This document shows, piece after piece, positions 1 to 64,000 of a stretch of 64,000 nucleotides of DNA. The DNA lies in the NCBI RefSeq assembly GCF_000003815.2, contig NW_023365728.1, positions 111,640 to 175,639 on the forward strand, given 5' to 3'. The translations under genes were made by a program, and so were the position numbers. This DNA comes from Branchiostoma floridae (taxonomy: Eukaryota > Chordata > Leptocardii > Amphioxiformes > Branchiostomatidae). The notes beneath the pieces were generated by a model. It was not told the DNA's origin, ran no database searches, and saw only the letters and a list, made by a program, of their open reading frames with translations. Within the stretch, counting starts at the first letter, position 1. Each line of letters opens with the position of its first letter.

Positions 1-1180
1 TCGCCTGGCCTTCACCTGACTTTTTAAGGTGAAGAAGTGTTTCACTGTAACGGAAAGATAATTGCCCTGTTGACAGACCACTGCACTGCTCGGCCCTGAG
101 GGCTCAACTGAAGGATGGCGACTTGGAGACAGCGCCACCTTTTGGAAAAGTGGAGAAGTGCACCAGCGAGCCAAGAGGGCATCAAGGAGGGCATCAACAG
201 CCAGTGCTTATGCTGTCCTTAGGATACTGCAAGGCAGACTTCAAAGTAAATAATCTCCATGTCTTTATCTTTTTTATAGTTATATTTCATTTCATACCAC
301 AGGTATGGGTGAAATACATGATATTGTTTTGTAAAATAAATGTTTCTTCTTCTTGTATTTTATCTCTGTTATTTAGGGTCAAATGAGCTGAAATTTGGCA
401 CAAGGGTAGAAATAATTTTATTGAGTTATTTTGGCCATATTGTGACCAATGAAATGTATGTTTTGGCCTCCTGTGCCCTCGAATTACAACAGACTGAAAT
501 TTAGTATGCCATAAATGTACATATGCCCAATGGATTTCAATAACACTTTTGGCATAGGTTACATAAAAATGTTTAATTGAGAGATGAAAATGTACATTTT
601 TGGTTGCCGAATGACCTGAAATTGGACAACTCTATTTTGGCTAAGGTGATATTAGAATAGCTCATATTTGAGCTGCAGTAATTCTGGATTAGTCCATTTT
701 ACATGAAGGTGCCACTGGAAGAGTCTACTCTTGCCAGGAGGAATTTCTAAAATTCAATTCTGGACTTGGTGATTATTTGGGTAATGGTGCATTAAGCATG
801 GATATTCCTGTGCAAATCCGTTCTTCCGTAGGGGTCAAATCGGGAAGGCTCCATTTTGGACTGGAATGTCGACTTTGCAATCGTTCACTTTTGGTCAGAT
901 GTCATTTTGGAATGTTGCATTTTTTTGCGCTGGTGATTTTGGAAAAGTACATTTTTGTAGTTGAAGGGAAATAGAAAATATCCCGTATTTGCCTACAAAT
1001 GTTGCTCTTTTCTATACCTAATCTCTGTCTCTCTGTCTTGCTGTGTTTATTTCCCAGCTGACTTTCTCATTGTCTCAGGGCAGAATGTGCATGTGTAGCT
1101 GTAATTAGTACTCTTTATAAGTAAGACGCTTAGTCTTAGATATAAGAATACATGTACATTGTTGCTTATGAAATTAACAG
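1..1180. other. Intronic or 5' flanking DNA of the lectin gene, no exon recognised
   Basis: I recognise no gene or clear repeat here. The short open frames at 123-386 and 777-974 have no domain-like composition. The stretch precedes the first recognisable collagen exon, which begins in the middle of a codon, so at least one upstream exon must exist, probably left of the window. Confidence 0.5.
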
Positions 1181-4100
1181 GACTCGGATGTCTGTCTGGA
1201 AATGGAGATATCTGCTCCGAACTACAAGGCCCAGCAGGTCCACCTGGGGACTCTGGAAACGATGGAGCAGACGGACAACAAGGCCCACCCGGTCCACAAG
1301 GTCCAGTCGGTCCAGAAGGTTCAGTCGGTCCACAAGGTCCAGAAGGCCCGCCCGGTCCGCAAGGCCCGCCCGGTCCAGAAGGCCCGCAAGGCCCAGTGGG
1401 TCCACCCGGGCCTCCTGGGCAGGTAAACATCAGAACAAAGAAAAAATTGCCTCACTATGATGTTAGTGCATGAAGAAACAGGTTACACATCTTTGTGTGG
1501 GAGCGTGTGGCGCAGTGGCGGCGTGTTTGCCTCGTGACCGAGAGGTCGCGGGTTTGAATCCGGCTGCCGTGCGAACTCTTGTGCCTTTGAAAAAGGCACT
1601 TTACACGACTTTCCTCACATTACTTAGGTGAAAATGAGTACCGTCTAGGGCCGTTCCTCGGATAGGACGTGAAATGGAGGCCCCGTGTTCGGGGAGAGCC
1701 ACACCTCGAGCACGTAAAAGAACCTGCCACGTGTGCGATGGTGCGGTGTGAGCGGATAAAACCATTCCGGCCAAAATGGGGTAGGGGATTTCCCGTGCAG
1801 CCTCGTAACCCCCGCTTCGCCTATTGAGTCAGTGAAGTCAATGCAAGCTTGCCAAAGCTTGATGTTTCTGACTTAGGGAGAAGATATACTGCCACAGTTA
1901 TCGCTATGGGCCGCTCTTCATCTTCATGATGGTAACATCAGGCCCTACGAACCTACGAACTTTAGAAAAAAAGAAAGTACACAATGCAGTTTTAACTTAA
2001 TTCAAGTACCTGTGCGTGACCTGACATGTGGCTTTTCAAATCAGTGGATGTTGTAGGATTGCTTACTTATATTGCGATATGAGACTAGAATGTAGTTATT
2101 CAAAAAGCATCTCATTTCCAAGTTACTTTGCTTTGTGATTTGAGTCAATTGCTAGTTTTCTTGCCCCAAGGTCAACATTGAAAAACGCCGATTCAAGGCG
2201 ATATGTATCACCCCTGGTTGAATAAATAAACAAAGAAACAAATTTGATCAAGATACTGTTGATAAATCAAGATATTGTTGTAATATCCAGTGGTAAGAGT
2301 TTGCATAATGTGTCGAGAAGCTTCAGAATCAAAATCTAGAACGCCCTCTCAAGCTAATTAACTTAATGCAGGCTCTTAATATGACATGCAACCCCTTGGG
2401 ATCTACTGTGTTGTACAACGTAGGTGAATGTGTAACAGTGGGGTTCAAGCATCTCCGACCGACCATGCCAAACGGCTTTGAGCCTTTGAATCATTACAAT
2501 AACCTGTCACAATGGGCATTACACTACATTGTATTTCAAAATTCAAAATTGAGCTCTGCTATTAGTAATTTTTTTTCAGAGCAGACTACTGCATTGCAAA
2601 AGATGTCGGCTAGCTAGAATACTAGATTCTAGCTAGCCGACATGTTTTGCAATGAAGTCATCCCATGTTCTGCAATTTGTTTCAACTGATAGAAGTTGGT
2701 GTGATAGTATTCTTAACATGCACCTTGTTAATGTCTTTTACTTTTCTTGTCCGGATGCCACATAAACCCCTTAACTTTGTCACAACATCATATTCATTCA
2801 CCTTATTTACAGTGTTCCTGTACGGAGTCAACCACTGCAACCCCCGTAACCACGACTGCAGACCCACGGGTTACACCTGAGGCACCGCAGGTCACACCTG
2901 AGGCACCACAGGTCACACCTGAGGCACCAGAGGTCACACCTGAAGCACCAGAGGTCACACCTGAGGCACCACAGGTCACACCTGAGGCACCACAGGTCAC
3001 ACCTGAGGCACCACAGGTCACACCTGAGGCACCACAGGTCACACCTGAGGCACCACAGGTCACACCTGAGGCACCACAGGTCACACCTGAAGCACCACAG
3101 GTCACACCTGAGGCACCACAGGTCACACCTGAGGCACCACAAGTCACACCTGAGGCACCACAGGTCACACCTGAGGCACCACAGGTCACACCTGAGGCAC
3201 CACAGGTCACACCTGAGGCACCACAGGTCACACCTGAGGCACCACAGGTCACACCTGAGGCACCACAGGTCACACCTGTGGTAACCATGGCTACAGCTCC
3301 TCCCACAGGTGAGTCTCACGGTCCTGATGCTGCACGTTCTCGTGCCTTACACGTCTGACGTCACCGTTGGGTTGTGCAGACCTCAATGGGGGAAACATAT
3401 ATGCATGATTTTGGTAGGATGTTCTGTACGCACAAAGTAAGGAACATTTAGCCAAAGTGTACAATATCAAGTAAGCATGTATTATTGATTATGGTATGTA
3501 TGACATACCTTCATCAAGTGATGTTTACTTTTTGGAGTGATCTTATTCTCATGGATTATGCAAATAAGGTGTAAATGTAGGACGGTTTCCTTTTGCCTGT
3601 ACTGTTTCCACCATGGTGTCTACAAACTCTCTCTGGGATGCCCTAACATCGGCTCCCCGTCCATCCGCCTTGTCGTGGTGTGAGAGCCCGAATGTACCAA
3701 TCTCCTAGTCCCGGGGTAGGTGGCACGTTCCTACTCTGTAACCTCGAATGAGGGGGTGGAGCTTGGGTAGTCGCTAAAGGATGGACCTCGCCCCTCACCC
3801 AAGAGGTTAAAATGGGTTGGCGTAGGGTCAACTACCCTACCTGTAAAACAGCCACCAGTTACAGAAGCACCGATGATAAGAATCCAAAAACCCGTCATGG
3901 GCAAGGAAGGGTCTCCACAAAGGGGGCTTATGACGCAGGGCAGTGAAAGCCGCAAGGAAGCTGCAAGGCCGACTCCCCTTCTGACGCCCAAGACAACCAC
4001 AAAGATAGGTACATGGAATGTAAGAACTATGTACGAAACAGGGAGGACAGCACAGGTAGCAAAGGAAATGAGGAGCTACAATATCTCACTACTAGGGCTG

Positions 4101-7100
4101 AGTGAAACAAGATGGCTACAGGCTGGGCAGCTGAGGCTAGCTACAGGAGAGACGCTACTGTACTCTGGACACACAGAAGATGGAGCTCCCCACACAGAGG
4201 GAGTCGCCATGATGCTGTCACAGGAAGCACAGAGGGCACTCATTGGCTGGGAACCTGTCAGCTCACGCATCATTACTGCCAAGTTTGCCACCAAGAAAAG
4301 CAACATCAACATGAATGTCATACAGTGCTATGCACCTACTAATGATGCAGAGGAAGAGAAGAAGGACGCATTCTACCAGCAACTCCAAGCTGTCTTGGAT
4401 AAGAACAGAAACAAGGACATCACTTTACTTATGGGGGACCTCAATGCCAAGGTAGGAGCGGATAACACGGGTCATGAGGAGGTAATGGGAATGGAAGGAC
4501 TAGGAAAGATGAATGACAATGGGGAAAGGTTTACAGACCTGTGTTCGCTCAACCAACTGGTGATTGGAGGAAGCATCTTCATGCACAAGAGAATACACAA
4601 GGCCACATGGAGATCACCGGACCATGTTACAGAAAACCAAATCGACCACATGTGCATTAACCAGAAGTTCCGACGACTGTGGAGTGATGTAAGGGTGATG
4701 AGGGGAGCAGATGTGTCATCAGACCACCACCTTCTGGTGATGTCAGCACGACTGAGGCTGAAGAAGTATTCCACAAACACCAACCCCCGCAAAAGATTCA
4801 ACGTAGGCCTGCTTAAGGACAAAGACATCCAGACATCATTCAAGCTAAGCCTGTCTAACAGGTTCCAACCTCTGCAGGAACTCTTTAAAGAGGAGGATAC
4901 AGACATTGAGAACCAGTGGCAACAGGTCAAGAAGGGGTGGCTGGACACATGTGAAGAGGTCTTAGGTAAGAAGAAACCAGAACACAAGGAGTGGATCTCC
5001 TTCAGCACTCTACAGAAGCTGGAAACAAGGAAGCAAAAGAAAACTGTACTGAACACAAGCCGGACACGATCAGAGAAGATGAAGGCACAGGAAGCATACA
5101 CAGCTGCTGACAAGGAGGTCAAAAAGAGCATCAAGAAGGATAAGAGGGACCATTTTGAGGACCTAGCTAGACAGGCAGAGGAAGCAGCGGGGAAGGGAAA
5201 CCTGAGAGACCTCTACATGACAACAAGGAAACTAGCAGGTAAATTCCAACAAGTAGACAAGCCTGTGAAGGACAAAGAGGGTAACCCACTCACAACAACA
5301 GAAGAACAACTGAGAAGATGGGCAGAGCATTTCAAAGAACTGTTAAACAGACCAGCACCTGAAGCACCGCCAGACATCCCACCGGCTGACTCAGAGCTAC
5401 CCATCAACACTCTGGCAAACCCACAAAGATAGAGATCAAGAAAGCCATCATGTCCCTAAAGAATGGAAAGTCAGCAGGACCAGATGAAGTGCCGGCAGAA
5501 GCCCTCAAAGCAGACATAGCAGGCTCAGTCAACATGCTACATAGTCTTTTTGGTAGAATATGGGAGGAGGAGCAAGTTCCCTCTGAGTGGAGAGAAGGCA
5601 TTCTTGTCAAACTACCAAAGAAGGGAGATCTGAGCAACTGTAGCAACTACAGGGGGATCATGCTGCTATCAACAGCAGGGAAAGTCTTTAACAGAATTCT
5701 CCTGTGGAGAATGAGGGATGCAGTGGATGCGAAGCTGCGGGATGAGCAGGCAGGCTTCCGCAAGAACAGGTCCTGTGCCGATCAGATTGCCACCTTACGC
5801 ATCATAATAGAACAGTCACTGGAATGGAACTCCCCTCTATACATCAACTTCATAGACTACGAAAAGGCCTTCGACAGCATAGACAGAGCCACCTTGTGGA
5901 AGTTGCTGAAACACTACGGATTACCACAGAAGTTCATATCTTTAATCCAGAGCACATATGAGGATATGAAGTGTAGAGTAGCACATGCAGGACAACTGAC
6001 AGAAAGCTTTGACGTGAACACAGGAGTAAGGCAGGGATGCTTACTATCACCGCTTCTTTTCCTCCTGAGTGTTGACTGGATTATGAGGACAACTACAAAG
6101 GGGAAGAGAAATGGGATCCAGTGGACGCTCTGGTCACAGCTAGAAGACCTGGACTTTGCCGACGACCTGGCACTTCTCTCACACAACCACAAACAGATGC
6201 AGGATAAAACAGCCCATCTGGATGCAACATCACTGAGTACAGGGCTCAAGATCAGTAGAAAGAAGACAGAACTCATGAAAATCAACACTACAAACAGTAC
6301 ACCAGTCACAATTGGAGGTGAAGAAGTGAAGGAGACAGAGTCCTTTGTTTACCTGGGAAGTGTGGTAGACCACCACGGGGGCACGGATAAGGATGTTACA
6401 GCTAGGATAGGGAAAGCGAGAGCAGCTTTCATCATGCTGAAGAACGTCTGGGCCTCCAGGGTGATACGGGTAGCCACCAAACTCCGCATCTTCAACTCCA
6501 ACATTAAGTCAGTACTGCTCTATGGATCCGAGACCTGGAGAACAACAAAAGCAACGCAGCACAGGATACAAACCTTCATTAACACTTGTCTGAGAAGGAT
6601 CTTTAAAATCAAGTGGTCAGACAGGATCAGCAACCTGGAGCTGTGGGACAGAGCAGGACAAGAACCAGTGGTCAGTCAGATACTCAAGAGGAAGTGGTCC
6701 TGGATAGGGCACACTCTCCGGAAGCCAACATCCAGCATTACACACCAGGCTCTGACTTGGAACCCTCAGGGCAAGCGGAAGAGGGGGAGGCCCAGGAATA
6801 GCTGGAGGAGAGATACGGAGGAAGAGATGAAGAGTATCAGCAACAGCTGGCAGGATCTGAGGAAGAAAGCCCAGAGGAGGGTACAATGGAGGACCATCAT
6901 CGGTGGCCTATGTTCTGACCGGAACAAAGGGCCCAAGTAAGTAAGTAAGTCTACAAACTCCAACACATCAACACTTTATCTTCAGATGGCGTTGTTCTAT
7001 AGCAAGCTAACATAAACTCTGTTCCCTGCTTCTTACAATTTCCCAGGGGTGGACTGTTCTGCACTGCATGCTTCTGGACAGACGACCAGTGGAGTCTACA

Positions 7101-10100
7101 CCCTCACCTCCGGAGTACAGGCCTACTGTGATATGGAGACAGCAGGTAAATACAGTTTATTGTTGAACGACACACGTGGATCTGTCCTATACTCAGATAT
7201 GTCATTAACATACACCTGTTTGAGTTCCCCATTAAACCACATCACACAAGGCACAGCCCACTCACCTGTCCCAAAAATGCAGATGCAAACTCAATTGCAG
7301 AAATGCGATATCACTATGCACTCTCCTATTGGTAGAATGGCTATTTTGATAGAAAACCAATGTCGATTCGTTCTTATCACATTTACATGTGAGTGTTTGT
7401 CCTTTTGGCACCCTGACAAGTAACTGTACATTTTGTACAGGAGGCGGGTGGACTGTGATCCAGCGGCGGCAGGACGGGTCGGTTCCCTTCAACCGGACCT
7501 GGGAGGAGTACAAACTGGGCTTTGGGAACACGAGCGGGGAGTACTGGCTGGGGAACGACAACATCCACCTGCTGACCAGCCAGGAGAACTTCACCCTGCG
7601 TGTGGATTTGATGGACTGGGGAGGTCAGACAGCTTACGCAGAATACAGTCTCTTCAGGTTGGTCATTTCTTTTATTTTTTTTACAGTTAGGAAGTTCCGT
7701 GGAACTTGCTTCTTTATTTTATTTTTTTCATTTATTTGAAAGCATTTTTCTGTTCAGAATTCAGAGAAATTCATAGCTTACATTTGGGTCCATTAATGTC
7801 TCCATCCAGGGTGTCCGGTGAGTCTAACGGGTACCGGCTGCACATTTCCGGGTATTCAGGCACCGCGGGAGACTCCATGACTGGCCTGTCCTCCAACAAC
7901 GGGCAGAGGTTCTCCACTGTGGACAGGGACAATGATGCCTATAGGGGTGTCCATTGTTCCCAGCAGCTCGGAGAGGCCGGCTGGTGGTTTGAGGCCTGCG
8001 GCCTGTCCTACCTCAACGGCCGCTACCTGGGCAACTGTGGGTACTCCTGTCTGTACCTGCAAGGTGTGGTGTGGTACCCCTGGAGAAACGGGAGATACTC
8101 CCTGAAGTCTGTGTCTATGAAAATCAGGCCAGCTGCAAACCCACAGGTCACACCTGAGGCTCCACAAGTCACACCAGAAGTCACACCTGTGGTAACCACG
8201 ACTACAGCTCCTCCCACAGGTAAGTCAAGCATCTCACGGTCCTGATGCTGCACGTTCTCCTGTCGTGCGTGAGTTGTCTGATGTCACAGGTGTGTCACCT
8301 TTGTCAAATGATGTTTTGTTTACCTTTTTAGTGATGTATCTCATAGATGTCATGAATTATACAAATAATGTCCTCCTGTGTGTAAATGTAAGATGGTTTC
8401 CTGTGGCCTATACTGATGGACCTTCCCCACTGTGATACATTAACAATGTTTTCATCATGGTACGTACAAACTTCAACACATCAACACTTTATCTTCAGAT
8501 GGCGTTTTCCTATAGCAAGCTAACATTAGCTCTGTCCCCTGCTACTTACCATTTCCCAGAGGTGGACTGTTCTGCACTGCATGCTTCTGGACAGACGACC
8601 AGTGGAGTCTACACCCTCACCTCCGGAGTACAGGCCTACTGTGATATGGAGACAGCAGGTAAATACTGTTTATTGTTGAACGACACACGTGGATCTGTCC
8701 TATACTCAGGTATGTCGTTAACATACACCTGTTTGAGTTCCCCATTAAACCACATAACACAAGGCACAGCCCACTCACCTGTCCCAAAAATGCAGATGCA
8801 AACTCAATTGCAGAAATGCGATATCACTATGCACTCTCTTATTGGTAGAATGGCTATTTTGATAGAAAACCAATGTCGATTCGTTCTTATCACATTTACA
8901 TGTGAGTGTTTGTCCTTTTGGCACCCTGACACGTAACTGTACATTTTGTACAGGAGGCGGGTGGACTGTGATCCAGCGGCGGCAGGACGGGTCGGTTCCC
9001 TTCAACCGGACCTGGGAGGAGTACAAACTGGGCTTTGGGAACCTGAGCGGGGAGTACTGGCTGGGGAACGACAACATCCACCTGCTGACCAGTCAGACGG
9101 ATTATACCCTGCGTGTAGACTTGGTGGATTATAGCGGGTTTGACTTATATAATACAGCTTACGAAGAGTACAGCTCCTTCAGGTTTGTGCCATCGATATT
9201 AACTCCTTCTTGTCAACAGTACATGATATTATGTATATTGAGAGAAGACAATCACTTGCATTAAAAGTGAAGTAAACTGGTTCTGTGTTTACCTCAACCT
9301 CTCATCAGATAATCTCCTTTTTGCTAAAATTGTACATGCACTTCGCTAAATCTACCTGCAAGATCTCATGCAAATTTTCAGAATCATAAGCATAAAAGGC
9401 CCCAAACAGTAGTAAAAAAAAATCATCGCTTACTAGAGTTTGTAATGTATCAGAAACAATGACAAAACTGCTTAATTTTACCTTTTGAATCTTTTGAATT
9501 CTAAGCAGCTTGAGACAAGTTGCTGTTAATTTGATATTGACCAGTCCCAACATTTGTGCGAGGCACCAACTGCAATGTCACAAACCTAAATAGGGGGCGC
9601 TGCAGCTTTTCCAATGGCAAATCTGAAATTTGTCAACACCAGGTGTCACTGATTATTTACCTTTATTTGGCATTTTTTGCAAGTTTTGTCTTCCTCTGTC
9701 ATGAAAAAGCTAACTGATGTGCAGTTTGGTTCTGCCTTATGGGCAGCTATATCAAGCACTAGCAATGGAACATCCGTCACATAGACAAGTCCATTTTGCA
9801 TAGATAGGGGTGTTCTGGAAGATTCCATTCTTGTTTTGGTGGGCTTATTAAAATCAATTTTTTTCACTTCAGAAAAGGATATAATCATGCACTTAGTCTA
9901 TTTTGTAGCGTATCAATAAGCTGAGGTTAAATTCCTTCAAAACTGCAAGAAATTTTGCACTGAAGATTACGTTTTACAAAAACTGGTGAAACTGTCATCA
10001 GACACCCCACTGTGCAGTCAGGCACACAAGACAGCGATAATCCAGATGTGGGCGTGTTTCCCTGGGAAGCATGGAGGTCCATGTAGGAAGATCACAATTT

Positions 10101-10641
10101 GCAGACATGTTTGTATGAATAAAACTATGATGCACGGATGTTGAACTTCTCTCACTGAACCTTGGTATTCAACGCTAAAGGGTTACTAGATTTAGCTTTC
10201 TATGTAAAAAAAATGGTAAGAAAATCAACTTTTTGTATTGTCCAAATATTACGTAGTTTATTAGCTTTCAGAAAACAACGTCACTTACATTTATGTGCAA
10301 TACTTTCCCCATCCAGGGTGTCCAGTGAGTCGGACCAGTACCGGCTGCACATTTCCGGCTATTCGGGCACCGCGGGGAACAGCATGAGGACTAACGACGG
10401 GTGGTGGTTCTCTACTTTGGACAGGGACAACGATATCGACAGACTCCATTGTTCCCAGTGGCACGGTCAGGCCGGCTGGTGGTTTAGAGGTTATAAGTGC
10501 ACCGACTCCAACCTGAACGGCCGCTACCTGGGCGACTGTGTGGGCTACTGGTGCCAAGTCTTGGAAGGCATGTTTTGGTACACCTGGAGACACAGGATTC
10601 GATCCCTGAAGGCTTCGTCTATGAAAATCAGGCCAAATTGA
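1181..10641 (+). CDS. Collagen-like, tandem fibrinogen-domain (ficolin-like) secreted lectin, 5' end missing
   Basis: Exons are 1181-1422, 2813-3308, 7047-7145, 7441-7657, 7810-8219, 8560-8658, 8954-9182 and 10317-10641. All have AG/GT borders and compatible phases (0,1,1,2,1,1,2), giving at least 704 residues and ending in MKIRPN-stop. Exon 1 encodes about 21 Gly-X-Y triplets. Exon 2 is a Thr/Pro/Glu stalk of VTPEAPQ repeats. Exons 3-5 and 6-8 each encode one fibrinogen-related domain (DCSALHASG..., [30 protein letters not shown], the calcium-loop motif [13 protein letters not shown] or YLNGRYLG, and a final MKIRP). Proteins of this type (ficolins, tachylectin-like FReDs) are normally secreted and bind acetylated sugars through the FReD. 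Two FReDs in one chain joined by a second short stalk (8140-8219) is unusual. The start codon and signal peptide lie outside what can be seen. Domain calls are firm; ligand and immune role are inference. Confidence 0.85.
1499..1965 (+). mobile_element. tRNA-derived SINE
   Basis: The 5' end carries an RNA polymerase III A box (TGGCGCAGTGG, 1508-1518) and a B box (GGTTTGAATCC, 1551-1561) at tRNA-like spacing. A tRNA-unrelated body follows, with a stretch on precursor-like spacing and a conserved-looking tail near 1800-1930. It lies in the intron after the collagen exon. It is not a functional tRNA, since no acceptor stem pairs. The end position is approximate. Confidence 0.7.
2590..2656. repeat. 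Long near-perfect hairpin
   Basis: Two arms of about 30 bases (beginning GCATTGCAAAA and containing GTCGGCTAGCTAGAAT) are inverted around a 5-base loop near 2623. It lies in the intron before the stalk exon. It looks like a foldback element or a minimal MITE; I could not define a convincing target duplication. Confidence 0.6.
2870..3277 (+). repeat. 21-bp coding minisatellite (VTPEAPQ stalk)
   Basis: Nineteen full 21-bp units plus a partial one lie wholly inside exon 2 of the lectin gene. Each unit encodes VTPEAPQ, with a few Q-to-E variants near the start. The period is a multiple of three, so copy-number change keeps frame. The product is a Thr/Pro-rich, probably O-glycosylated spacer between collagen and FReD. 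A shorter remnant of the same repeat joins the two FReDs at 8140-8190. Confidence 0.9.
3873..5432 (+). pseudogene. LINE ORF, 5' part: apurinic-type endonuclease
   Basis: This 519-residue frame carries the endonuclease/exonuclease/phosphatase fold motifs in order: TWNVR (47-51), SETRW (77-81), GDLNAKVG (188-195), QIDHM (256-260) and SSDHH (282-286). The catalytic Glu, Asp/Asn and final Asp-His are all present. The domain nicks target DNA to prime reverse transcription. A lysine-rich linker follows. The frame stops at 5430-5432 just before the reverse transcriptase, which continues in another frame from about 5425. In related LINEs both are one polyprotein, so this copy is disabled by a small indel. 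Confidence 0.85.
5450..6940 (+). pseudogene. LINE ORF, 3' part: reverse transcriptase
   Basis: This 496-residue frame has reverse transcriptase blocks NYRGIMLLS (67-75), [12 protein letters not shown] (101-112), the [10 protein letters not shown] block (134-143), [13 protein letters not shown] (192-204) and the catalytic FADD (236-239). A C-terminal basic region with GRPRNSWRR follows, as in many non-LTR elements. The ATG at 5450 is simply the first methionine after the frameshift; coding similarity begins upstream in this frame. The stop at 6938-6940 overlaps the start of the TAAG tail. Confidence 0.85.
6961..9182 (+). repeat. Tandem duplication of the FReD module (copy A 6961-7657, copy B 8465-9182)
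   Basis: Exons 7047-7145/8560-8658 and 7441-7657/8954-9182 are near-identical. The intron between them is 295 bases in both copies (7146-7440, 8659-8953) and almost unchanged, including the non-coding stretch with many short blocks. The flanking intron 5' of each copy also matches. The next intron differs greatly (152 versus 1134 bases). High intron identity points to recent duplication or gene conversion. Confidence 0.85.
9183..10316 (+). other. Last intron of the lectin gene, no further feature
   Basis: This 1134-base intron starts GTTTGT and ends ATCCAG. It is AT-rich, and I see no element or exon in it. The short minus-strand frames at 9305-9553 and 9646-9888 have no recognisable motif. 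Confidence 0.6.
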
Positions 10642-10928
10642 TTACTGCATTTGCTCTAACTACATCTGATCACACCCAGTTATCAGAAATTGCTTAATCC
10701 AACATAAATTTAGTCTACAATGCTGACAAGTAACATTCTCTATTATAGGGGTTTTGTTTGGTACAAACAACATATGGTGAGTGTCAGAACTTCCAGACTT
10801 TGTGCCCTCTTTAGCAACAAGAGCTGTGAGAAATATTAGGGCATTGCTGTCATTGTCGCAGCAAAACCGTGTAATGTTTTGTTAAAACATCGCAACATGT
10901 CGCCATCGACCGTCATGAACTATCTTGG

Positions 10929-10934
10929 AATAAA
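10929..10934 (+). promoter_or_regulatory. Polyadenylation signal AATAAA of the lectin gene
   Basis: This canonical AATAAA lies about 290 bases after the lectin stop codon, followed by TG-rich sequence. It is the first perfect hexamer downstream of the stop that I noted. Confidence 0.5.
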
Positions 10935-13270
10935 ACTTGCAACCAAAGATAATGTTCTGGTCCTTATTCATTCTCAGTGTGATGCTGTATTATTGTGTAC
11001 ATGGGTGTGGGAAGGTCTGTTTAATTGATGACAGGTCCACAGCACAAGGGAGTTAAATATGACTTTATAGTGCCACACCCGCACACCAATCACAACACCA
11101 GTTCTGGTCAACCAACTTCTAAAGAACATAAGATAACTTACCTCCTCAGGGTACCGGGCTGCTTCTTATCAATAAGAACATAACTGGTGTGCTGGGCAAA
11201 CGTTTCAAGAACTAACCTTACAATTGCCGCGCATTACCGGTCCTGGCCTGGACTTCGTAGGTTGAGCGACAGGTGGCGCTTTTGTACCAGCCGGGACAGG
11301 TGGTTGCGCCTCCAGTTTGTGCTGAGTATTTTCCAACAGTGACACTAACAAAAGGTAGTGGATGCTACCTGAAATGTCTGACCGTTTCCAAAATCATTCC
11401 TTGATCTGGCGTATTTTACGGATACCTGGATGTCTAACCTCAATACTGTCTGTCGGCTGGAAGTTCATTCCGACGACTTTTTTGGACAATCCCCCCCACC
11501 CCCCCCCACCCCCCCCCACACACACACCCTTCCGTTTGTGAAATTTCACCTGTTTTCCTGACCGCTACAGGAGTACACCGCAGTAACAGTAACAGAATAA
11601 GTCAAATTCGTAGTGAACAGTCTCATAACAGTTTCATAATTGAACATTATTTCGGATTGGTCTCTGATAATTTATGGGGGCTGCCTATTTCTTTCAAAAG
11701 CTCCCCAAACACAAAACACACGCGATGATTCATAAAATCTACATCACTTGCCGACACAGGTTGAACGAACTGCTCACACACATGAATCGACAACTAGAGC
11801 TTTTCTTTCACACTTCTCAATTCTCGTAAACCGGAGGAGATCGTTGCGTTTTAAAGAAACTTCACAGCCTTTCGTAACAAAACAACTTCGATAGCATTAT
11901 GCTGACAAAGGGATTCTCTCGGGATAGTTTCGCCTGCAGCTAAAGTTTACCCCCAAACAAAGCAGGACAGTTGGAGCTATTTGCGGAGATTGATGACCGG
12001 TCCCACGGTACACGTCAATCATGCCACACGTCACTCATCCTCCAACCAATCATGGCACACCTCACATGCTCGGGAAACAGGTAACGTCACTTCTGGATTG
12101 TAGAGAAAAAAAATCATAAAATACAAGCACGAAGGTACAAATTACAGTTTGCTTTGAGTCTAGCTTAACATTTAATTTGTTCAAAGACGATGATTTGAAT
12201 GGCCAGCTGTAATAGATCCCTGACTGTGCCCTGAGGTGTTACCTACAGGCATCACCGGACAGACGTTTTACAGGTAGTCAGGATTCCACACCTGGTCAGC
12301 CAGCACGCACTTCGGACTGTCAGGGCCAATATATGGGTTGATTTATCTTATGGGAAAAAGACTTACTTATGTAATGATATATGGACACATGTACAGCTTT
12401 GACCAGTGGATAAGAATGGCTTTTAGCCTCATGAATCATTAGATAAGTTTTTTATTTGTATATGTGCCCTTCAATACACGTAGAAGACACCGTATTTAGA
12501 CTTTACACTTTACTTATCTACGGCTCATGTCTATCAAACCTGCTTTTTAGGTAATCCTGGTTACATGATGAACAGTAACATTAACAATACATACTTCAAA
12601 CATTGTACAGAAGTCAACATAGTATCATAACATATCATTAGACATTACCACAGGACATTTGCAACGTTGGCGATTAGACTCGTAGTCATATACTATGTCT
12701 GAATCAAGCAGATATTAAAGGATGTAATAGAATTACCCAGTAAGTAATATTTGTATCAGCAAGGAGCTTTTCCAAACGTAACGTACGGTGTGGTTTGTTT
12801 TGGACGGACCAGTTAAGGTTGTGACTGTCAGCATGTTGGTGTCATCACTGTCAATCACGGTGTGTGGCACTCAATCGGGGGAGGAGTCACCAGGTGTTGC
12901 CCCTTGGTGGCGACACTTCCCACCGTACCTGCCCAGTCCTGGGGTCAGGCGCTGCTCGGACCAGGTGTGCAGCTGAGGTCACCTGCACGCACTTTGACCG
13001 ACGTTTGGGTGAAGGTTAGTCTCTACCAGACTGACTACACTGGCTGTTATAGGGAGAGTAACTTGCCAGAGGAGTTTTGCTACCAGAGGAGATAGCCGGC
13101 CGCACAGCAGAAGGGGAAACATAATCTTAATTAGCGTGGACTGACTCCCCCGACCAATTTCCCGATTTTTTCTACGATCACCGTACCCCCTTAGGAAGGC
13201 CTGGTGAAGGCTAGGTAAAGTTTGCGGTACCAGATGACGTCACGACGTCCACCTGAGGTACGGGAATCGG
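10935..13270. other. Intergenic region between the lectin gene and SLC16-like gene 1
   Basis: No convincing gene. The region has a poly-C tract interrupted by A (about 11490-11520) and a short CA run. Frames at 12788-13095 are short and carry no motif. Sequence near 13018-13090 (CTCTACCAGACTGACTACAC) resembles ends of the TAGTCTCTACCAGAC element family seen at 46.4 kb and 33.4 kb. The promoters of neither gene can be pinned down. Confidence 0.45.
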
Positions 13271-13700
13271 CCGCGGGGTCAGCCCAAAGGTCTGAGGTTT
13301 AAACCCGCCTCACCGAGTGGCTGGACTGAACGATCTGAGATTTAAAACACCACTCGCACTGGAGTGGCTGGAACCCAGGCGACACCCATGTACATTACTG
13401 AGGGTCTGAAGTTTAAACCCGCTTGCACAGTCGGGGCTCTGGAGACACATGTATGCAGGACATAACTGAGGTCTGAGGTTTAAAACCCGGTCGCACGTCT
13501 CCCATGTACATTACTGAGGGCTAAAACGTCTCAGATTTAAGCCAGCTACACCGGCGGAGTGGCTAGAGTCCAGGCGACACTCATGTACATTACTGAGGAC
13601 TGAAGGGTCTGAGATTTGACCTGAATGGCTGGAGACCAGGCGATACTCATGTATACACTTAATACAGGACATTACTGAGGACTGAACCGTCGGTAATACC
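13270..13700 (+). repeat. Degenerate ~90-bp tandem repeat directly upstream of SLC16-like gene 1
   Basis: About five diverged units recur, each with a block like GTCTGAGGTTTAAACCCG, a GAGTGGCTGGA block and CATGTACATTACTGAGG. The array runs almost to the start codon at 13708, so it covers the probable 5' UTR or promoter. Confidence 0.6.
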
Positions 13701-13707
13701 GTGCAGC

Positions 13708-14026
13708 ATGAAGAGACACGGTCGGCCGGCGGGCCCACCTGACGGCGGGTACGGCTGGGTGGTGTGCTTCGCGGCGTTCTGGACGTCAGGTGTCGTCTTT
13801 GGCATCCAGAACAACTTCGCCGTGACGTACGTCGCCATCCTGGACGCCTTCCCGGGAGCCGACGCTTTCCGTACAGGTGAGGAAACGTTAACGTCAGTTC
13901 ACACCTGTTGTACCTGCTGAGGTGCGGGAATTGGTGGTGGGGCCACTTGTTGTTACCCTAGCCAAGAAGGTGATGTTGTCGGGAGCGTGTGTTCGTCCGT
14001 CTGTTTGTTTGTGTTTGTGTGTATGT

Positions 14027-14125
<99 letters not shown>

Positions 14126-17100
14126 TGTGTGTGTGTATGTGTGTATGTGTGTGTTTGTGTGTGTAAACGCGATAGCACGAGAATGTCTGGATGGATTGTA
14201 TTGATATTAATCCAAATCCGTAGGTTTAGATGAGACCTCCAAACGATTACATTTTGGGGCCTCTAGTGGCTTGTTATGGCACAGCAGCCGAACGTCCGCT
14301 TTTTCTACCTCATTCAGATTTTTGTTCTAAGACCATGATAAAATTACCGCTTTAGGTTTAACAGCGTAAGTATTTTGTTACATTGTTGCCGACTCGTTAC
14401 ACACGACCTTTCAATTTAGCTGCGGGTCAGTTCTGCGGTTCGACTGTAAATCTGACCCTGGTCTCAAACTCAAAGCTAAAAGTTCTAACTGCAATTTCTT
14501 AGGAACTGTAGTCAAGAAACCCTCCAGGAATGATTCCATCGGGTTTGAGAATAATCACTAGATAACTAGGTTCTTTATTCATCACAATGCATAATCATAA
14601 CAGCGATGTGTCGGTCTCCGTCTGCCACCTTCCTCAGGGCGAGTTCTGGAGAAAGGCGGCAGGCTGCACCGAAGCGTCGACTATGAATAAAGAATCTTGT
14701 AATCCACGTTTGTACCAAACCAAACATGAGCTTTGACTTTTAACTGCAGTTCTACGGAACTGTACAGATTTATGTTTCGGCTGATGTAACTCTCCTGTCC
14801 TGATATATCTCCGAGTTGTCGCGCATGCCCCTAGGTGTCAATTTGTCTAAATTACGGTTCGCTTCGGTAGTTCTATTTACCTGTCGGGTTACCTGTCCTG
14901 TGTATTATACCTGCTGGTTACCTGTCCTGTCCTGTGCACAATACCTGCTGGGACCACATCTAGGACACAATCAGTCACGTGTTTGTGAGAACATCTAAAT
15001 CGGCAAGGATAAACCGCATCTGTTCTTAGTTTCATAACTGTCGTTAATCAGAATCCTTGATGTAACGTGTCAGGCCTACGTCACATTTCCAAACCGGGGC
15101 ACGGTCAGGCAGCTTTCGGGAACGAAAAGTTTGATATAAAAGACACCAAACTACACAAGACGTAAAGAGAATAGTCGTGTGCATTATGTGTTTCTTTTTA
15201 CGTATAAATATATTTTTCGCGATCGTTTCCGGGCTACGGTTTGGAAATATGAAGTGACTAAACCATCGAAGCTGAAGCTGGCAAATATCTAAAAAGTACG
15301 GTTTACCTGTCAGTTTAACTGTCCGAGTTTACCTGTCCAACAATACCTGTTGGGGCCAAAACTAGGACACAGTCGGTAATCTTTTTTCTTTAAAACATTA
15401 TCTGAGTTTAAATTGCTTGTAAGGTTGTTCTGGATGTTTTACGATCCGGGTAGTGTTAGTTGGCAGGTTTGGGTGGTGGGCACAAGGCGGACAAGTAACT
15501 TGACGGGGGTAGCTTGACACATCATTTCTCTCTTTTTCTTTTGTTTTATGAGTTTCAAAAAACTTTAAAGAATGAAAAATAGTTTTGCTTCCTTTTGATT
15601 TAGTTATAGCCCAATAAAAACGGGAATGTGATGCTGTGGGGGTTTTCATCACTTTCTCGTTACCTTGTAAATTGCACCTTTTTGCCACACCGGGAGGGCT
15701 AATCATTATAAGTATAGGTCACAACAAGAGTTGAAGACATACAGTTAACAGATACAAGATAAACTATCGTTAGACAAATTCAACTTCTCCTCACCTTTCA
15801 GTATGGTCAAGGCAGTTTCCGTTCGTCCCTGTCGTGATGACTGCTGTGAATGTGGCTGTAAGTTGCAGGGGTCTGTGAGTCTGGATATTTCCAACTACTA
15901 CTATATCTCCGCGACTCAACATCTGCTTGAAGAATAAGCAAATGTATCGAGGCTTCCGTTCGAAGTCTTTATTCATTGAAGCTGAATAGCCAGAGGCATT
16001 GAGAACATTTTTATTAACAACAAATTGCATCTATCTTTTCAGAAATGTGGTTATTTAGAAGCATTAAAATAAGTGATAAAATGCAGTATTACCACTGACT
16101 TAAAACCAGTGTGAAATGATAAAAAAAAATCATCGAAACTAACTTGGCGAGACATATTATGTAATAGATGTGTTAGGACCAAAACGAATTCGAACGGACA
16201 CGCACCAAGTACCGGGTTACATTGGCGCCCCTAGGCGACTATCAGCGCATTTCGGCGGTGTCAAGTTCAAAANNNNNNNNNNNNNNNNNNNNNNNNNNNN
16301 NNNNNNNNNNNNNNNNNNNNNNNNNNNNNNNNNNNNNNNNNNNNNNNNNNNNNNNNNNNNNNNNNNNNNNNNTACAATTGTTAGTTTCTGTATTTCTAAA
16401 TCTGGAAACATTGTACGTGTGTGTCATCAAGTATTGGTGTGATAAAACCCCATTAGAAATTAAAGACTTAAATAACAGCCGGAGCCTAACCTCTGCTTGG
16501 AGTGGAGTGCCGAACAGCGGGATTCTGATAGATGTTGTGCAATAGATTAGATGGTTTATCTAGTTGATTTATTAGTGGACAGCGCAAGGCATCTGTTTAC
16601 TCAGGTTTATTTGTCGTCCTTCCTTTGTATTTATTCACCTCGGCCTGGTGCGGTCATTGAACCGGGGCCTGCAGCACCAGTGCAACCCGCTAGCCGGCAT
16701 TTTACTGTACTGGGGGACAGTACAGGACAGTTATTTACCCATGTTTATTTGTCGCTCTTCCTTTCTATCTTTTCAGCCTGGATCGGATCCCTGAACTGGG
16801 GCCTGCAGCACCTGTGCAGCCCGCTAGCCGGCGTGCTTGTGGACCGGATGGGTTGCCGGAAGACGGCGTGTGTGGGTGCCGTGCTGGTGTTCACCGGGCT
16901 CATGACGAGTTCCTTCGCCTCCAGGTTGGAGATTCTATACGTCACCTTCGGTAGGGAACCATAGTGACCTTTCATAGTGACCTTTCACATGTAATTAGTG
17001 TCGTTAGGTAGACCGTATGGGAGGTGTGACTTACATCTATAAATACATACATTAGGGAAGGTTCTTGCGAGATGAGCCTAGAGGTACACTGGGCTAACCA

Positions 17101-20100
17101 GGTTGTCTGGAAGAATTGTTGATAAAAGCTTGTCCTAGCTACGTGCACACGTCTGTTAGCCTCTGTAGATACAGATTGTGCAGACTTCAGTGTAACACTT
17201 AGTGTACCGTTATCTCAGTATCGTAATTAGACCTGGTCTATCTGTGACTACTGTCTTGTNNNNNNNNNNNNNNNNNNNNNNNNNNNNNNNNNNNNNNNNN
17301 NNNNNNNNNNNNNNNNNNNNNNNNNNNNNNNNNNNNNNNNNNNNNNNNNNNNNNNNNNNCTGTATAGATTATAGAAGTACCATTGAAAAGTACCTGCATG
17401 AGGTGCTAGAGTATATACAATTTGCACCGGTTTTAGGCAGTAGTTGAAGTGGCTTGGCTCTGAGTTTATATACTGTAAATGCAGAAATGTTCGCGGTGGA
17501 TTAATGTTCGCGGTTTTCGCGGCGACCACTTCACCGCGAACTTAAACCCACCACGAACATTTTTTTTATTATGGTATTAGACTGCAGTCTACGGTGTTAC
17601 CGCGAACTTAAATCCACCGCTAAAAGTCCCTTTTCCCGCTACCGCGAAATTAAATCCCCGCGAACTTAAATGCATTTACAGTACGCTATTCTGCACACTA
17701 AGACCAACTCCGTCCATTGCAGGCATCATCACAGGAACAGGCATGGCGATCAGCAACGTGGCCGCCATCACCATATTAGGGCACTACTTCACAACGAGGC
17801 TGGGGCTGGTGAACGGGTTCGCCACCACCGGAAGTTGCGTCTTCACGGCCAGCCTGCCTTACGTCATCAACGCCCTGCTACGTCACATCGGGCTGTTTAA
17901 CACCTTCCGCTGCCTGAGCGTGCTGGGCGCGTCTCTCCTGCTCTGCGCGCTGTCATTCAAAACGGTGCCGCAAGATGTGGACTTGCACGGTGATGCCGGC
18001 AGAAAAGGTAAAGGGCTGACATCACGATTTGGGTGTGACTTGAAACCCTTGAAAATCCGTCTTTTCCTTGAGAATTTTCCCAATCTGGAGACTTTTTTAG
18101 TTAGAAGGGACAGGTTGGGTCTGAGCTTTCTTGTTTTGCTCGAAATTTGTTCAGTTCAGCAGTTTATTTGGTGTCAGGACAGGTTTGATTTGATGGGTGC
18201 TACCGGTTGTATCAGGAGGGAACTGGGGTCAAAGGTGAGGTTTCTTTTATAAAGGGAGCTTTCCTCGGAGAAATAGCCGAACAACCCCTTGTTTTCTTTG
18301 AATGGTTATAAACTAGACCCAAGTGACTTTCTGGTGGAGAAGAATTTTAAAGATTGAAATAGGGGTTAGTACTTTTTAAAGCCTTCATTCAGAGTATTTT
18401 AACATGCTTTCCTATGGACAGCCCTAACTTTGACGTCTGCCCTAACTTTGCAGGCACGGCGAACCCAGACGATCATCAGGATGAGAAGACGCCCCTGAGA
18501 CCGGTGGAGAGGAGAGTAAGCTTCGCACGCCGCGCCACGAGCGTGCTGAACATGCGCATATGGAAAAATAGAGCCTTCGTGGTGTGGTGTGCTGGGTGCG
18601 CATGCGCACTGACGACGTACTATGTGCCCCACGTCTTCATTGTAAGTCCCTTCATCATTTTTCTAGGCCTTTTCGCATTGAAATGCATGACATAAGAATT
18701 TAAGAATTTTGAAATAAAAAAGACTATCGTCTGTACGCAGTGTAAGTTTGACTTGTTTGGTGCTCCTTTCTGGGCAAACAAGTAAACAAACAAACAAATT
18801 CCCCTTTATCTCCACCAGGTGAAGCACGCGTCTTTGATCCTGCCGACCTACAAGAATGAGGTGTTAGTGACGTGTATCGGCGCGTCATCCTGGGCCGGCC
18901 GGATGTTCTGGGGGAGGATCGGGGACTTCCCGCGCGTCAGGAGGGTCAGATTACACCAGATGGCCTTCTTCGTCACAGGTGAGGAAACGTCTTAAGGTTT
19001 AAAGTTTCAGCCCAGCCTTTTCTGTAAACCTTCTCTGTTTGAGGAAGAAAGAAAAGTAGCGCATCAGCAAAAACAATTTGCTTTCTCCTTCGGGAAAATG
19101 TAACAAGTGTATTGAAATACTACCCATCTATGTATATGTGTAAATACTGAAAGTTTGGGGCTGCATCTGTCAGCAGCGCCACCTAGCTGCAGTGCGTAAC
19201 AGAAGCAGTCAGTATTGCCCTGAGGAAGGTGACAGACGGTCACGTGCCGAAATGTTGGTCTTGAATGAAACACTTGTATGCAAAGAAATTTGATATCTAC
19301 TTATCAGTCTCATTAAAAGTTCTAATCAGTCTAATGATTATATCGAACTGTTTTCCAGGACTCTGCAGCACCTTAGTTCCCATAGCAACCCATTTTGCGG
19401 CGCTCGCCACCCTGACTGTCGTAATCGGGTTCTTCGACGGGGCCTACATCAGCCTGATCGGCGCCATAGTTTACGACATGTTCGGCCGGAGGGACGCGCC
19501 GCAGGCGATCGGGTCCAACTACGGGGTGTGTGCCGTCCCGCTCATCATAGGCATGCCGCTAGCGGGTGAGATGTTTGTTTGTTTGTTTGTTTGTTTGTGT
19601 GTGACATGTTCGGCCGGAGGGACGCGCCGCAGGCGATCGGCTCTAACTACGGCGTGTGCGCGGTACCGCTGATCATAGGCATGCCGCTAGCGGGTGAGAT
19701 AAGTGTTTGTTTGTTTGTCTGTTTGTTTGTGTGGGACATGTTCGGGCGGAGGGATAGCCTGGTATCCAGCCGTAATTATAGCTCCCGAGTCTCTTCTCTA
19801 TAATTACGGCTGGATACCAGGGTAACGGAGGGACGCGCCGCAGGCGATCGACTCTAACTACGGGGTCTGTGCCGTCCCGCTGATCATAGGTGAGATGTGT
19901 GTTTGTTTGTTTGTTTGTTTGTTTGTTTGTCTGTTTGTTTGTTTGTGTGGTCGTGCAGGACATGTTCGGCCGGAGTGACAGCGTAACTCAAGTTCGATAA
20001 TGAAAATTGACCATCTGATGGTTTTCTACTGTACTGCAGCAGAACTTCTGGTTTTCAAATCTCGTGTTTTGGACATGTTGTAGTCGTGATTTGGAGTGAT

Positions 20101-21818
20101 GGATAGTTCTCGGTACCCGGTACAGAGTGGTGCAGGTTTGACTTGACTTGACTTTGACTTTATTGACGATGAGACAAGTCATTACATGGATCTGCCTAGG
20201 CAGCTTTGGGCCCCCTAGCGGCTAAACTGAGACTGAGTTAGGTTTTTTATATGAAAAGATTACTTTGTATTTGTATAGAAATGTGCGATACTATAAAATA
20301 AATGTGCATATGTCATATAAAAGCAACCTCCTTGATGAAAGTAAAAAGACCGTTTTGATAACTATGACAGCTCCGTTTCCGTGTTCCAGGGTTCATCTAT
20401 GACGCGCAGCTCTCCTACCAGGGAACCTACTTCTTCGCTGGAGCTCCCATGATCCTCGGCGCCTGTATATTATTCCTCATGCCTAACGACAATCAGACAG
20501 AACTGGACATGGCAGGGGTAAGTTTTTCTGTTTTCTTTTTGCACAATTTATCACTGAACCAAATTTAGTAGGTATTCCGTATTGTACTCATCATTCCGAT
20601 AAAGAAATGGAGTCATTGGTTTTGGCGTGCCTGTGTGCCTGTCTGTCTGTCTGTCTGTGTTTATGCGTATTTGTGGTCAGTACTAACCTCTGGATGGATG
20701 AGCAGTGACGAAGGTCAAGGTCGATTTTGGACCCCCGGGTGAGCGGCCTTGGTACTGCAGCAGAACTTTTTTTCGGTTTTTGTATCCTTTGTCCCAGCAT
20801 GCTACGGTCTTGATATACACATGTATATTGAGTATTCAGTGGTAGATCTAGGCAGCTTCTGATGTAAGAAAACGGTATAGGTTTGGCTTCCAGCAGCTTG
20901 TTATAATGGTGACAAATTGGCGCAGATTGATTGCATGGGGGGGGGGGGGGATGTCAAATAGTCTACACGGGGGGGTCCTTCGCAGACGTCTAGGAGCGCT
21001 GGCGTTTATTTGCTGGAGACCGCTGATTCGCGATTTTAAACATGGGCCATAACGCCGATTCCCTAATGTCGGAACTTCGCCGAGAAGGCGTCAGAGAACC
21101 TGGCCATGTTGAGAGTCTTGAGAATCGCGATCATAGAAGTCTGCGGATGATTGTGCCCTTCTCCACGCAAGGAGGTTAAAAAACCTCCTTGCTCCACGTT
21201 ATAATCAAAAGTCCATGACAGCAGAGTCGGCTCCAGGGCGAATGACTCAAGACTCTGTGTTTATGTCGCACCTGAAAATTGGCGCCGAGTTTATTGCATG
21301 AGGAGGGGGTCTCCTTCGCAGACTTCTTGGAGCGCTGGCGCTTATTCATTGGGTAGCGTTGTTTCGTGATTTTAAACATGACCAGATTCACTAATGTCGG
21401 AAAAACCTTAAATCGTTTTGGCACAGAGAAGGCATTAGAGCACCGGCCCATGTTGAAAATCGCCAATCAGCGCTCCCCCAGCAAATTAACTCCGGTGAAC
21501 GAATCATGACATGTTATAATCAAAAGTCCATGACAGCAGAGCCGGCACCAAGGCGGGGGGATAACTCCTGACTCTGTGTTTATGTCACACCTGCAGGCGG
21601 CTGATAGCGAGAAGACGCCGCTGAGACCAGGTGAGGGATATGGCGACACCTTCGCAGCGACTTCTGCTGACGAGAAGGGATACGGGGAGCGTTCCAAATG
21701 TGTGCGGATTACGTCTCCCGTGGATGATTATGGATATGGGGATCGTCCCGAATGTGTGCTTATTACGTCTCCCGTGGACGACTATGAAGTTATCTTTGAC
21801 AGGATATCCTCAGTGTAG
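13708..21818 (+). CDS. SLC16-like gene 1 (monocarboxylate transporter family, MCT8/10-like)
   Basis: Eight exons: 13708-13876, 16777-16950, 17723-18007, 18454-18641, 18819-18978, 19359-19565, 20390-20517 and 21597-21818. All have GT/AG borders and matching phases (1,1,1,0,1,1,0), giving 510 residues. The SLC16 signature DGGYGW lies at residues 12-17 before helix 1. Conserved MFS blocks follow: VDRMGCRKTA after helix 2, ILGHYFTTRLGLVNG, an NMRIWKNR cytoplasmic linker, GRMFWGRIGD, and YDMFGRRDAPQAIG. Twelve helices are expected in the plasma membrane. SLC16 proteins carry monocarboxylates, aromatic amino acids or thyroid hormone; the substrate here is unknown. The C-terminus contains two copies of an ITSPVDDY motif and ends ISSV, a class-I PDZ-like ligand. 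Start: first ATG in frame, with the signature 12 residues on. Odd: helices that occupy one exon in genes 2 and 3 are split into three here. Confidence 0.88.
14011..14160 (+). repeat. (GT)n microsatellite in intron 1
   Basis: A GT dinucleotide tract of more than 100 bases with a few TTTGTG and ATGTG interruptions. Apparent open frames over it on both strands are artefacts of low complexity. Confidence 0.95.
14161..16272 (+). other. Intron 1 of SLC16-like gene 1, no exon seen
   Basis: No coding segment. A fragment near 14580-14690 (CTGCCACCTTCCTCAGGGCG) belongs to a dispersed repeat that also occurs at 19.1 kb, 53.4 kb and 59.2 kb. The end runs into a 100-base gap at 16273. Confidence 0.5.
16273..16372. 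other. Assembly gap
   Basis: One hundred N in intron 1 of SLC16-like gene 1. The round size suggests a placeholder of unknown true length. Confidence 0.99.
16590..16705 (+). repeat. Partial copy of SLC16-like gene 1 exon 2 start with its acceptor region
   Basis: The stretch repeats the polypyrimidine tract and first ~60 exon bases of 16735-16850 (GGCCTGCAGCACC...CCCGCTAGCCGGC). Its acceptor has decayed: CTCGGCCTGG stands where the functional copy has TTTCAGCCTGG. The copies lie about 145 bases apart. Confidence 0.75.
17260..17359. other. Assembly gap
   Basis: One hundred N in intron 2 of SLC16-like gene 1. Confidence 0.99.
17473..17681. mobile_element. MITE with TIR CTGTAAATGCA and TA target
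   Basis: Both ends read TA-CTGTAAATGCA in inverted orientation (17471-17483 and 17671-17683). The interior is a set of inverted CGCGAACTTAAA-like blocks. A related copy occurs at 44532-44658, and one-sided copies at about 25936-26046 and 63341-63430. The TA target fits a Tc1/mariner-type element. Confidence 0.75.
19603..19990 (+). repeat. Tandem copies of SLC16-like gene 1 exon 6 end with splice donor
   Basis: The last ~90 bases of exon 6 (from GACATGTTCGGCCGG) plus the donor GGGTGAGAT are repeated at about 19603-19700 and again at 19735-19890. A short broken fragment lies at 19958-19980. The copies are separated by (TTTG)n tracts. The third is interrupted by a hairpin MITE at 19755-19825. 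Confidence 0.85.
19755..19825. mobile_element. 71-bp hairpin MITE, TIR TAGCCTGGTATCCAG, ~8-bp target duplication
   Basis: Arms reading CCTGGTATCCAGCCGTAATTA are inverted around a short loop. CGGAGGGA is present on both sides (19747-19754 and 19826-19833), and occurs once in the uninterrupted exon copies, so those serve as empty sites. Relatives at 44049-44139 and 48081-48188 carry 8-9 base duplications. Confidence 0.8.
20915..21560 (+). repeat. Duplicated blocks in intron 7 of SLC16-like gene 1
   Basis: A block with GGAGCGCTGGCG, ATTTTAAACATG and CTAATGTCGGAA occurs at about 20935-21110 and again at 21275-21450. A second block (GTTATAATCAAAAGTCCATG through TGTGTTTATGTC[A/G]CACCTG) occurs at about 21199-21275 and 21513-21596. 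The latter copy contains the true acceptor of exon 8; the former is a decoy lacking AG. Confidence 0.7.
21161..21198. mobile_element. Micro-palindromic insertion, copy 1 (24 bp, 7-bp direct repeats)
   Basis: The 24-base element at 21168-21191 consists of perfect 10-base arms CAAGGAGGTT/AACCTCCTTG around AAAA. It is flanked on both sides by CTCCACG (21161-21167 and 21192-21198). It belongs to the five-member family described in the findings. Confidence 0.8.
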
Positions 21819-22079
21819 ATCTGATGCGCTTTTATGCACATGTGTTTTGATAACTCCTTTTTTAACTCACGAATGGTTCTGGGAACCTTGTGGTGATTAA
21901 TGTTTATATAAATCTATATTTCGCCTTTTAAGGCCGTGGGAGCAGTGGGTTGAATTATTGTCCACTGGTCTAGGGCACGGTATCCACTACCTGCTCCCCA
22001 ACCGAAGTCAGTTTTGGTGGACTGAAGAAAGTCCAGTTTCCCTTTGCCAAAGACCAAACGTCTGATCCAAGGTCTCACC

Positions 22080-22256
22080 TAATCTCCAGGCAGATCCTGC
22101 GGTAGCATAAGATAGTATCAAAAGCTGGTAAAGTTAAGCCGGCTTAGGAGTGTCACTGTGTTTCACTACAAGGCAAACGGACACATTTTGACTGACTACA
22201 CTCATTGACCAGTTTAGTACTATCTTATGCCATCGTAGCATCTGCTTGGAGATTAG
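22080..22256. mobile_element. MITE with TIR TAATCTCCA(A/G)GCAGATCC and 8-bp target duplication
   Basis: The ends are TAATCTCC and GGAGATTAG. GTCTCACC is duplicated at 22072-22079 and 22257-22264. The interior carries inverted AAGATAGTATCAAAAGCTGG and CCAGTTTAGTACTATCTTA blocks. It is the first of five copies in the window; the 8-bp duplication suggests a hAT-type transposase. It lies in the 3' UTR region of SLC16-like gene 1. Confidence 0.85.
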
Positions 22257-22537
22257 GTCTCACCAGGCATGCCGGGAATCGAACTCGTGACGTCACGATG
22301 ACGTAACTTATAAGCACTCCAGGTGCATTCTGGGTTGCTACGTCACAATCCCTTCCGTGAAGGAGCGACGGATACAAATCATTAACGAGAAATATTTTTT
22401 CTCTCAGACTAATACTTTGCGAATGTTTATGTCGCGCTTTTGTGCAATGTTTACCCTGTTGCGATCGAAATGACATGTATGGTGCTATTTTATATGGTTT
22501 TCCGGGTAAGATGGAAGTGTATATACTGGTGACAAAA

Positions 22538-22578
22538 AATAAATCTATTGTACATAGTATGATGAAATTCTAAATAAA
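22538..22578 (+). promoter_or_regulatory. Polyadenylation signals of SLC16-like gene 1
   Basis: Two AATAAA hexamers at 22538-22543 and 22573-22578, followed by a T-rich and GTGTGT-rich stretch. They lie about 720-760 bases after the stop codon. Confidence 0.5.
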
Positions 22579-23009
22579 AGTATGGAGGGACATGACAAAT
22601 ATTTTTGTTTTTTTATACCTTATGTATATGTGTGCATATGTGCGTGTTCGCGTGTGTGTATGTTTGTGTGTGTTATTCAAGGCTATTTAGAAGAGATACT
22701 GTTACCAAAATAGGGATATTTAGCTCATTTGACTTCATAATAACTTTACCGTATCCAGCCCAACCATGTCTAGTTCCCATGTCTAGTTATAACACTTTTC
22801 ATTCTGACAGTAAGAGTCCGACAACGATGAAATCTTTGTACAATTAGAACATTGTATTGTTCATATAAATGTATCAACATGTACAGATAGAACAGTTCTG
22901 CATGAGGAACGAGTAACATCGTCAGTCAAGGAAAATCTGCTCATGGAGACTACACATTTAAAGAAAAACTTGAAACGAACGTTTCGAGTATTTTTTAAAT
23001 CAGTGACGA

Positions 23010-23222
23010 TAACGCTAGTTCACCTTTATTCGCGGGGTAACCTATATCCGATGTGTTAACAAAAACAGGTATTTAGGGGTATCAAGTGGGCGGATGGTTC
23101 TATACTGCAATAGTTTGAAATATTGTAATTTGAACCACCTTCTCTCGACTTGATATCCCCAAATGCCCTGTTTTCAAACACCGGATAAAGGTTACCCCGC
23201 GAATAAAGGTGAACTAGCGTTA
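23010..23222. mobile_element. MITE with long TIRs (TAACGCTAGTTCACC)
   Basis: The ends are inverted over about 40 bases (TAACGCTAGTTCACCTTTAT against its complement at 23183-23222), continuing imperfectly with GGGGTAACC and a central pair of inverted blocks. No clear target duplication beyond TA. It lies in the convergent intergenic region between genes 1 and 2. Confidence 0.75.
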
Positions 23223-24638
23223 GCTGTTTAAAGACAGTAAACTAATGGGGGGGGGGGGGGGTTATTGCGTCGCTCCTGGCGATCATTGCTTATTAACAAT
23301 CGGTAAAACAACGTTTAGTCCAGACAATAAGGCTAACATTACAATTTCTCAACATTCAATATGTGATGAACAGTTCCTAAATAATCATGATCAAAAGTGC
23401 AAAAACCCCACCTGGCCTCAACAACCTTTAAGTATATACACAAACATCGCAATAATGAATTACACAAATAGGTTCCAATTTTAAGCTTTAACAACGTGGC
23501 TTGTTTGAAAGAAGAAGAAAATATAGCACCATGGTGAAAAGTGTGAAAAGTTCAGATATACAAAGTTATGGGAGACGTTTTAGTGTTTAGCCCCACCATG
23601 CCCCACACGTACCAACCCGTATCCCACACGTACTCCCACCGTATCCCACACGTACCAACCCTTGTCACCTGTCCTGAGATCATAACTACGTATTAAACAT
23701 GTTTGTTATTCCAGCAAAGGACAAAACAGAAACCCTGATCAACAAAGTAACGATATAATATCTTACAAACAGAACATAAATATCATCTTTACTTTATATT
23801 TGTACTAACACATCAACATCTGTATATCATATAGCCCTTACTCTGTTAGAAGTGGCAACCCATATGCATCTAACTTGTTTGGTCAAAAGATTTTCAAACA
23901 TCTGCAGTAGTGTAAGTAGTTACAACTTTAGGTATATGTTGTGTACATTACTGTTAGATGTCATAAAACGTTAAAAACGTCACAGTTGCACGTGTACAAA
24001 CCCCGTGTAACAAGACACATCCGAAGCACACTGGGCCTGTACAGTCTGTAGGGCGGGGGTGACCTGGGATATCTTAGCATACACATTTCAGTCCGTTAAG
24101 GTGCCGATTTTCTAGCCGGATTTATTCCGGTGAAATTTGTCTTGGCAATTCAAGGCCCGAAAACAAACAAATTTGTTCCAACTGGCAAAAATCCTCTGGA
24201 ACAAAACTCTGAAAGGTTCCACAAATATAGAAATCTCATAATTTTTATCACTTCCTTCAACCAAGGAGCTTTTATATCAAAAGCTCCTTGCTTCAACAAA
24301 AATCATCCGAGGTCACAGACCATGGAACGCAATAGTTGGATATGTTTAACAAACTGGTTAAAATCACATTTTGATAATACAGGTTGAAGATAATTTAACT
24401 ATATGTGCATTACAACCTCTACAGCTCCTTGTAAAATGCGTTCATTATAATACATGATTTTTATGTCTAGTAATGACAGGATATGTAACGATTATGGTTC
24501 CTGGATCAGACTTCAACTGTAATTTCCAAAATTTCAACTCCAGTCTTTGCCAAGGAATGGGCAATCCACTCCTTCTGTGACGTCACGTTATGTAGATTGT
24601 ACACGTGACAGGTGAGCAGTGGATCATAAATTGCGTTA
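23223..24638. other. Intergenic region between convergent SLC16-like genes 1 and 2
   Basis: A run of 16-17 G (about 23245-23262) is followed by AT-rich DNA with no recognisable gene. The direct repeat CGTATCCCACACGTAC occurs near 23620-23660. One micro-palindromic insertion lies at 24255-24297. Confidence 0.5.
24255..24297. mobile_element. Micro-palindromic insertion, copy 2 (29 bp, 7-bp direct repeats)
   Basis: The 29-base element at 24262-24290 has perfect 12-base arms CAAGGAGCTTTT/AAAAGCTCCTTG around ATATC. CTTCAAC is duplicated at 24255-24261 and 24291-24297. Confidence 0.85.
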
Positions 24639-24644
24639 TTTATT
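24639..24644 (-). promoter_or_regulatory. Polyadenylation signal of SLC16-like gene 2
   Basis: AATAAA on the minus strand, about 250 bases after the stop codon of gene 2. Confidence 0.45.
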
Positions 24645-24891
24645 ACAAAAAAAGTCTGCATAACCGAAGCAGTGAGTCCTCATTTCTTGACTAAGACTGG
24701 AGTTGGGCATCGAAAATTTGGGCAAGTCTTTTTTTTTTCGTGTGTCGGAAATAAAAGTTAAACTCTCATCCAGAATGGCTTTTACCAAAACAGACGATCT
24801 TTCATGTGGACAGGGGAACGATTTTGTGAGGGAACAGTGACGACGTCACACCACGGACAGTGATGACGTAACACCACGAACTGTGCTGACG

Positions 24892-25459
24892 TCAGACCAC
24901 GGAGACGACGTCCACCACCTCCATGCGCTCGTCCTGTGGCAGCCAGACCAGGCTGTTGGACAGCGCGGAGTTCAGCTTCGGCAGGTGGCGCTTCGGCGTC
25001 AGGAACTTCCCGTCCTCTTCTATTGCCTCGATCTGTGGGAAACAGTAAACATGGTTAGAAACTATCAGACCAAACTTTGGCTTTGAGTTGAGGCTCCAGG
25101 GCAAGTCATTTATTCGAAGTACATACTACATGTAACACACACAGAGACACACAGAGACCCTTGAACACACACATACAAACACTCACACACACGCGGACAC
25201 ACACAGACACGTACAAACAGACACACACGTACACACACACACACACGTACACACACGCAGACACACACACACACAAACACAGACGCATATAGATAGATAG
25301 ACACAAACACACACACACACACCGCCCCAGCCCGTCATCACTATACCACACTCACCGCTATCTCCGCCGTCTCCTCACCACGAAGTGCATGATGACGGCG
25401 CTCACATACATACACACAGACACACACAGACACACACATACACACACACACACACACAG

Positions 25460-25493
<34 letters not shown>

Positions 25494-25600
25494 ACACACA
25501 CACAGACTGACAGACTCACCGCCATCTCCGCCGCGGCCTCGGCGTTCTGTCTCCTCACCACAAAGTGCATGATGACGGCGCTCACACAGACAGACAGACA

Positions 25601-25652
<52 letters not shown>

Positions 25653-28600
25653 CAGACTGACAGACTCACCGCCATCTCTGCCGCGGCCTCGGCGTTCTGT
25701 CTCCTCACCACGAAGTGCATGATGACGGCGCTCAGGATCAAAGGCACGCCGCCGAAGTAGTACGCGCCGTTATAGGACAGCGTCATGTCGTAGATCTGAC
25801 CTGGAGGGGGACAAAACAAGGTACGGTAAATCAACATATCCCGATATGTAAGTATACATTTTCTTTATTGCTAGTACTCGTTACGTTTCCTTCCTCCTGG
25901 GAAAAATACATGTACATGTGCTGTTTTATGAGAAAAGTTCGCGATGATTATGTTCTTCAGTCCGCAAATCTCTTTCTTTCAACCACGAACATTTTCTCCC
26001 CATCGTGAAATTATAGATATCCCCGCGAACATTTCCCATTCTAAAGTATGCTGAAAATCGTATGAACCTTGACAGTGATAGCTACATTAGCGTACCGATA
26101 AGATACAACACTGAGGGCACACACACCTGCGATGGGCATTCCCGCCATGAGAGGCAGACAGGCGAGGCCGAGGGTGAAGCCGAGGGCCTGGGACGCGTCC
26201 CTCGGGCCCACCAGGTCGATGGAGGCCGGGCCGAGGGTGGCCATGAGCGCGCCGTCGAACAGCCCGACGCAGACCGCCATGACGATGAGCGCGGGAAAGA
26301 CGGAGCACAGGGGAACCAGCAGGGAGGACACACCTGGGGGAGGGGGGCGGGAGAGGGTACACATTAATCATACTCTAAACAGGTCATGTCACATCAATAA
26401 TAACAACTATACACATTCCCCTAGTAGCCTCCAACCTCCCACATCAACTCACGGACATGGAAGTTCCGTGTTGACGGAGAGTAACACCTAGAGTAAGTTA
26501 AAGAGCCCACGACACTTATCGAAAACAGTAAGGTGGCCATCCAGTTTTGAGCGGATCAAATAAATCTGCCCGGATATGCAGCTTGTACTACTATGTAAAA
26601 AATAACTTTTGTTACGTCACGAGGCATTTAACCGAGTATGCAATACAAACAAACAAACAAACAAACATACAAACAAACAAACAAAAGGAGCTGCGCCTTA
26701 CCCATAAGAAACAGCCCGATCTGCTGCAGCCGGATCCTGCCGACTTTGGGCAGGTCCGAGATCTTGCCGAAGACGAGCCGGCCTGCCCCTGACGCCGCGC
26801 CCAGACACGTGACCAGGATGTGCGCGTCTGCCTTCGGGAACACCTGCTGGCTGTGCTTCACCTGTGGGAGAGAAGGGTGGAACGGGTTAGGAACGGCACA
26901 GAACATGGCTTTGTTTCACCTGCAGAAGGGAAGGGTGGAACGGGTTAGGGACAGAACGGAGCATGAACAGCTGGGAAAGGTCTCTCTTATTTACGATAAA
27001 TACTCCACTTCATGTACAAGAATACTGTTATTGATTGTCATTTCTGTCATGTTAGATTCCATTTGTATTGTCGAGTAGAGAGAATCCCTGACTGCCTGAG
27101 CCACACTTGGGCCTTTGGGGTCACCAATTAACTCCATCACGACAGGAGGAGCAGAGAGGCAGCCACGAACCGACTACACGCGAAAGGGCCGACTTTTTCA
27201 GACACCGTAATTCCTCTGACTGGAGCAAAGACAAAGACAGGATGCCCGAGGCTGACCTTAAATCCCCCCTACAAAATAAACCTCTCGTTAGCCTGCCGCA
27301 AACCGGGCTGCGTGAGGAGACACGAGACCGTCTGCGTGACAGCCTCGCACAAAACGGCCACAACAAACCCGGACTAGGCCGGAGCCGAGGTCTGTGTCCA
27401 TCCCGGGATTTCAGAGGGATGAGCGCTTCATCAACAGTTTAGTCTGCTGGCTTCAGGCGCCGGAAAATACGCCCTTTCGGCAGCTTACAGTCATGACTAG
27501 TCTCTATCAGACTAACTACGCTGGCTACAGGAAGATTATTTGTTTGGGGGGGTAGGGGGTTGGGGGTGTTTGGGGGGTTGTTCTCTTCATTAACATAGCG
27601 AGTAGGCGAGAGGGCACTTTAGACTTGCATATACAATGATACAAAAACGTAGGTATGACCAATGGCATGAAAGTTCATCTGTGTTGGTAAATGACATGAT
27701 GAACATGATGAAGAATGACTAAACCAATAACGGTCAGACGTTTAAGATAGCATCTACTTTCATCTTTCGTAAGTGACTGCTTTTTGGCGTGTCTTATTAC
27801 CTGGATGTCAACATTCGTCGACGAAGAAAGCCTAGAGTTCATCTAGCCAACACTTTTATTTGGGCTTGCCACAAATTTTGGACTGACTCCATCCGATTTG
27901 TTCACGGACCGGACGTAAGCAGTAGTGGACGGGTCCATTCCTGGAACATGGATTAAGAGCCGNNNNNNNNNNNNNNNNNNNNNNNNNNNNNNNNNNNNNN
28001 NNNNNNNNNNNNNNNNNNNNNNNNNNNNNNNNNNNNNNNNNNNNNNNNNNNNNNNNNNNNNNNNNNNNNNNNNNNNNNNNNNNNNNNNNNNNNNNNNNNN
28101 NNNNNNNNNNNNNNNNNNNNNNNNNNNNNNNNNNNNNNNNNNNNNNNNNNNNNNNNNNNNNNNNNNNNNNNNNNNNNNNNNNNNNNNNNNNNNNNNNNNN
28201 NNNNNNNNNNNNNNNNNNNNNNNNNNNNNNNNNNNNNNNNNNNNNNNNNNNNNNNNNNNNNNNNNNNNNNNNNNNNNNNNNNNNNNNNNNNNNNNNNNNN
28301 NNNNNNNNNNNNNNNNNNNNNNNNNNNNNNNNNNNNNNNNNNNNNNNNNNNNNNNNNNNNNNNNNNNNNNNNNNNNNNNNNNNNNNNNNNNNNNNNNNNN
28401 NNNNNNNNNNNNNNNNNNNNNNNNNNNNNNNNNNNNNNNNNNNNNNNNNNNNNNNNNNNNNNNNNNNNNNNNNNNNNNNNNNNNNNNNNNNNNNNNNNNN
28501 NNNNNNNNNNNNNNNNNNNNNNNNNNNNNNNNNNNNNNNNNNNNNNNNNATCGAAAGCGTGTTCAGCCCGCGCCTTGGAACAGGATGATGGAAGACCTTA

Positions 28601-31600
28601 GCCGGGTTAGGAGCTACAGTATAAGGAACCGTAGGAACTCTTTGTCAGGAGGTATAAGGAACTGTTAGATAGTCTTTAGAATAAGGATGACGGAAGGAAT
28701 GATACTCACCAGGAAGACCATGGGCACGAAGTAGGTGAGGAGCTATGAGGAACTGTTATGAGCTATAAGGAACTGTTATGAACTCTTTAGAACAAGGCTG
28801 ATGGAAGATGTACTCACCAGGAAGACCATGGGCACGAAGTAGGTGAGCAGCGCCACGAAGACGCCCCCGCACCACATGACGTAGGTCCGGTTCTGCCAGA
28901 TCCTGACGTTGACGACCTTGGTGATCACGGCGCGCAGCCTGCTCACCTGTGGCGGGTTCTGCTCATCTGCAGCCTCCTCCTGCTTCAGCAGGGCGCTGGA
29001 CTTACTGGACTGTTCCGTGGTGTTGGGGGACTTATTGCACGGTTCCGTGGTGTTGTGGTTCGCGTCCCTGTGGAGGATCTGCCTGTAGCTGAGCGCGCAC
29101 AGAGACACCAGGAAGAAGAGACCGCCCATGATCCGGAAGGTGTTGGGCAGCCCCAGGTGCAGGAGCGCGGGTTTTAAACCGAAGGGTAACACCGCTGTGA
29201 ACACGCTGCTGCCCATGGTGACGATGCCGCTCGTGACGCCCAAGTGTCTTCTGAAGTAGTGCCCGAGGATGATGAGGGACGGCACGTACGCCAGCCCGAT
29301 GCCCGTCCCCACCACCAGCCCGTACGTCAGGTACAGGTACTCTATCCGCGGCACGAAGGAACCCGCGATCATCCCCACGCAGCACACCACGCCGCCCAGG
29401 AACGCCGTTTTGCGGCAACCCATCTTGTCTACGAAGATGCCGGCGAAGGGACTGGCCATGTAGAACATTCCCCAGCTCAGGGACCCGATCCAGGCAGTAG
29501 GAATAAAACAGATAGTACACAGTTAGCGATTCTGCAGTAAAACTGGTAACACAGAGGTGGTTAGGGCCATATGTAGAACATCCCTCAGTTCATGTGTCGC
29601 ACCCATCTTGTAGATACAAAACAGACAGACATGGCATGATGATTCTCTCAGATAAAACAGGTAACACACAACAAGTAGTGGACGACCTCAAGTCAACCGT
29701 ACACACTTATGCCACGTCTTCAGAAGGAAACTGTATCCGCGTGGCCAGTCTAATCAGTATTCCAGCCCACGCTCCGACAGGTTCACCTGGGTGGGTTCTT
29801 CAGTGGCAGGTTCGAATGAGCACAGGTACGCGGGCTCTAGGTTTAAAGGCCAGGTGCGGAGTCAGGCCAACAAGGCGTAGGGATAACACAGATAGTTAGA
29901 TAGTAGATATTCCTCAGAGTTCTACACAGCAAAGAATCATCGACGTGTTCTGTTAATTCATTTCGATTATTAAGCTTTGGTGCATGTCCGCGTGAAAAGC
30001 GCAAATTTAAATTCATACGTTAGAAAACCTAACGTTACAGCCCAAGGGCTTAGGCGTTACGGTTACTGGGTTAGGTTCAACACAAGTCGGCAATACGGCG
30101 GCATTTTGGTAGACGTGGTGAGTCCAGACATATGGGAGTGAGTGAGTGAGTCAGTGAGTGAGTGAGTGGGTGATTGAGTGAGTGTTGGAGTGAGTGAGTG
30201 TGGGAGTGAGTGAGTGAGTGTGGGAGTGAGTGAGTGTGGGAGTGAGTATGGGAGTGAGTGAGTGTGGGAGTGAGTGAGTGAGAGTGAGTGAGTGTGGGAG
30301 TGAGTGTGTGAATGAGTGAGTGAGTAAATAAAGAGAGAGTGAGTGTGTGAGAATGAGCCTAAGTTTGACAAACATGTTCAGTGACCTTCATGCTACACTG
30401 CGTTAGGCAGTTTGAGCTCCTAGCGTGACCATGACATTGACGTTTCGGGTAGGATACTAAATGGCTTCCAAACCACCTGCCGCCCCGTGCATGTGTGAAG
30501 GGATTACCCAAATATTGCAACTTGACATCTCTTGTAATGGCGCAGGGGAGACCCTTCATTTTACCGCACCTCCTCACAGCAGGTACGGCCTGATAAAACT
30601 CCCTCAATAGGTTTATTCCATCACGAGGTGCTGAAGTAGACTGTTATATATAACCCAATTACAGGTGTGTTTGCCTTGCCGTGGCCTTGGCCTGGAGTAC
30701 TGCATCTAGACGGTAAGTCCACAGTGAACAGACGTGCGACCATGTGGCACGTTACGTAAGGCCCCCTGTTCACTAGACGGCGATCGCGATGCGCTCTCAC
30801 TACGACCTAAATAGGATATGTATAACCTTCCATTTTACACTGGGTATATCATACAGACCATACATAACCTTAAAGACAATGATAGAAAGAGACATTGGAC
30901 TGTCAGGGTCTAGTTTAGTGTCTGCCATGAAGGACAGACCATACTGGAAAAATGTGCTTTGGACTGTGCTTCATCGGTGTAACCGAATGAATTATGATGA
31001 TGATGGTATCATGCAAAATATAAAATTGTGACAGAAGGGACAGCAAAACACACAAAGTGTAAAAATTCGTTTCTTTTCTATACAATTCGTTGAGCGACAT
31101 GTCCAATTCTATGTTGCGGAGAGAGCGCGACGAGAGCGCCGTCCTAGTGGAAAGGGGGTATAACAAATGACTTGTGACCATGTGGCACGTAATAGATGGC
31201 AGGTAAATCTGTCTTTATTGGCCCCACATGTCTGGCTGAAGGCCGGTATGCAGGTGTGCGGGCGGGGTGTTTACTGTCCCGCCTGCGTCAACACTCTGCT
31301 TGTTCTACCAACGGTCGGCTGTTTGTCTCCGTGAGTCAGGGCGGCTCCGCAGAGCTTTTTGAAAGGTCACACAAAGAAATTCGTCATCGTTAATAATAAT
31401 TGAATTTCTCAGTTAAATTTGTAATTTCCTCACAAGTCATTTATCTACATGTATGTGACCGTTAGGGCACCACAGAAGAACCAGTTTTTTTCTGCCCTTC
31501 TTGGTTTTATTTAAGTCTTTGTGCCTCGGCTGTCCATTCTCTCCTATTGCCCTTCTGTTTTTCCTCGTTTTTCATTTTACCCTAAACGGATTCCTGCGTG

Positions 31601-34600
31601 ATAGCTGGGATATTAACATTAGCTCTTTTGAGTATTTTTTTAGTATCTTTTTTAGAAGAACATGTTAGATGCAGCCATTAGCAATTTGTGTCTTAGTTCC
31701 CTTTTCATTTAGCTAGCCTAGTTCAAAACCATTGTATAGTTTAGCCTAGTTTAAAATCATTGTATTAGTTAAGTTTTTCCACTGCATCCATAAGACCACA
31801 TGTGGTCATTTTGTGCATTTAGCCCTCGGGCATGAATATGCAATAAAGATCATCACTAATATCTGAAAATCTGTTTTTGTCAGTCTGACGTCAGTTGAAC
31901 ACAAGGTAAAGATTTCTCTAACGTGCCTCCGCTGTTCTTCGGGTGTTCCGTCCGCTGGAATGATTGAAGATGGACACAGACAGGCGTGTGACGTCATGAC
32001 TATCTGTCCCCTTCCTTCAACACGTTTCATAACCTTCTTATAAACCGCAACAACACCTTGTGTAACCCAATACCTACGTAACCATGGCTACGGTAAATAC
32101 TCACAGTCTTGTTTGTCTTTTCTAATTTACAAGAGGTCTAGAATGTCAGCTTTGGCGGTTTTGTCGGGTTTTATTTTGTTTATCTGGACAACAACAAAAA
32201 AATGCTGACCAAATATAAATTTGTCAAAACGCCTCAAAAGACAACAAAAATAGCTCTGGTCGGAGTGTAGACTAGCAACTTACTACACGCCCCGCTAGTC
32301 ACGTGTGAACGAGTCCGGCAACTTCGTGATGCGCAAAACTATTACAGAAATCCTGGGTGAATACAGACAAAACGAAAAAGGAAGAATTAATCATAATTGT
32401 GTAAGCTTTGGGGAGTTGGAAATCTCCTGAGGACAGTCAAAATTACCCCTGGATGAACTGCCGCCGGCGGACAGGATTCCGCAAAACATCGGCAAATTGA
32501 CAAACCCCCCTCGGCATACCACAAACCCTCTGGTACCAAAACTCCCCTGGCAAATTATTTTCCCTACAACAGCCAGTTTAGTCCGTCTGGTAGAGACTAG
32601 TCAGGATTGCGGGGAAGCACCGCATACCTCCGCTAACCACAAAACCGCAGGATTTACCCACGGGTTTACCCACGGCTATAACAGGCACATGACCGCAGAC
32701 GGGGAAATCATTTGGCCGGCTGCCACAGGACGGCGGTGAACATCTCACGGGAACTAGCGGGTTTCATAAACGAATTTTACGGAATTTATACTCAGAGTTT
32801 TACGGAATTCATTCGAGTTTTACGGAATTCATACAATAATTACTATAATAAAATCGTATGGATTCCCTACAATTCGTACTTCATTCCATCGATACATGGT
32901 GGTGAACATCTCACGGGAACTAGCGGGTTTCATAGACGAATTTTACGGTATTTATACCTGGAAACATGTGAATTTTTACGGAATTCATACAATCATTACT
33001 ATGATAAAATCGTATGGATTCCCTAAAACTCCTACTTAATTTCATCGATACATGACGTAGGCATCCCTGGATACGCCGTATCGTAGTATGGGCACTATAG
33101 TATACTAGTAACGATCATGTCAAGTCCCAGCTGTTTTGCAAGGCCCGCCAGACCTTAGCTACCCTAGCAACTCCCGTGTGTGTGCAGCATGCGGTTGTTT
33201 TGGCCGTTTTATTACTCCAGCCCGGCAAACACGCTCCTGTGTCAGCGTGTGTGTCCAGTCTATCGGCCCATCTGAAGGGGCAATAAAGGGCCAGGTGTGT
33301 GGACAGAGCTCTTGGGTCAACACGGCGGGGTGAGGGGGGAGGTCAGCAGGCACGGAAGGTCACTGACCCGGGCTGGGTTTACACAAACTACATCAGTGGG
33401 TAAACTCGAGTAATCCGTAGTAACCTTAGTCTTTACCAAACTAGCTACGCTGGCTGGTTTTAAACAAACTACGGGGGGTAAACTCTAGGTCTCCGTAGTC
33501 ACGCAGGCTACGGGGGCAAACTGTAGTAATCCGTAGTCTCTACCAGACTAACTACGTTGGTTGGTTTTAAACAAACTACGCGGGTAAACTCCAGGCCCGA
33601 ACCAGAAACCGACGAATTAAGCGGTTTGAGAGACAGCAACAACAAACATACCAAAAATCATGACGATCCGTTAACACGTTCTCCAGTTATTCACGTCCAA
33701 AGTTTGCAAGAAAATCGGCAACTGCAATTTACAAAAGCCGCTATCTACCACTAAAAAATCACGACTGAAGCATGTCCAGTACAAGAGTTATCAAAAATGG
33801 CCGTTTTGCTGCTGTACCTTAAGAAGCCGCTAGGGGGCCTATTATCGGACTTGACCTTCGTTTTCCTGACCCCTACCCACCTACCAAATATCATCAGGAT
33901 CCATTCAAGGCTTCACGAGTTATGCTGTTAACAGGCACACAGACAGACACACACACGCAGCCAAACACGCTTAAAACATTACCTTCTGGCGAAGGTAACA
34001 ACATTGGTTTTAAACAACCTACGGGTTAACTGTAGTAATCCGTAGTCTCTACCAGACTATACACAAGTGCTGACTTTGCGGTGACTTCAGTGAAGCGGAG
34101 ATGATTGAACCGAAGTTACTTCAGAGGCTGTCATCATTTTCGCTTGTTACCGTTCATTCATACGTTCGTTTAGTTCGGTCAATTTGCAACATTGGGTGGT
34201 TACATGCGATCCAGCGGAAAACCGATTGTGCACTCTCCATTGGGTAGCAAAGAAAGCGATTTTACCTGTGTCTAATCACTCGGATATAGGGAGAAGGCCG
34301 GGATCTACTGAGATGTCTCAAAAACAAATACGTGCGCAGGTGTCTCACAATTTGCGAAATGAGAAAAGAATAACGCCCTTGAAAGAAAGTAAAAATCTAA
34401 AAAGAAAAATGACACGAGACAAAGCGTCAAAAGTACAGTACATCTGTCCGGGTATGCAGTTTGTACCGTTCGGCTGGTGTGTTAGTTACGTCATGAGCAT
34501 AAGTCGGTTTACCGATAATACAAACAAACAAACAAAGAAACAAACGAACAAACTAACAAACAAACAAACAAACACCTATAGTGAAGGCGTTAGCGTCCGG

Positions 34601-35026
34601 GAAGCTGTCTGTGAGCGCGGAGTAGTAACAAACAAACAAACAAACAAACACCAGGCTTACCTATAGTGAAGGCGTTCGCGTCCGGGAAGCTGTCTGTGAG
34701 CGCGGAGTAAGTGACAAACAAACAAACAAACAAACAAACAAACACCAGGCTTACCTATAGTGAAGGCGTTCGCGTCCGGGAAGTTGTCCGTGAGAGCGGA
34801 GTAAGTGACAAACAAACAAATAAACAAACAAACAAACACCAGGCTTACCTATAGTGAAGGCGTTCGCGTCCGGGAAGCTGTCTGTAAGAGCGGAGTAGGT
34901 GATGGCGAAGCAGTTCTGGATGCCGAAGAGCACGCCTTGCGAGATGAAGGCCATGAAGCACACGAGCCAGCCGTACCCGCCGTCCGGGGGCGCGGGGTGC
35001 GGGTCGGGCTGCTTCTTCTCCGTCAT
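24892..35026 (-). CDS. SLC16-like gene 2 (monocarboxylate transporter family, MCT8/10-like)
   Basis: Six exons in transcript order: 34849-35026, 28818-29494, 26702-26861, 26127-26333, 25670-25800 and 24892-25032. Phases match gene 1, and the product is 497 residues. DGGYGW lies at residues 15-20. Later blocks are [63 protein letters not shown] and [12 protein letters not shown], as in MCT8/10-type carriers of twelve helices. Exons of 160 and 207 bases equal those of genes 1 and 3. The end, VVSVV, is a PDZ-like ligand. Oddities: the acceptor before the 677-base second exon reads TG (29496-29495) instead of AG; a partial copy of a splice border sits next to at least four exons; and exon 2 holds what gene 1 splits into three. 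The start ATG has a CACCATGA context, and an AG eleven bases upstream may end a 5' UTR intron. Substrate unknown. Confidence 0.85.
25130..25340 (-). repeat. (CA)n microsatellite in last intron of SLC16-like gene 2
   Basis: CACACA and CAGACACA runs with point interruptions. All long frames over it are low-complexity artefacts. Confidence 0.9.
25345..25600 (-). repeat. Two partial copies of SLC16-like gene 2 exon 5 with its donor
   Basis: The 3' part of exon 5 (about 60 bases, residues [19 protein letters not shown]) and the donor GTGAGT recur at about 25518-25592 and 25348-25408, each followed by a (CA)n tract. The copy nearer the exon is almost identical to it. The farther copy lacks the bases for NAEAAA. 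Periods are about 150 and 160 bases. Confidence 0.85.
26880..26970 (-). repeat. Short duplication beside the acceptor of SLC16-like gene 2 exon 3
   Basis: The block TTCACCTG...GGGAAGGGTGGAACGGGTTAGG occurs at about 26857-26893 and 26918-26950 (plus-strand reading). It copies the acceptor CAG and the first exon bases once more upstream of the true exon. Confidence 0.55.
27963..28549. other. Assembly gap
   Basis: A run of 587 N within intron 2 of SLC16-like gene 2. Its non-round size suggests an estimated gap, possibly a collapsed minisatellite. Confidence 0.99.
28600..28817 (-). repeat. Duplicated exon 2 donor border of SLC16-like gene 2
   Basis: The last ~32 exon bases and donor (plus-strand TACTCACCAGGAAGACCATG) at 28811-28850 recur at 28705-28741. 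Both are preceded by related GGAGCTA(T/C)...AAGGAACTGTTA blocks. The unit is about 107 bases. Confidence 0.8.
29495..29496 (-). promoter_or_regulatory. Non-canonical TG at the acceptor of SLC16-like gene 2 exon 2
   Basis: Homology with genes 1 and 3 and the reading phase put the exon start at 29494 (CC TGG ATC GGG). The two bases before it read TG on the minus strand. The nearest upstream AG (about 29530) would shift the frame. It may be a rare GT-TG intron, a damaged allele or a base error. Confidence 0.6.
30131..30350 (-). repeat. (GAGT)n-type simple repeat in intron 1 of SLC16-like gene 2
   Basis: Runs of GAGTGAGTGAGT broken by GTGGGAGTG blocks, making a low-complexity minisatellite. Confidence 0.9.
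30760..31165. mobile_element. TIR element with ends CCCCCT(G/T)T(T/C)CACTAG
   Basis: The left end (about 30762: CCCCCTGTTCACTAGACGGCG) and right end (about 31130-31161, complement CCCCCTTTCCACTAGGACGG) are inverted. GCGCTCTC blocks lie inside both ends. About 400 bases, non-coding. Just outside, the 15-mer GACCATGTGGCACGT occurs in direct orientation on both sides (about 30738 and 31176). Confidence 0.6.
32738..33055. repeat. Two-copy ~160-bp tandem duplication
   Basis: GGTGAACATCTCACGGGAAC followed by a TTTACGGAATT-rich segment and ending TCGATACATG occurs at about 32738-32898 and 32900-33055. It lies in intron 1 of SLC16-like gene 2. Confidence 0.8.
33399..34060. repeat. Dispersed copies of a ~70-bp block (CCGTAGTCTCTACCAGACTA)
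   Basis: The block with TTTTAAACAAACTACGGG and CCGTAGTCTCTACCAGAC recurs four or five times at about 33405-33600 and 34005-34060. It resembles the termini of the element at 46364-46567. No coding potential. Confidence 0.65.
34566..34848 (-). repeat. Three extra copies of SLC16-like gene 2 exon 1 end with splice donor
   Basis: The last ~50 bases of exon 1 ([17 protein letters not shown]) and the donor ATAG|GTAAGCCTGG recur at about 34757-34807, 34661-34711 and 34574-34624. They are spaced 94, 94 and 85 bases and separated by (CAAA)n. The two nearer copies keep a full GTAAG donor; the farthest keeps only GT. Confidence 0.9.
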
Positions 35027-36187
35027 GGTGATGGCTGTGAGATATCAGCTTCTTCTTCTTCTTCCTCAAGATGTCTCCAAGGAGAAGTTGGGGGAAGAGG
35101 GGATGATCTTACTTTGTAACCAAGGCGATGGTGGAGGAAAGGAGATGCTTTCTAACCAAGGCGAAGAAAAGCGGAAGGGAGCGCGGAAGGAGTTGTAGAG
35201 AGTGGACTCGGTGCTTGTTGTCGGGAGTTCCTGCATCAGGTTGCCTGTAAAACAGTGAGAAGACGATTGGTTAATTACCATATGTCATAAAGCTAGAAAT
35301 CCTAGAGTAAAGAGATCATCAATACGAAGCTGAACCAAGACACCAAGTCTCGAGAGAAATGATAGACGGAAAACATGGATAACAACAACAACAACAACAA
35401 CAACAACGTTACATGGCTAAGAACTGAAAATACATGATAGAAGACGGGTGATTGATGAAGCCGCAAATCCCCGTCATGAATGTTTGTGAAAGGCTGGACC
35501 AGTTTATTCATAATCGCAGTTTAGTAACGCGAGGAGGAAATTCGAGTGGACAACCTCAAAGTCTAACCACGTGTTTCTTTGTCCATGGCTGTTGGACGAC
35601 AAATCTAGAATGGAAATCCGATTCAGAGTTAAACAGTTGTTTTGTGTATTCTTTTCAGAAGAGACAAAAGTATAGCTAACTGGCGACAGAAGGGTACAAA
35701 ACACAATCATCATAAAAATTCAAAGACATTGATTTTTTTGTACTTTTCTTGATTTAGAAAATACTGTATTATTGCCTATCGATGGTTTCTGGTTCTTCTC
35801 CTTGTTGACGTAATATCATCGGGTGAAATCAGTTCTGCGCTCCAATTTCAATCATGGCCCGGACAATATTTCTACTTTTTTCTATTTTTATTTCCTCATT
35901 CAAAAATGGGTGAAGGAATATGTACAATGAATTTCGTTTCAAATTCACGTTTCCCGTGATGCGATTCCGTTAGTGAAAAACAAGTGTCCGGGGAGGATTA
36001 GGATCGGCCTGCTGGATTAAAACAAAACCCTGCGGATTAACATCCAGGCTGTGGATTAACTACGGATTAGCCGCGCGGGTTAGTGGTGAAGAGAACGCGA
36101 CACCTGCAACGCTCGTACTGCTTTAGCCTACAGGGGGGGTGGGGGTGGGGGTTTGTCGTGGTCCGCCTGTAGCCTACAAGGGTGGTG

Positions 36188-36330
36188 GTTAGGCTCCGGC
36201 TGTTTTTTAGGCGTTTTTGTCAGGCTTTCTATTTTGTACTATTTTCATGATGTGTCGCAGCCGTACAAAACAGAAATCCGGATAAAAACACCCAAAACAC
36301 GTCAAAAAACAGCCGGAGCCTATTCTCTGC
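36188..36330. mobile_element. MITE of the TTAGGCTCCGGCTG family
   Basis: Inverted arms TTAGGCTCCGGCTGTTTTTT and its complement with AGGCGTTTTTGTC inside. Further members with outer ends CTCCAAGCAGAGG occur at 36520, 41983, 50141, 50457 and 55627. Confidence 0.65.
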
Positions 36331-36519
36331 TTTAAGAGTAGAGTGGGGTGTCCCCTGGGGTTATGAGCTTGCCCATCAAGTAGCCGTCTTTGTTCGACAC
36401 GCTCTTTTGAACGTTTTTTTTTATCACGTTTTTCTCCCCTCTGGCCTGAAACTACTCATTATCCTTGTTACTGGGGAGAAATGGCGAAAAGGAGATAGAC
36501 CCATGATGCTTTGCTGACC

Positions 36520-36693
36520 TAGGTTAGGATTCTGGTTTTGGATGTCTTTTAGGCGTTTTTATCCATCTTTAAATTCATATCATGTTTTCTTTTGTACGCA
36601 AGTCGGTCTGAAACCTGACAAAATAAAGAAAAGCCCGACGAAAACGCACTAAAAACGTCCAAAATAAGCCTGAACCTAACCTCTGCTTGGAGA
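36520..36693. mobile_element. MITE of the CTCCAAGCAGAGGTTAGG family
   Basis: The left arm AGGTTAGGATTCTGG is inverted against CCTGAACCTAACCTCTGCTTGGAG on the right, with TTTTAGGCGTTTTTATC and its complement inside. The left CTCCAAGCAGA end is eroded. Confidence 0.6.
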
Positions 36694-37870
36694 ATATGAA
36701 ATCACTAATTATGCTTGTTACTAGGGAGGTTCGGCAAAAGGAGATATACCCATGATGCTTTGCTGAGGACCATTTCTCCATCCCAGCTAACGGAGTGTAT
36801 TTGACGATCTGTGAGGGTACTTGCGTGAGGGTGAGGTTAATTTTCTGTGAAAACTGATCGATAGTGAATAGAAGGTCTCCATCCTCAGTTTGCGGCGACA
36901 AGATTTAATACGAGTCGATTTCGGCTTTATTGCGCCACACAGCTGATCGGCTATGTTACGGATGCTGTCTTCGTCATCCGAAGATTTAGAGAAAAACTCA
37001 AAGAAGACGGATAGTCTAAGACTGTAAATAGAAGACGTTCCAAACCAGCTGACTATTGACTAGCTAACACACTAATGCACGGCGGTTGTGCTGCTCAAAT
37101 GTTTAAGATGTAACGGCAAGCATCGGCAGACCGTCCCCAGCCAATGCGCGCGCTGCCTTCCTCCAACGCCCACCCGGCCCTAGCAACAGCCGCTAAAAAT
37201 AGCCCTGACGTCACGCGGTCAGGACGGGCTGTTTGCATGAAGGCTCCTGGGACGGGTTGTTTTCGCGAAAACAGCGGACGGAAAATTACGGACAGTCCAC
37301 TACCAGCAGGGGATGCATGACAGAAAATATTCCAAAATTTCGATAAGGGATTGGATTGCATTCAACGGAAGTATCACACCATCCTCCGATTTCAAAAGAA
37401 TATCACTTCATTTCACTCCCAAAGCCTCCCCATGAAAAGTTATACACCTCAGCAAATGTCGGCACTTTTTCGTTTATCTCACCTGAGCACAGACAGAAAT
37501 CAAACCCGAAAAAACGCACATTAAAACAACATGACTTATCAGCATAATACCCAACCTTTCCACACGACTGGCAGTGGAATGACTTCAAATATCTCGCCTT
37601 GACAAAACTTGTTTTTCCTACGACTAATTTGTACAACTAGTCATATTTAAATGCACTTTTCACCATACGCTGCAAGAATGGGGAAGAAGAAGAATGATTG
37701 CCTAGCGCCTGGGGCGGACGTGTGTTTGAATAACAAGTCCTGGGAACTGTCTGTCAAACTCTGGTGGAACCGAACACGACAGAAAAGGAGCAGCGATTTC
37801 CACGCGGCTTACAGCATGTACAGTGGGCTGTGTGCTGGCGACGGACACGCGACAAATCTGGGCATTTGGA

Positions 37871-37918
37871 TTTTTATCAAGGACGTTATATGAGAAGGGC
37901 TAACGTCCTTGTTTTTAT
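37871..37918. mobile_element. Micro-palindromic insertion, copy 3 (34 bp, 7-bp direct repeats)
   Basis: The 34-base element at 37878-37911 has perfect 11-base arms CAAGGACGTTA/TAACGTCCTTG around a 12-base loop. TTTTTAT is duplicated at 37871-37877 and 37912-37918. Confidence 0.85.
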
Positions 37919-40900
37919 AGACATTGTTGTCTCTATAAAGTACCTAACATTCATTCCAAGGCGGGTGAGTGCTTATTGCAATTGCTTAAATTAGTTTGAA
38001 ATATTTGAATAGTTGAAATAAATATTTTGAGGTTTTAATACTACGGCTTCTTGAAATTAAACATTTCCACAAAAAATGTAAAAAAAAAAAAACACGTTGA
38101 ACTTGATTTGATATCGCTTAAGCCTTCAAAGAATCACCTACCTGGACATTCGCCTATCTTTACCTACCCTCTAAAGACGCTCAAAACCGCATGAAAATGC
38201 TTTTAAATCTGAATATAGTTTCCTAGGCTTTGTGAAATGCACGGTTTACACAACACACTGCAACGCGGCGACAGAAAAAACGCCAAATACAAGACATGTA
38301 TTACACAAAGCGCTGCAACACCAGCTACCACAGAGAACCCGCCGAGTCAGCATTACCGGAGTGCGGGCCTGTAACCTGAGACCACCGCTGCGTGACGTGA
38401 GTCATGGACCGGCCAGGCATGACTCAGGAAGGACCACCTGGCAGACTTTCTGTCAGGCAATGCTCTACCTTAGCCTGGATACCATAACCCAACCTCAAAA
38501 TATATCTTTCGTGTGATAGATACTTGAGATCGGGCTGGGGTTTGGTAACCAAGCTAGCTCTATCCTGGGTCTACCCTGGCTCTACCAGTCACATATAGGC
38601 TCCAAAAGTTACTATGATTTATAAAGTGGTGCTGTACTGAGATATTGGACAACATAGACAGACGATCACTGAATGTTACAGTTCTCCAGACGAGATTGAC
38701 CACCTGGCCCACTTTCTGCACGGCAACGCTCTACCCTGGCTCTGTCAGTCTCCAAAAGTTACTATAAAAGTGGTGCTGTGCTGAGAAATTGAAACTGAAA
38801 ACTGAAGATCACTGAATGATACTCTAGAGGAGTCGCCATAGAACTCCTATAGAACTCCCTAAGCAGCAAACTGTCAATTTGGCAAATTCTAATATTCTTC
38901 AGCAGCTTATGGCTGAGGCTACCGTCCAACGTACGGTCTTGCTGACAAATAAGGAGATTTTGTAACATCTCAAAACCAGCTCCAAAGCCATAATGGATAA
39001 AGCGCACCGTAAAAGCTTTACCGTGACCATGACAGGATGCATGTTTTCAGAAAGAATCACCCGCAAAAGTTCATTCAACCGCCGATTCCGATATTTCTAC
39101 ATAGCAATAGGACGTCCCCTTCCCAATATCTACACTCATTCATACCCATAGCTCGCCTCCGCTTCGGCGATAAAGACTGAGATAGAAAAACCGTCACCTC
39201 TAGTAGCTCTACCAAGGACGTTAACTTATATAACGTCCTTGCCTCTACAAGGGAAATAATGGTAGCTTCTACTTTTAAAAAAGTCAGTACGGAACGAACA
39301 ACAAACACTCGCATTCATCACAGAAAGCGATCCGACCCGTGCGCACTCCCGATCCCAAGACGGCCCTTCAAATTATCCGTAATTTTCCCACAAGATTCGT
39401 CAAGACTGGTTCTATGCTAATAACGGTAAAATGGGTCACGTAAACACATTATGTATGCATGTCCGTGCAAGTCCCGAGACTCGTGGGACCGGGTGTGCAG
39501 TTTGGGACATTTCTAAAGAAACTACTTTACCAGAACCTCGCGGAGAGTAACACAACAGCAGCCGTGTGCGGTTTATGCAAACATGAAATGATTCTTTTTT
39601 TTTTCTTCGCGAAGGTCACAGCGCCTTATCAAAGGAGACAAAAGTTTGACAGTTGATCAGTTTTTCCTGATAAAAGCTCCTTGGCTTGCCCTAGCCACGG
39701 TTTTTCTTTCTTATCTACGCCGGCTCACTACCATCCTCAATACTTCTGCTCCGTTTTGTAGGCAGGCAGGTTTTGTATCAAAAGTGACGCAAGATATATT
39801 TCAGACCACCTTATTTGTAATAAAACACAGTTCCCGTATCCAGGCCCACACTGCTTCCTGTTGTTGCTAGCGAGTGCCCGGCTGCCTTATATGCATAAGG
39901 AGCAGGAAGAACGGACAATAAGAGCTGCTCTAGCGACCTCTCCACACACGTCCTTAATGTTCCATTCTCCTCCTTAACTCGTGCAGGACGAATCGAAGGC
40001 CTGCAGCAGCATGTTTAAAAGTAAAACACAGCGCCCTGCCCACAGCGAGCCTTCACCAAACCTACATGCTGCATGATGCAACCTTTAGACACGGTTTGTG
40101 ATAGAAACCCGAGACTCTGCCAACAAACAAGATACCTACAACTGTAAGCAGCGCGATAGCGTTTACGCATAATCCAGTAGGAAAAGCGTAGGTAAAAGCC
40201 CGAAAGCAGAACTTACGTTGCTAGCCGAGGCGGTGCTAGTGGGAGATGTTTTTACGGGAGCTGTTTTTCCTCTGCATCCTTCAGCCGCAGCGCAGCGTCC
40301 AGAAGCGTCAGCAGCCCGGGCTTTCCTCGGGAAAGTGGCCAGATCAGCTGGCGGACCCGCTATCAGCTGATCGCGTACAAAGGAAATCCTCTCCCTTAAC
40401 GGGAGGAAAGTCTGTACTAAAGATTACGTAATTATTCACAGCGTACCGATCTAACCGGTATTGAAAACGTCTTTTACAAATCTTTACACCCAGTTTTATA
40501 TAAAAATCTAGGAACTAGTATTCAAGTCATTTTGTTGTGCGTTAAGCCTTCGTATAGCGAACATATGCTCTGTGTAAATAACGGACGCGGTACATAGTTC
40601 CTCCCGTTAATCATTATGCATGGAAGGTGGGCCGTGGCTGCTGAGGTTGCATCATCCCCTGGTCACGTGACGGCGTTGTTTGTGCAGAATCTCCGCTCCA
40701 AGCAGAGGTGAGGTGAGCTGGGTTTTTACGCCGTTCCATGAGTTTTTATCGTGCTAAGAAAGCCCGATAATTACCAAATAAAAAAATGGAAAATCGCCGG
40801 AAAATCGCTTTATGATGAGCATGATGAATAATGAAACCCTCGAGTAACAGAATACGATGTCTTCGTTCCAAATAAGGAGATGCTCCAAATAAGGCAGTTC

Positions 40901-41267
40901 ATAATAGGCAAAACAGCAACGGGGTGTGATAAAATACTTGCAATTCTTCCATATTTTGGCAGAAAGAAATCCGTAAACTGAACCATTTTCTAACAGGGTA
41001 AATGCTTTCCACTCACTCATTCGAACGTTTTAAGATACCTGCCTTCATATTCGTTTTTCTCCTGGCATAAAAAGCTGCTTCTGGGTCGGGTTTTGTTAAA
41101 AGTTGTGACAAGTTCGATCTCATATTTACCAGTAAACTGGAAGGACATTTGTCAACAATCCATCCAGACCCTGAGGAGTTGGGGCGAAGGTCTTCCCAAA
41201 TTTTATCACAAACACTTGAAACAGACCTTCATACCCTGGTCTTCTAATATTCTCCGAGCAGATGTGC
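37919..41267. other. Intergenic DNA without recognisable genes
   Basis: I see no exon. The stretch contains one micro-palindrome (39206-39248), a diverged TAGCCTGGATACCA hairpin element (about 38471-38580) and a left half of the CTCCAAGCAGAGG family (about 40696). Short frames have no motif. Confidence 0.5.
39206..39248. mobile_element. Micro-palindromic insertion, copy 4 (29 bp, 7-bp repeats with one mismatch)
   Basis: The 29-base element at 39213-39241 has perfect 11-base arms CAAGGACGTTA/TAACGTCCTTG around ACTTATA. Flanks are GCTCTAC (39206-39212) and CCTCTAC (39242-39248), six of seven identical. Confidence 0.75.
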
Positions 41268-41275
41268 GGTGGGCT

Positions 41276-41449
41276 TGATCTCCAAGCAGATCCTACGGTA
41301 GCATAAGATAGTATCAAAAGCTGGCAGAGGAGTGAAGCCGGCTTAGGAGTGTGTTTCGCTACAAGGCAAATGGACACCCCTTGGCTGACTACACTCCTTA
41401 GCCAGTTTGGTACTATCTCATGCCATTGTAGGATCTGCTTGGATATTAC
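41276..41449. mobile_element. MITE of the TAATCTCCAAGCAGATCC family, 8-bp target duplication
   Basis: Flanked by GGTGGGCT at 41268-41275 and 41450-41457. The interior matches the copies at 22080, 47742 and 49165 (AGATAGTATCAAAAGCTGG and its complement). Confidence 0.88.
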
Positions 41450-41982
41450 GGTGGGCTGGTGGTTACCAATACTCCCAATCCATTATTTTAGACTTGGTAC
41501 ATGGTAAAACAAATGATTCGTGAAATGTTCCTGTAGCTCGCTAAAGGGGAAGAGCTAGTAACTTCTAGTAACCCTTTTCGGTAAGAAAGTACCCTGCTAC
41601 AGAGAAAGTGAGGAAAGTTATGTTACAACTTTAAACCACATATCCGTACACACAAAATAAAGCGCTTACCAACAAGCTTTCGATCAGTCCTCTGACATGA
41701 TCCTTCTCAAGTTGAAATGACCCAAATGAGAAAAGCGAGGAGAATTGCTACCCTACGGGCCATTAGGCACTACAACTTATACGGGGGGCAGAAAGAAAAC
41801 AAGTTATTCTGACCCTTCCACCCGTCCTAGATACGAGTACATGACATTGGACACATCGACCCACAGTGCAGACTGCCAGAAAAGTACGTCACGGTTTTAA
41901 CAACAAAAGTGCTGCCAGTTTTTCTTTTCAGCTGACTTGAAAATAAGTCTGGCACACAGGCTTGTAACACAGCTACAAAATT

Positions 41983-42155
41983 GTTCTCCAAGCAGAGGTT
42001 AGGTTTCGGCTTGGACGTTTTAGTGCGTTTTTATTGGGCCTTTGTCAAGGTTTCTTTAGTTCGCCAGCTAGTTAGAAAAACAGACAAGCCAATGAAAACG
42101 CCTAAAAACGTTCGCAACAAGCTGAAGCATAATCTCAGGCGAGTCTCGGATTACC
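41983..42155. mobile_element. MITE of the CTCCAAGCAGAGGTTAGG family
   Basis: Begins CTCCAAGCAGAGGTTAGG and has the internal pair GGACGTTTTAGTGCG/CGCCTAAAAACGTTCG. The right end is eroded. Confidence 0.6.
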
Positions 42156-44048
42156 ACAAAATGATAACAGTTTGCTAACCATGGGAACCGTGCAGGTGGT
42201 TGGGGTAGGATTATAATATAATAGTCATACACAGTAAAACAGAAACGGAAGCGGCGAGCATTCCTTACATCGGGTATCGGTAGCTTAGCACAGGTGCTGA
42301 TGGTGATGATGATGGGTTTCTGGTTTTGATTCTAGGTATGCTCAATCAAACGCTTCCTCCTTCCGCCAGCGGCCTTGCCACAGCCCCCCTGAACACCTAA
42401 ATATCTGAAAAGTATGCTCAGGATTACTGATGCTCTATTGACGTCTCTTTGAATCACTTAAATTCAGGTATATTCAATTCATGTGGCGGTATTATGGCAT
42501 CCGGCGGAATTATGAGAGTTGATGTTACCTCTCCCTTTAGATATGTGTCGCGCATAGTTGGAGGAGTTGGATACAGGTTCTTACAACATGGCAGGTACCT
42601 CGTGTTAGAACGAAGGAGTAAGCGAAATATTCCCAGAACGGCACAACGTTACAACAAAGGAATTGGAAAACGAAGGGGATCGAAAACACTTAAACACAGT
42701 TAAGTGACACATTGACATTTGACAATCGCTCATACCTACCAACTGTAGCAGTCCTGAGTGTAGCAGTCACCCACATTATTAATAGGACCTCAGCTCGGAA
42801 TGATGCAATACGTGCGGTACTCAGAGTGACATATCTGTGCACTTAACTCAGCCCCACCCCGGGAATATGATGAAATACCCGGACTAGCGCTGTTCCAGGA
42901 CATTGCGTGACACTAAATAACATTGATCAGTAGCAGGAATTTTAAACCCTAAACCACATTAGGGGATGATTCAATATTGATATAGTTTAGATTACGTTAA
43001 TAACAAAACAAGTGGGCACGAAACGGGCCATGGGCGCAGATGTGGGGAAATATGATTTTTGGGCCCCGAAAACCACCTCCAAATGGCCCTGCAGTTTAAA
43101 AAAAAACACTGACAAAAGAGCCCAAACTACACCACTTAGAGCTACATACCACTATAAAATCACTGACGTATCAACATCAGAAGTTCAGCTGCAGTATCTA
43201 GAAACCCGCAAGGGACCTATTAAGGACATTGGCCTTCGTTTTCCTGCCCCCTACCTAATCACCTACCAAATATATCAAAGCTTCTCGGAATATGTTCTTT
43301 ATAAACAGACAGACAGACAGACACACAGAGAGACAAACGGCACTGAAATTTAAAAACAACGTTCTTGCCGATGATAAAAATCTCACATTCACCATATCAT
43401 GACTACATCAAGTATGCTGCTGGTTTCAGTCAGTTTTGCGGCATGGTGACAACGTTACCATCTTGCTCCAGCGAACCCCTCTTCAAAAACATACAGACAG
43501 ACAGACATAAAGACAAACAGACGGCACCGAAAACAACCTTCTTCGCGAAGATAAAAACCCTACTAGCACTCACCAGTAGGGGCAGTGGGTACCGGCACAG
43601 AAAATTCAAGTCCGGTTCAGGTCCACGGACCTGAACCTGAGCCATTATGTGAGAACTTGTGAATGGACGATATGCAACATGGTGGTGATAACGATTACCT
43701 TCAGGCTGTGCAGAGGATATTGCGGACCTCTCCGCGCTGTGGAGTCGGTACGGCAGCTTCACTGATGTACACGCTGTACTCATGTCATGGTCACTAATAG
43801 GGGTGGATACCCACTATTATAGGGGTGGCTCCGATCCGTACCGGTACAAAACCGGTTTTTCTTGGTGGACCGTCACTACTGTGGGGAAGGTGAGATGCTG
43901 GTGGGAATTTGAATATGCTAACGTTTAGACATAATTAGTATCGAATGTGCTCGATTCACTTTTCTGTTTGTTTAGGCACCATGTTTACATGACACTGATA
44001 ATGGGAAATATGCGACAATAACATTATTTTTGGCGTCAAACTACTGCC
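42156..44048. other. Intergenic DNA without recognisable genes
   Basis: No exon seen. Two related GACAGACAGACA-containing blocks (about 43190-43350 and 43365-43560) share a layout. 43613-43736 is an inverted copy of 48724-48848. Confidence 0.5.
43613..43736 (+). repeat. Dispersed ~125-bp repeat, inverted copy at 48724-48848
   Basis: Shared blocks include CCATTATGTGAGAACTTGTG (or its complement), GGACGATATGCAACATGG and GATATTGCGGACCTCT. The copies are 5.1 kb apart in opposite orientation and contain the palindrome GGTTCAGGTCC...GGACCTGAACC. Confidence 0.8.
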
Positions 44049-44139
44049 TAGCCTGGATACCAGACCCCAGCCCGATCTTAGAAATATCTATCGTGTCAAC
44101 ATGATATGTATTTCTGAGATCGGTCTGGTATCCAGGCTA
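44049..44139. mobile_element. 91-bp hairpin MITE, TIR TAGCCTGGATACCAGAC
   Basis: The arms TAGCCTGGATACCAGAC and GTCTGGTATCCAGGCTA enclose GATCTTAGAAATA/TATTTCTGAGATC. Flanks ACTACTGCC and ACTACTGAC indicate an 8-9 base duplication with one change. Confidence 0.75.
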
Positions 44140-44261
44140 ACTACTGACTTGGATGTCTTAATTCGAAAAACACACAGCTATTGGTGACGTATATGGACCT
44201 GTGTATCACTCCACTGCTGTTTGATTGACATCTCAACCAGACTGAACAGTACTAACACTCT

Positions 44262-44395
44262 CCAAGCAGAAGTAGACGGGGGAAATTCATTCATTCACTT
44301 TTTTCCTACATGCCGTCTTTTTCTGTCGGGATAGCTGAAGACGACATATAAGGAAAAGGTCACAATTTCCCCACCAACCTCTGCTTGGAGAGTAA
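44262..44395. mobile_element. MITE with TIR ACTCTCCAAGCAGA
   Basis: Ends CTCTCCAAGCAGA and TCTGCTTGGAGAG are inverted. The interior contains inverted GGGGGAAATT-like and AATTTCCCC blocks. About 134 bases. Confidence 0.7.
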
Positions 44396-44531
44396 CGAAA
44401 TAGGTCGCCTGAAAAACAGTAGACATTGGCCAAATCCTCCATGTAAACAGACTTACACGCATGTCAGACATGCACATTGTACTCCTCAGATCCTCTGACA
44501 TGTCAAGTTGGCCAATTTCTGGTTGGAGATA

Positions 44532-44658
44532 TTGTAAATGTATTTAATTTCGCGGGGATTTAATTTCACAGTAGCGGGAAAATAGAGTCTTCGCGGTGGT
44601 TTGAGTTTAGGCGAAACCCGCGAACATAAAACCACCGCGAAAGTTTCTGCATTTAGAG
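44532..44658. mobile_element. MITE with TIR (C/T)TGTAAATGCA and TA target
   Basis: Related to 17473-17681. TA flanks both ends, and the interior has inverted TTCGCGG and CCGCGAA blocks. Confidence 0.65.
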
Positions 44659-46363
44659 TATTCGGGTCCACTTTGTAATGTGTCCCAAAGTAAAGGTAGC
44701 TATTAAAGTGGGAGAGAAGAGTATCAAAGTTAAACCATTGAGCTGTTATCTGAATATGAGTACACCTTTATACATACTGTTTGCTCACGTTGTTAACCTC
44801 TGCTACCTTCTGTTTACCTAAGTAAGAGTCTCTCTATTGTAGAGTCCTTCAATACTTCTGCTTGTTGACTTTACCCTACTTATTCTGAGATTATTGACCA
44901 TTTTTGTTTCATGAATGTTTCTGCATATCTTTAAGTATCCCTCCCAAGTGTTTGCCTTCTGCGTTGCATCCAGGGGGGTTGTTTGACATTGATAAACGTC
45001 TCACGTTCGCTATACCCCTGTTACAATACCCACGATCTTCGGGCGTATCGATGGAAGGTCGGCCATATTTTAGAATAAGACCGACAGAGGATTGCGCGTA
45101 TTTTTCCACCTGAAAACTGTCCCTGTCACATATAAGCCATACTTTGTACCTTGTACAATTGTTGTGCAATAAAGCTATAATTATAAGCGAGGCTCGGGCG
45201 ATTGCCGCAGACTCGTCGTCCGATCGATTTCCGCCAAATGTGACAGGGGTGTAACGTGGAGCAGAGGCTAGTTGTTTGCCGGCCTTCTCGTTACTACACG
45301 TTGACCCTGCGCATGCGCAGTGGCCGTTCCGCCTGCCGTCCGCGCGTCGCCCTGAATCCTGATTCCTGCCGTGATGATGCAACACGCGGGAAACCCGCTC
45401 CTCTCAGCTCACAGATCGATACTTAGTGCTCTGCAGATGCATGCATGACATCTGAGCTCTCACGGTGTGATATTGTAGGCCGTCAGGGCCAGTAATACAC
45501 ACTGGTAACGATTTACCTCAAGTAACGTAAATTTTCCCCCCGTTTATAATCATTCATTCATTCTGTTAATTTCCTTTCCATCCTTTACAATATAAAATGA
45601 TCACTTTTCACGCATAACCGAAGGATCTAAAAAATATAGTAGATTTCTTCTTTAGAGTTAATATACTGTCATGAATGTCCTGTAGGCGTTATTGCACAGT
45701 AAGTCCCTTTTCACTGGTCCAGGAGGTTTCTGTTCGTTTGTTGGTCCATTCATTCATTCACTCATCCATTCATTCGTTCGTTCGTTAATCTATTCATCCA
45801 TCCATTCATTCATTCATCCTGTCATTACGCGCAATATTTAGAAAAGCTTTGTGGAAAAGGATCTACTGCTCGTGTCACTGAGGCTACCGTATGATATGAT
45901 CACATGGCAGAGGAAGATAATTGACTTCACCATGCCGACCACGCACCGAAACCCGGGAGATAAGGCCCCCGGACCAGCTGTTACCTGATCTTACCTGGCG
46001 GCGTCTCCGCGACACGTCTGACAGGTGAGAACAGATCTCCCCGCCGGGACAGCGTCAAGCCAGGAGTCAGCGCTAGCCGCATAATCGCCGGGCAGGGCAC
46101 CTGATAGGGATACATTCTAGTCACCACATATACCGGGCGGGGCACATGATAAGAATACATTCTATCTAGCAGGGAGTCGGCTAGAGTTACCTCGGTGTGA
46201 ACACATGCTATAAACAGCACGAAACAACACCATGACGTCCTTCAGTTCAGAAAACCGAAGAATAATGTTTTTTAAAGCGCAAATTGCGTTCCTAGTGGTA
46301 CACGACATTTTATAATAAAGCGGACATACCGTTATTATTACTCCAACAAAGGCGGCAGATGTC
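44659..46363. other. Intergenic DNA without recognisable genes
   Basis: No exon seen. It has an (ATTC)n/(GTTC)n simple repeat at about 45740-45820 and a GC-richer stretch near 45290-45370 with CATGCGCAGTGGCC (an NRF1-like GCGCATGCGC core), without a gene I can attach to it. Confidence 0.45.
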
Positions 46364-46567
46364 TAGTCTCTACCAGACCTCCGGATCGCTGGAAAAATNN
46401 NNNNNNNNNNNNNNNNNNNNNNNNNNNNNNNNNNNNNNNNNNNNNNNNNNNNNNNNNNNNNNNNNNNNNNNNNNNNNNNNNNNNNNNNNNNNNNNNNNCG
46501 GCTTACTCCTCTGATTTGTTCCATTTCTACGATTTTTCCAGCGATCCGGAGTCTGGTAGAGACTAGC
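46364..46567. mobile_element. TIR element TAGTCTCTACCAGA with ~8-bp target duplication, interior in an assembly gap
   Basis: The ends TAGTCTCTACCAGACCTCCGG and its complement continue inward with GATCGCTGGAAAAAT. CAGATGTC and CAGATGCC flank the element. The 100 N at 46399-46498 hide its middle. Eroded relatives occur near 50741-50832 and 61764-61945. Confidence 0.75.
46399..46498. other. Assembly gap
   Basis: One hundred N inside the TIR element at 46364-46567. The inverted ends probably blocked assembly. Confidence 0.99.
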
Positions 46568-47741
46568 AGATGCCGGCAAGGCCGCCCGGTTTGGCCGCAA
46601 GGCGCTCTCGGGACTAGGCTTCTGTTGTTCTGGCTAAACTAAACTGTGTGTTTATTGTTTATCACCTGACAGTTCTGTTGATGTACGGGTCTCGGCTAAG
46701 CCCGAGCGGAACGGACAGGGAAACATCGCAGTAAGAGCCTCCTGTGCAGGCCTTCTAGGGATGGTGGTTTTATTTTGAAAAGCACTATCAATAAATTTCT
46801 AGGAATTTAAAAAAAAATAAAAATCACCGCGTCCTTATGCTGGGGAGATATTCTAGGGTGGCATATAAGATCATATGATGATGATGATATAAGGTCTCCT
46901 CTGCCCATGTGTTAAACATCCCGAGTCATCGTTCCCTCAAATGTAAACGCGGCGCTCCAAGAAGGCTGCGGATGAGGCTATGCAGACCCACTTGTCTCCA
47001 AGCAGATGTCAGGTGGAGGACTGTTAGGGTTTTATGACACAGGATTCTATCACTGCCGAAGAGAACGTTGTTGTTATGTTACAATAACTCTCGTGTCATG
47101 GATGCACTTGGATGCACTCGTGTCATGGATCACACAGCCTTGTCTTGTTTGGATAATTGACCCTGACCGTGAGTTATGTACGAACCCTCCCCACACTAAA
47201 AGTGGCCCAGCTGACCGCGAGTTCTAAGAAACGAACCATCCCCTCACTCCGAGCTCAGCTCGCGCGAGCTGAAAACACGAACATCCATCTCTCCGTGGCG
47301 GGTAAACATGTTGTTGCCGAACTTCGGCGTGTGTGTGGATAACATGTTGTTATATTATTAGTGGCTTGTGTAGTTTACTGTTTATATAGTGGCGTGTTGT
47401 TATAATGATAGCGGCTTGTGCAGTGAGTAACGTGTTGTTATATTATAATAGGGCTGACCAGCCGACCCTGCCTACTGCTGCGGCCTGCAGGACGTTCCCT
47501 CCATCGGGCTGTGACGGCATAGAAACATTACATCATCACCGCCAATGTCAAGGACAACGCTTCAGGGGATATGCAAAGTATGCACCTGATATGTTGCCAT
47601 AGCAACGCATGGCGACTCCATTTGCCGCTGGAAAATTGTACAAATTGTCAAAAATAACATCTCAGAGAAGTTTAATGATATTATTAACAACCCATGGGAG
47701 TACTTCGGAGGGGGATGTTACCGAATCTCATGGCCAATTAT

Positions 47742-47916
47742 TAATCTCCAAGCAGATCCTACAGTAGCATGAGATAGTATCAAAAGCTGCCAGAGGAGTG
47801 AAGCCGGCCAAGGAGTGTGTTTGGCTACTGGGGTAAATGGACACCTCTTGGCTAACTATACTCTTTGGCCAGTTTGGTACTATCATATGACATCATAGGA
47901 TCTGCTTGGAGATTAG
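47742..47916. mobile_element. MITE of the TAATCTCCAAGCAGATCC family, 8-bp target duplication
   Basis: Flanks are CCAATTAT (47734-47741) and CCAATCAT (47917-47924). It was present before the segmental duplication, since copy 2 carries it at the same place. Confidence 0.85.
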
Positions 47917-48080
47917 CCAATCATCACCCTTTTGCTGCATGATGGTGATGATGTTTTGTACGATCCACCATCTCATCGGTTAGTGACGTCATCCCGGATG
48001 GCCTTCAAGTCGTTGATGTGCGAAACTAGAGATCAGCAGATTTTCCCGGGCGGGAAGTAGGTCATGGGTTATCACCGACT

Positions 48081-48188
48081 TAGCCTGGTATCCAGCCGTA
48101 ATATAGCTTCCGAGTCTCTTCTCTCCTTTCAATTGCCAAAGAGGAGAGAAGAGACTCGGAAGCTTTATTACGGCTGGATACCGGGCTA
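48081..48188. mobile_element. 108-bp hairpin MITE (TAGCCTGGTATCCAGCCG), inserted after the segmental duplication
   Basis: Arms of about 45 bases (TAGCCTGGTATCCAGCCG, then CTTCCGAGTCTCTTCTC) are inverted. TCACCGACT is duplicated on both sides. Copy 2 of the segmental duplication reads straight through near 49480, an empty site. Confidence 0.85.
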
Positions 48189-48394
48189 TCACCGACTTAC
48201 ACTACACTGCGGTATTCAACCTCATTTTTACGAATTTATGCGAATCTTAGGTGAATCTTAGGTATTATACACTACGAAAGTTTACAGAATATGATCCTTG
48301 CTGTAAGTAAACGTTATGGCCCTATGTTTTTCCCAGCTGTTGACAAAGGTCATGGCTAATTCACACGACCTTGCCGCATGGTCGTCACGTCTTC

Positions 48395-48665
48395 TCGTGT
48401 CAACAAGGCCACATAGGTCTCACGTCTTCACATGTCAACAAGGACACATAGGCGTCACGTCTTTAGCATGTAAACAGGGCCACATAGGGTGAGTCCAACT
48501 TTTGTGTTGGATATTACAGTGGATAAACTAGTTCAATACTAAAGGCCACATAGGAGTCATGTCTTTACATGTCCACAAGGCCACATAGGCGTCAAGTCTT
48601 TAGCATGTCAACAAGGACAAGTAGGCGTCACGTCTTCAGCATTTTAACAAGGCCACATAGGCCAA
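48395..48665 (+). repeat. ~35-bp minisatellite (CAACAAGGCCACATAGG)
   Basis: Six to seven imperfect units with CACGTCTT(C/T)A(C/G)CATGT and CAACAAGG(C/A)CACATAGG. The array recurs at about 49640-49915 in the second segmental copy. Confidence 0.85.
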
Positions 48666-49164
48666 CTATGGAGCGAGAACCACGTGCTTGTCATCATTCG
48701 ATTCACAATGTCTATTTTGCCGTGACGCTGAGAGGTCCGCAATATCCGCTGGACAGTGAAGGTAACCGTTATCACCACCATGTTGCATATCGTCCATTCA
48801 CAAGTTCTCACATAATGACTCAGGTTCAGGTTCAGGTCCGGACCTGATCCTCTGGTTTTATGACACAGGATACTATCACTGCTGAAGAGAACGTTCTTGA
48901 TATGTTACAATAACTCCCCTATCATGGGTGCACTTCAGAATCGAACATCCATTTCTCAGTGGCGGTAAACATGTTGTTGCCAAGCCGCGGCGTTTGTGTG
49001 GATAACATGTTGTTATGATATTAGCGGCTTGTGCAGTGAGTAACGTGTTGTTATATTATAATAGGGCTGCCTATACTTCTCAGAGAAGTTTAATGATATT
49101 TAAAATCAACCGCCCATGGGAAGACTTCGGAGGGGGGATGTTACCGAATGTCGTGGCCAATTAT

Positions 49165-49338
49165 CAATCTCCAAGCAGATCCTACGGTTGCATGAGATAG
49201 TATCAAAAGCTGGCAGAGGAGTGAAGCCGGCCTTTGAGTGTGTTTCACTGCAAGGCAAATGTACACCTCTTGGCTGACTACACTCCTTGGCCAGTTTGGT
49301 GCTATCTTATGACATCATAGGATCTGCTTGGAGATTAG
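49165..49338. mobile_element. MITE of the TAATCTCCAAGCAGATCC family (segmental copy 2)
   Basis: Flanks are CCAATTAT (49157-49164) and CCAATCAT (49339-49346), identical to those of the copy at 47742. This shows it was carried along by the duplication rather than inserted independently. Confidence 0.85.
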
Positions 49339-50140
49339 CCAATCATTACCCTTTTGCTGAATGATTTCTTCGATCCATCATCTCATCGGTTAGTGACGTC
49401 ATCATGGATGGCCTTCAAGTCGTTGATGTGCGAAACTTGAGATCAGCAGATTTTCCCGGGCGGGAAGTAGGTCATGGGTTATACCGACTCGGGGCACTAC
49501 ATTGTGGTATTCAAGCTCATTTTTACGAATTCATGCGAATCTTTCTTAGATTCTTACGGAATATACAAGTTTTGCAGAGTACATACGATTCTTATTGTAA
49601 ATTGTGCCCCTATGTTTTCCTCAGCTGTTGACAGAGGTCACGGCTAAATCACACGACCTTGCCACATGGGCGTCACGTCTTCTCCTGTCAACAAGGCCAC
49701 ATAGGTCTCACGTCTTCACATGTCAACAAGGGCACATAGGCGTCACGTCTTTAGCATGCAAACAGGGCCACATAGGGTGATTCCAATTTTTGTGTTGGAT
49801 ATTACAGTTAAACTAGTTCAATATCATAGGCCACATAGGAGTCATGTCTATGTCAACAAGGCCACATAAGTTAGGCGTCACGTCTTCAGCATGTCAACAA
49901 GGCCACATAGGCCAACTATGGAGTGAGAACCACGTGCTTGTCATCATTCCATTCACAATGTCTATTTTGCCGTGACGCCGTCGATACGGAGGTTTGCTGC
50001 GTTTTAAAAAGAAGTTATAACGCACATAGTTGTTTTCATTGTTTTTATTATTCTGAGGACCCTCATGGATATTGAATAAGAAAAATGATAACAGCATGCC
50101 AAGTAGACCGCTACTATGGCTTCTAGAGGTTCGAGAGTAC

Positions 50141-50321
50141 TCTCCAAGCAGAGGTTAGGCTCCGGCTTCCTTCGGGCGTCTATTCAAAATGTTTTTCTCA
50201 GGCGTTCTGTCTGTCCTATTATTGGCTGCCGGACAGAATACCTGATAGAGTGAAACAAAAAGAACAACAAAACGCATGAACGACCCCCCAACCGACGCCC
50301 CTAACCTCTGCTTGGAGAGTA
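50141..50321. mobile_element. MITE with TIR TACTCTCCAAGCAGAGGTTAGG
   Basis: Complete copy: both ends CTCTCCAAGCAGAGGTTAGG in inverted orientation, TA outside both, with CTCAGGCGTTCTGTCTG and the CTGATAGAG region inside. It is the best preserved member of this family here. Confidence 0.8.
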
Positions 50322-50459
50322 ATTCCGGAGTCCCAAAGTTTCGTAAAAGACCTTAAATAATTTCCATCCATATTTCACCACTGTCGTCCCTGGAGAGCAC
50401 CGCGGGGAATGTTGGAACCAGCAGCAGCAGAATGGTCGTGTCGTGTTCGATGCTTCTCT

Positions 50460-50650
50460 CCAAGCAGAGGTCAGGTAAGGTCCGGCTGGGTTTGGACGTT
50501 ATTTTTAATAGGCGGTTTAGTCAGGCTTTCTATTTTGTAAGAAAGTCACAGGTTGGCTTTGCGACATTAAGAAACCCTGACAAAGTAGAAAGCCCGACAA
50601 TAACGCCTGGGATACGTCCAAAACCAGCCGGAGCCTAACCTCTACTTCGT
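50460..50650. mobile_element. MITE of the CTCCAAGCAGAGGT family
   Basis: The left end CTCCAAGCAGAGGTCAGG and right CAGCCGGAGCCTAACCTCTAC are inverted. Internal pair GGCTTTCTATTTTGT and CAAAGTAGAAAGCC. Confidence 0.7.
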
Positions 50651-51371
50651 AGATCGGTAGATAGAGTCATGACGTTAGTACGCTAGAGAGTTAGCCAGCC
50701 GGAACAATCATTTCCTCACTCCGTATGTCGTGTGCTGTTCCCTAGCCGGCTGTACTCCTCTGACCGGCATACTCTTCTATTTGTTCCATTTCTATGGTTT
50801 TCCCAGCGACCTATGTAGTCTGGTAGACACTAAGCCCGGTGGAATAGGACGGTACTCGTGCCAGGCTACAGCAGGCCTGTGAGGACACAGGACAATGTGT
50901 GGTGTGATCTCTTATGAGCAAAAGGTACTTTGTGGAATTATGTGAATTATGCGAAATTTGCAAATATCCCACATCGCATTGCACGGTGAGACATGAACTC
51001 CCCTCCCCCACCACTCCCATACCGCACCCCTCTCCCCTGCAGTTGCCAGGCAAGTGGAATCCATTCAGTGGCGATGAGTCGTTCACACATCGCTCTGTAA
51101 CATTGCATGTTGTTGTATGGAAGCGCTCCCAGCGATCAGTTGGAGAAGCACAACCATTTCTTCTTTTGACGCACCACCCTCGTAAGGCAATAATGAATTG
51201 CTTATCTGGATTATATGGCTGACATCCACGCTTTGAACTCTTTTTCTGTCCAGAGAGTTTTTCCCGCTCTCATCAGTTATGGGGTTCCAGAGAATGTAAT
51301 CCAAACAGTAATTCAACATGGCCTAACCCAATGTCCGAGTATTGCACATGCCCCTGGTTTGTACAGTGAAG

Positions 51372-54300
51372 CTACACAGACGATACTTTATCGTAAATCA
51401 GGATCATATCCTCCTCCGTGTTGTATATATGCATGACGCTCCCGGCATCCAACGCGAACTCGCCGTCAAGGTCCGTACACTGCGTCCCTACACTTTTCCT
51501 GGCGGGATGATCGGTAGGTGGCGCCTTTGTATCAGCAGCAAGAGCTTTTTCTTCACCCGGGACGTTAGCAGCATCATTCTAGTTTTGAGAAAAGATAAGG
51601 GACATAAACATTGGAAGAATGAATAAATGGATGGATTATTGAATGGATCATTCACATCACAGAACACTTAGCATAACATATGCACTGTGTAGCTTACAAA
51701 CATAAACAAAGCATTATAAACGCCGATGAAAGTTAGACATTCAGGTAATAAGATACGCCAAGGCAAAAGCACTGGATATGATTTTGGAAACGGTCAGACG
51801 TTTCAAACAACATCTGTTATCTTTCGTCAAAGGCTTATTTTCCTAACAGGAAAGATAAAAACCGACTCACCTGTTTCTCGCCCCCCTCCCCCGCGGAGAA
51901 CCTGCCCAGCGACACCAGAAACAGGATGCACGTGCCGACGATGGGCGGCGCGCCTGCGTAGAAGAACGCCGCGTTGTAGGACCCTGTGTAGTCGTAGATC
52001 CACCCTGAAGCCAGTGAAGGCAGGAAAAAACGAACAAGTCACGCCACTGTGCTTATCTCTTTTCACAACGTGCGCTGCGACCTTCCCTCCTCTGATATCC
52101 AAGGGCGCCATAGGGAGGACTTTACAGGAAAAACAATGTAAGTCCATTTGTATATCCTTATAGTTTGCCACTCAATATTGGACCACCCTGCCGAAGCTGT
52201 AGGGCTCTGAGGCTTTACCGTACACATGTATCTATGACTGAAGTCCCAGCGGCGCCCGACCGTGAGTGGCACGGAGGCCAGGACCAGCAGGAGCCGAGGC
52301 TGTAGGGCTGATATGGCCGTGTATGGCCGTATATCTATGGCCGTATATGGCCGTATATGACAGTATATCTAAGACTGACCTGCCAGCGGCGGCCCCATCG
52401 TGAGCGGCACCGAAGCCAGGCCCAGCAGGAAGCCGGAGCTGTAGGGCTGATACGGCCGTATATCTATGGCCGTATATGGCCGTATACTAGTATCTATGCC
52501 TGTATGGCTGATGATGTCTAACCTGCCAGCGGCGGCCCCACCGTGAGCGGTACGGAAGCCAGGCCCAGCAGAAAGCCGATGGCCTGCGAAGCGTCCTCCG
52601 GCCCCACAAGGTCGAAGGCGATGGGGCCGATCAGCGCCACGAAGCAGCCGTCGAACACGCCGAGTACCAGGACCGCGCACACCAGCGCGTAGTAGTGCCG
52701 CAACACGGGCAGGAGGGTCGTCACGATACCTGGGGAGATACACACTAGTCAAACACGCCGAGCACGAGAACGGCGCACACTAGCGCGTAGTAGTGCCGCA
52801 ACACGGGCAGGAGGGTCGTCACGATACCTGGGGAGATACAGACTAGTCAAACACGCCGAGCACGAGAACGGCGCACACCAGCGCGTAGTAGTGCCGCAAA
52901 ACGGGCAGCAGGGTCGTCACGATACCTGGGGAGATGCACAGTAGTTAAACACGCCGAGCACGAGAACGGCGCACACTAGCGCGTAGTAGTGCCGCAACAC
53001 GGGCAGCAGGGTCGTCACGATACCTGGGGAGATACACACTAGTTAAACACGCCGAGCACGAGAACGGCGCACACTAGCGCGTAGTAGTGCCGCAACACGG
53101 GCAGGAGGGTCGTCACGATACCTGGGGAGATACACGTACAGTAGTGAGGTAGGGCTGATAACACGCCGAGCACGAGAACGGCGCACACCAGCGCGTAGTA
53201 GTGCCGCAAAACGGGCAGGAGCGTCGTCACGATACCTGGGGAGATACACACTAGTTAAACACGCCGAGCACGAGAACGGCGCACACTAGCGCGTAGTAGT
53301 GCCGCAAACGGGCAGGAGCGTCGTCACGATACCTGGGGAGATGCATATTGATTAGCACAGTCAGCGATGTGTGAAAAACGGAAAACACTGCCACACACTT
53401 TCCCTATGACTGTCCTTGGTGCTGAACGGCCTTCCCTTCCCTGAACTGTTTCATTAGGTTGGTAAGTCACTGGATAACAGAGTTCTCTGCACACAACAAC
53501 CAAGAGTTTTATTCAAGACCGACGTTGCAGTGTCTGTCACGTTCCTCATGGCAATTCGGAATAATTCTTAAGGCCTTAAAAGATATCTTGTATTCAAATC
53601 GTAGTACTTCTATTCCCCGAAGTACTGAGGCGAGGAGATCTAACTCTTTTAGTACAATTGTCAACACAATCAGATATTACCCATCCCTGTTCTTCAGAAA
53701 TTGACGATTTTTAAGCGACCTACCGATGACGAGGAAAGAGAGTTGCTGCAGCATAATCCTATTGACGCATGCGCAGTCCGAGACCTTGCCGAACACCAGC
53801 CGGCCGACCCCCGAGGCGGCGCCCATGTACGTCACCAGGGCCGCGCCGTTCGCCTTGGGCATCACGTGGCGCACATAGTTCACCTGTGGGGATATAGGGT
53901 CATGGCGGTTATAGGTACATGTACGTCACCAGGGCCGCGCCGTTAGCCTTGGGCATCACGTGACGGACATAGTTCACCTGTATGGAGATAGGGACATGTC
54001 GGATATAGGTACATGGTGGTTATAGGTACATGGCGGACATAGGTATATGGTGGATATAGTTCACCTACGGGGATATAGGGACATGGCGGAGATAGCCACA
54101 TGGCGGATATAGGGACAAGGCGGACATAGTTCACCTTTGCGGACATAGGCGCATGGCGGATATGGGTACATGGCGGATATGGGTACATGGCGGATATAGG
54201 TACATGGTCATCATTAGCGTAAATGTAAAATGTAACGTTACTTGTATTCCCTAGTACAAATGTAGAAGAAAAGTCGAAAATCTCCAGTACTTACTATGTG

Positions 54301-56670
54301 TACGTACGGCACGAAGTATCCAAACAGCGCGAAAGGAACACCTATGGCCCAAATAACGTATCTTCTGTTCCGCCATATTCTCAAGTTCAGGTGCTTTTTG
54401 ACCTTCTCCACGAATGTTCTTCTTCTGTTGTTCCCTGCAGTCCCGTTCTCCAACGCCCGGGGGCGCTTCTCCAGTAGCGGCGCGTACGCGCAGGCGCACA
54501 GCACCAGAGTGCCCACCAGCCCGCTGAGCGCGCGGAATGTCGGGAAGAGTCCGAGTTCCCTGAGCATGAAGCGGAGCAGTATCGGCAGCACCATGGTGAA
54601 CAGGCTGCTGCCGAACGTCACCAGGCCGTTCACCAGACCCATCCGCCTGTGGAAGTAGTGCCCGAGGATGACCAGGGAGGGGGTGTAGGCGAGAGACGAA
54701 CCCAGCCCCACCAGCACCCCGTAGGTGAGATACAGCTGCTGCAGGTGGGACACGGCGGAGCTGGACAGCATTCCGATAAACGCCACCACTCCCCCCGCCA
54801 CGGCCGTGGGTCTGCAGCCGAACTGGTCCGTCAGCACGCTGGCCAGGGTCGAGCAGAAAAACGTCACTCCTATGGCTGTAGAACCCACCCAAGCTGCAGA
54901 ACAACACAAAACACAACTCAACATGTGATCTACTCGGTCACATGCAGCCGAACTGGTCCGTCAGTACACTGGCGAGGGTTGAGCAGAAGAACTTCACTCC
55001 TACGGCTGTAGATCCCACCCAAGCTGCAACAACACAAAACACAGCTCAACATGTGATCTACTATAGCTGTAGATCCTACCCAAGCTGGGGAACACAAAAC
55101 ACAAACGTTAACGTCACACCGATAGCTGTGGAGCCTACTAATGCTGAGGACAACATGTGACCAACTCAGTAGGTGCGCTAACCTACCTATAGGCATAGAG
55201 CCCACCCAATCTGAGGAACAGAGAACACAAGAATTTATCTTTACCAGATAGCCTATGTCGCCCCCCGTCTCGGTACAATCATAAAACACTATCTAGGTTT
55301 GCCGTATGAGGCAAGATAATCTCCAATATATAATGTTTCTCATAGTCACTCCTATGCTTACATGGCAGCATTAGAGACCTAAAGCGGGTGCCAACTGTGT
55401 CAGGAAATTGCCCAGGGTTTGCGAATTCCCTTTCTGACGTGCCGCCCCGTGCGACGCATTTGCGTATAAAGCCCAGATAAGCAGGTTATTGGAAATCAAC
55501 GTGAAAAAAGAAAGACGTAAAAAGCTTAAGGTTGAAGATCTCAACGAGACATGCACCGTAATAAAAGGATATTCACTTATGATACTTTCAAGTGACATAT
55601 TGCGCCGATTGCTGCCGGTTTGGCCTCAGGATGTTTTCTCCAGCTTGTTTTGGATACTTTGAGGTGTTTTTATGGGATTTCTATCCGTTCTGGTTTTCTC
55701 TATGTATACCAGTGACAGGCAATCAAAACGAAAACCTGGCATATTATGATTGAAATGAAAGTCAAAACAAACGTCTGGAAACCGTCCAAAACAAGCCGAG
55801 CCTAACACAATACATCGATGACACCATACTAATCACCGTATACATGCCCCTTTGCACACTGGCGTGAATATTGGGGTAAAAAATGTACCTATTACAATTT
55901 TCCCGCCACTGAGGAGATACGTATGATGCATGCCACCAAGACAAAGTCTTACACAGCGCTTATTCCAATTTTCCTACCAACGTTGCAGGAGACATCTCAC
56001 CTCACCTCACCGGTCCCATAGCCTCACCGGCCGTAGGGGCAGCAATGCCATCAACACATCTACACTAGAACAGATTGACACCGTAAAGTCATAAACCATA
56101 ACCCCATGTCGTGTACCTGTCTGGAAAGCGTCTGACCCCGGGAAGGCCTGTATGTGAACTATCATCTATGTACATGTATCATAGTGTATGTACATGACAA
56201 ACTCTTACATATGGGTTTTAATGTGTACCTGTCTGGAATGCGTACCGGGCCTGCACCTGATGATACTGTACATAAACCACTAACACATGCCGCGTACCTG
56301 TCTGGAAAGCGTCTGACCCCGGGAAGGCCTCCAGCAGCGCCACGAACAGAACCCCGGACGTGTTGAGCAGCCCGAAGATCGTCCCGTTGGTCCACATGGC
56401 GGCCAGACACACGGCCCAGCCGTACCCGCCTTCGGGAGGCCCGCGCTGTGCCCCCGACGGGCTCCGATCAGCGGCCCGGTCCGGCACATCAGTGGCCCAT
56501 CCGTACCCGCCTTCGGGAGGCCCGCGCTGTGCCCCCGACGGGCTCCGGTCAGCGGCCCGGTCCGGCACATCAGCGGCCCAGCCGTACCCGCCTTCGGGAG
56601 GAACCCGCTGTGCCCCCGACGGTCTCCGGCTAGCGGCCCGGTCCGGCAAATCAGCGGCCCGGTCCGACAT
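51372..56670 (-). CDS. SLC16-like gene 3 (MCT8/10-like) with triplicated N-terminal signature
   Basis: Six exons in transcript order: 56298-56670, 54295-54893, 53724-53883, 52523-52729, 51871-52004 and 51372-51578. All have GT/AG borders and phases as in gene 2, giving 559 residues. The blocks closest to vertebrate MCT8/MCT10 are seen here: LVILGHYFHRRMGLVNG, GRLVFGKVSD, and IAFDLVGPEDASQAIGFLL with SVPLTVGPPLAG. Those proteins carry thyroid hormone or aromatic amino acids; the substrate here is inference. The N-terminus has EGGYGW three times (26-31, 53-58, 80-85) in 27-residue units; only the last abuts helix 1. The last exon is acidic and ends DKVSSV, matching DRISSV of gene 1. The start ATG is preceded in frame by TAG nine bases upstream. 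Several exon borders are flanked by decoy copies. Twelve helices are expected in the plasma membrane. Confidence 0.9.
52240..52445 (-). repeat. Two copies of SLC16-like gene 3 exon 4 end, with minisatellite
   Basis: The exon 4 end (plus-strand CCAGCGGCGGCCCCACCGTG...GGCCCAGCAG) recurs at about 52378-52432 and, more diverged, at 52247-52302. GTATATGGCCGTATATC repeats lie between. The nearer copy keeps a donor-like border (GCAGGTCAG); the farther is decayed. Confidence 0.8.
52741..53345 (-). repeat. Six extra ~98-bp copies of SLC16-like gene 3 exon 4 start with acceptor
   Basis: The acceptor core (plus-strand CGATACCTGGGG) lies at 52725 in the true exon and at 52823, 52920, 53018, 53117, 53230 and 53328 in the copies. 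Spacings are 98, 97, 98, 99, 113 and 98. Each unit holds about 75 exon bases encoding IVTTLLPVLRHYYALVCAVL, an intact CCCCAG acceptor and ~25 intron bases. In most units the exon part runs into an in-frame TAG. Confidence 0.93.
53346..53723 (-). other. Intron 3 remainder of SLC16-like gene 3
   Basis: Contains a dispersed repeat fragment (53395-53545, related to 59.1 kb) and no exon. Confidence 0.5.
53920..54210 (-). repeat. Copy of SLC16-like gene 3 exon 3 start plus ACATGGCGGATATAGG minisatellite
   Basis: 53924-53980 repeats the first ~50 bases of exon 3 with its acceptor (plus-strand TGGGCATCACGTG(A/G)CG...CATAGTTCACCTG). It is followed by about fifteen imperfect 16-18 base units with GGACATAG or GGATATAG. 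Confidence 0.8.
54930..55225 (-). repeat. Decaying copies of SLC16-like gene 3 exon 2 start with acceptor
   Basis: The first copy (54941-55032) repeats about 80 exon bases and GCAG acceptor with few changes. Shorter copies lie near 55066-55090, 55120-55150 and 55190-55215, each ending in a CCACCCAA(G/T)CTG-like border. The order of decay increases away from the exon. Confidence 0.85.
55226..56112 (-). other. Intron 1 of SLC16-like gene 3
   Basis: No exon. It holds one CAAGCAGAGG-family MITE remnant at 55627-55803 (TTGTTTTGGATACTTTGAGG against its approximate complement). Confidence 0.5.
56113..56250 (-). repeat. Two copies of SLC16-like gene 3 exon 1 end with donor
   Basis: The plus-strand block GT(G/A)TACCTGTCTGGAA(A/T)GCGT recurs at 56112-56150 and about 56223-56245, copying the final exon 1 codons (DAFQT) and the GTAC donor at 56296. 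The farther copy also includes CTGACCCCGGGAAGGCCT. Confidence 0.85.
56415..56660 (-). repeat. 81-bp in-frame tandem triplication in exon 1 of SLC16-like gene 3
   Basis: Units start at plus-strand CGTACCCGCC (56421, 56502, 56583), exactly 81 bases apart. Each encodes PSGAQRGPPEGGYGWA(V/T/A). The outermost unit is slightly diverged (SRRPSGAQRVPPE). Confidence 0.92.
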
Positions 56671-57540
56671 CAAGAGCTAACAGTACCAGGCAGACTGACT
56701 GCCATGGCTATGGCCCCGGGGAAAACAATTTGAGTGTTTGGCATAAATGCCGCGAGCTGGCTCTCTTGACCAATTCTGCCTATTTTGCCGAAGTCTGCGA
56801 TTCGTCCCCGTCAGAAGGCCTGGTAGAGGCTATACCTACTCCCGTACGCCCGTAAGAAGGCCTGGTGGCGCCCGTAAGAAGGCCTGGTGGAGGCTACATA
56901 CTCGATCCCGCACGTCCGTGTAAGAAGGCCTGGTGGAGGCTAATCAGGTTACAGGCATCACTGACCCACAGTAGAAGCCCCTCCTCTCCGGTTAGCTCAG
57001 TGAAACAATTGACGCACCGCGGCCCGACCCGTCCTGTGTTATGTTAGCTGCTTATGTTACTGACAAGTCGCTGTACAATAAGAATAACCCTGGAGCAATG
57101 CCAAGATCACATTCGGCCCAACATATCACATTCGGTCCTGCATACCGCCCGTATGCCCTGCCGCATTCACAGCTTACACAAGCGCACTTCCCAGGAAACG
57201 CCCCCGTATCCGATATATACACGCCTCCCAAACACAGAACGTTATCGACAAAATTAGAAAATATCGATGATGACAGCCGGCGATCAATACGCGCGGTTGC
57301 CGCATTGGGAAGAGCATGACGCAACATACCAATCGGATTGTACCATGTCAACACGGGAGGGGGGTGATGAATACAGAACTACTAATGAATCGTTCTTTAT
57401 CTATTTACAGCCATGACCTCAATGTTTCACTCATGACCTCAATGAAAAGCGGCCAGCAGGACGATTTGAGCTTTCATGAATAAATAAAGGTACAAATTAA
57501 TCTCCAAGCAGACGAACCGTTGGCACGGCAACATGCAAAA
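56671..57540. other. Upstream region of SLC16-like gene 3
   Basis: Contains three short direct copies of GTAAGAAGGCCTGGTGG(A/C)G (about 56810-56940) and otherwise nothing recognisable. The promoter of gene 3 should lie here, but no clear core element is visible. Confidence 0.45.
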
Positions 57541-57548
57541 CAGTATCC

Positions 57549-57592
57549 AACTGGCTTCAGTCCATGTATTTCATCATCATGTCGCTGTTGGA
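57549..57592 (-). pseudogene. Possible remnant of the Scm-type SAM exon
   Basis: The minus strand reads [10 protein letters not shown] in frame, then a one-base difference breaks GLK. About 33 of 38 bases match the SAM exon at 62160-62198 (plus strand TTCATCATCATGTC shared). A MITE abuts its 5' side. Part of the match is low complexity, so this is tentative. Confidence 0.4.
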
Positions 57593-57756
57593 TAGTCTCC
57601 AAGCAGACCCTACGGTACCTTGGAGATAATATCAAAGCTGGCAAAGGAGTATAGCCGGCCAAAGGCAGTCAAACGGGCACCCGGTGCCGCTATACCAAGT
57701 CCCTTGCCAGCTTTGATACTATTTCTAAGGCACCGTAGGGTCTGCTTGGAGACTAG
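57593..57756. mobile_element. MITE with ends TAGTCTCCAAGCAGACCC and 8-bp target duplication
   Basis: CTGTTGGA flanks both sides (57585-57592 and 57757-57764). Inverted interior CTTGGAGATAATATCAAAGCTGGCAA and its approximate complement. It is a diverged member of the TAATCTCC family. Confidence 0.85.
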
Positions 57757-57896
57757 CTGTTGGAAACTGTTTGGCTCTTTGATGCCGCCGGTAGATCTGA
57801 TTGGACCTTACTTTGAATATCTTGAATATAATACACAAACCTAAACCCTTTCCCTGACGCCAAGACGGGCTCGATCATGCCAAGCAGTGGTAATTA

Positions 57897-57968
57897 CTCT
57901 CCAAGCAGAGAAGTAATAGTAATTACCCTTCCCATGCTCGAAGGGTAATTACTCTGCTTGGAGAGTAA
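57897..57968. mobile_element. Short palindromic MITE (TACTCTCCAAGCAGAG)
   Basis: Two TTACTCTCCAAGCAGAG ends face each other across a short AGGGTAATTAC-containing centre, with TA on both outer sides. About 72 bases. Confidence 0.7.
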
Positions 57969-58005
57969 TTACCCTTCGAGCATGGTTTTAAAACAAAGTC
58001 ATTAT

Positions 58006-58730
58006 TATAGGGCTTATTCACGTGACGTCATCACCCCTTGCTCCCGTGCGCCGCCATCTTGGGGTCCATGCGCTACACAGTACAGCGACTGTACAGCGTG
58101 GGTCCCCAAGTGTCCGAAGAAAGTGAAGTGGGTTGCACGATGTTTGACTATACAAAGAGTCTACAACCTTAAATCTTATTTTCACTACATAAGTCGGGTA
58201 GAAATCACCCATTTTCCCATTATCAGTGAGGGAAAGTTTGACCCACTCCGGGTCCCCGAGCACGGCAACAGTGACAGTGGAAAGTTATCTGACCCATCGT
58301 TTACTGTCTTGTTCAGATACAAAATTTGTACTACACACATTCGTTCTGAAAATTCTACCAGTAAGATGAGCTCTACTTATGGCAGAAACTTACATTTGTT
58401 TCCGAGTCGTAGCACTAGTACATGACTTCGTTCCCGTCCCGGCTTTGCTTGTTTGTTACACGAGAAACGCGAAACAAACTTAACTGTTACCCGATGTGTG
58501 TAGGCTTTACCAGTGCTAGACCAACATCCCACCACAAGATAGCACACCCTGATTATGAACCTAAACGCTTTGAAGGGAAATTGTGCGTTGCATAAGACAT
58601 ATTTTCAATTTTACGGAGAGTTGCATAGCGAGCCGCTGTGAGCCTCGCTCAAAGTGGACCCCAAAATGGCCGACTTCGCTCGTTGCCATGGCGTCCGGAG
58701 GGTGGATCACGTGACTGAATAAGCCCTATA
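58006..58730. mobile_element. 725-bp TIR element (TATAGGGCTTATTCA)
   Basis: The left end TATAGGGCTTATTCACGTGAC is inverted at the right end (58706-58730). A second inverted pair, GCCATCTTGGGGTCCA and GGACCCCAAAATGGC, lies inside. The open frame 57958-58425 that crosses its left end has no transposase motif, so the element looks non-autonomous. Confidence 0.7.
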
Positions 58731-58778
58731 GATCTACCAAGGAGCTTTTATCAGCTGATAAAAGCTCCTTGGATCTAC
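58731..58778. mobile_element. Micro-palindromic insertion, copy 5 (34 bp perfect palindrome, 7-bp direct repeats)
   Basis: The 34-base element at 58738-58771 is a perfect palindrome with 17-base arms beginning CAAGGAGCTTTTATCAG. GATCTAC is duplicated at 58731-58737 and 58772-58778. It abuts the right end of the TIR element at 58006-58730. Confidence 0.88.
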
Positions 58779-59574
58779 AAACCATTTTCGTACCAACCCC
58801 ATTATCTCATTACTTTCATCATGACGACCGGAAGTTATTCCCCCGGGAGCGGAAACTACGACCTCCCCCATCTCCGGGCCGCGGGAATGTGGGACATCAT
58901 CACCATGGTAACCGTCTCCTCTTCACTGACATCTGCAGAGGATGCTTGGAAACCTTCCAACAATCTCCAGGCAAGCGGTATTTGGCGTAGTTTCAAGGCC
59001 AGGATAAATATAATACCCCAATAATAATCTATATAGCTTTTCCCTTTTGACTATCGTCAGCAGGAAATGGGGCATGTTTTCCGCGACGTTCTGTCGGGTT
59101 GCTCAGGTACTGGATAACAAAGTTCTTTGCACACAACCAAGGGTTTCATTTAAGAAGGACGTCTGTCACCTTCCTCAGCGCAAGTCTGACGGGTTCTGTT
59201 ACGTTCTAGAAGCAGGTGGCGCTGCTAACGTTTGGGGCTGCATCTGTAAGCAGCGCCACCTACCTGCAGTGTGTAACAGAAGCAGTCAGAATTCCCAAGG
59301 AAGGTGACAGTCACCAAAACAGCTTGAGGTTATCAACTACATGTGGTTTCATTTGGACTCATTGAAAACAAGTCTATATGGGCAACCATACAGAAAAAAA
59401 ATAGCAGAGCATGTCTACATGGTGAGATATTTTAATGGTTGTTCTACAGACTACAGTAATGTTTTACTACAGCAGGATTATTCATGTTGAGTTCTTCACC
59501 TTCCAGAGTCTGCCCACAAACTACTTTTATGTACAAGAAAGCTGGAGTTTAACAAGGGTTGGAGGCAGTGGTAC
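58779..59574. other. Intergenic DNA with a dispersed palindromic repeat
   Basis: 59150-59312 contains TCTGTCACCTTCCTCAG and its complement on the other side, with GCAGGTGGCGCTGC and GCAGCGCCACCTACCTGC inverted within. Related pieces occur at 14.6, 19.15 and 53.5 kb. No gene recognised. Confidence 0.55.
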
Positions 59575-60060
59575 GTATAGGTTACCTGTACATATACATG
59601 CACATGTATACCTGTATGGTGGCAGTCATACATATAGGTTACCTGTACATATACATGCACATGTATACCTGTACGGTGGCAGTCATACATATAGGTTACC
59701 TGTACATATACATGCACATGTATACCTGTATGGTGGCAGTCATACATATAGGTTACCTGTACATATACATGCACATGTATACCTGTATGGTGGCAGTCAT
59801 ACATATAGGTTACCTGTACATATACATGCACATGTATACCTGTACGGTGGCAGTCATACATATAGGTTACCTGTACATAGACATGCACATGTATACCTGT
59901 ACGGTGGCAGTCATACATATAGGTTACCTGTACATATACATGCACATGTATACCTGTATGGTGGCAGTCATACATATAGGTTACCTGTACATAGACATGC
60001 ACATGTATACCTGTACGGTGGCAGTCATACATATAGGTTACCTGTATAACAGTCGTACGT
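59575..60060 (+). repeat. 57-bp minisatellite (eight units)
   Basis: Eight nearly identical units containing TAGGTTACCTGTACATA, GCACATGTATACCTGTA and GGTGGCAGTC, plus a partial end. Because 57 is divisible by three, several frames stay open across it on both strands; their repetitive products are not evidence of a gene. Confidence 0.93.
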
Positions 60061-60194
60061 ATAGGTTACCTGTATGGCAGTCTTCTGTCAGAACGTTTGG
60101 CACACCCAATATAATACAATATACACATCACAAAGACACGAACTCCGCCTCAAAGCTAGGGCAAGACACAATCTGAAGTGTCCTGGTAAATTTA

Positions 60195-60381
60195 CAGGGG
60201 GAGTCAAAAAGTAAATTCCTTTGTTTCAATACAATCTCATTTTTTTCACTGAATGAGTCGAAATATGGCAAAATGTAAATGAAAAGAAGATTTGTGCCTT
60301 TACATTTGTGCTAAATTTTAACCCCTTTGATAACAAGTGAGCTTCTTGTAAAATAACTTGGGCTACTTTTTGACTTGCCCA
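60195..60381. mobile_element. Mariner-like MITE (GGGGGAGTCAAAAAGTA)
   Basis: The ends GGGGGAGTCAAAAAGTA and TACTTTTTGACTTGCCC are inverted. The ~185-base interior is non-coding. The TIR style is typical of mariner-type elements. Confidence 0.6.
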
Positions 60382-62105
60382 GAACTGCAAGGTGAAAAAA
60401 AAGTAAAAACGATTGAAGTATAATTTCTATGGTTACGGTTTTCCACAACTATTTTGTCTACGGATTTGTGCTATACTCTACCACAGAGTGTTGTCAGTAA
60501 AATGGCTACAAAACTTTTCCACTGAAGCCCTTCATAACAGGCCTCAATGTAGCTAACCTTAATCTATTACAAATATGATAATATTTATCACATCCCGTGC
60601 TGTCTATTTCACCTGGCAGAAAACTGAATGGATCCAAGAATATTCAACATCAAGTCAAAAGCTGGTCATTCAAGAAGATAAAATATTTCCACATTTTGTA
60701 CATTGATCCAGACTGGCTGATTTTTCATTCACAATCTGTAAGTACCAGGGTACCGAACACAGAGCTCTCTAGCAGTTTTGGTTGCCATTTTCTTGTGGTT
60801 TGGGGGATTTCAAAACTTGACAATATTTGCAAGTTATCTTCAATATTAACATTTCTTTGCATGCTCTCAGGATTGCTACAAGAAGTACTTGTAACATCCA
60901 TCAGTCCCATAGCTTGTAACAGTAGCAAAAATGTACACATTATTGTATTAAAGTTTTACTGCTACACTTAGAATTCCCATTCTAGAAGAATTACACGGAT
61001 TTGCTGGGATTGATACTTTAAACAGATTGCAACTTTACACACATTCATCACATCCTTAACCAGTCTTTGCTACACCTTTTTCTCATCCAAGTCTTGAGAT
61101 ATTTGGATTATTAAGTGCAGACAAACCTACACTAGTACTACATGCACATAAACATAACATGTGTGCTTATTACTCAAGCTGCCTGTAAAATATATACTGC
61201 AAGACTCCAACATGGATGTATGTACCCAATACATCATGTACTGCCCTATGTTTACATGATGTACATGTAACCCACTGTTATTCACTGGCCTTAGCTGAAG
61301 CTGTATATATAGGGCTGATATCAACCAGGGTTTACCATGGTGGTCATACTTACAAACTGGGCTTGGAACAAAGGTATAACATATCACTTAGAGCAAAGGT
61401 ATAACATATAACTTAGCTGACACGACACAGTGTTTTCTGTGGCGCTACGTTGTGATCATGACTGCATGACAATTTCTTAACCATCAACTTTATACAATTA
61501 CAAACACTGCCGAAGCCATATTGCCATTCTTTACTTAACTGCCAAATGTAGCTGCATATTAGATTACTTACTTATTATAAATAACCAATGCTCCCTTCTA
61601 CAGGGTTTGTTCAATGTATTTCATTAAAAACATCACATGGTGATTCAAGCCTAAGAACAATACAATTGGTCTATGTTGGTCTACTCGATAAGCTGTTAAA
61701 ATATTTGCTATTGCGTTGTGCAGGCACCGGAACTCAAACCTTCGGGTGTACTGCATATAAACTAGACTCTACCAGGCTCCACAGGTTGCTGCATAAATAG
61801 GAGAAACTGGCCAAATAGACAGACAACATGCCAGAGGAGTTTGCTGTCACCAACTGTTCTCCCCGGCCAGCTATCGCTTTCGTAAGTTATCTGTCTATTG
61901 GGCCCATTTCTACTACTTTCCCAGCCACCTGTGGAGCCTGGCGGAGGCCACATATAATTTACATTTCTCCAGACAGAGGTTTCCACCCCAGAATGGAGGG
62001 ATGACGCAGGAGGGTCCTGGGACAGCCCAGGTGGCGCTCGTGTGGACAGGTGAGCTCTCCTGACGACAGGTGTGGACAGGTGAGCTCTCCTGACGACAGG
62101 TGAGC
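60382..62105. other. 3' flank of the Scm-like gene and intergenic DNA
   Basis: No exon recognised. 61764-61945 carries an eroded TAGTCTCTACCAG-type element (TAGACTCTACCAGGCTCCAC... inverted with GTGGAGCCTGGCGGAGGCC). The part next to 62106 is presumably 3' UTR of the minus-strand gene. It repeats GGACAGGTGAGCTCTCCTGACGACAGGT twice (about 62033-62095). Confidence 0.5.
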
Positions 62106-62231
62106 TCAGGTCTTGCCAGTCTTGAGCTTGTCGATGACGTGGCAGAGTTTGAGCGCCGTCCCCAGCTTCAGGCCCATGTACTTCATCATCATGTCACTGT
62201 TCAGGAGCAGCAGGGCCTTCCCGTCGATCTC
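62106..62231 (-). CDS. Scm: Terminal SAM-domain exon of a Polycomb Scm/SCMH1/SCML2-type protein
   Basis: The exon follows a CAG acceptor at 62234-62232 and encodes 41 residues to a TGA: it starts [19 protein letters not shown] and continues [22 protein letters not shown]. This is the second half of the SAM domain as found at the very C-terminus of Scm, SCMH1 and SCML2, where the [10 protein letters not shown] and MGLKLGPALKL blocks are hallmarks. Scm links PRC1 and PRC2, and its SAM domain polymerises with Polyhomeotic; the nuclear silencing role is knowledge of the family. A Thr replaces the usual Pro in KLGPALK. The preceding exons lie beyond the right edge or are not recognisable here. Partial copies of the exon lie upstream, so splicing must pass several decoy acceptors. 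Confidence 0.9.
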
Positions 62232-62680
62232 CTGTGGGGGAGGGGGGCAACATGAGAACATTAGGGGGAGGGGGGCAACATGAGAACATTAGGGGGAGGG
62301 GGGCGAGAGTTTAGCATGAACCAGTTCACCTGTAAACATGTACTTCATCATCATGTCACTGTTCAGGAGCAGCAGGGCCTTCCCATCGATCTCCTGGGGG
62401 GAGGGGGGCAACATGAGAACATTAGGGGGAGGGGGGCAACATGAGAACATTAGGGGCAACAGCAGGGCCTTCCCATCGATCTCCTGGGGGGAGGGGGGCG
62501 ACATGAGAACATTAGGGGGAGGGGGGCAACATGAGAACATTAGGGGGAGGGGGGCAACATGAGAACATTAGGGGCAACAGCAGGGCCTTCCCGTCTATCT
62601 CCTGTGGGGAGGAGGGCAACGTGAGAACATTAGGGGGAGGGGGGCGAGAGTTTAGCATGAAACAGTTCACCTGTAAACAT
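62232..62680 (-). repeat. Partial SAM-exon copies with acceptors and a ~28-bp minisatellite
   Basis: Copies of the exon's first 52 bases (62341-62392) and shorter ones (about 62459-62490 and 62578-62604) alternate with units of GGGGGAGGGGGGCAACATGAG plus AACATTA. Each keeps the CAG acceptor or a one-base variant. A fourth copy lies at 63262-63316 beyond the mariner element. Confidence 0.88.
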
Positions 62681-62683
62681 GTA

Positions 62684-63261
62684 CGAGGGGCGTGTAATTA
62701 GTAATGGTCCTGACCCATTTCCCATAGCAGGAGATTAATGAAACTTGGCACAGTTATTAGTCTTTCTCTTCATAGGAATCACCCAGAGTTATGCATTTCT
62801 CCCATCGTTTGATGCAGCTCTGGACACCGATTTTGTAGGACACCCCAGGTTGGTCCTCCAACTGATGCCTCATCAATGGCACAAGAGGGACGACCAGGTC
62901 TGGGAGCTGTTTCCACAGACTTCCAGCCACGTTTGAATTCAGGATGCCAGCGTTTTACAAGGTCATATGATGGGGCATCATCACCATAAGTTTCATTTAT
63001 TTCATCAAAAGTCTTCTTTGGTGTGCGTCCTTTCAAATACAAAAACCGGATCACTGCGCGACACTCAACTGGTTCCATTTCACACCTGGTCCATTTCGCA
63101 CCTGACTAAGTTCAAACACCAGTAAATCAGAAACCACAATTAGTTCAGAGCTGTCTTTTGCAACATAACCTATAGAGATATGAATTATTACACATACAAA
63201 ATTTCATTTAGATCAGACAACTGGAAGTGGGTCAGGACCATTACTTATTGCACGCCCCTCG
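62684..63261 (-). mobile_element. Deleted mariner element with TA target duplication, inside a SAM-exon copy
   Basis: 34-base TIRs starting CGAGGGGCGTG(T/C)AAT are inverted at 62684-62717 and 63228-63261, flanked by TA (62682-62683, 63262-63263). Joining the flanks restores GTAAACATGTACTTCATC, exactly the sequence at 62332-62350, which is an uninterrupted paralogous empty site. At 578 bases it is less than half the usual length of a full mariner. Confidence 0.93.
62779..63078 (-). pseudogene. Mariner transposase N-terminal fragment
   Basis: The 99-residue frame starts MEPVECRAVIRFLYLKG and contains the first helix-turn-helix of mariner/SETMAR transposases (HTH_48-type: TPKKTFDEINETYGD, YDLVKRWHPEFKRGW) and the GRPS linker. 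After about residue 75 it joins directly to LHQTMGEMHNSG, a C-terminal fragment. The catalytic D,D34D region is deleted, so it cannot transpose on its own. It could still bind its TIRs. Confidence 0.85.
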
Positions 63262-63340
63262 TACTTCATCATCATGTCACTGTTCAGGAGCAGCAGGGCC
63301 TTTCCGTCGATCTCCTGTGGGGGAGGGGGGCAAGAGAGAA

Positions 63341-63430
63341 TACTGTAAATGCAAAGTTTGCTGGGATTTAATTTCGCGGTAGCAGGATAAAGGACTTTTC
63401 ACGGTGGTCTTAAGTTCGTGGTAGCACGAA
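63341..63430. mobile_element. One-sided copy of the CTGTAAATGCA MITE
   Basis: Begins TACTGTAAATGCAAAG and continues GGATTTAATTTCGCGGTAGC, as in the copies at 17.5 and 44.5 kb. The opposite TIR is missing. Confidence 0.55.
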
Positions 63431-63589
63431 TCAACATCAGAATGTCCGATCTCCCCGCGGCAGGCTTTTAGCTAGCAATGTGTACAGCCGTACAATGTAC
63501 GGCCTTCGCAAAAAAAAAAGCAAAATGTACGCCCTGTTTTTTGGATATACGCCTTTGGTACGCCCTTATTTTCCCCCGGAAACTTCGCT

Positions 63590-63770
63590 CAAAGTTCAAA
63601 ATTCGCCGATTCCGGCGCACCGAGCCGCCATTTTGGGTGATTCTACCTCAAATCTCGCGCAATCTCGCACTCACTCACATCTCGCGAATCGCGAGAGTCG
63701 CACCCCATTGGCCATTTCAGCGTGACGTAGCGCGCCCAGGCGCCATTATTGGTGGAATATCTGATATCCC
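63590..63770. promoter_or_regulatory. CpG-rich promoter-like segment
   Basis: The segment has GAGCCGCCATTTTGGG (YY1-type), CTCGCGAATCGCGAGAG (TCTCGCGA-type), CCATTGGCC (CCAAT) and GTGACGTAGCGCG (CRE-like) within 150 bases, and more CpG than its surroundings. No transcript can be assigned; it lies inside the presumed Scm-like gene region. Alternatively it is part of a repeat like 58006-58730, which has similar boxes. Confidence 0.35.
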
Positions 63771-64000
63771 CGCTGTTTTCACAGGAAAAATCACGCAGGA
63801 AAGCGTAAAAACTTTGATTTGTTTACGAAAACACGTCGAATGCCTGAAGTCATTGGTGATAAGTACATGTATAGGATTGTTTTGGAGGTTTTTTTTGCTT
63901 GTTTTGTCGGTGGAATGTGGGAAAAACAACAGCTAATGTAACAATGACATACTGGGGAGGGGGCGGTGTCGGCACTGAATTCGTAGAAAATGTTGAACGG
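63771..64000. other. Right edge, no feature
   Basis: A short open frame runs through 63478-63936 but has no recognisable domain. Presumed intron or upstream DNA of the minus-strand Scm-like gene. Confidence 0.4.

Follow-up and report, generated by a model that had tools for sequence, protein, structure and literature searches.

Short CAAGGA palindromes in an amphioxus genome as probable excision footprints of P-like DNA transposons

Several described mobile elements resemble the sequences considered here. The Drosophila P element has 31-bp terminal inverted repeats (TIRs) and a transposase whose RNase H domain is split by a GTP-binding insertion, features that recur in our source elements, and it is cut 17 bases inside the TIR, a position suggested here by the lengths of the retained arms; unlike the 8.4-8.7 kb sources found here, in whose scanned frames THAP had no match, it is 2.9 kb long, makes an 8-bp target duplication and has a THAP domain (PMC7776569). 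Repair junctions left by excision of P{wa} in Drosophila have the same order as the palindromes of this study, namely a duplication, at most 17 bases from each TIR end meeting at a microhomologous or templated joint, and the duplication again; those junctions were, however, laboratory-made with an 8-bp duplication (those of Table 1 coming from Rad51 (spn-A) mutants), whereas in the genome examined here they are natural, run to thousands and have a 7-bp duplication (PMC2895639). Within the same superfamily, 1360 (Hoppel/ProtoP) makes a 7-bp duplication at the palindromic target motif GTTNAAC (PMC3276498), and it is by duplication and motif alone that we liken it to the present sources, which carry a RAG1 N-terminal-like domain. 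Galileo likewise makes 7-bp (in a few cases 8-bp) duplications at a palindromic motif, GTATTAC, although its TIRs are long and internally repetitive and its target consensus differs in mid-motif (PMC4168063). N-RAG-TP of Aplysia is a mobile element bearing RAG1 N-terminal-like sequence, and is comparable in that sequence alone, being described as consisting wholly of it (PMC8355894). Last, the Dada superfamily makes 6-7 bp duplications and has a Branchiostoma member, yet it targets small-RNA genes, while the present sources are marked by TNP-like (P) domains, and their target motif is degenerate (PMC3706591). In the open-licence literature, as covered by titles and the beginnings of abstracts, we found no paper on amphioxus MITEs, 7-bp families or excision footprints that describes such palindromes, and none in the open-licence literature that treats RAG1, the P superfamily and Branchiostoma jointly.

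The window, by which we mean the whole 64,000-nucleotide stretch analysed, holds five short palindromes between 7-bp direct repeats, to none of which a strand is assigned. One of GG type (21161..21198; 24-bp palindrome at 21168-21191) lies between perfect copies of CTCCACG. Two are of GC type: the one at 24255..24297 (29-bp palindrome at 24262-24290) stands between perfect CTTCAAC repeats, its arms matching 14 and 12 bases of the TIR of the C19 element described below, and the one at 58731..58778 (34-bp palindrome at 58738-58771), with perfect GATCTAC repeats, is made of exactly 17 + 17 outer bases of that same TIR. The remaining two are of CG type, for which a source element was looked for and not found; the first (37871..37918; 34-bp palindrome at 37878-37911) has perfect TTTTTAT repeats, and the second (39206..39248; 29-bp palindrome at 39213-39241), whose locus is single in the assembly by genome search, has GCTCTAC and CCTCTAC, agreeing at 6/7 positions. 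Perfect arms measure 10, 12, 11, 11 and 17 bp in order of position. These coordinates, repeats and arm lengths bear out the initial annotation, which had reported arms of 10-17 bases and four perfect repeats out of five. When the window was scanned for 8-bp inverted repeats separated by up to 3 kb and directly bordered by perfect direct repeats of 6-11 bp, four of the 12 matches were these palindromes.

The search was extended to the window's own assembly (513 Mb, 431 contigs) with the pattern CAAGGASSTTN{0,30}SSTCCTTG, which spans 18-48 bp. It gave 3,049 matches in forward and 3,025 in reverse orientation, the pattern read backwards giving 6 and 8, and it appears that the genome contains thousands of such scars. 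The forward matches comprise 2,268 at 18-34 bp and, by subtraction, 781 at 35-48 bp, a further 197 lying outside the pattern at 49-79 bp; the size of 24-34 bp given initially thus fits the window copies and is too narrow for the genome as a whole. Twenty random 10-kb chunks of contig C1 contained no palindrome of regular form, with about 1.2 expected from the genome count. A P-type excision footprint requires the target duplication on both sides. All 61 distinct places among the matches listed were examined, every one of them in the first 6.8 Mb of C1 and some not independent (L052 and L053 are identical duplicates, L030 and L031 paralogues). The flanking heptamers agreed at 7/7 positions in 31 places, at 6/7 in 16 and at five or fewer in 14; agreement at six or more, found in 47/61, occurred in only 28 of 3,660 (0.8%) cross-paired flanks, and for the places listed the earlier claim of repeats beyond chance holds. 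By length, perfect repeats numbered one at 4 bp, none at 5 or 6 bp, 31 at 7 bp, two at 8 bp and none at 9-11 bp. Six further GC-type copies gave 7/7 in five cases and 1/7 in one, and L002, which falls outside the genome pattern and is not among the 61, gave 7/7.

Long elements with the same termini and a transposase, the search for which had been proposed initially, are present in the assembly. The PF21787 profile has three matches there and none in any of 14 control genomes; the PF21788 query matched neither the assembly nor the controls. One PF21787 match (8.6e-22, accompanied by PF21789 at 3e-8) lies inside the 8,442-bp C19 element, in which both the 31-bp TIRs and the CTCTAAC duplications are perfect, and another (6.8e-21) lies in the C11 element, between CAAGGAGGTTGAATAAGGG... 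ends 8,684 bp apart and flanked by perfect AAGTCAT duplications. In both, the CAAGGA termini stand within longer inverted repeats and the domains are of P type. The PF21788 domain of C19, whose profile query had itself found nothing in the assembly, is split over two frames with weak scores, 5.2e-4 (below its cut-off) and 1.9e-5 (just above), and one further frame of C11 scanned for the insertion domain gave no match. Read from these profile matches, the source elements have the RNase H core split by a GTP-binding insertion expected of the P superfamily. Nine of nine further C19-type end pairs, which belong to shorter relatives, have perfect 7-bp duplications, and the 7-bp duplication is present in 11/11 intact elements checked, ranging from about 1.2 to 8.7 kb. 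The 7- or 8-bp duplication and GT...AC palindromic motif expected of the superfamily are also found, as duplications from 46 scars and 11 intact elements, counted on both strands, yield GTTWAAC. An unexpected feature is a RAG1 N-terminal-like domain (RAG1_imp_bd) in both transposases. A THAP domain, accessory to catalysis, is usual at the N-terminus in the P superfamily; as the frames scanned in the C19 and C11 sources yielded none at E up to 0.05 and have RAG1_imp_bd instead, we term them P-like and not canonical P elements; the C19 protein had no significant match among PDB sequences, the best being a RAG1 chain at E 0.22. As candidate sources, Dada was rejected on account of its target specificity (PMC3706591), and hAT, Tc1/mariner and Harbinger for their wrong duplication length; the initial annotation had set aside these last three, a judgement that is supported.

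We consider it very probable that each palindrome is a footprint left when a P-like DNA transposon was excised, and is not itself a mobile unit. A transposon with CAAGGA TIRs, about 1.2-8.7 kb long, would insert and duplicate 7 bp of target; its transposase would later cut one strand at the boundary between TIR and host and the opposite strand some 17 bases into the TIR (in a second family, probably about 19-21 bases in). Each side of the gap would therefore keep a 7-bp copy and a 3' single-stranded TIR tail, and the two tails, of the same sequence on opposite strands, would be end-joined, sometimes through microhomology and sometimes with filler from nearby DNA, to give two abutting TIR ends between 7-bp repeats. 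The staggered cut we infer from arm lengths, and its enzyme and the repair pathway are inferred as well. Two published observations count against such a reading, in that flanking deletions were larger in assays of zebrafish THAP9 (PMC10983969) and most excision products of wild-type flies begin by copying from the sister (PMC2895639).

The arms and joints are those to be expected of a footprint, in which no more than about 17 bases should remain from either end of a longer TIR-bearing element. Among the matches listed, 70 GC-type places each keep at least 15 bases of a 31-base TIR, and the longest arm is 15-17 bases in 59, 18-20 in 10 and 27 in one. In a GG-type subfamily, scored against inferred TIR strings and not an intact copy, the longest arm is 16-22 bases in 77/80 and longer in 3/80, an edge that is deeper and less sharp. 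Joints are variable, with 39 types among the 70 GC-type places; the commonest, of 31 bp (13/70), and a 24-bp type (3/70) fit the pairing of two 17-base tails, while a recurrent 33-bp type and a second 31-bp type (6/70 each) are unexplained by it. In a few copies the filler is templated locally: in L127, 17 retained bases of one end are followed by a copy of 20 bases from its own left flank, L120 has 13 bases of its own right flank, and L028 and L070 have 11 and 9 bases of their own flanks. Against this, a word of at least 9 bases is shared with the copy's own flank in 6/66, compared with 3.6% of cross-pairs, four of the six being TIR or scar words.

Three other accounts must be set against excision. 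The initial annotation had favoured ultra-short mobile DNA. On such a view the palindromes would be micro-MITEs moved in trans by the P-like transposase and inserted with 7-bp duplications, and both the duplications at most copies and the recurrence of identical inserts (the 13/70 and 6/70 above) would suit this idea. We nevertheless hold it to be very unlikely, as the joints are many and the arm edge falls at 17 bases, filler comes from the copy's own host flank, and one duplicated site holds two different palindromes. Most of the TIR, and all that lies beyond it, is also missing from the palindromes, and P elements require internal binding sites for movement. This evidence, though indirect, suggests that the short copy was not the unit transposed. 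What stands of the initial claim of genuine insertions is that a transposon inserted with a 7-bp duplication; the palindrome as its mobile unit is not sustained, holding only the outer part of the TIR. The alternative mentioned there, residues of longer elements, is the better reading, and more exactly they would be residues of excision.

Residues might also arise without excision, by internal deletion of resident elements through interrupted gap repair, and here too duplications and TIR remnants would persist; internally deleted P elements of 0.5-2.8 kb do arise (PMC7776569), and L108 and L130, which keep 34 and more than 40 bases on one side, resemble such products. Breakpoints should then be spread along the TIR and interior, whereas forward matches number 3,049 at 18-48 bp but 197 at 49-79 bp and the GC family has its edge at 17, and we give this origin very little credence. 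That the palindromes serve some other role, for instance as structured regulatory sites lying between short repeats by chance, might be entertained for their symmetry and high copy number, but the flanks vary among copies and yet agree within a copy in the 47/61 places noted, and the ends are common to full transposons; the likelihood of this last account is next to nil.

The site with two contents is the pair L113/L114, aligned over 895 columns at 78% identity, with GTCAGAC common to both and different palindromes within. In the one assembly, no intact element and scar were seen at one site between alleles or species. No alternative allele of two window loci was found in it (40/196 candidates being scored at one), and flank comparison among the fetched loci gave no empty site, only a paralogous pair and an identical duplicate.

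On balance we think it likely that amphioxus harbours a P-like lineage with a RAG1 N-terminal-like zinc domain in the place of THAP, excised so often that end-joining scars outnumber recognisable intact ends very roughly 10:1, and that its genome is a natural archive of double-strand-break repair, recording thousands of independent events. If so, a RAG1 N-terminus would have been combined with P-type catalysis in a single transposase, independently of the Transib/RAG core, which would bear on the origin of that part of RAG1. One contender for the smallest mobile DNA would be struck off, and if the palindromes are excision scars they should not be annotated as MITEs; what would be gained is a resource of thousands of natural scars recording how long 3' tails are joined in vivo in an animal germline.

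Ends standing alone were also observed. The window has one of GC type on the minus strand (39667..39683), in which 17 outer TIR bases (18 with the following G) give way to unrelated sequence and for which no partner was found within 9 kb; it is possibly a one-sided scar. Eleven lone TIR-like ends had no partner with matching duplications within 9 kb, and L012:4104, taken as a lone end, is a short palindrome with its last base mutated. Of six lone ends displayed, 17 bases are kept in three, namely L023:9144, the window end at 39667 and L017:2507, for which no intact TIR is known for comparison, and not in the other three.

The five palindromes of the window and their 7-bp flanking repeats match, on checking in the sequence, the description in the initial annotation. 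Throughout the assembly that holds the window (513,431,437 bases in 431 contigs), the pattern CAAGGASSTTN{0,30}SSTCCTTG (18–48 bp) gave 3,049 forward and 3,025 reverse matches, against 6 forward and 8 reverse for the same pattern read backwards as a control; since a palindrome is able to match both strands, these matches represent anywhere from about 3,049 to 6,074 separate places. Flanks were examined at all 61 distinct places among the matches listed, which fall within the first 6.8 Mb of contig C1 and are not fully independent (the duplicated loci L052/L053 and L030/L031 are among them). The flanking 7-bp repeats were perfect at 31 of these places, agreed at 6/7 in 16 and at 5/7 or less in 14, and perfect repeats of other lengths numbered one (4 bp), none (5 and 6 bp) and two (8 bp). 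When flanks were paired across loci as a control, 6/7 or better was reached in 28 of 3,660 cases. Six additional copies of the GC type, to which window scars 2 and 5 belong, agreed at 7/7 in five cases and at 1/7 in one. The palindrome places are genuine insertion sites carrying a 7-bp target duplication. At L029 and L071 the repeats span 8 rather than 7 bp, and Galileo, described with mostly 7-bp duplications and the motif GTATTAC, likewise has a few copies with 8-bp duplications (PMC4168063). A weak motif, GTTWAAC, is common to 46 scar and 11 intact duplications with both strands counted, and may be compared with the GTTNAAC described for 1360 of the P superfamily, which also has a 7-bp duplication (PMC3276498). 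The density of scars in the window (5 in 64 kb, with 0.38 expected from the genome-wide count) may be a matter of selection, the window having been picked by a reader who saw them.

Candidate source elements were located with the P-transposase RNase H model PF21787, which has three matches in the assembly. The best lies within an 8,442-bp element (C19:10308832-10317273) with perfect 31-bp terminal inverted repeats (TIRs), CAAGGAGCTTTTATCAGGAGGAGAGAGCAAG, and perfect duplications CTCTAAC; the second lies within an element (C11:17071456-17080139) whose ends, starting CAAGGAGGTTGAATAAGGGAAAGGAGTCGGCTCATAAT, are 8,684 bp apart, with duplications AAGTCAT. The third (G000:C6:14994104-14994325) is shorter, with a 123-residue open frame. 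All nine additional C19-type end pairs checked have perfect 7-bp duplications, their spacing being about 1.2 kb in eight and 4.1 kb in one (C5:13467869); of these only L092 was read completely, and it is 1,187 bp long and agrees with the C19 element at either end. Searched as an exact string, 25 bases of the C19-type TIR occur at 48 places in the assembly, one inside the 51-bp scar L108, and a narrower pattern for short GC-type palindromes gave 398 forward and 387 reverse matches, an excess of scars over intact ends that is only approximate, as the exact search misses diverged intact ends. For scars of the CG type, among them window scars 3 and 4, no source element was found in the assembly.

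The initial annotation had read the palindromes as ultra-short mobile elements. That reading yields to one in which they are excision scars of P-like transposons, on the grounds of a limit to arm length, variable joints, filler copied from the flanks, and one duplication with two different contents. We regard the excision-scar reading as very likely correct, our confidence being slightly lowered by unexplained joint types and by a less sharp second (GG-type) family. P transposase is described as cleaving 17 bp inside its 31-bp TIR, leaving 17-nt 3' extensions (PMC7776569). The C19-type TIR is perfect over 31 bases, but a search for GC-type palindromes with one arm of 15 bases or more (291 forward matches in total) shows much shorter arms: among the 70 separate places listed, the longest arm was 15 bases in 4, 16 in 21, 17 in 34, 18 in 6, 19 in 3, 20 in 1 and 27 in 1, and window scar 5 (58738-58771) holds exactly 17 + 17 TIR bases. 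In the GG-type subfamily, for which TIR strings were inferred, the longest arm was 16–22 bases at 77 of 80 places listed (at least 16 bases kept) and longer at 3, peaking at 21 as counted and at 19 without ambiguous overlap; here cleavage probably falls 2–4 bases further inside the TIR, or else tail filling differs. In L108 the two sides retain 34 and 17 bases, and in L130 one side retains over 40. Of six lone ends displayed, three retain 17 bases and three do not. Duplications at 6/7 or better flank 13 of 19 long or odd copies chosen from the matches listed. In keeping with the arm limit, forward matches in the assembly become fewer with length, numbering 2,268 at 18–34 bp, 781 at 35–48 bp (by subtraction) and 197 at 49–79 bp, and a number of the last that were listed are nested or duplicated scars. 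L064, L077, L080 and several 49–79 bp places listed are scars beside or within other scars, or scars accompanied by near-perfect copies of themselves, which suggests that a single site went through several rounds of insertion and excision, or of templated repair.

The joints between the arms fall into 39 types among the 70 GC-type places listed, the commonest (31 bp) at 13 and a 24-bp type at 3. Pairing of two 17-base tails ending in CAG would give both, the former with an internal mismatch; two other recurrent types, at 6 of the 70 places each, are not accounted for by tail pairing. In L127, 17 bases of one end are followed by a 20-base copy of its own left flank and then by TIR, and L120 repeats 13 bases of its own right flank within the palindrome, both being drawn from a set chosen by eye for odd structure; L028 and L070 repeat 11 and 9 own-flank bases. 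A word of at least 9 bases is common to copy and own flank in 6 of 66 copies (the 61 places and the window's five), against 3.6% of cross-pairs, and in four of the six the word belongs to a TIR or a scar. Flank-copied filler is modest in number and specific where present. Furthermore, the loci L113 and L114, paralogues with 78% identity across 895 alignment columns, have the duplication GTCAGAC in common and differ in their palindromes, which is not readily expected of an inherited micro-insertion. No pair with the element in one allele and a scar in the other was seen, two window loci having been searched.

Scars of this kind are already known from fly experiments. In the described repair junctions of Drosophila P{wa}, the two duplications enclose up to 17 bases from each TIR end, which meet at a microhomology or an insertion; templated insertions occur, and polymerase theta plays a part. 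The junctions listed come from Rad51-deficient flies, and most wild-type products begin with copying from the sister (PMC2895639). Larger deletions are described for zebrafish THAP9 assays (PMC10983969). Among listed literature on amphioxus MITEs, 7-bp families and excision footprints, we found no description of such scars in the natural abundance seen here. The mechanism being known from flies, what is out of the ordinary is the scale, together with a link to the N-terminal part of RAG1. RAG1_imp_bd (Pfam PF12560, the RAG1 importin-binding/N-terminal family) matches the N-terminal part of both P-type transposases, that of C19 (L088:2191-4491) at 7.1e-8 and that of C11 (L112:1099-3499, minus strand) at 7.3e-10. 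In the former it lies with the RNase H domain in one 767-residue open frame, and in the latter in a different frame from that domain; the frames scanned in either transposase gave no match to THAP. RAG1 N-terminal-like sequence is also described for a mobile element of Aplysia, N-RAG-TP, which may or may not be comparable (PMC8355894).

Two further features of the window may be recorded. A repeat at 58438-58730 ends where scar 5's 7-bp duplication begins and has dozens of copies elsewhere (86–99% identical), most alignments stopping near query position 293. Long palindromes without CAAGGA ends lie at 2603-2643, 19758-19821, 48105-48164 and 57932-57985, with arms of 18, 24, 23 and 24 bp.
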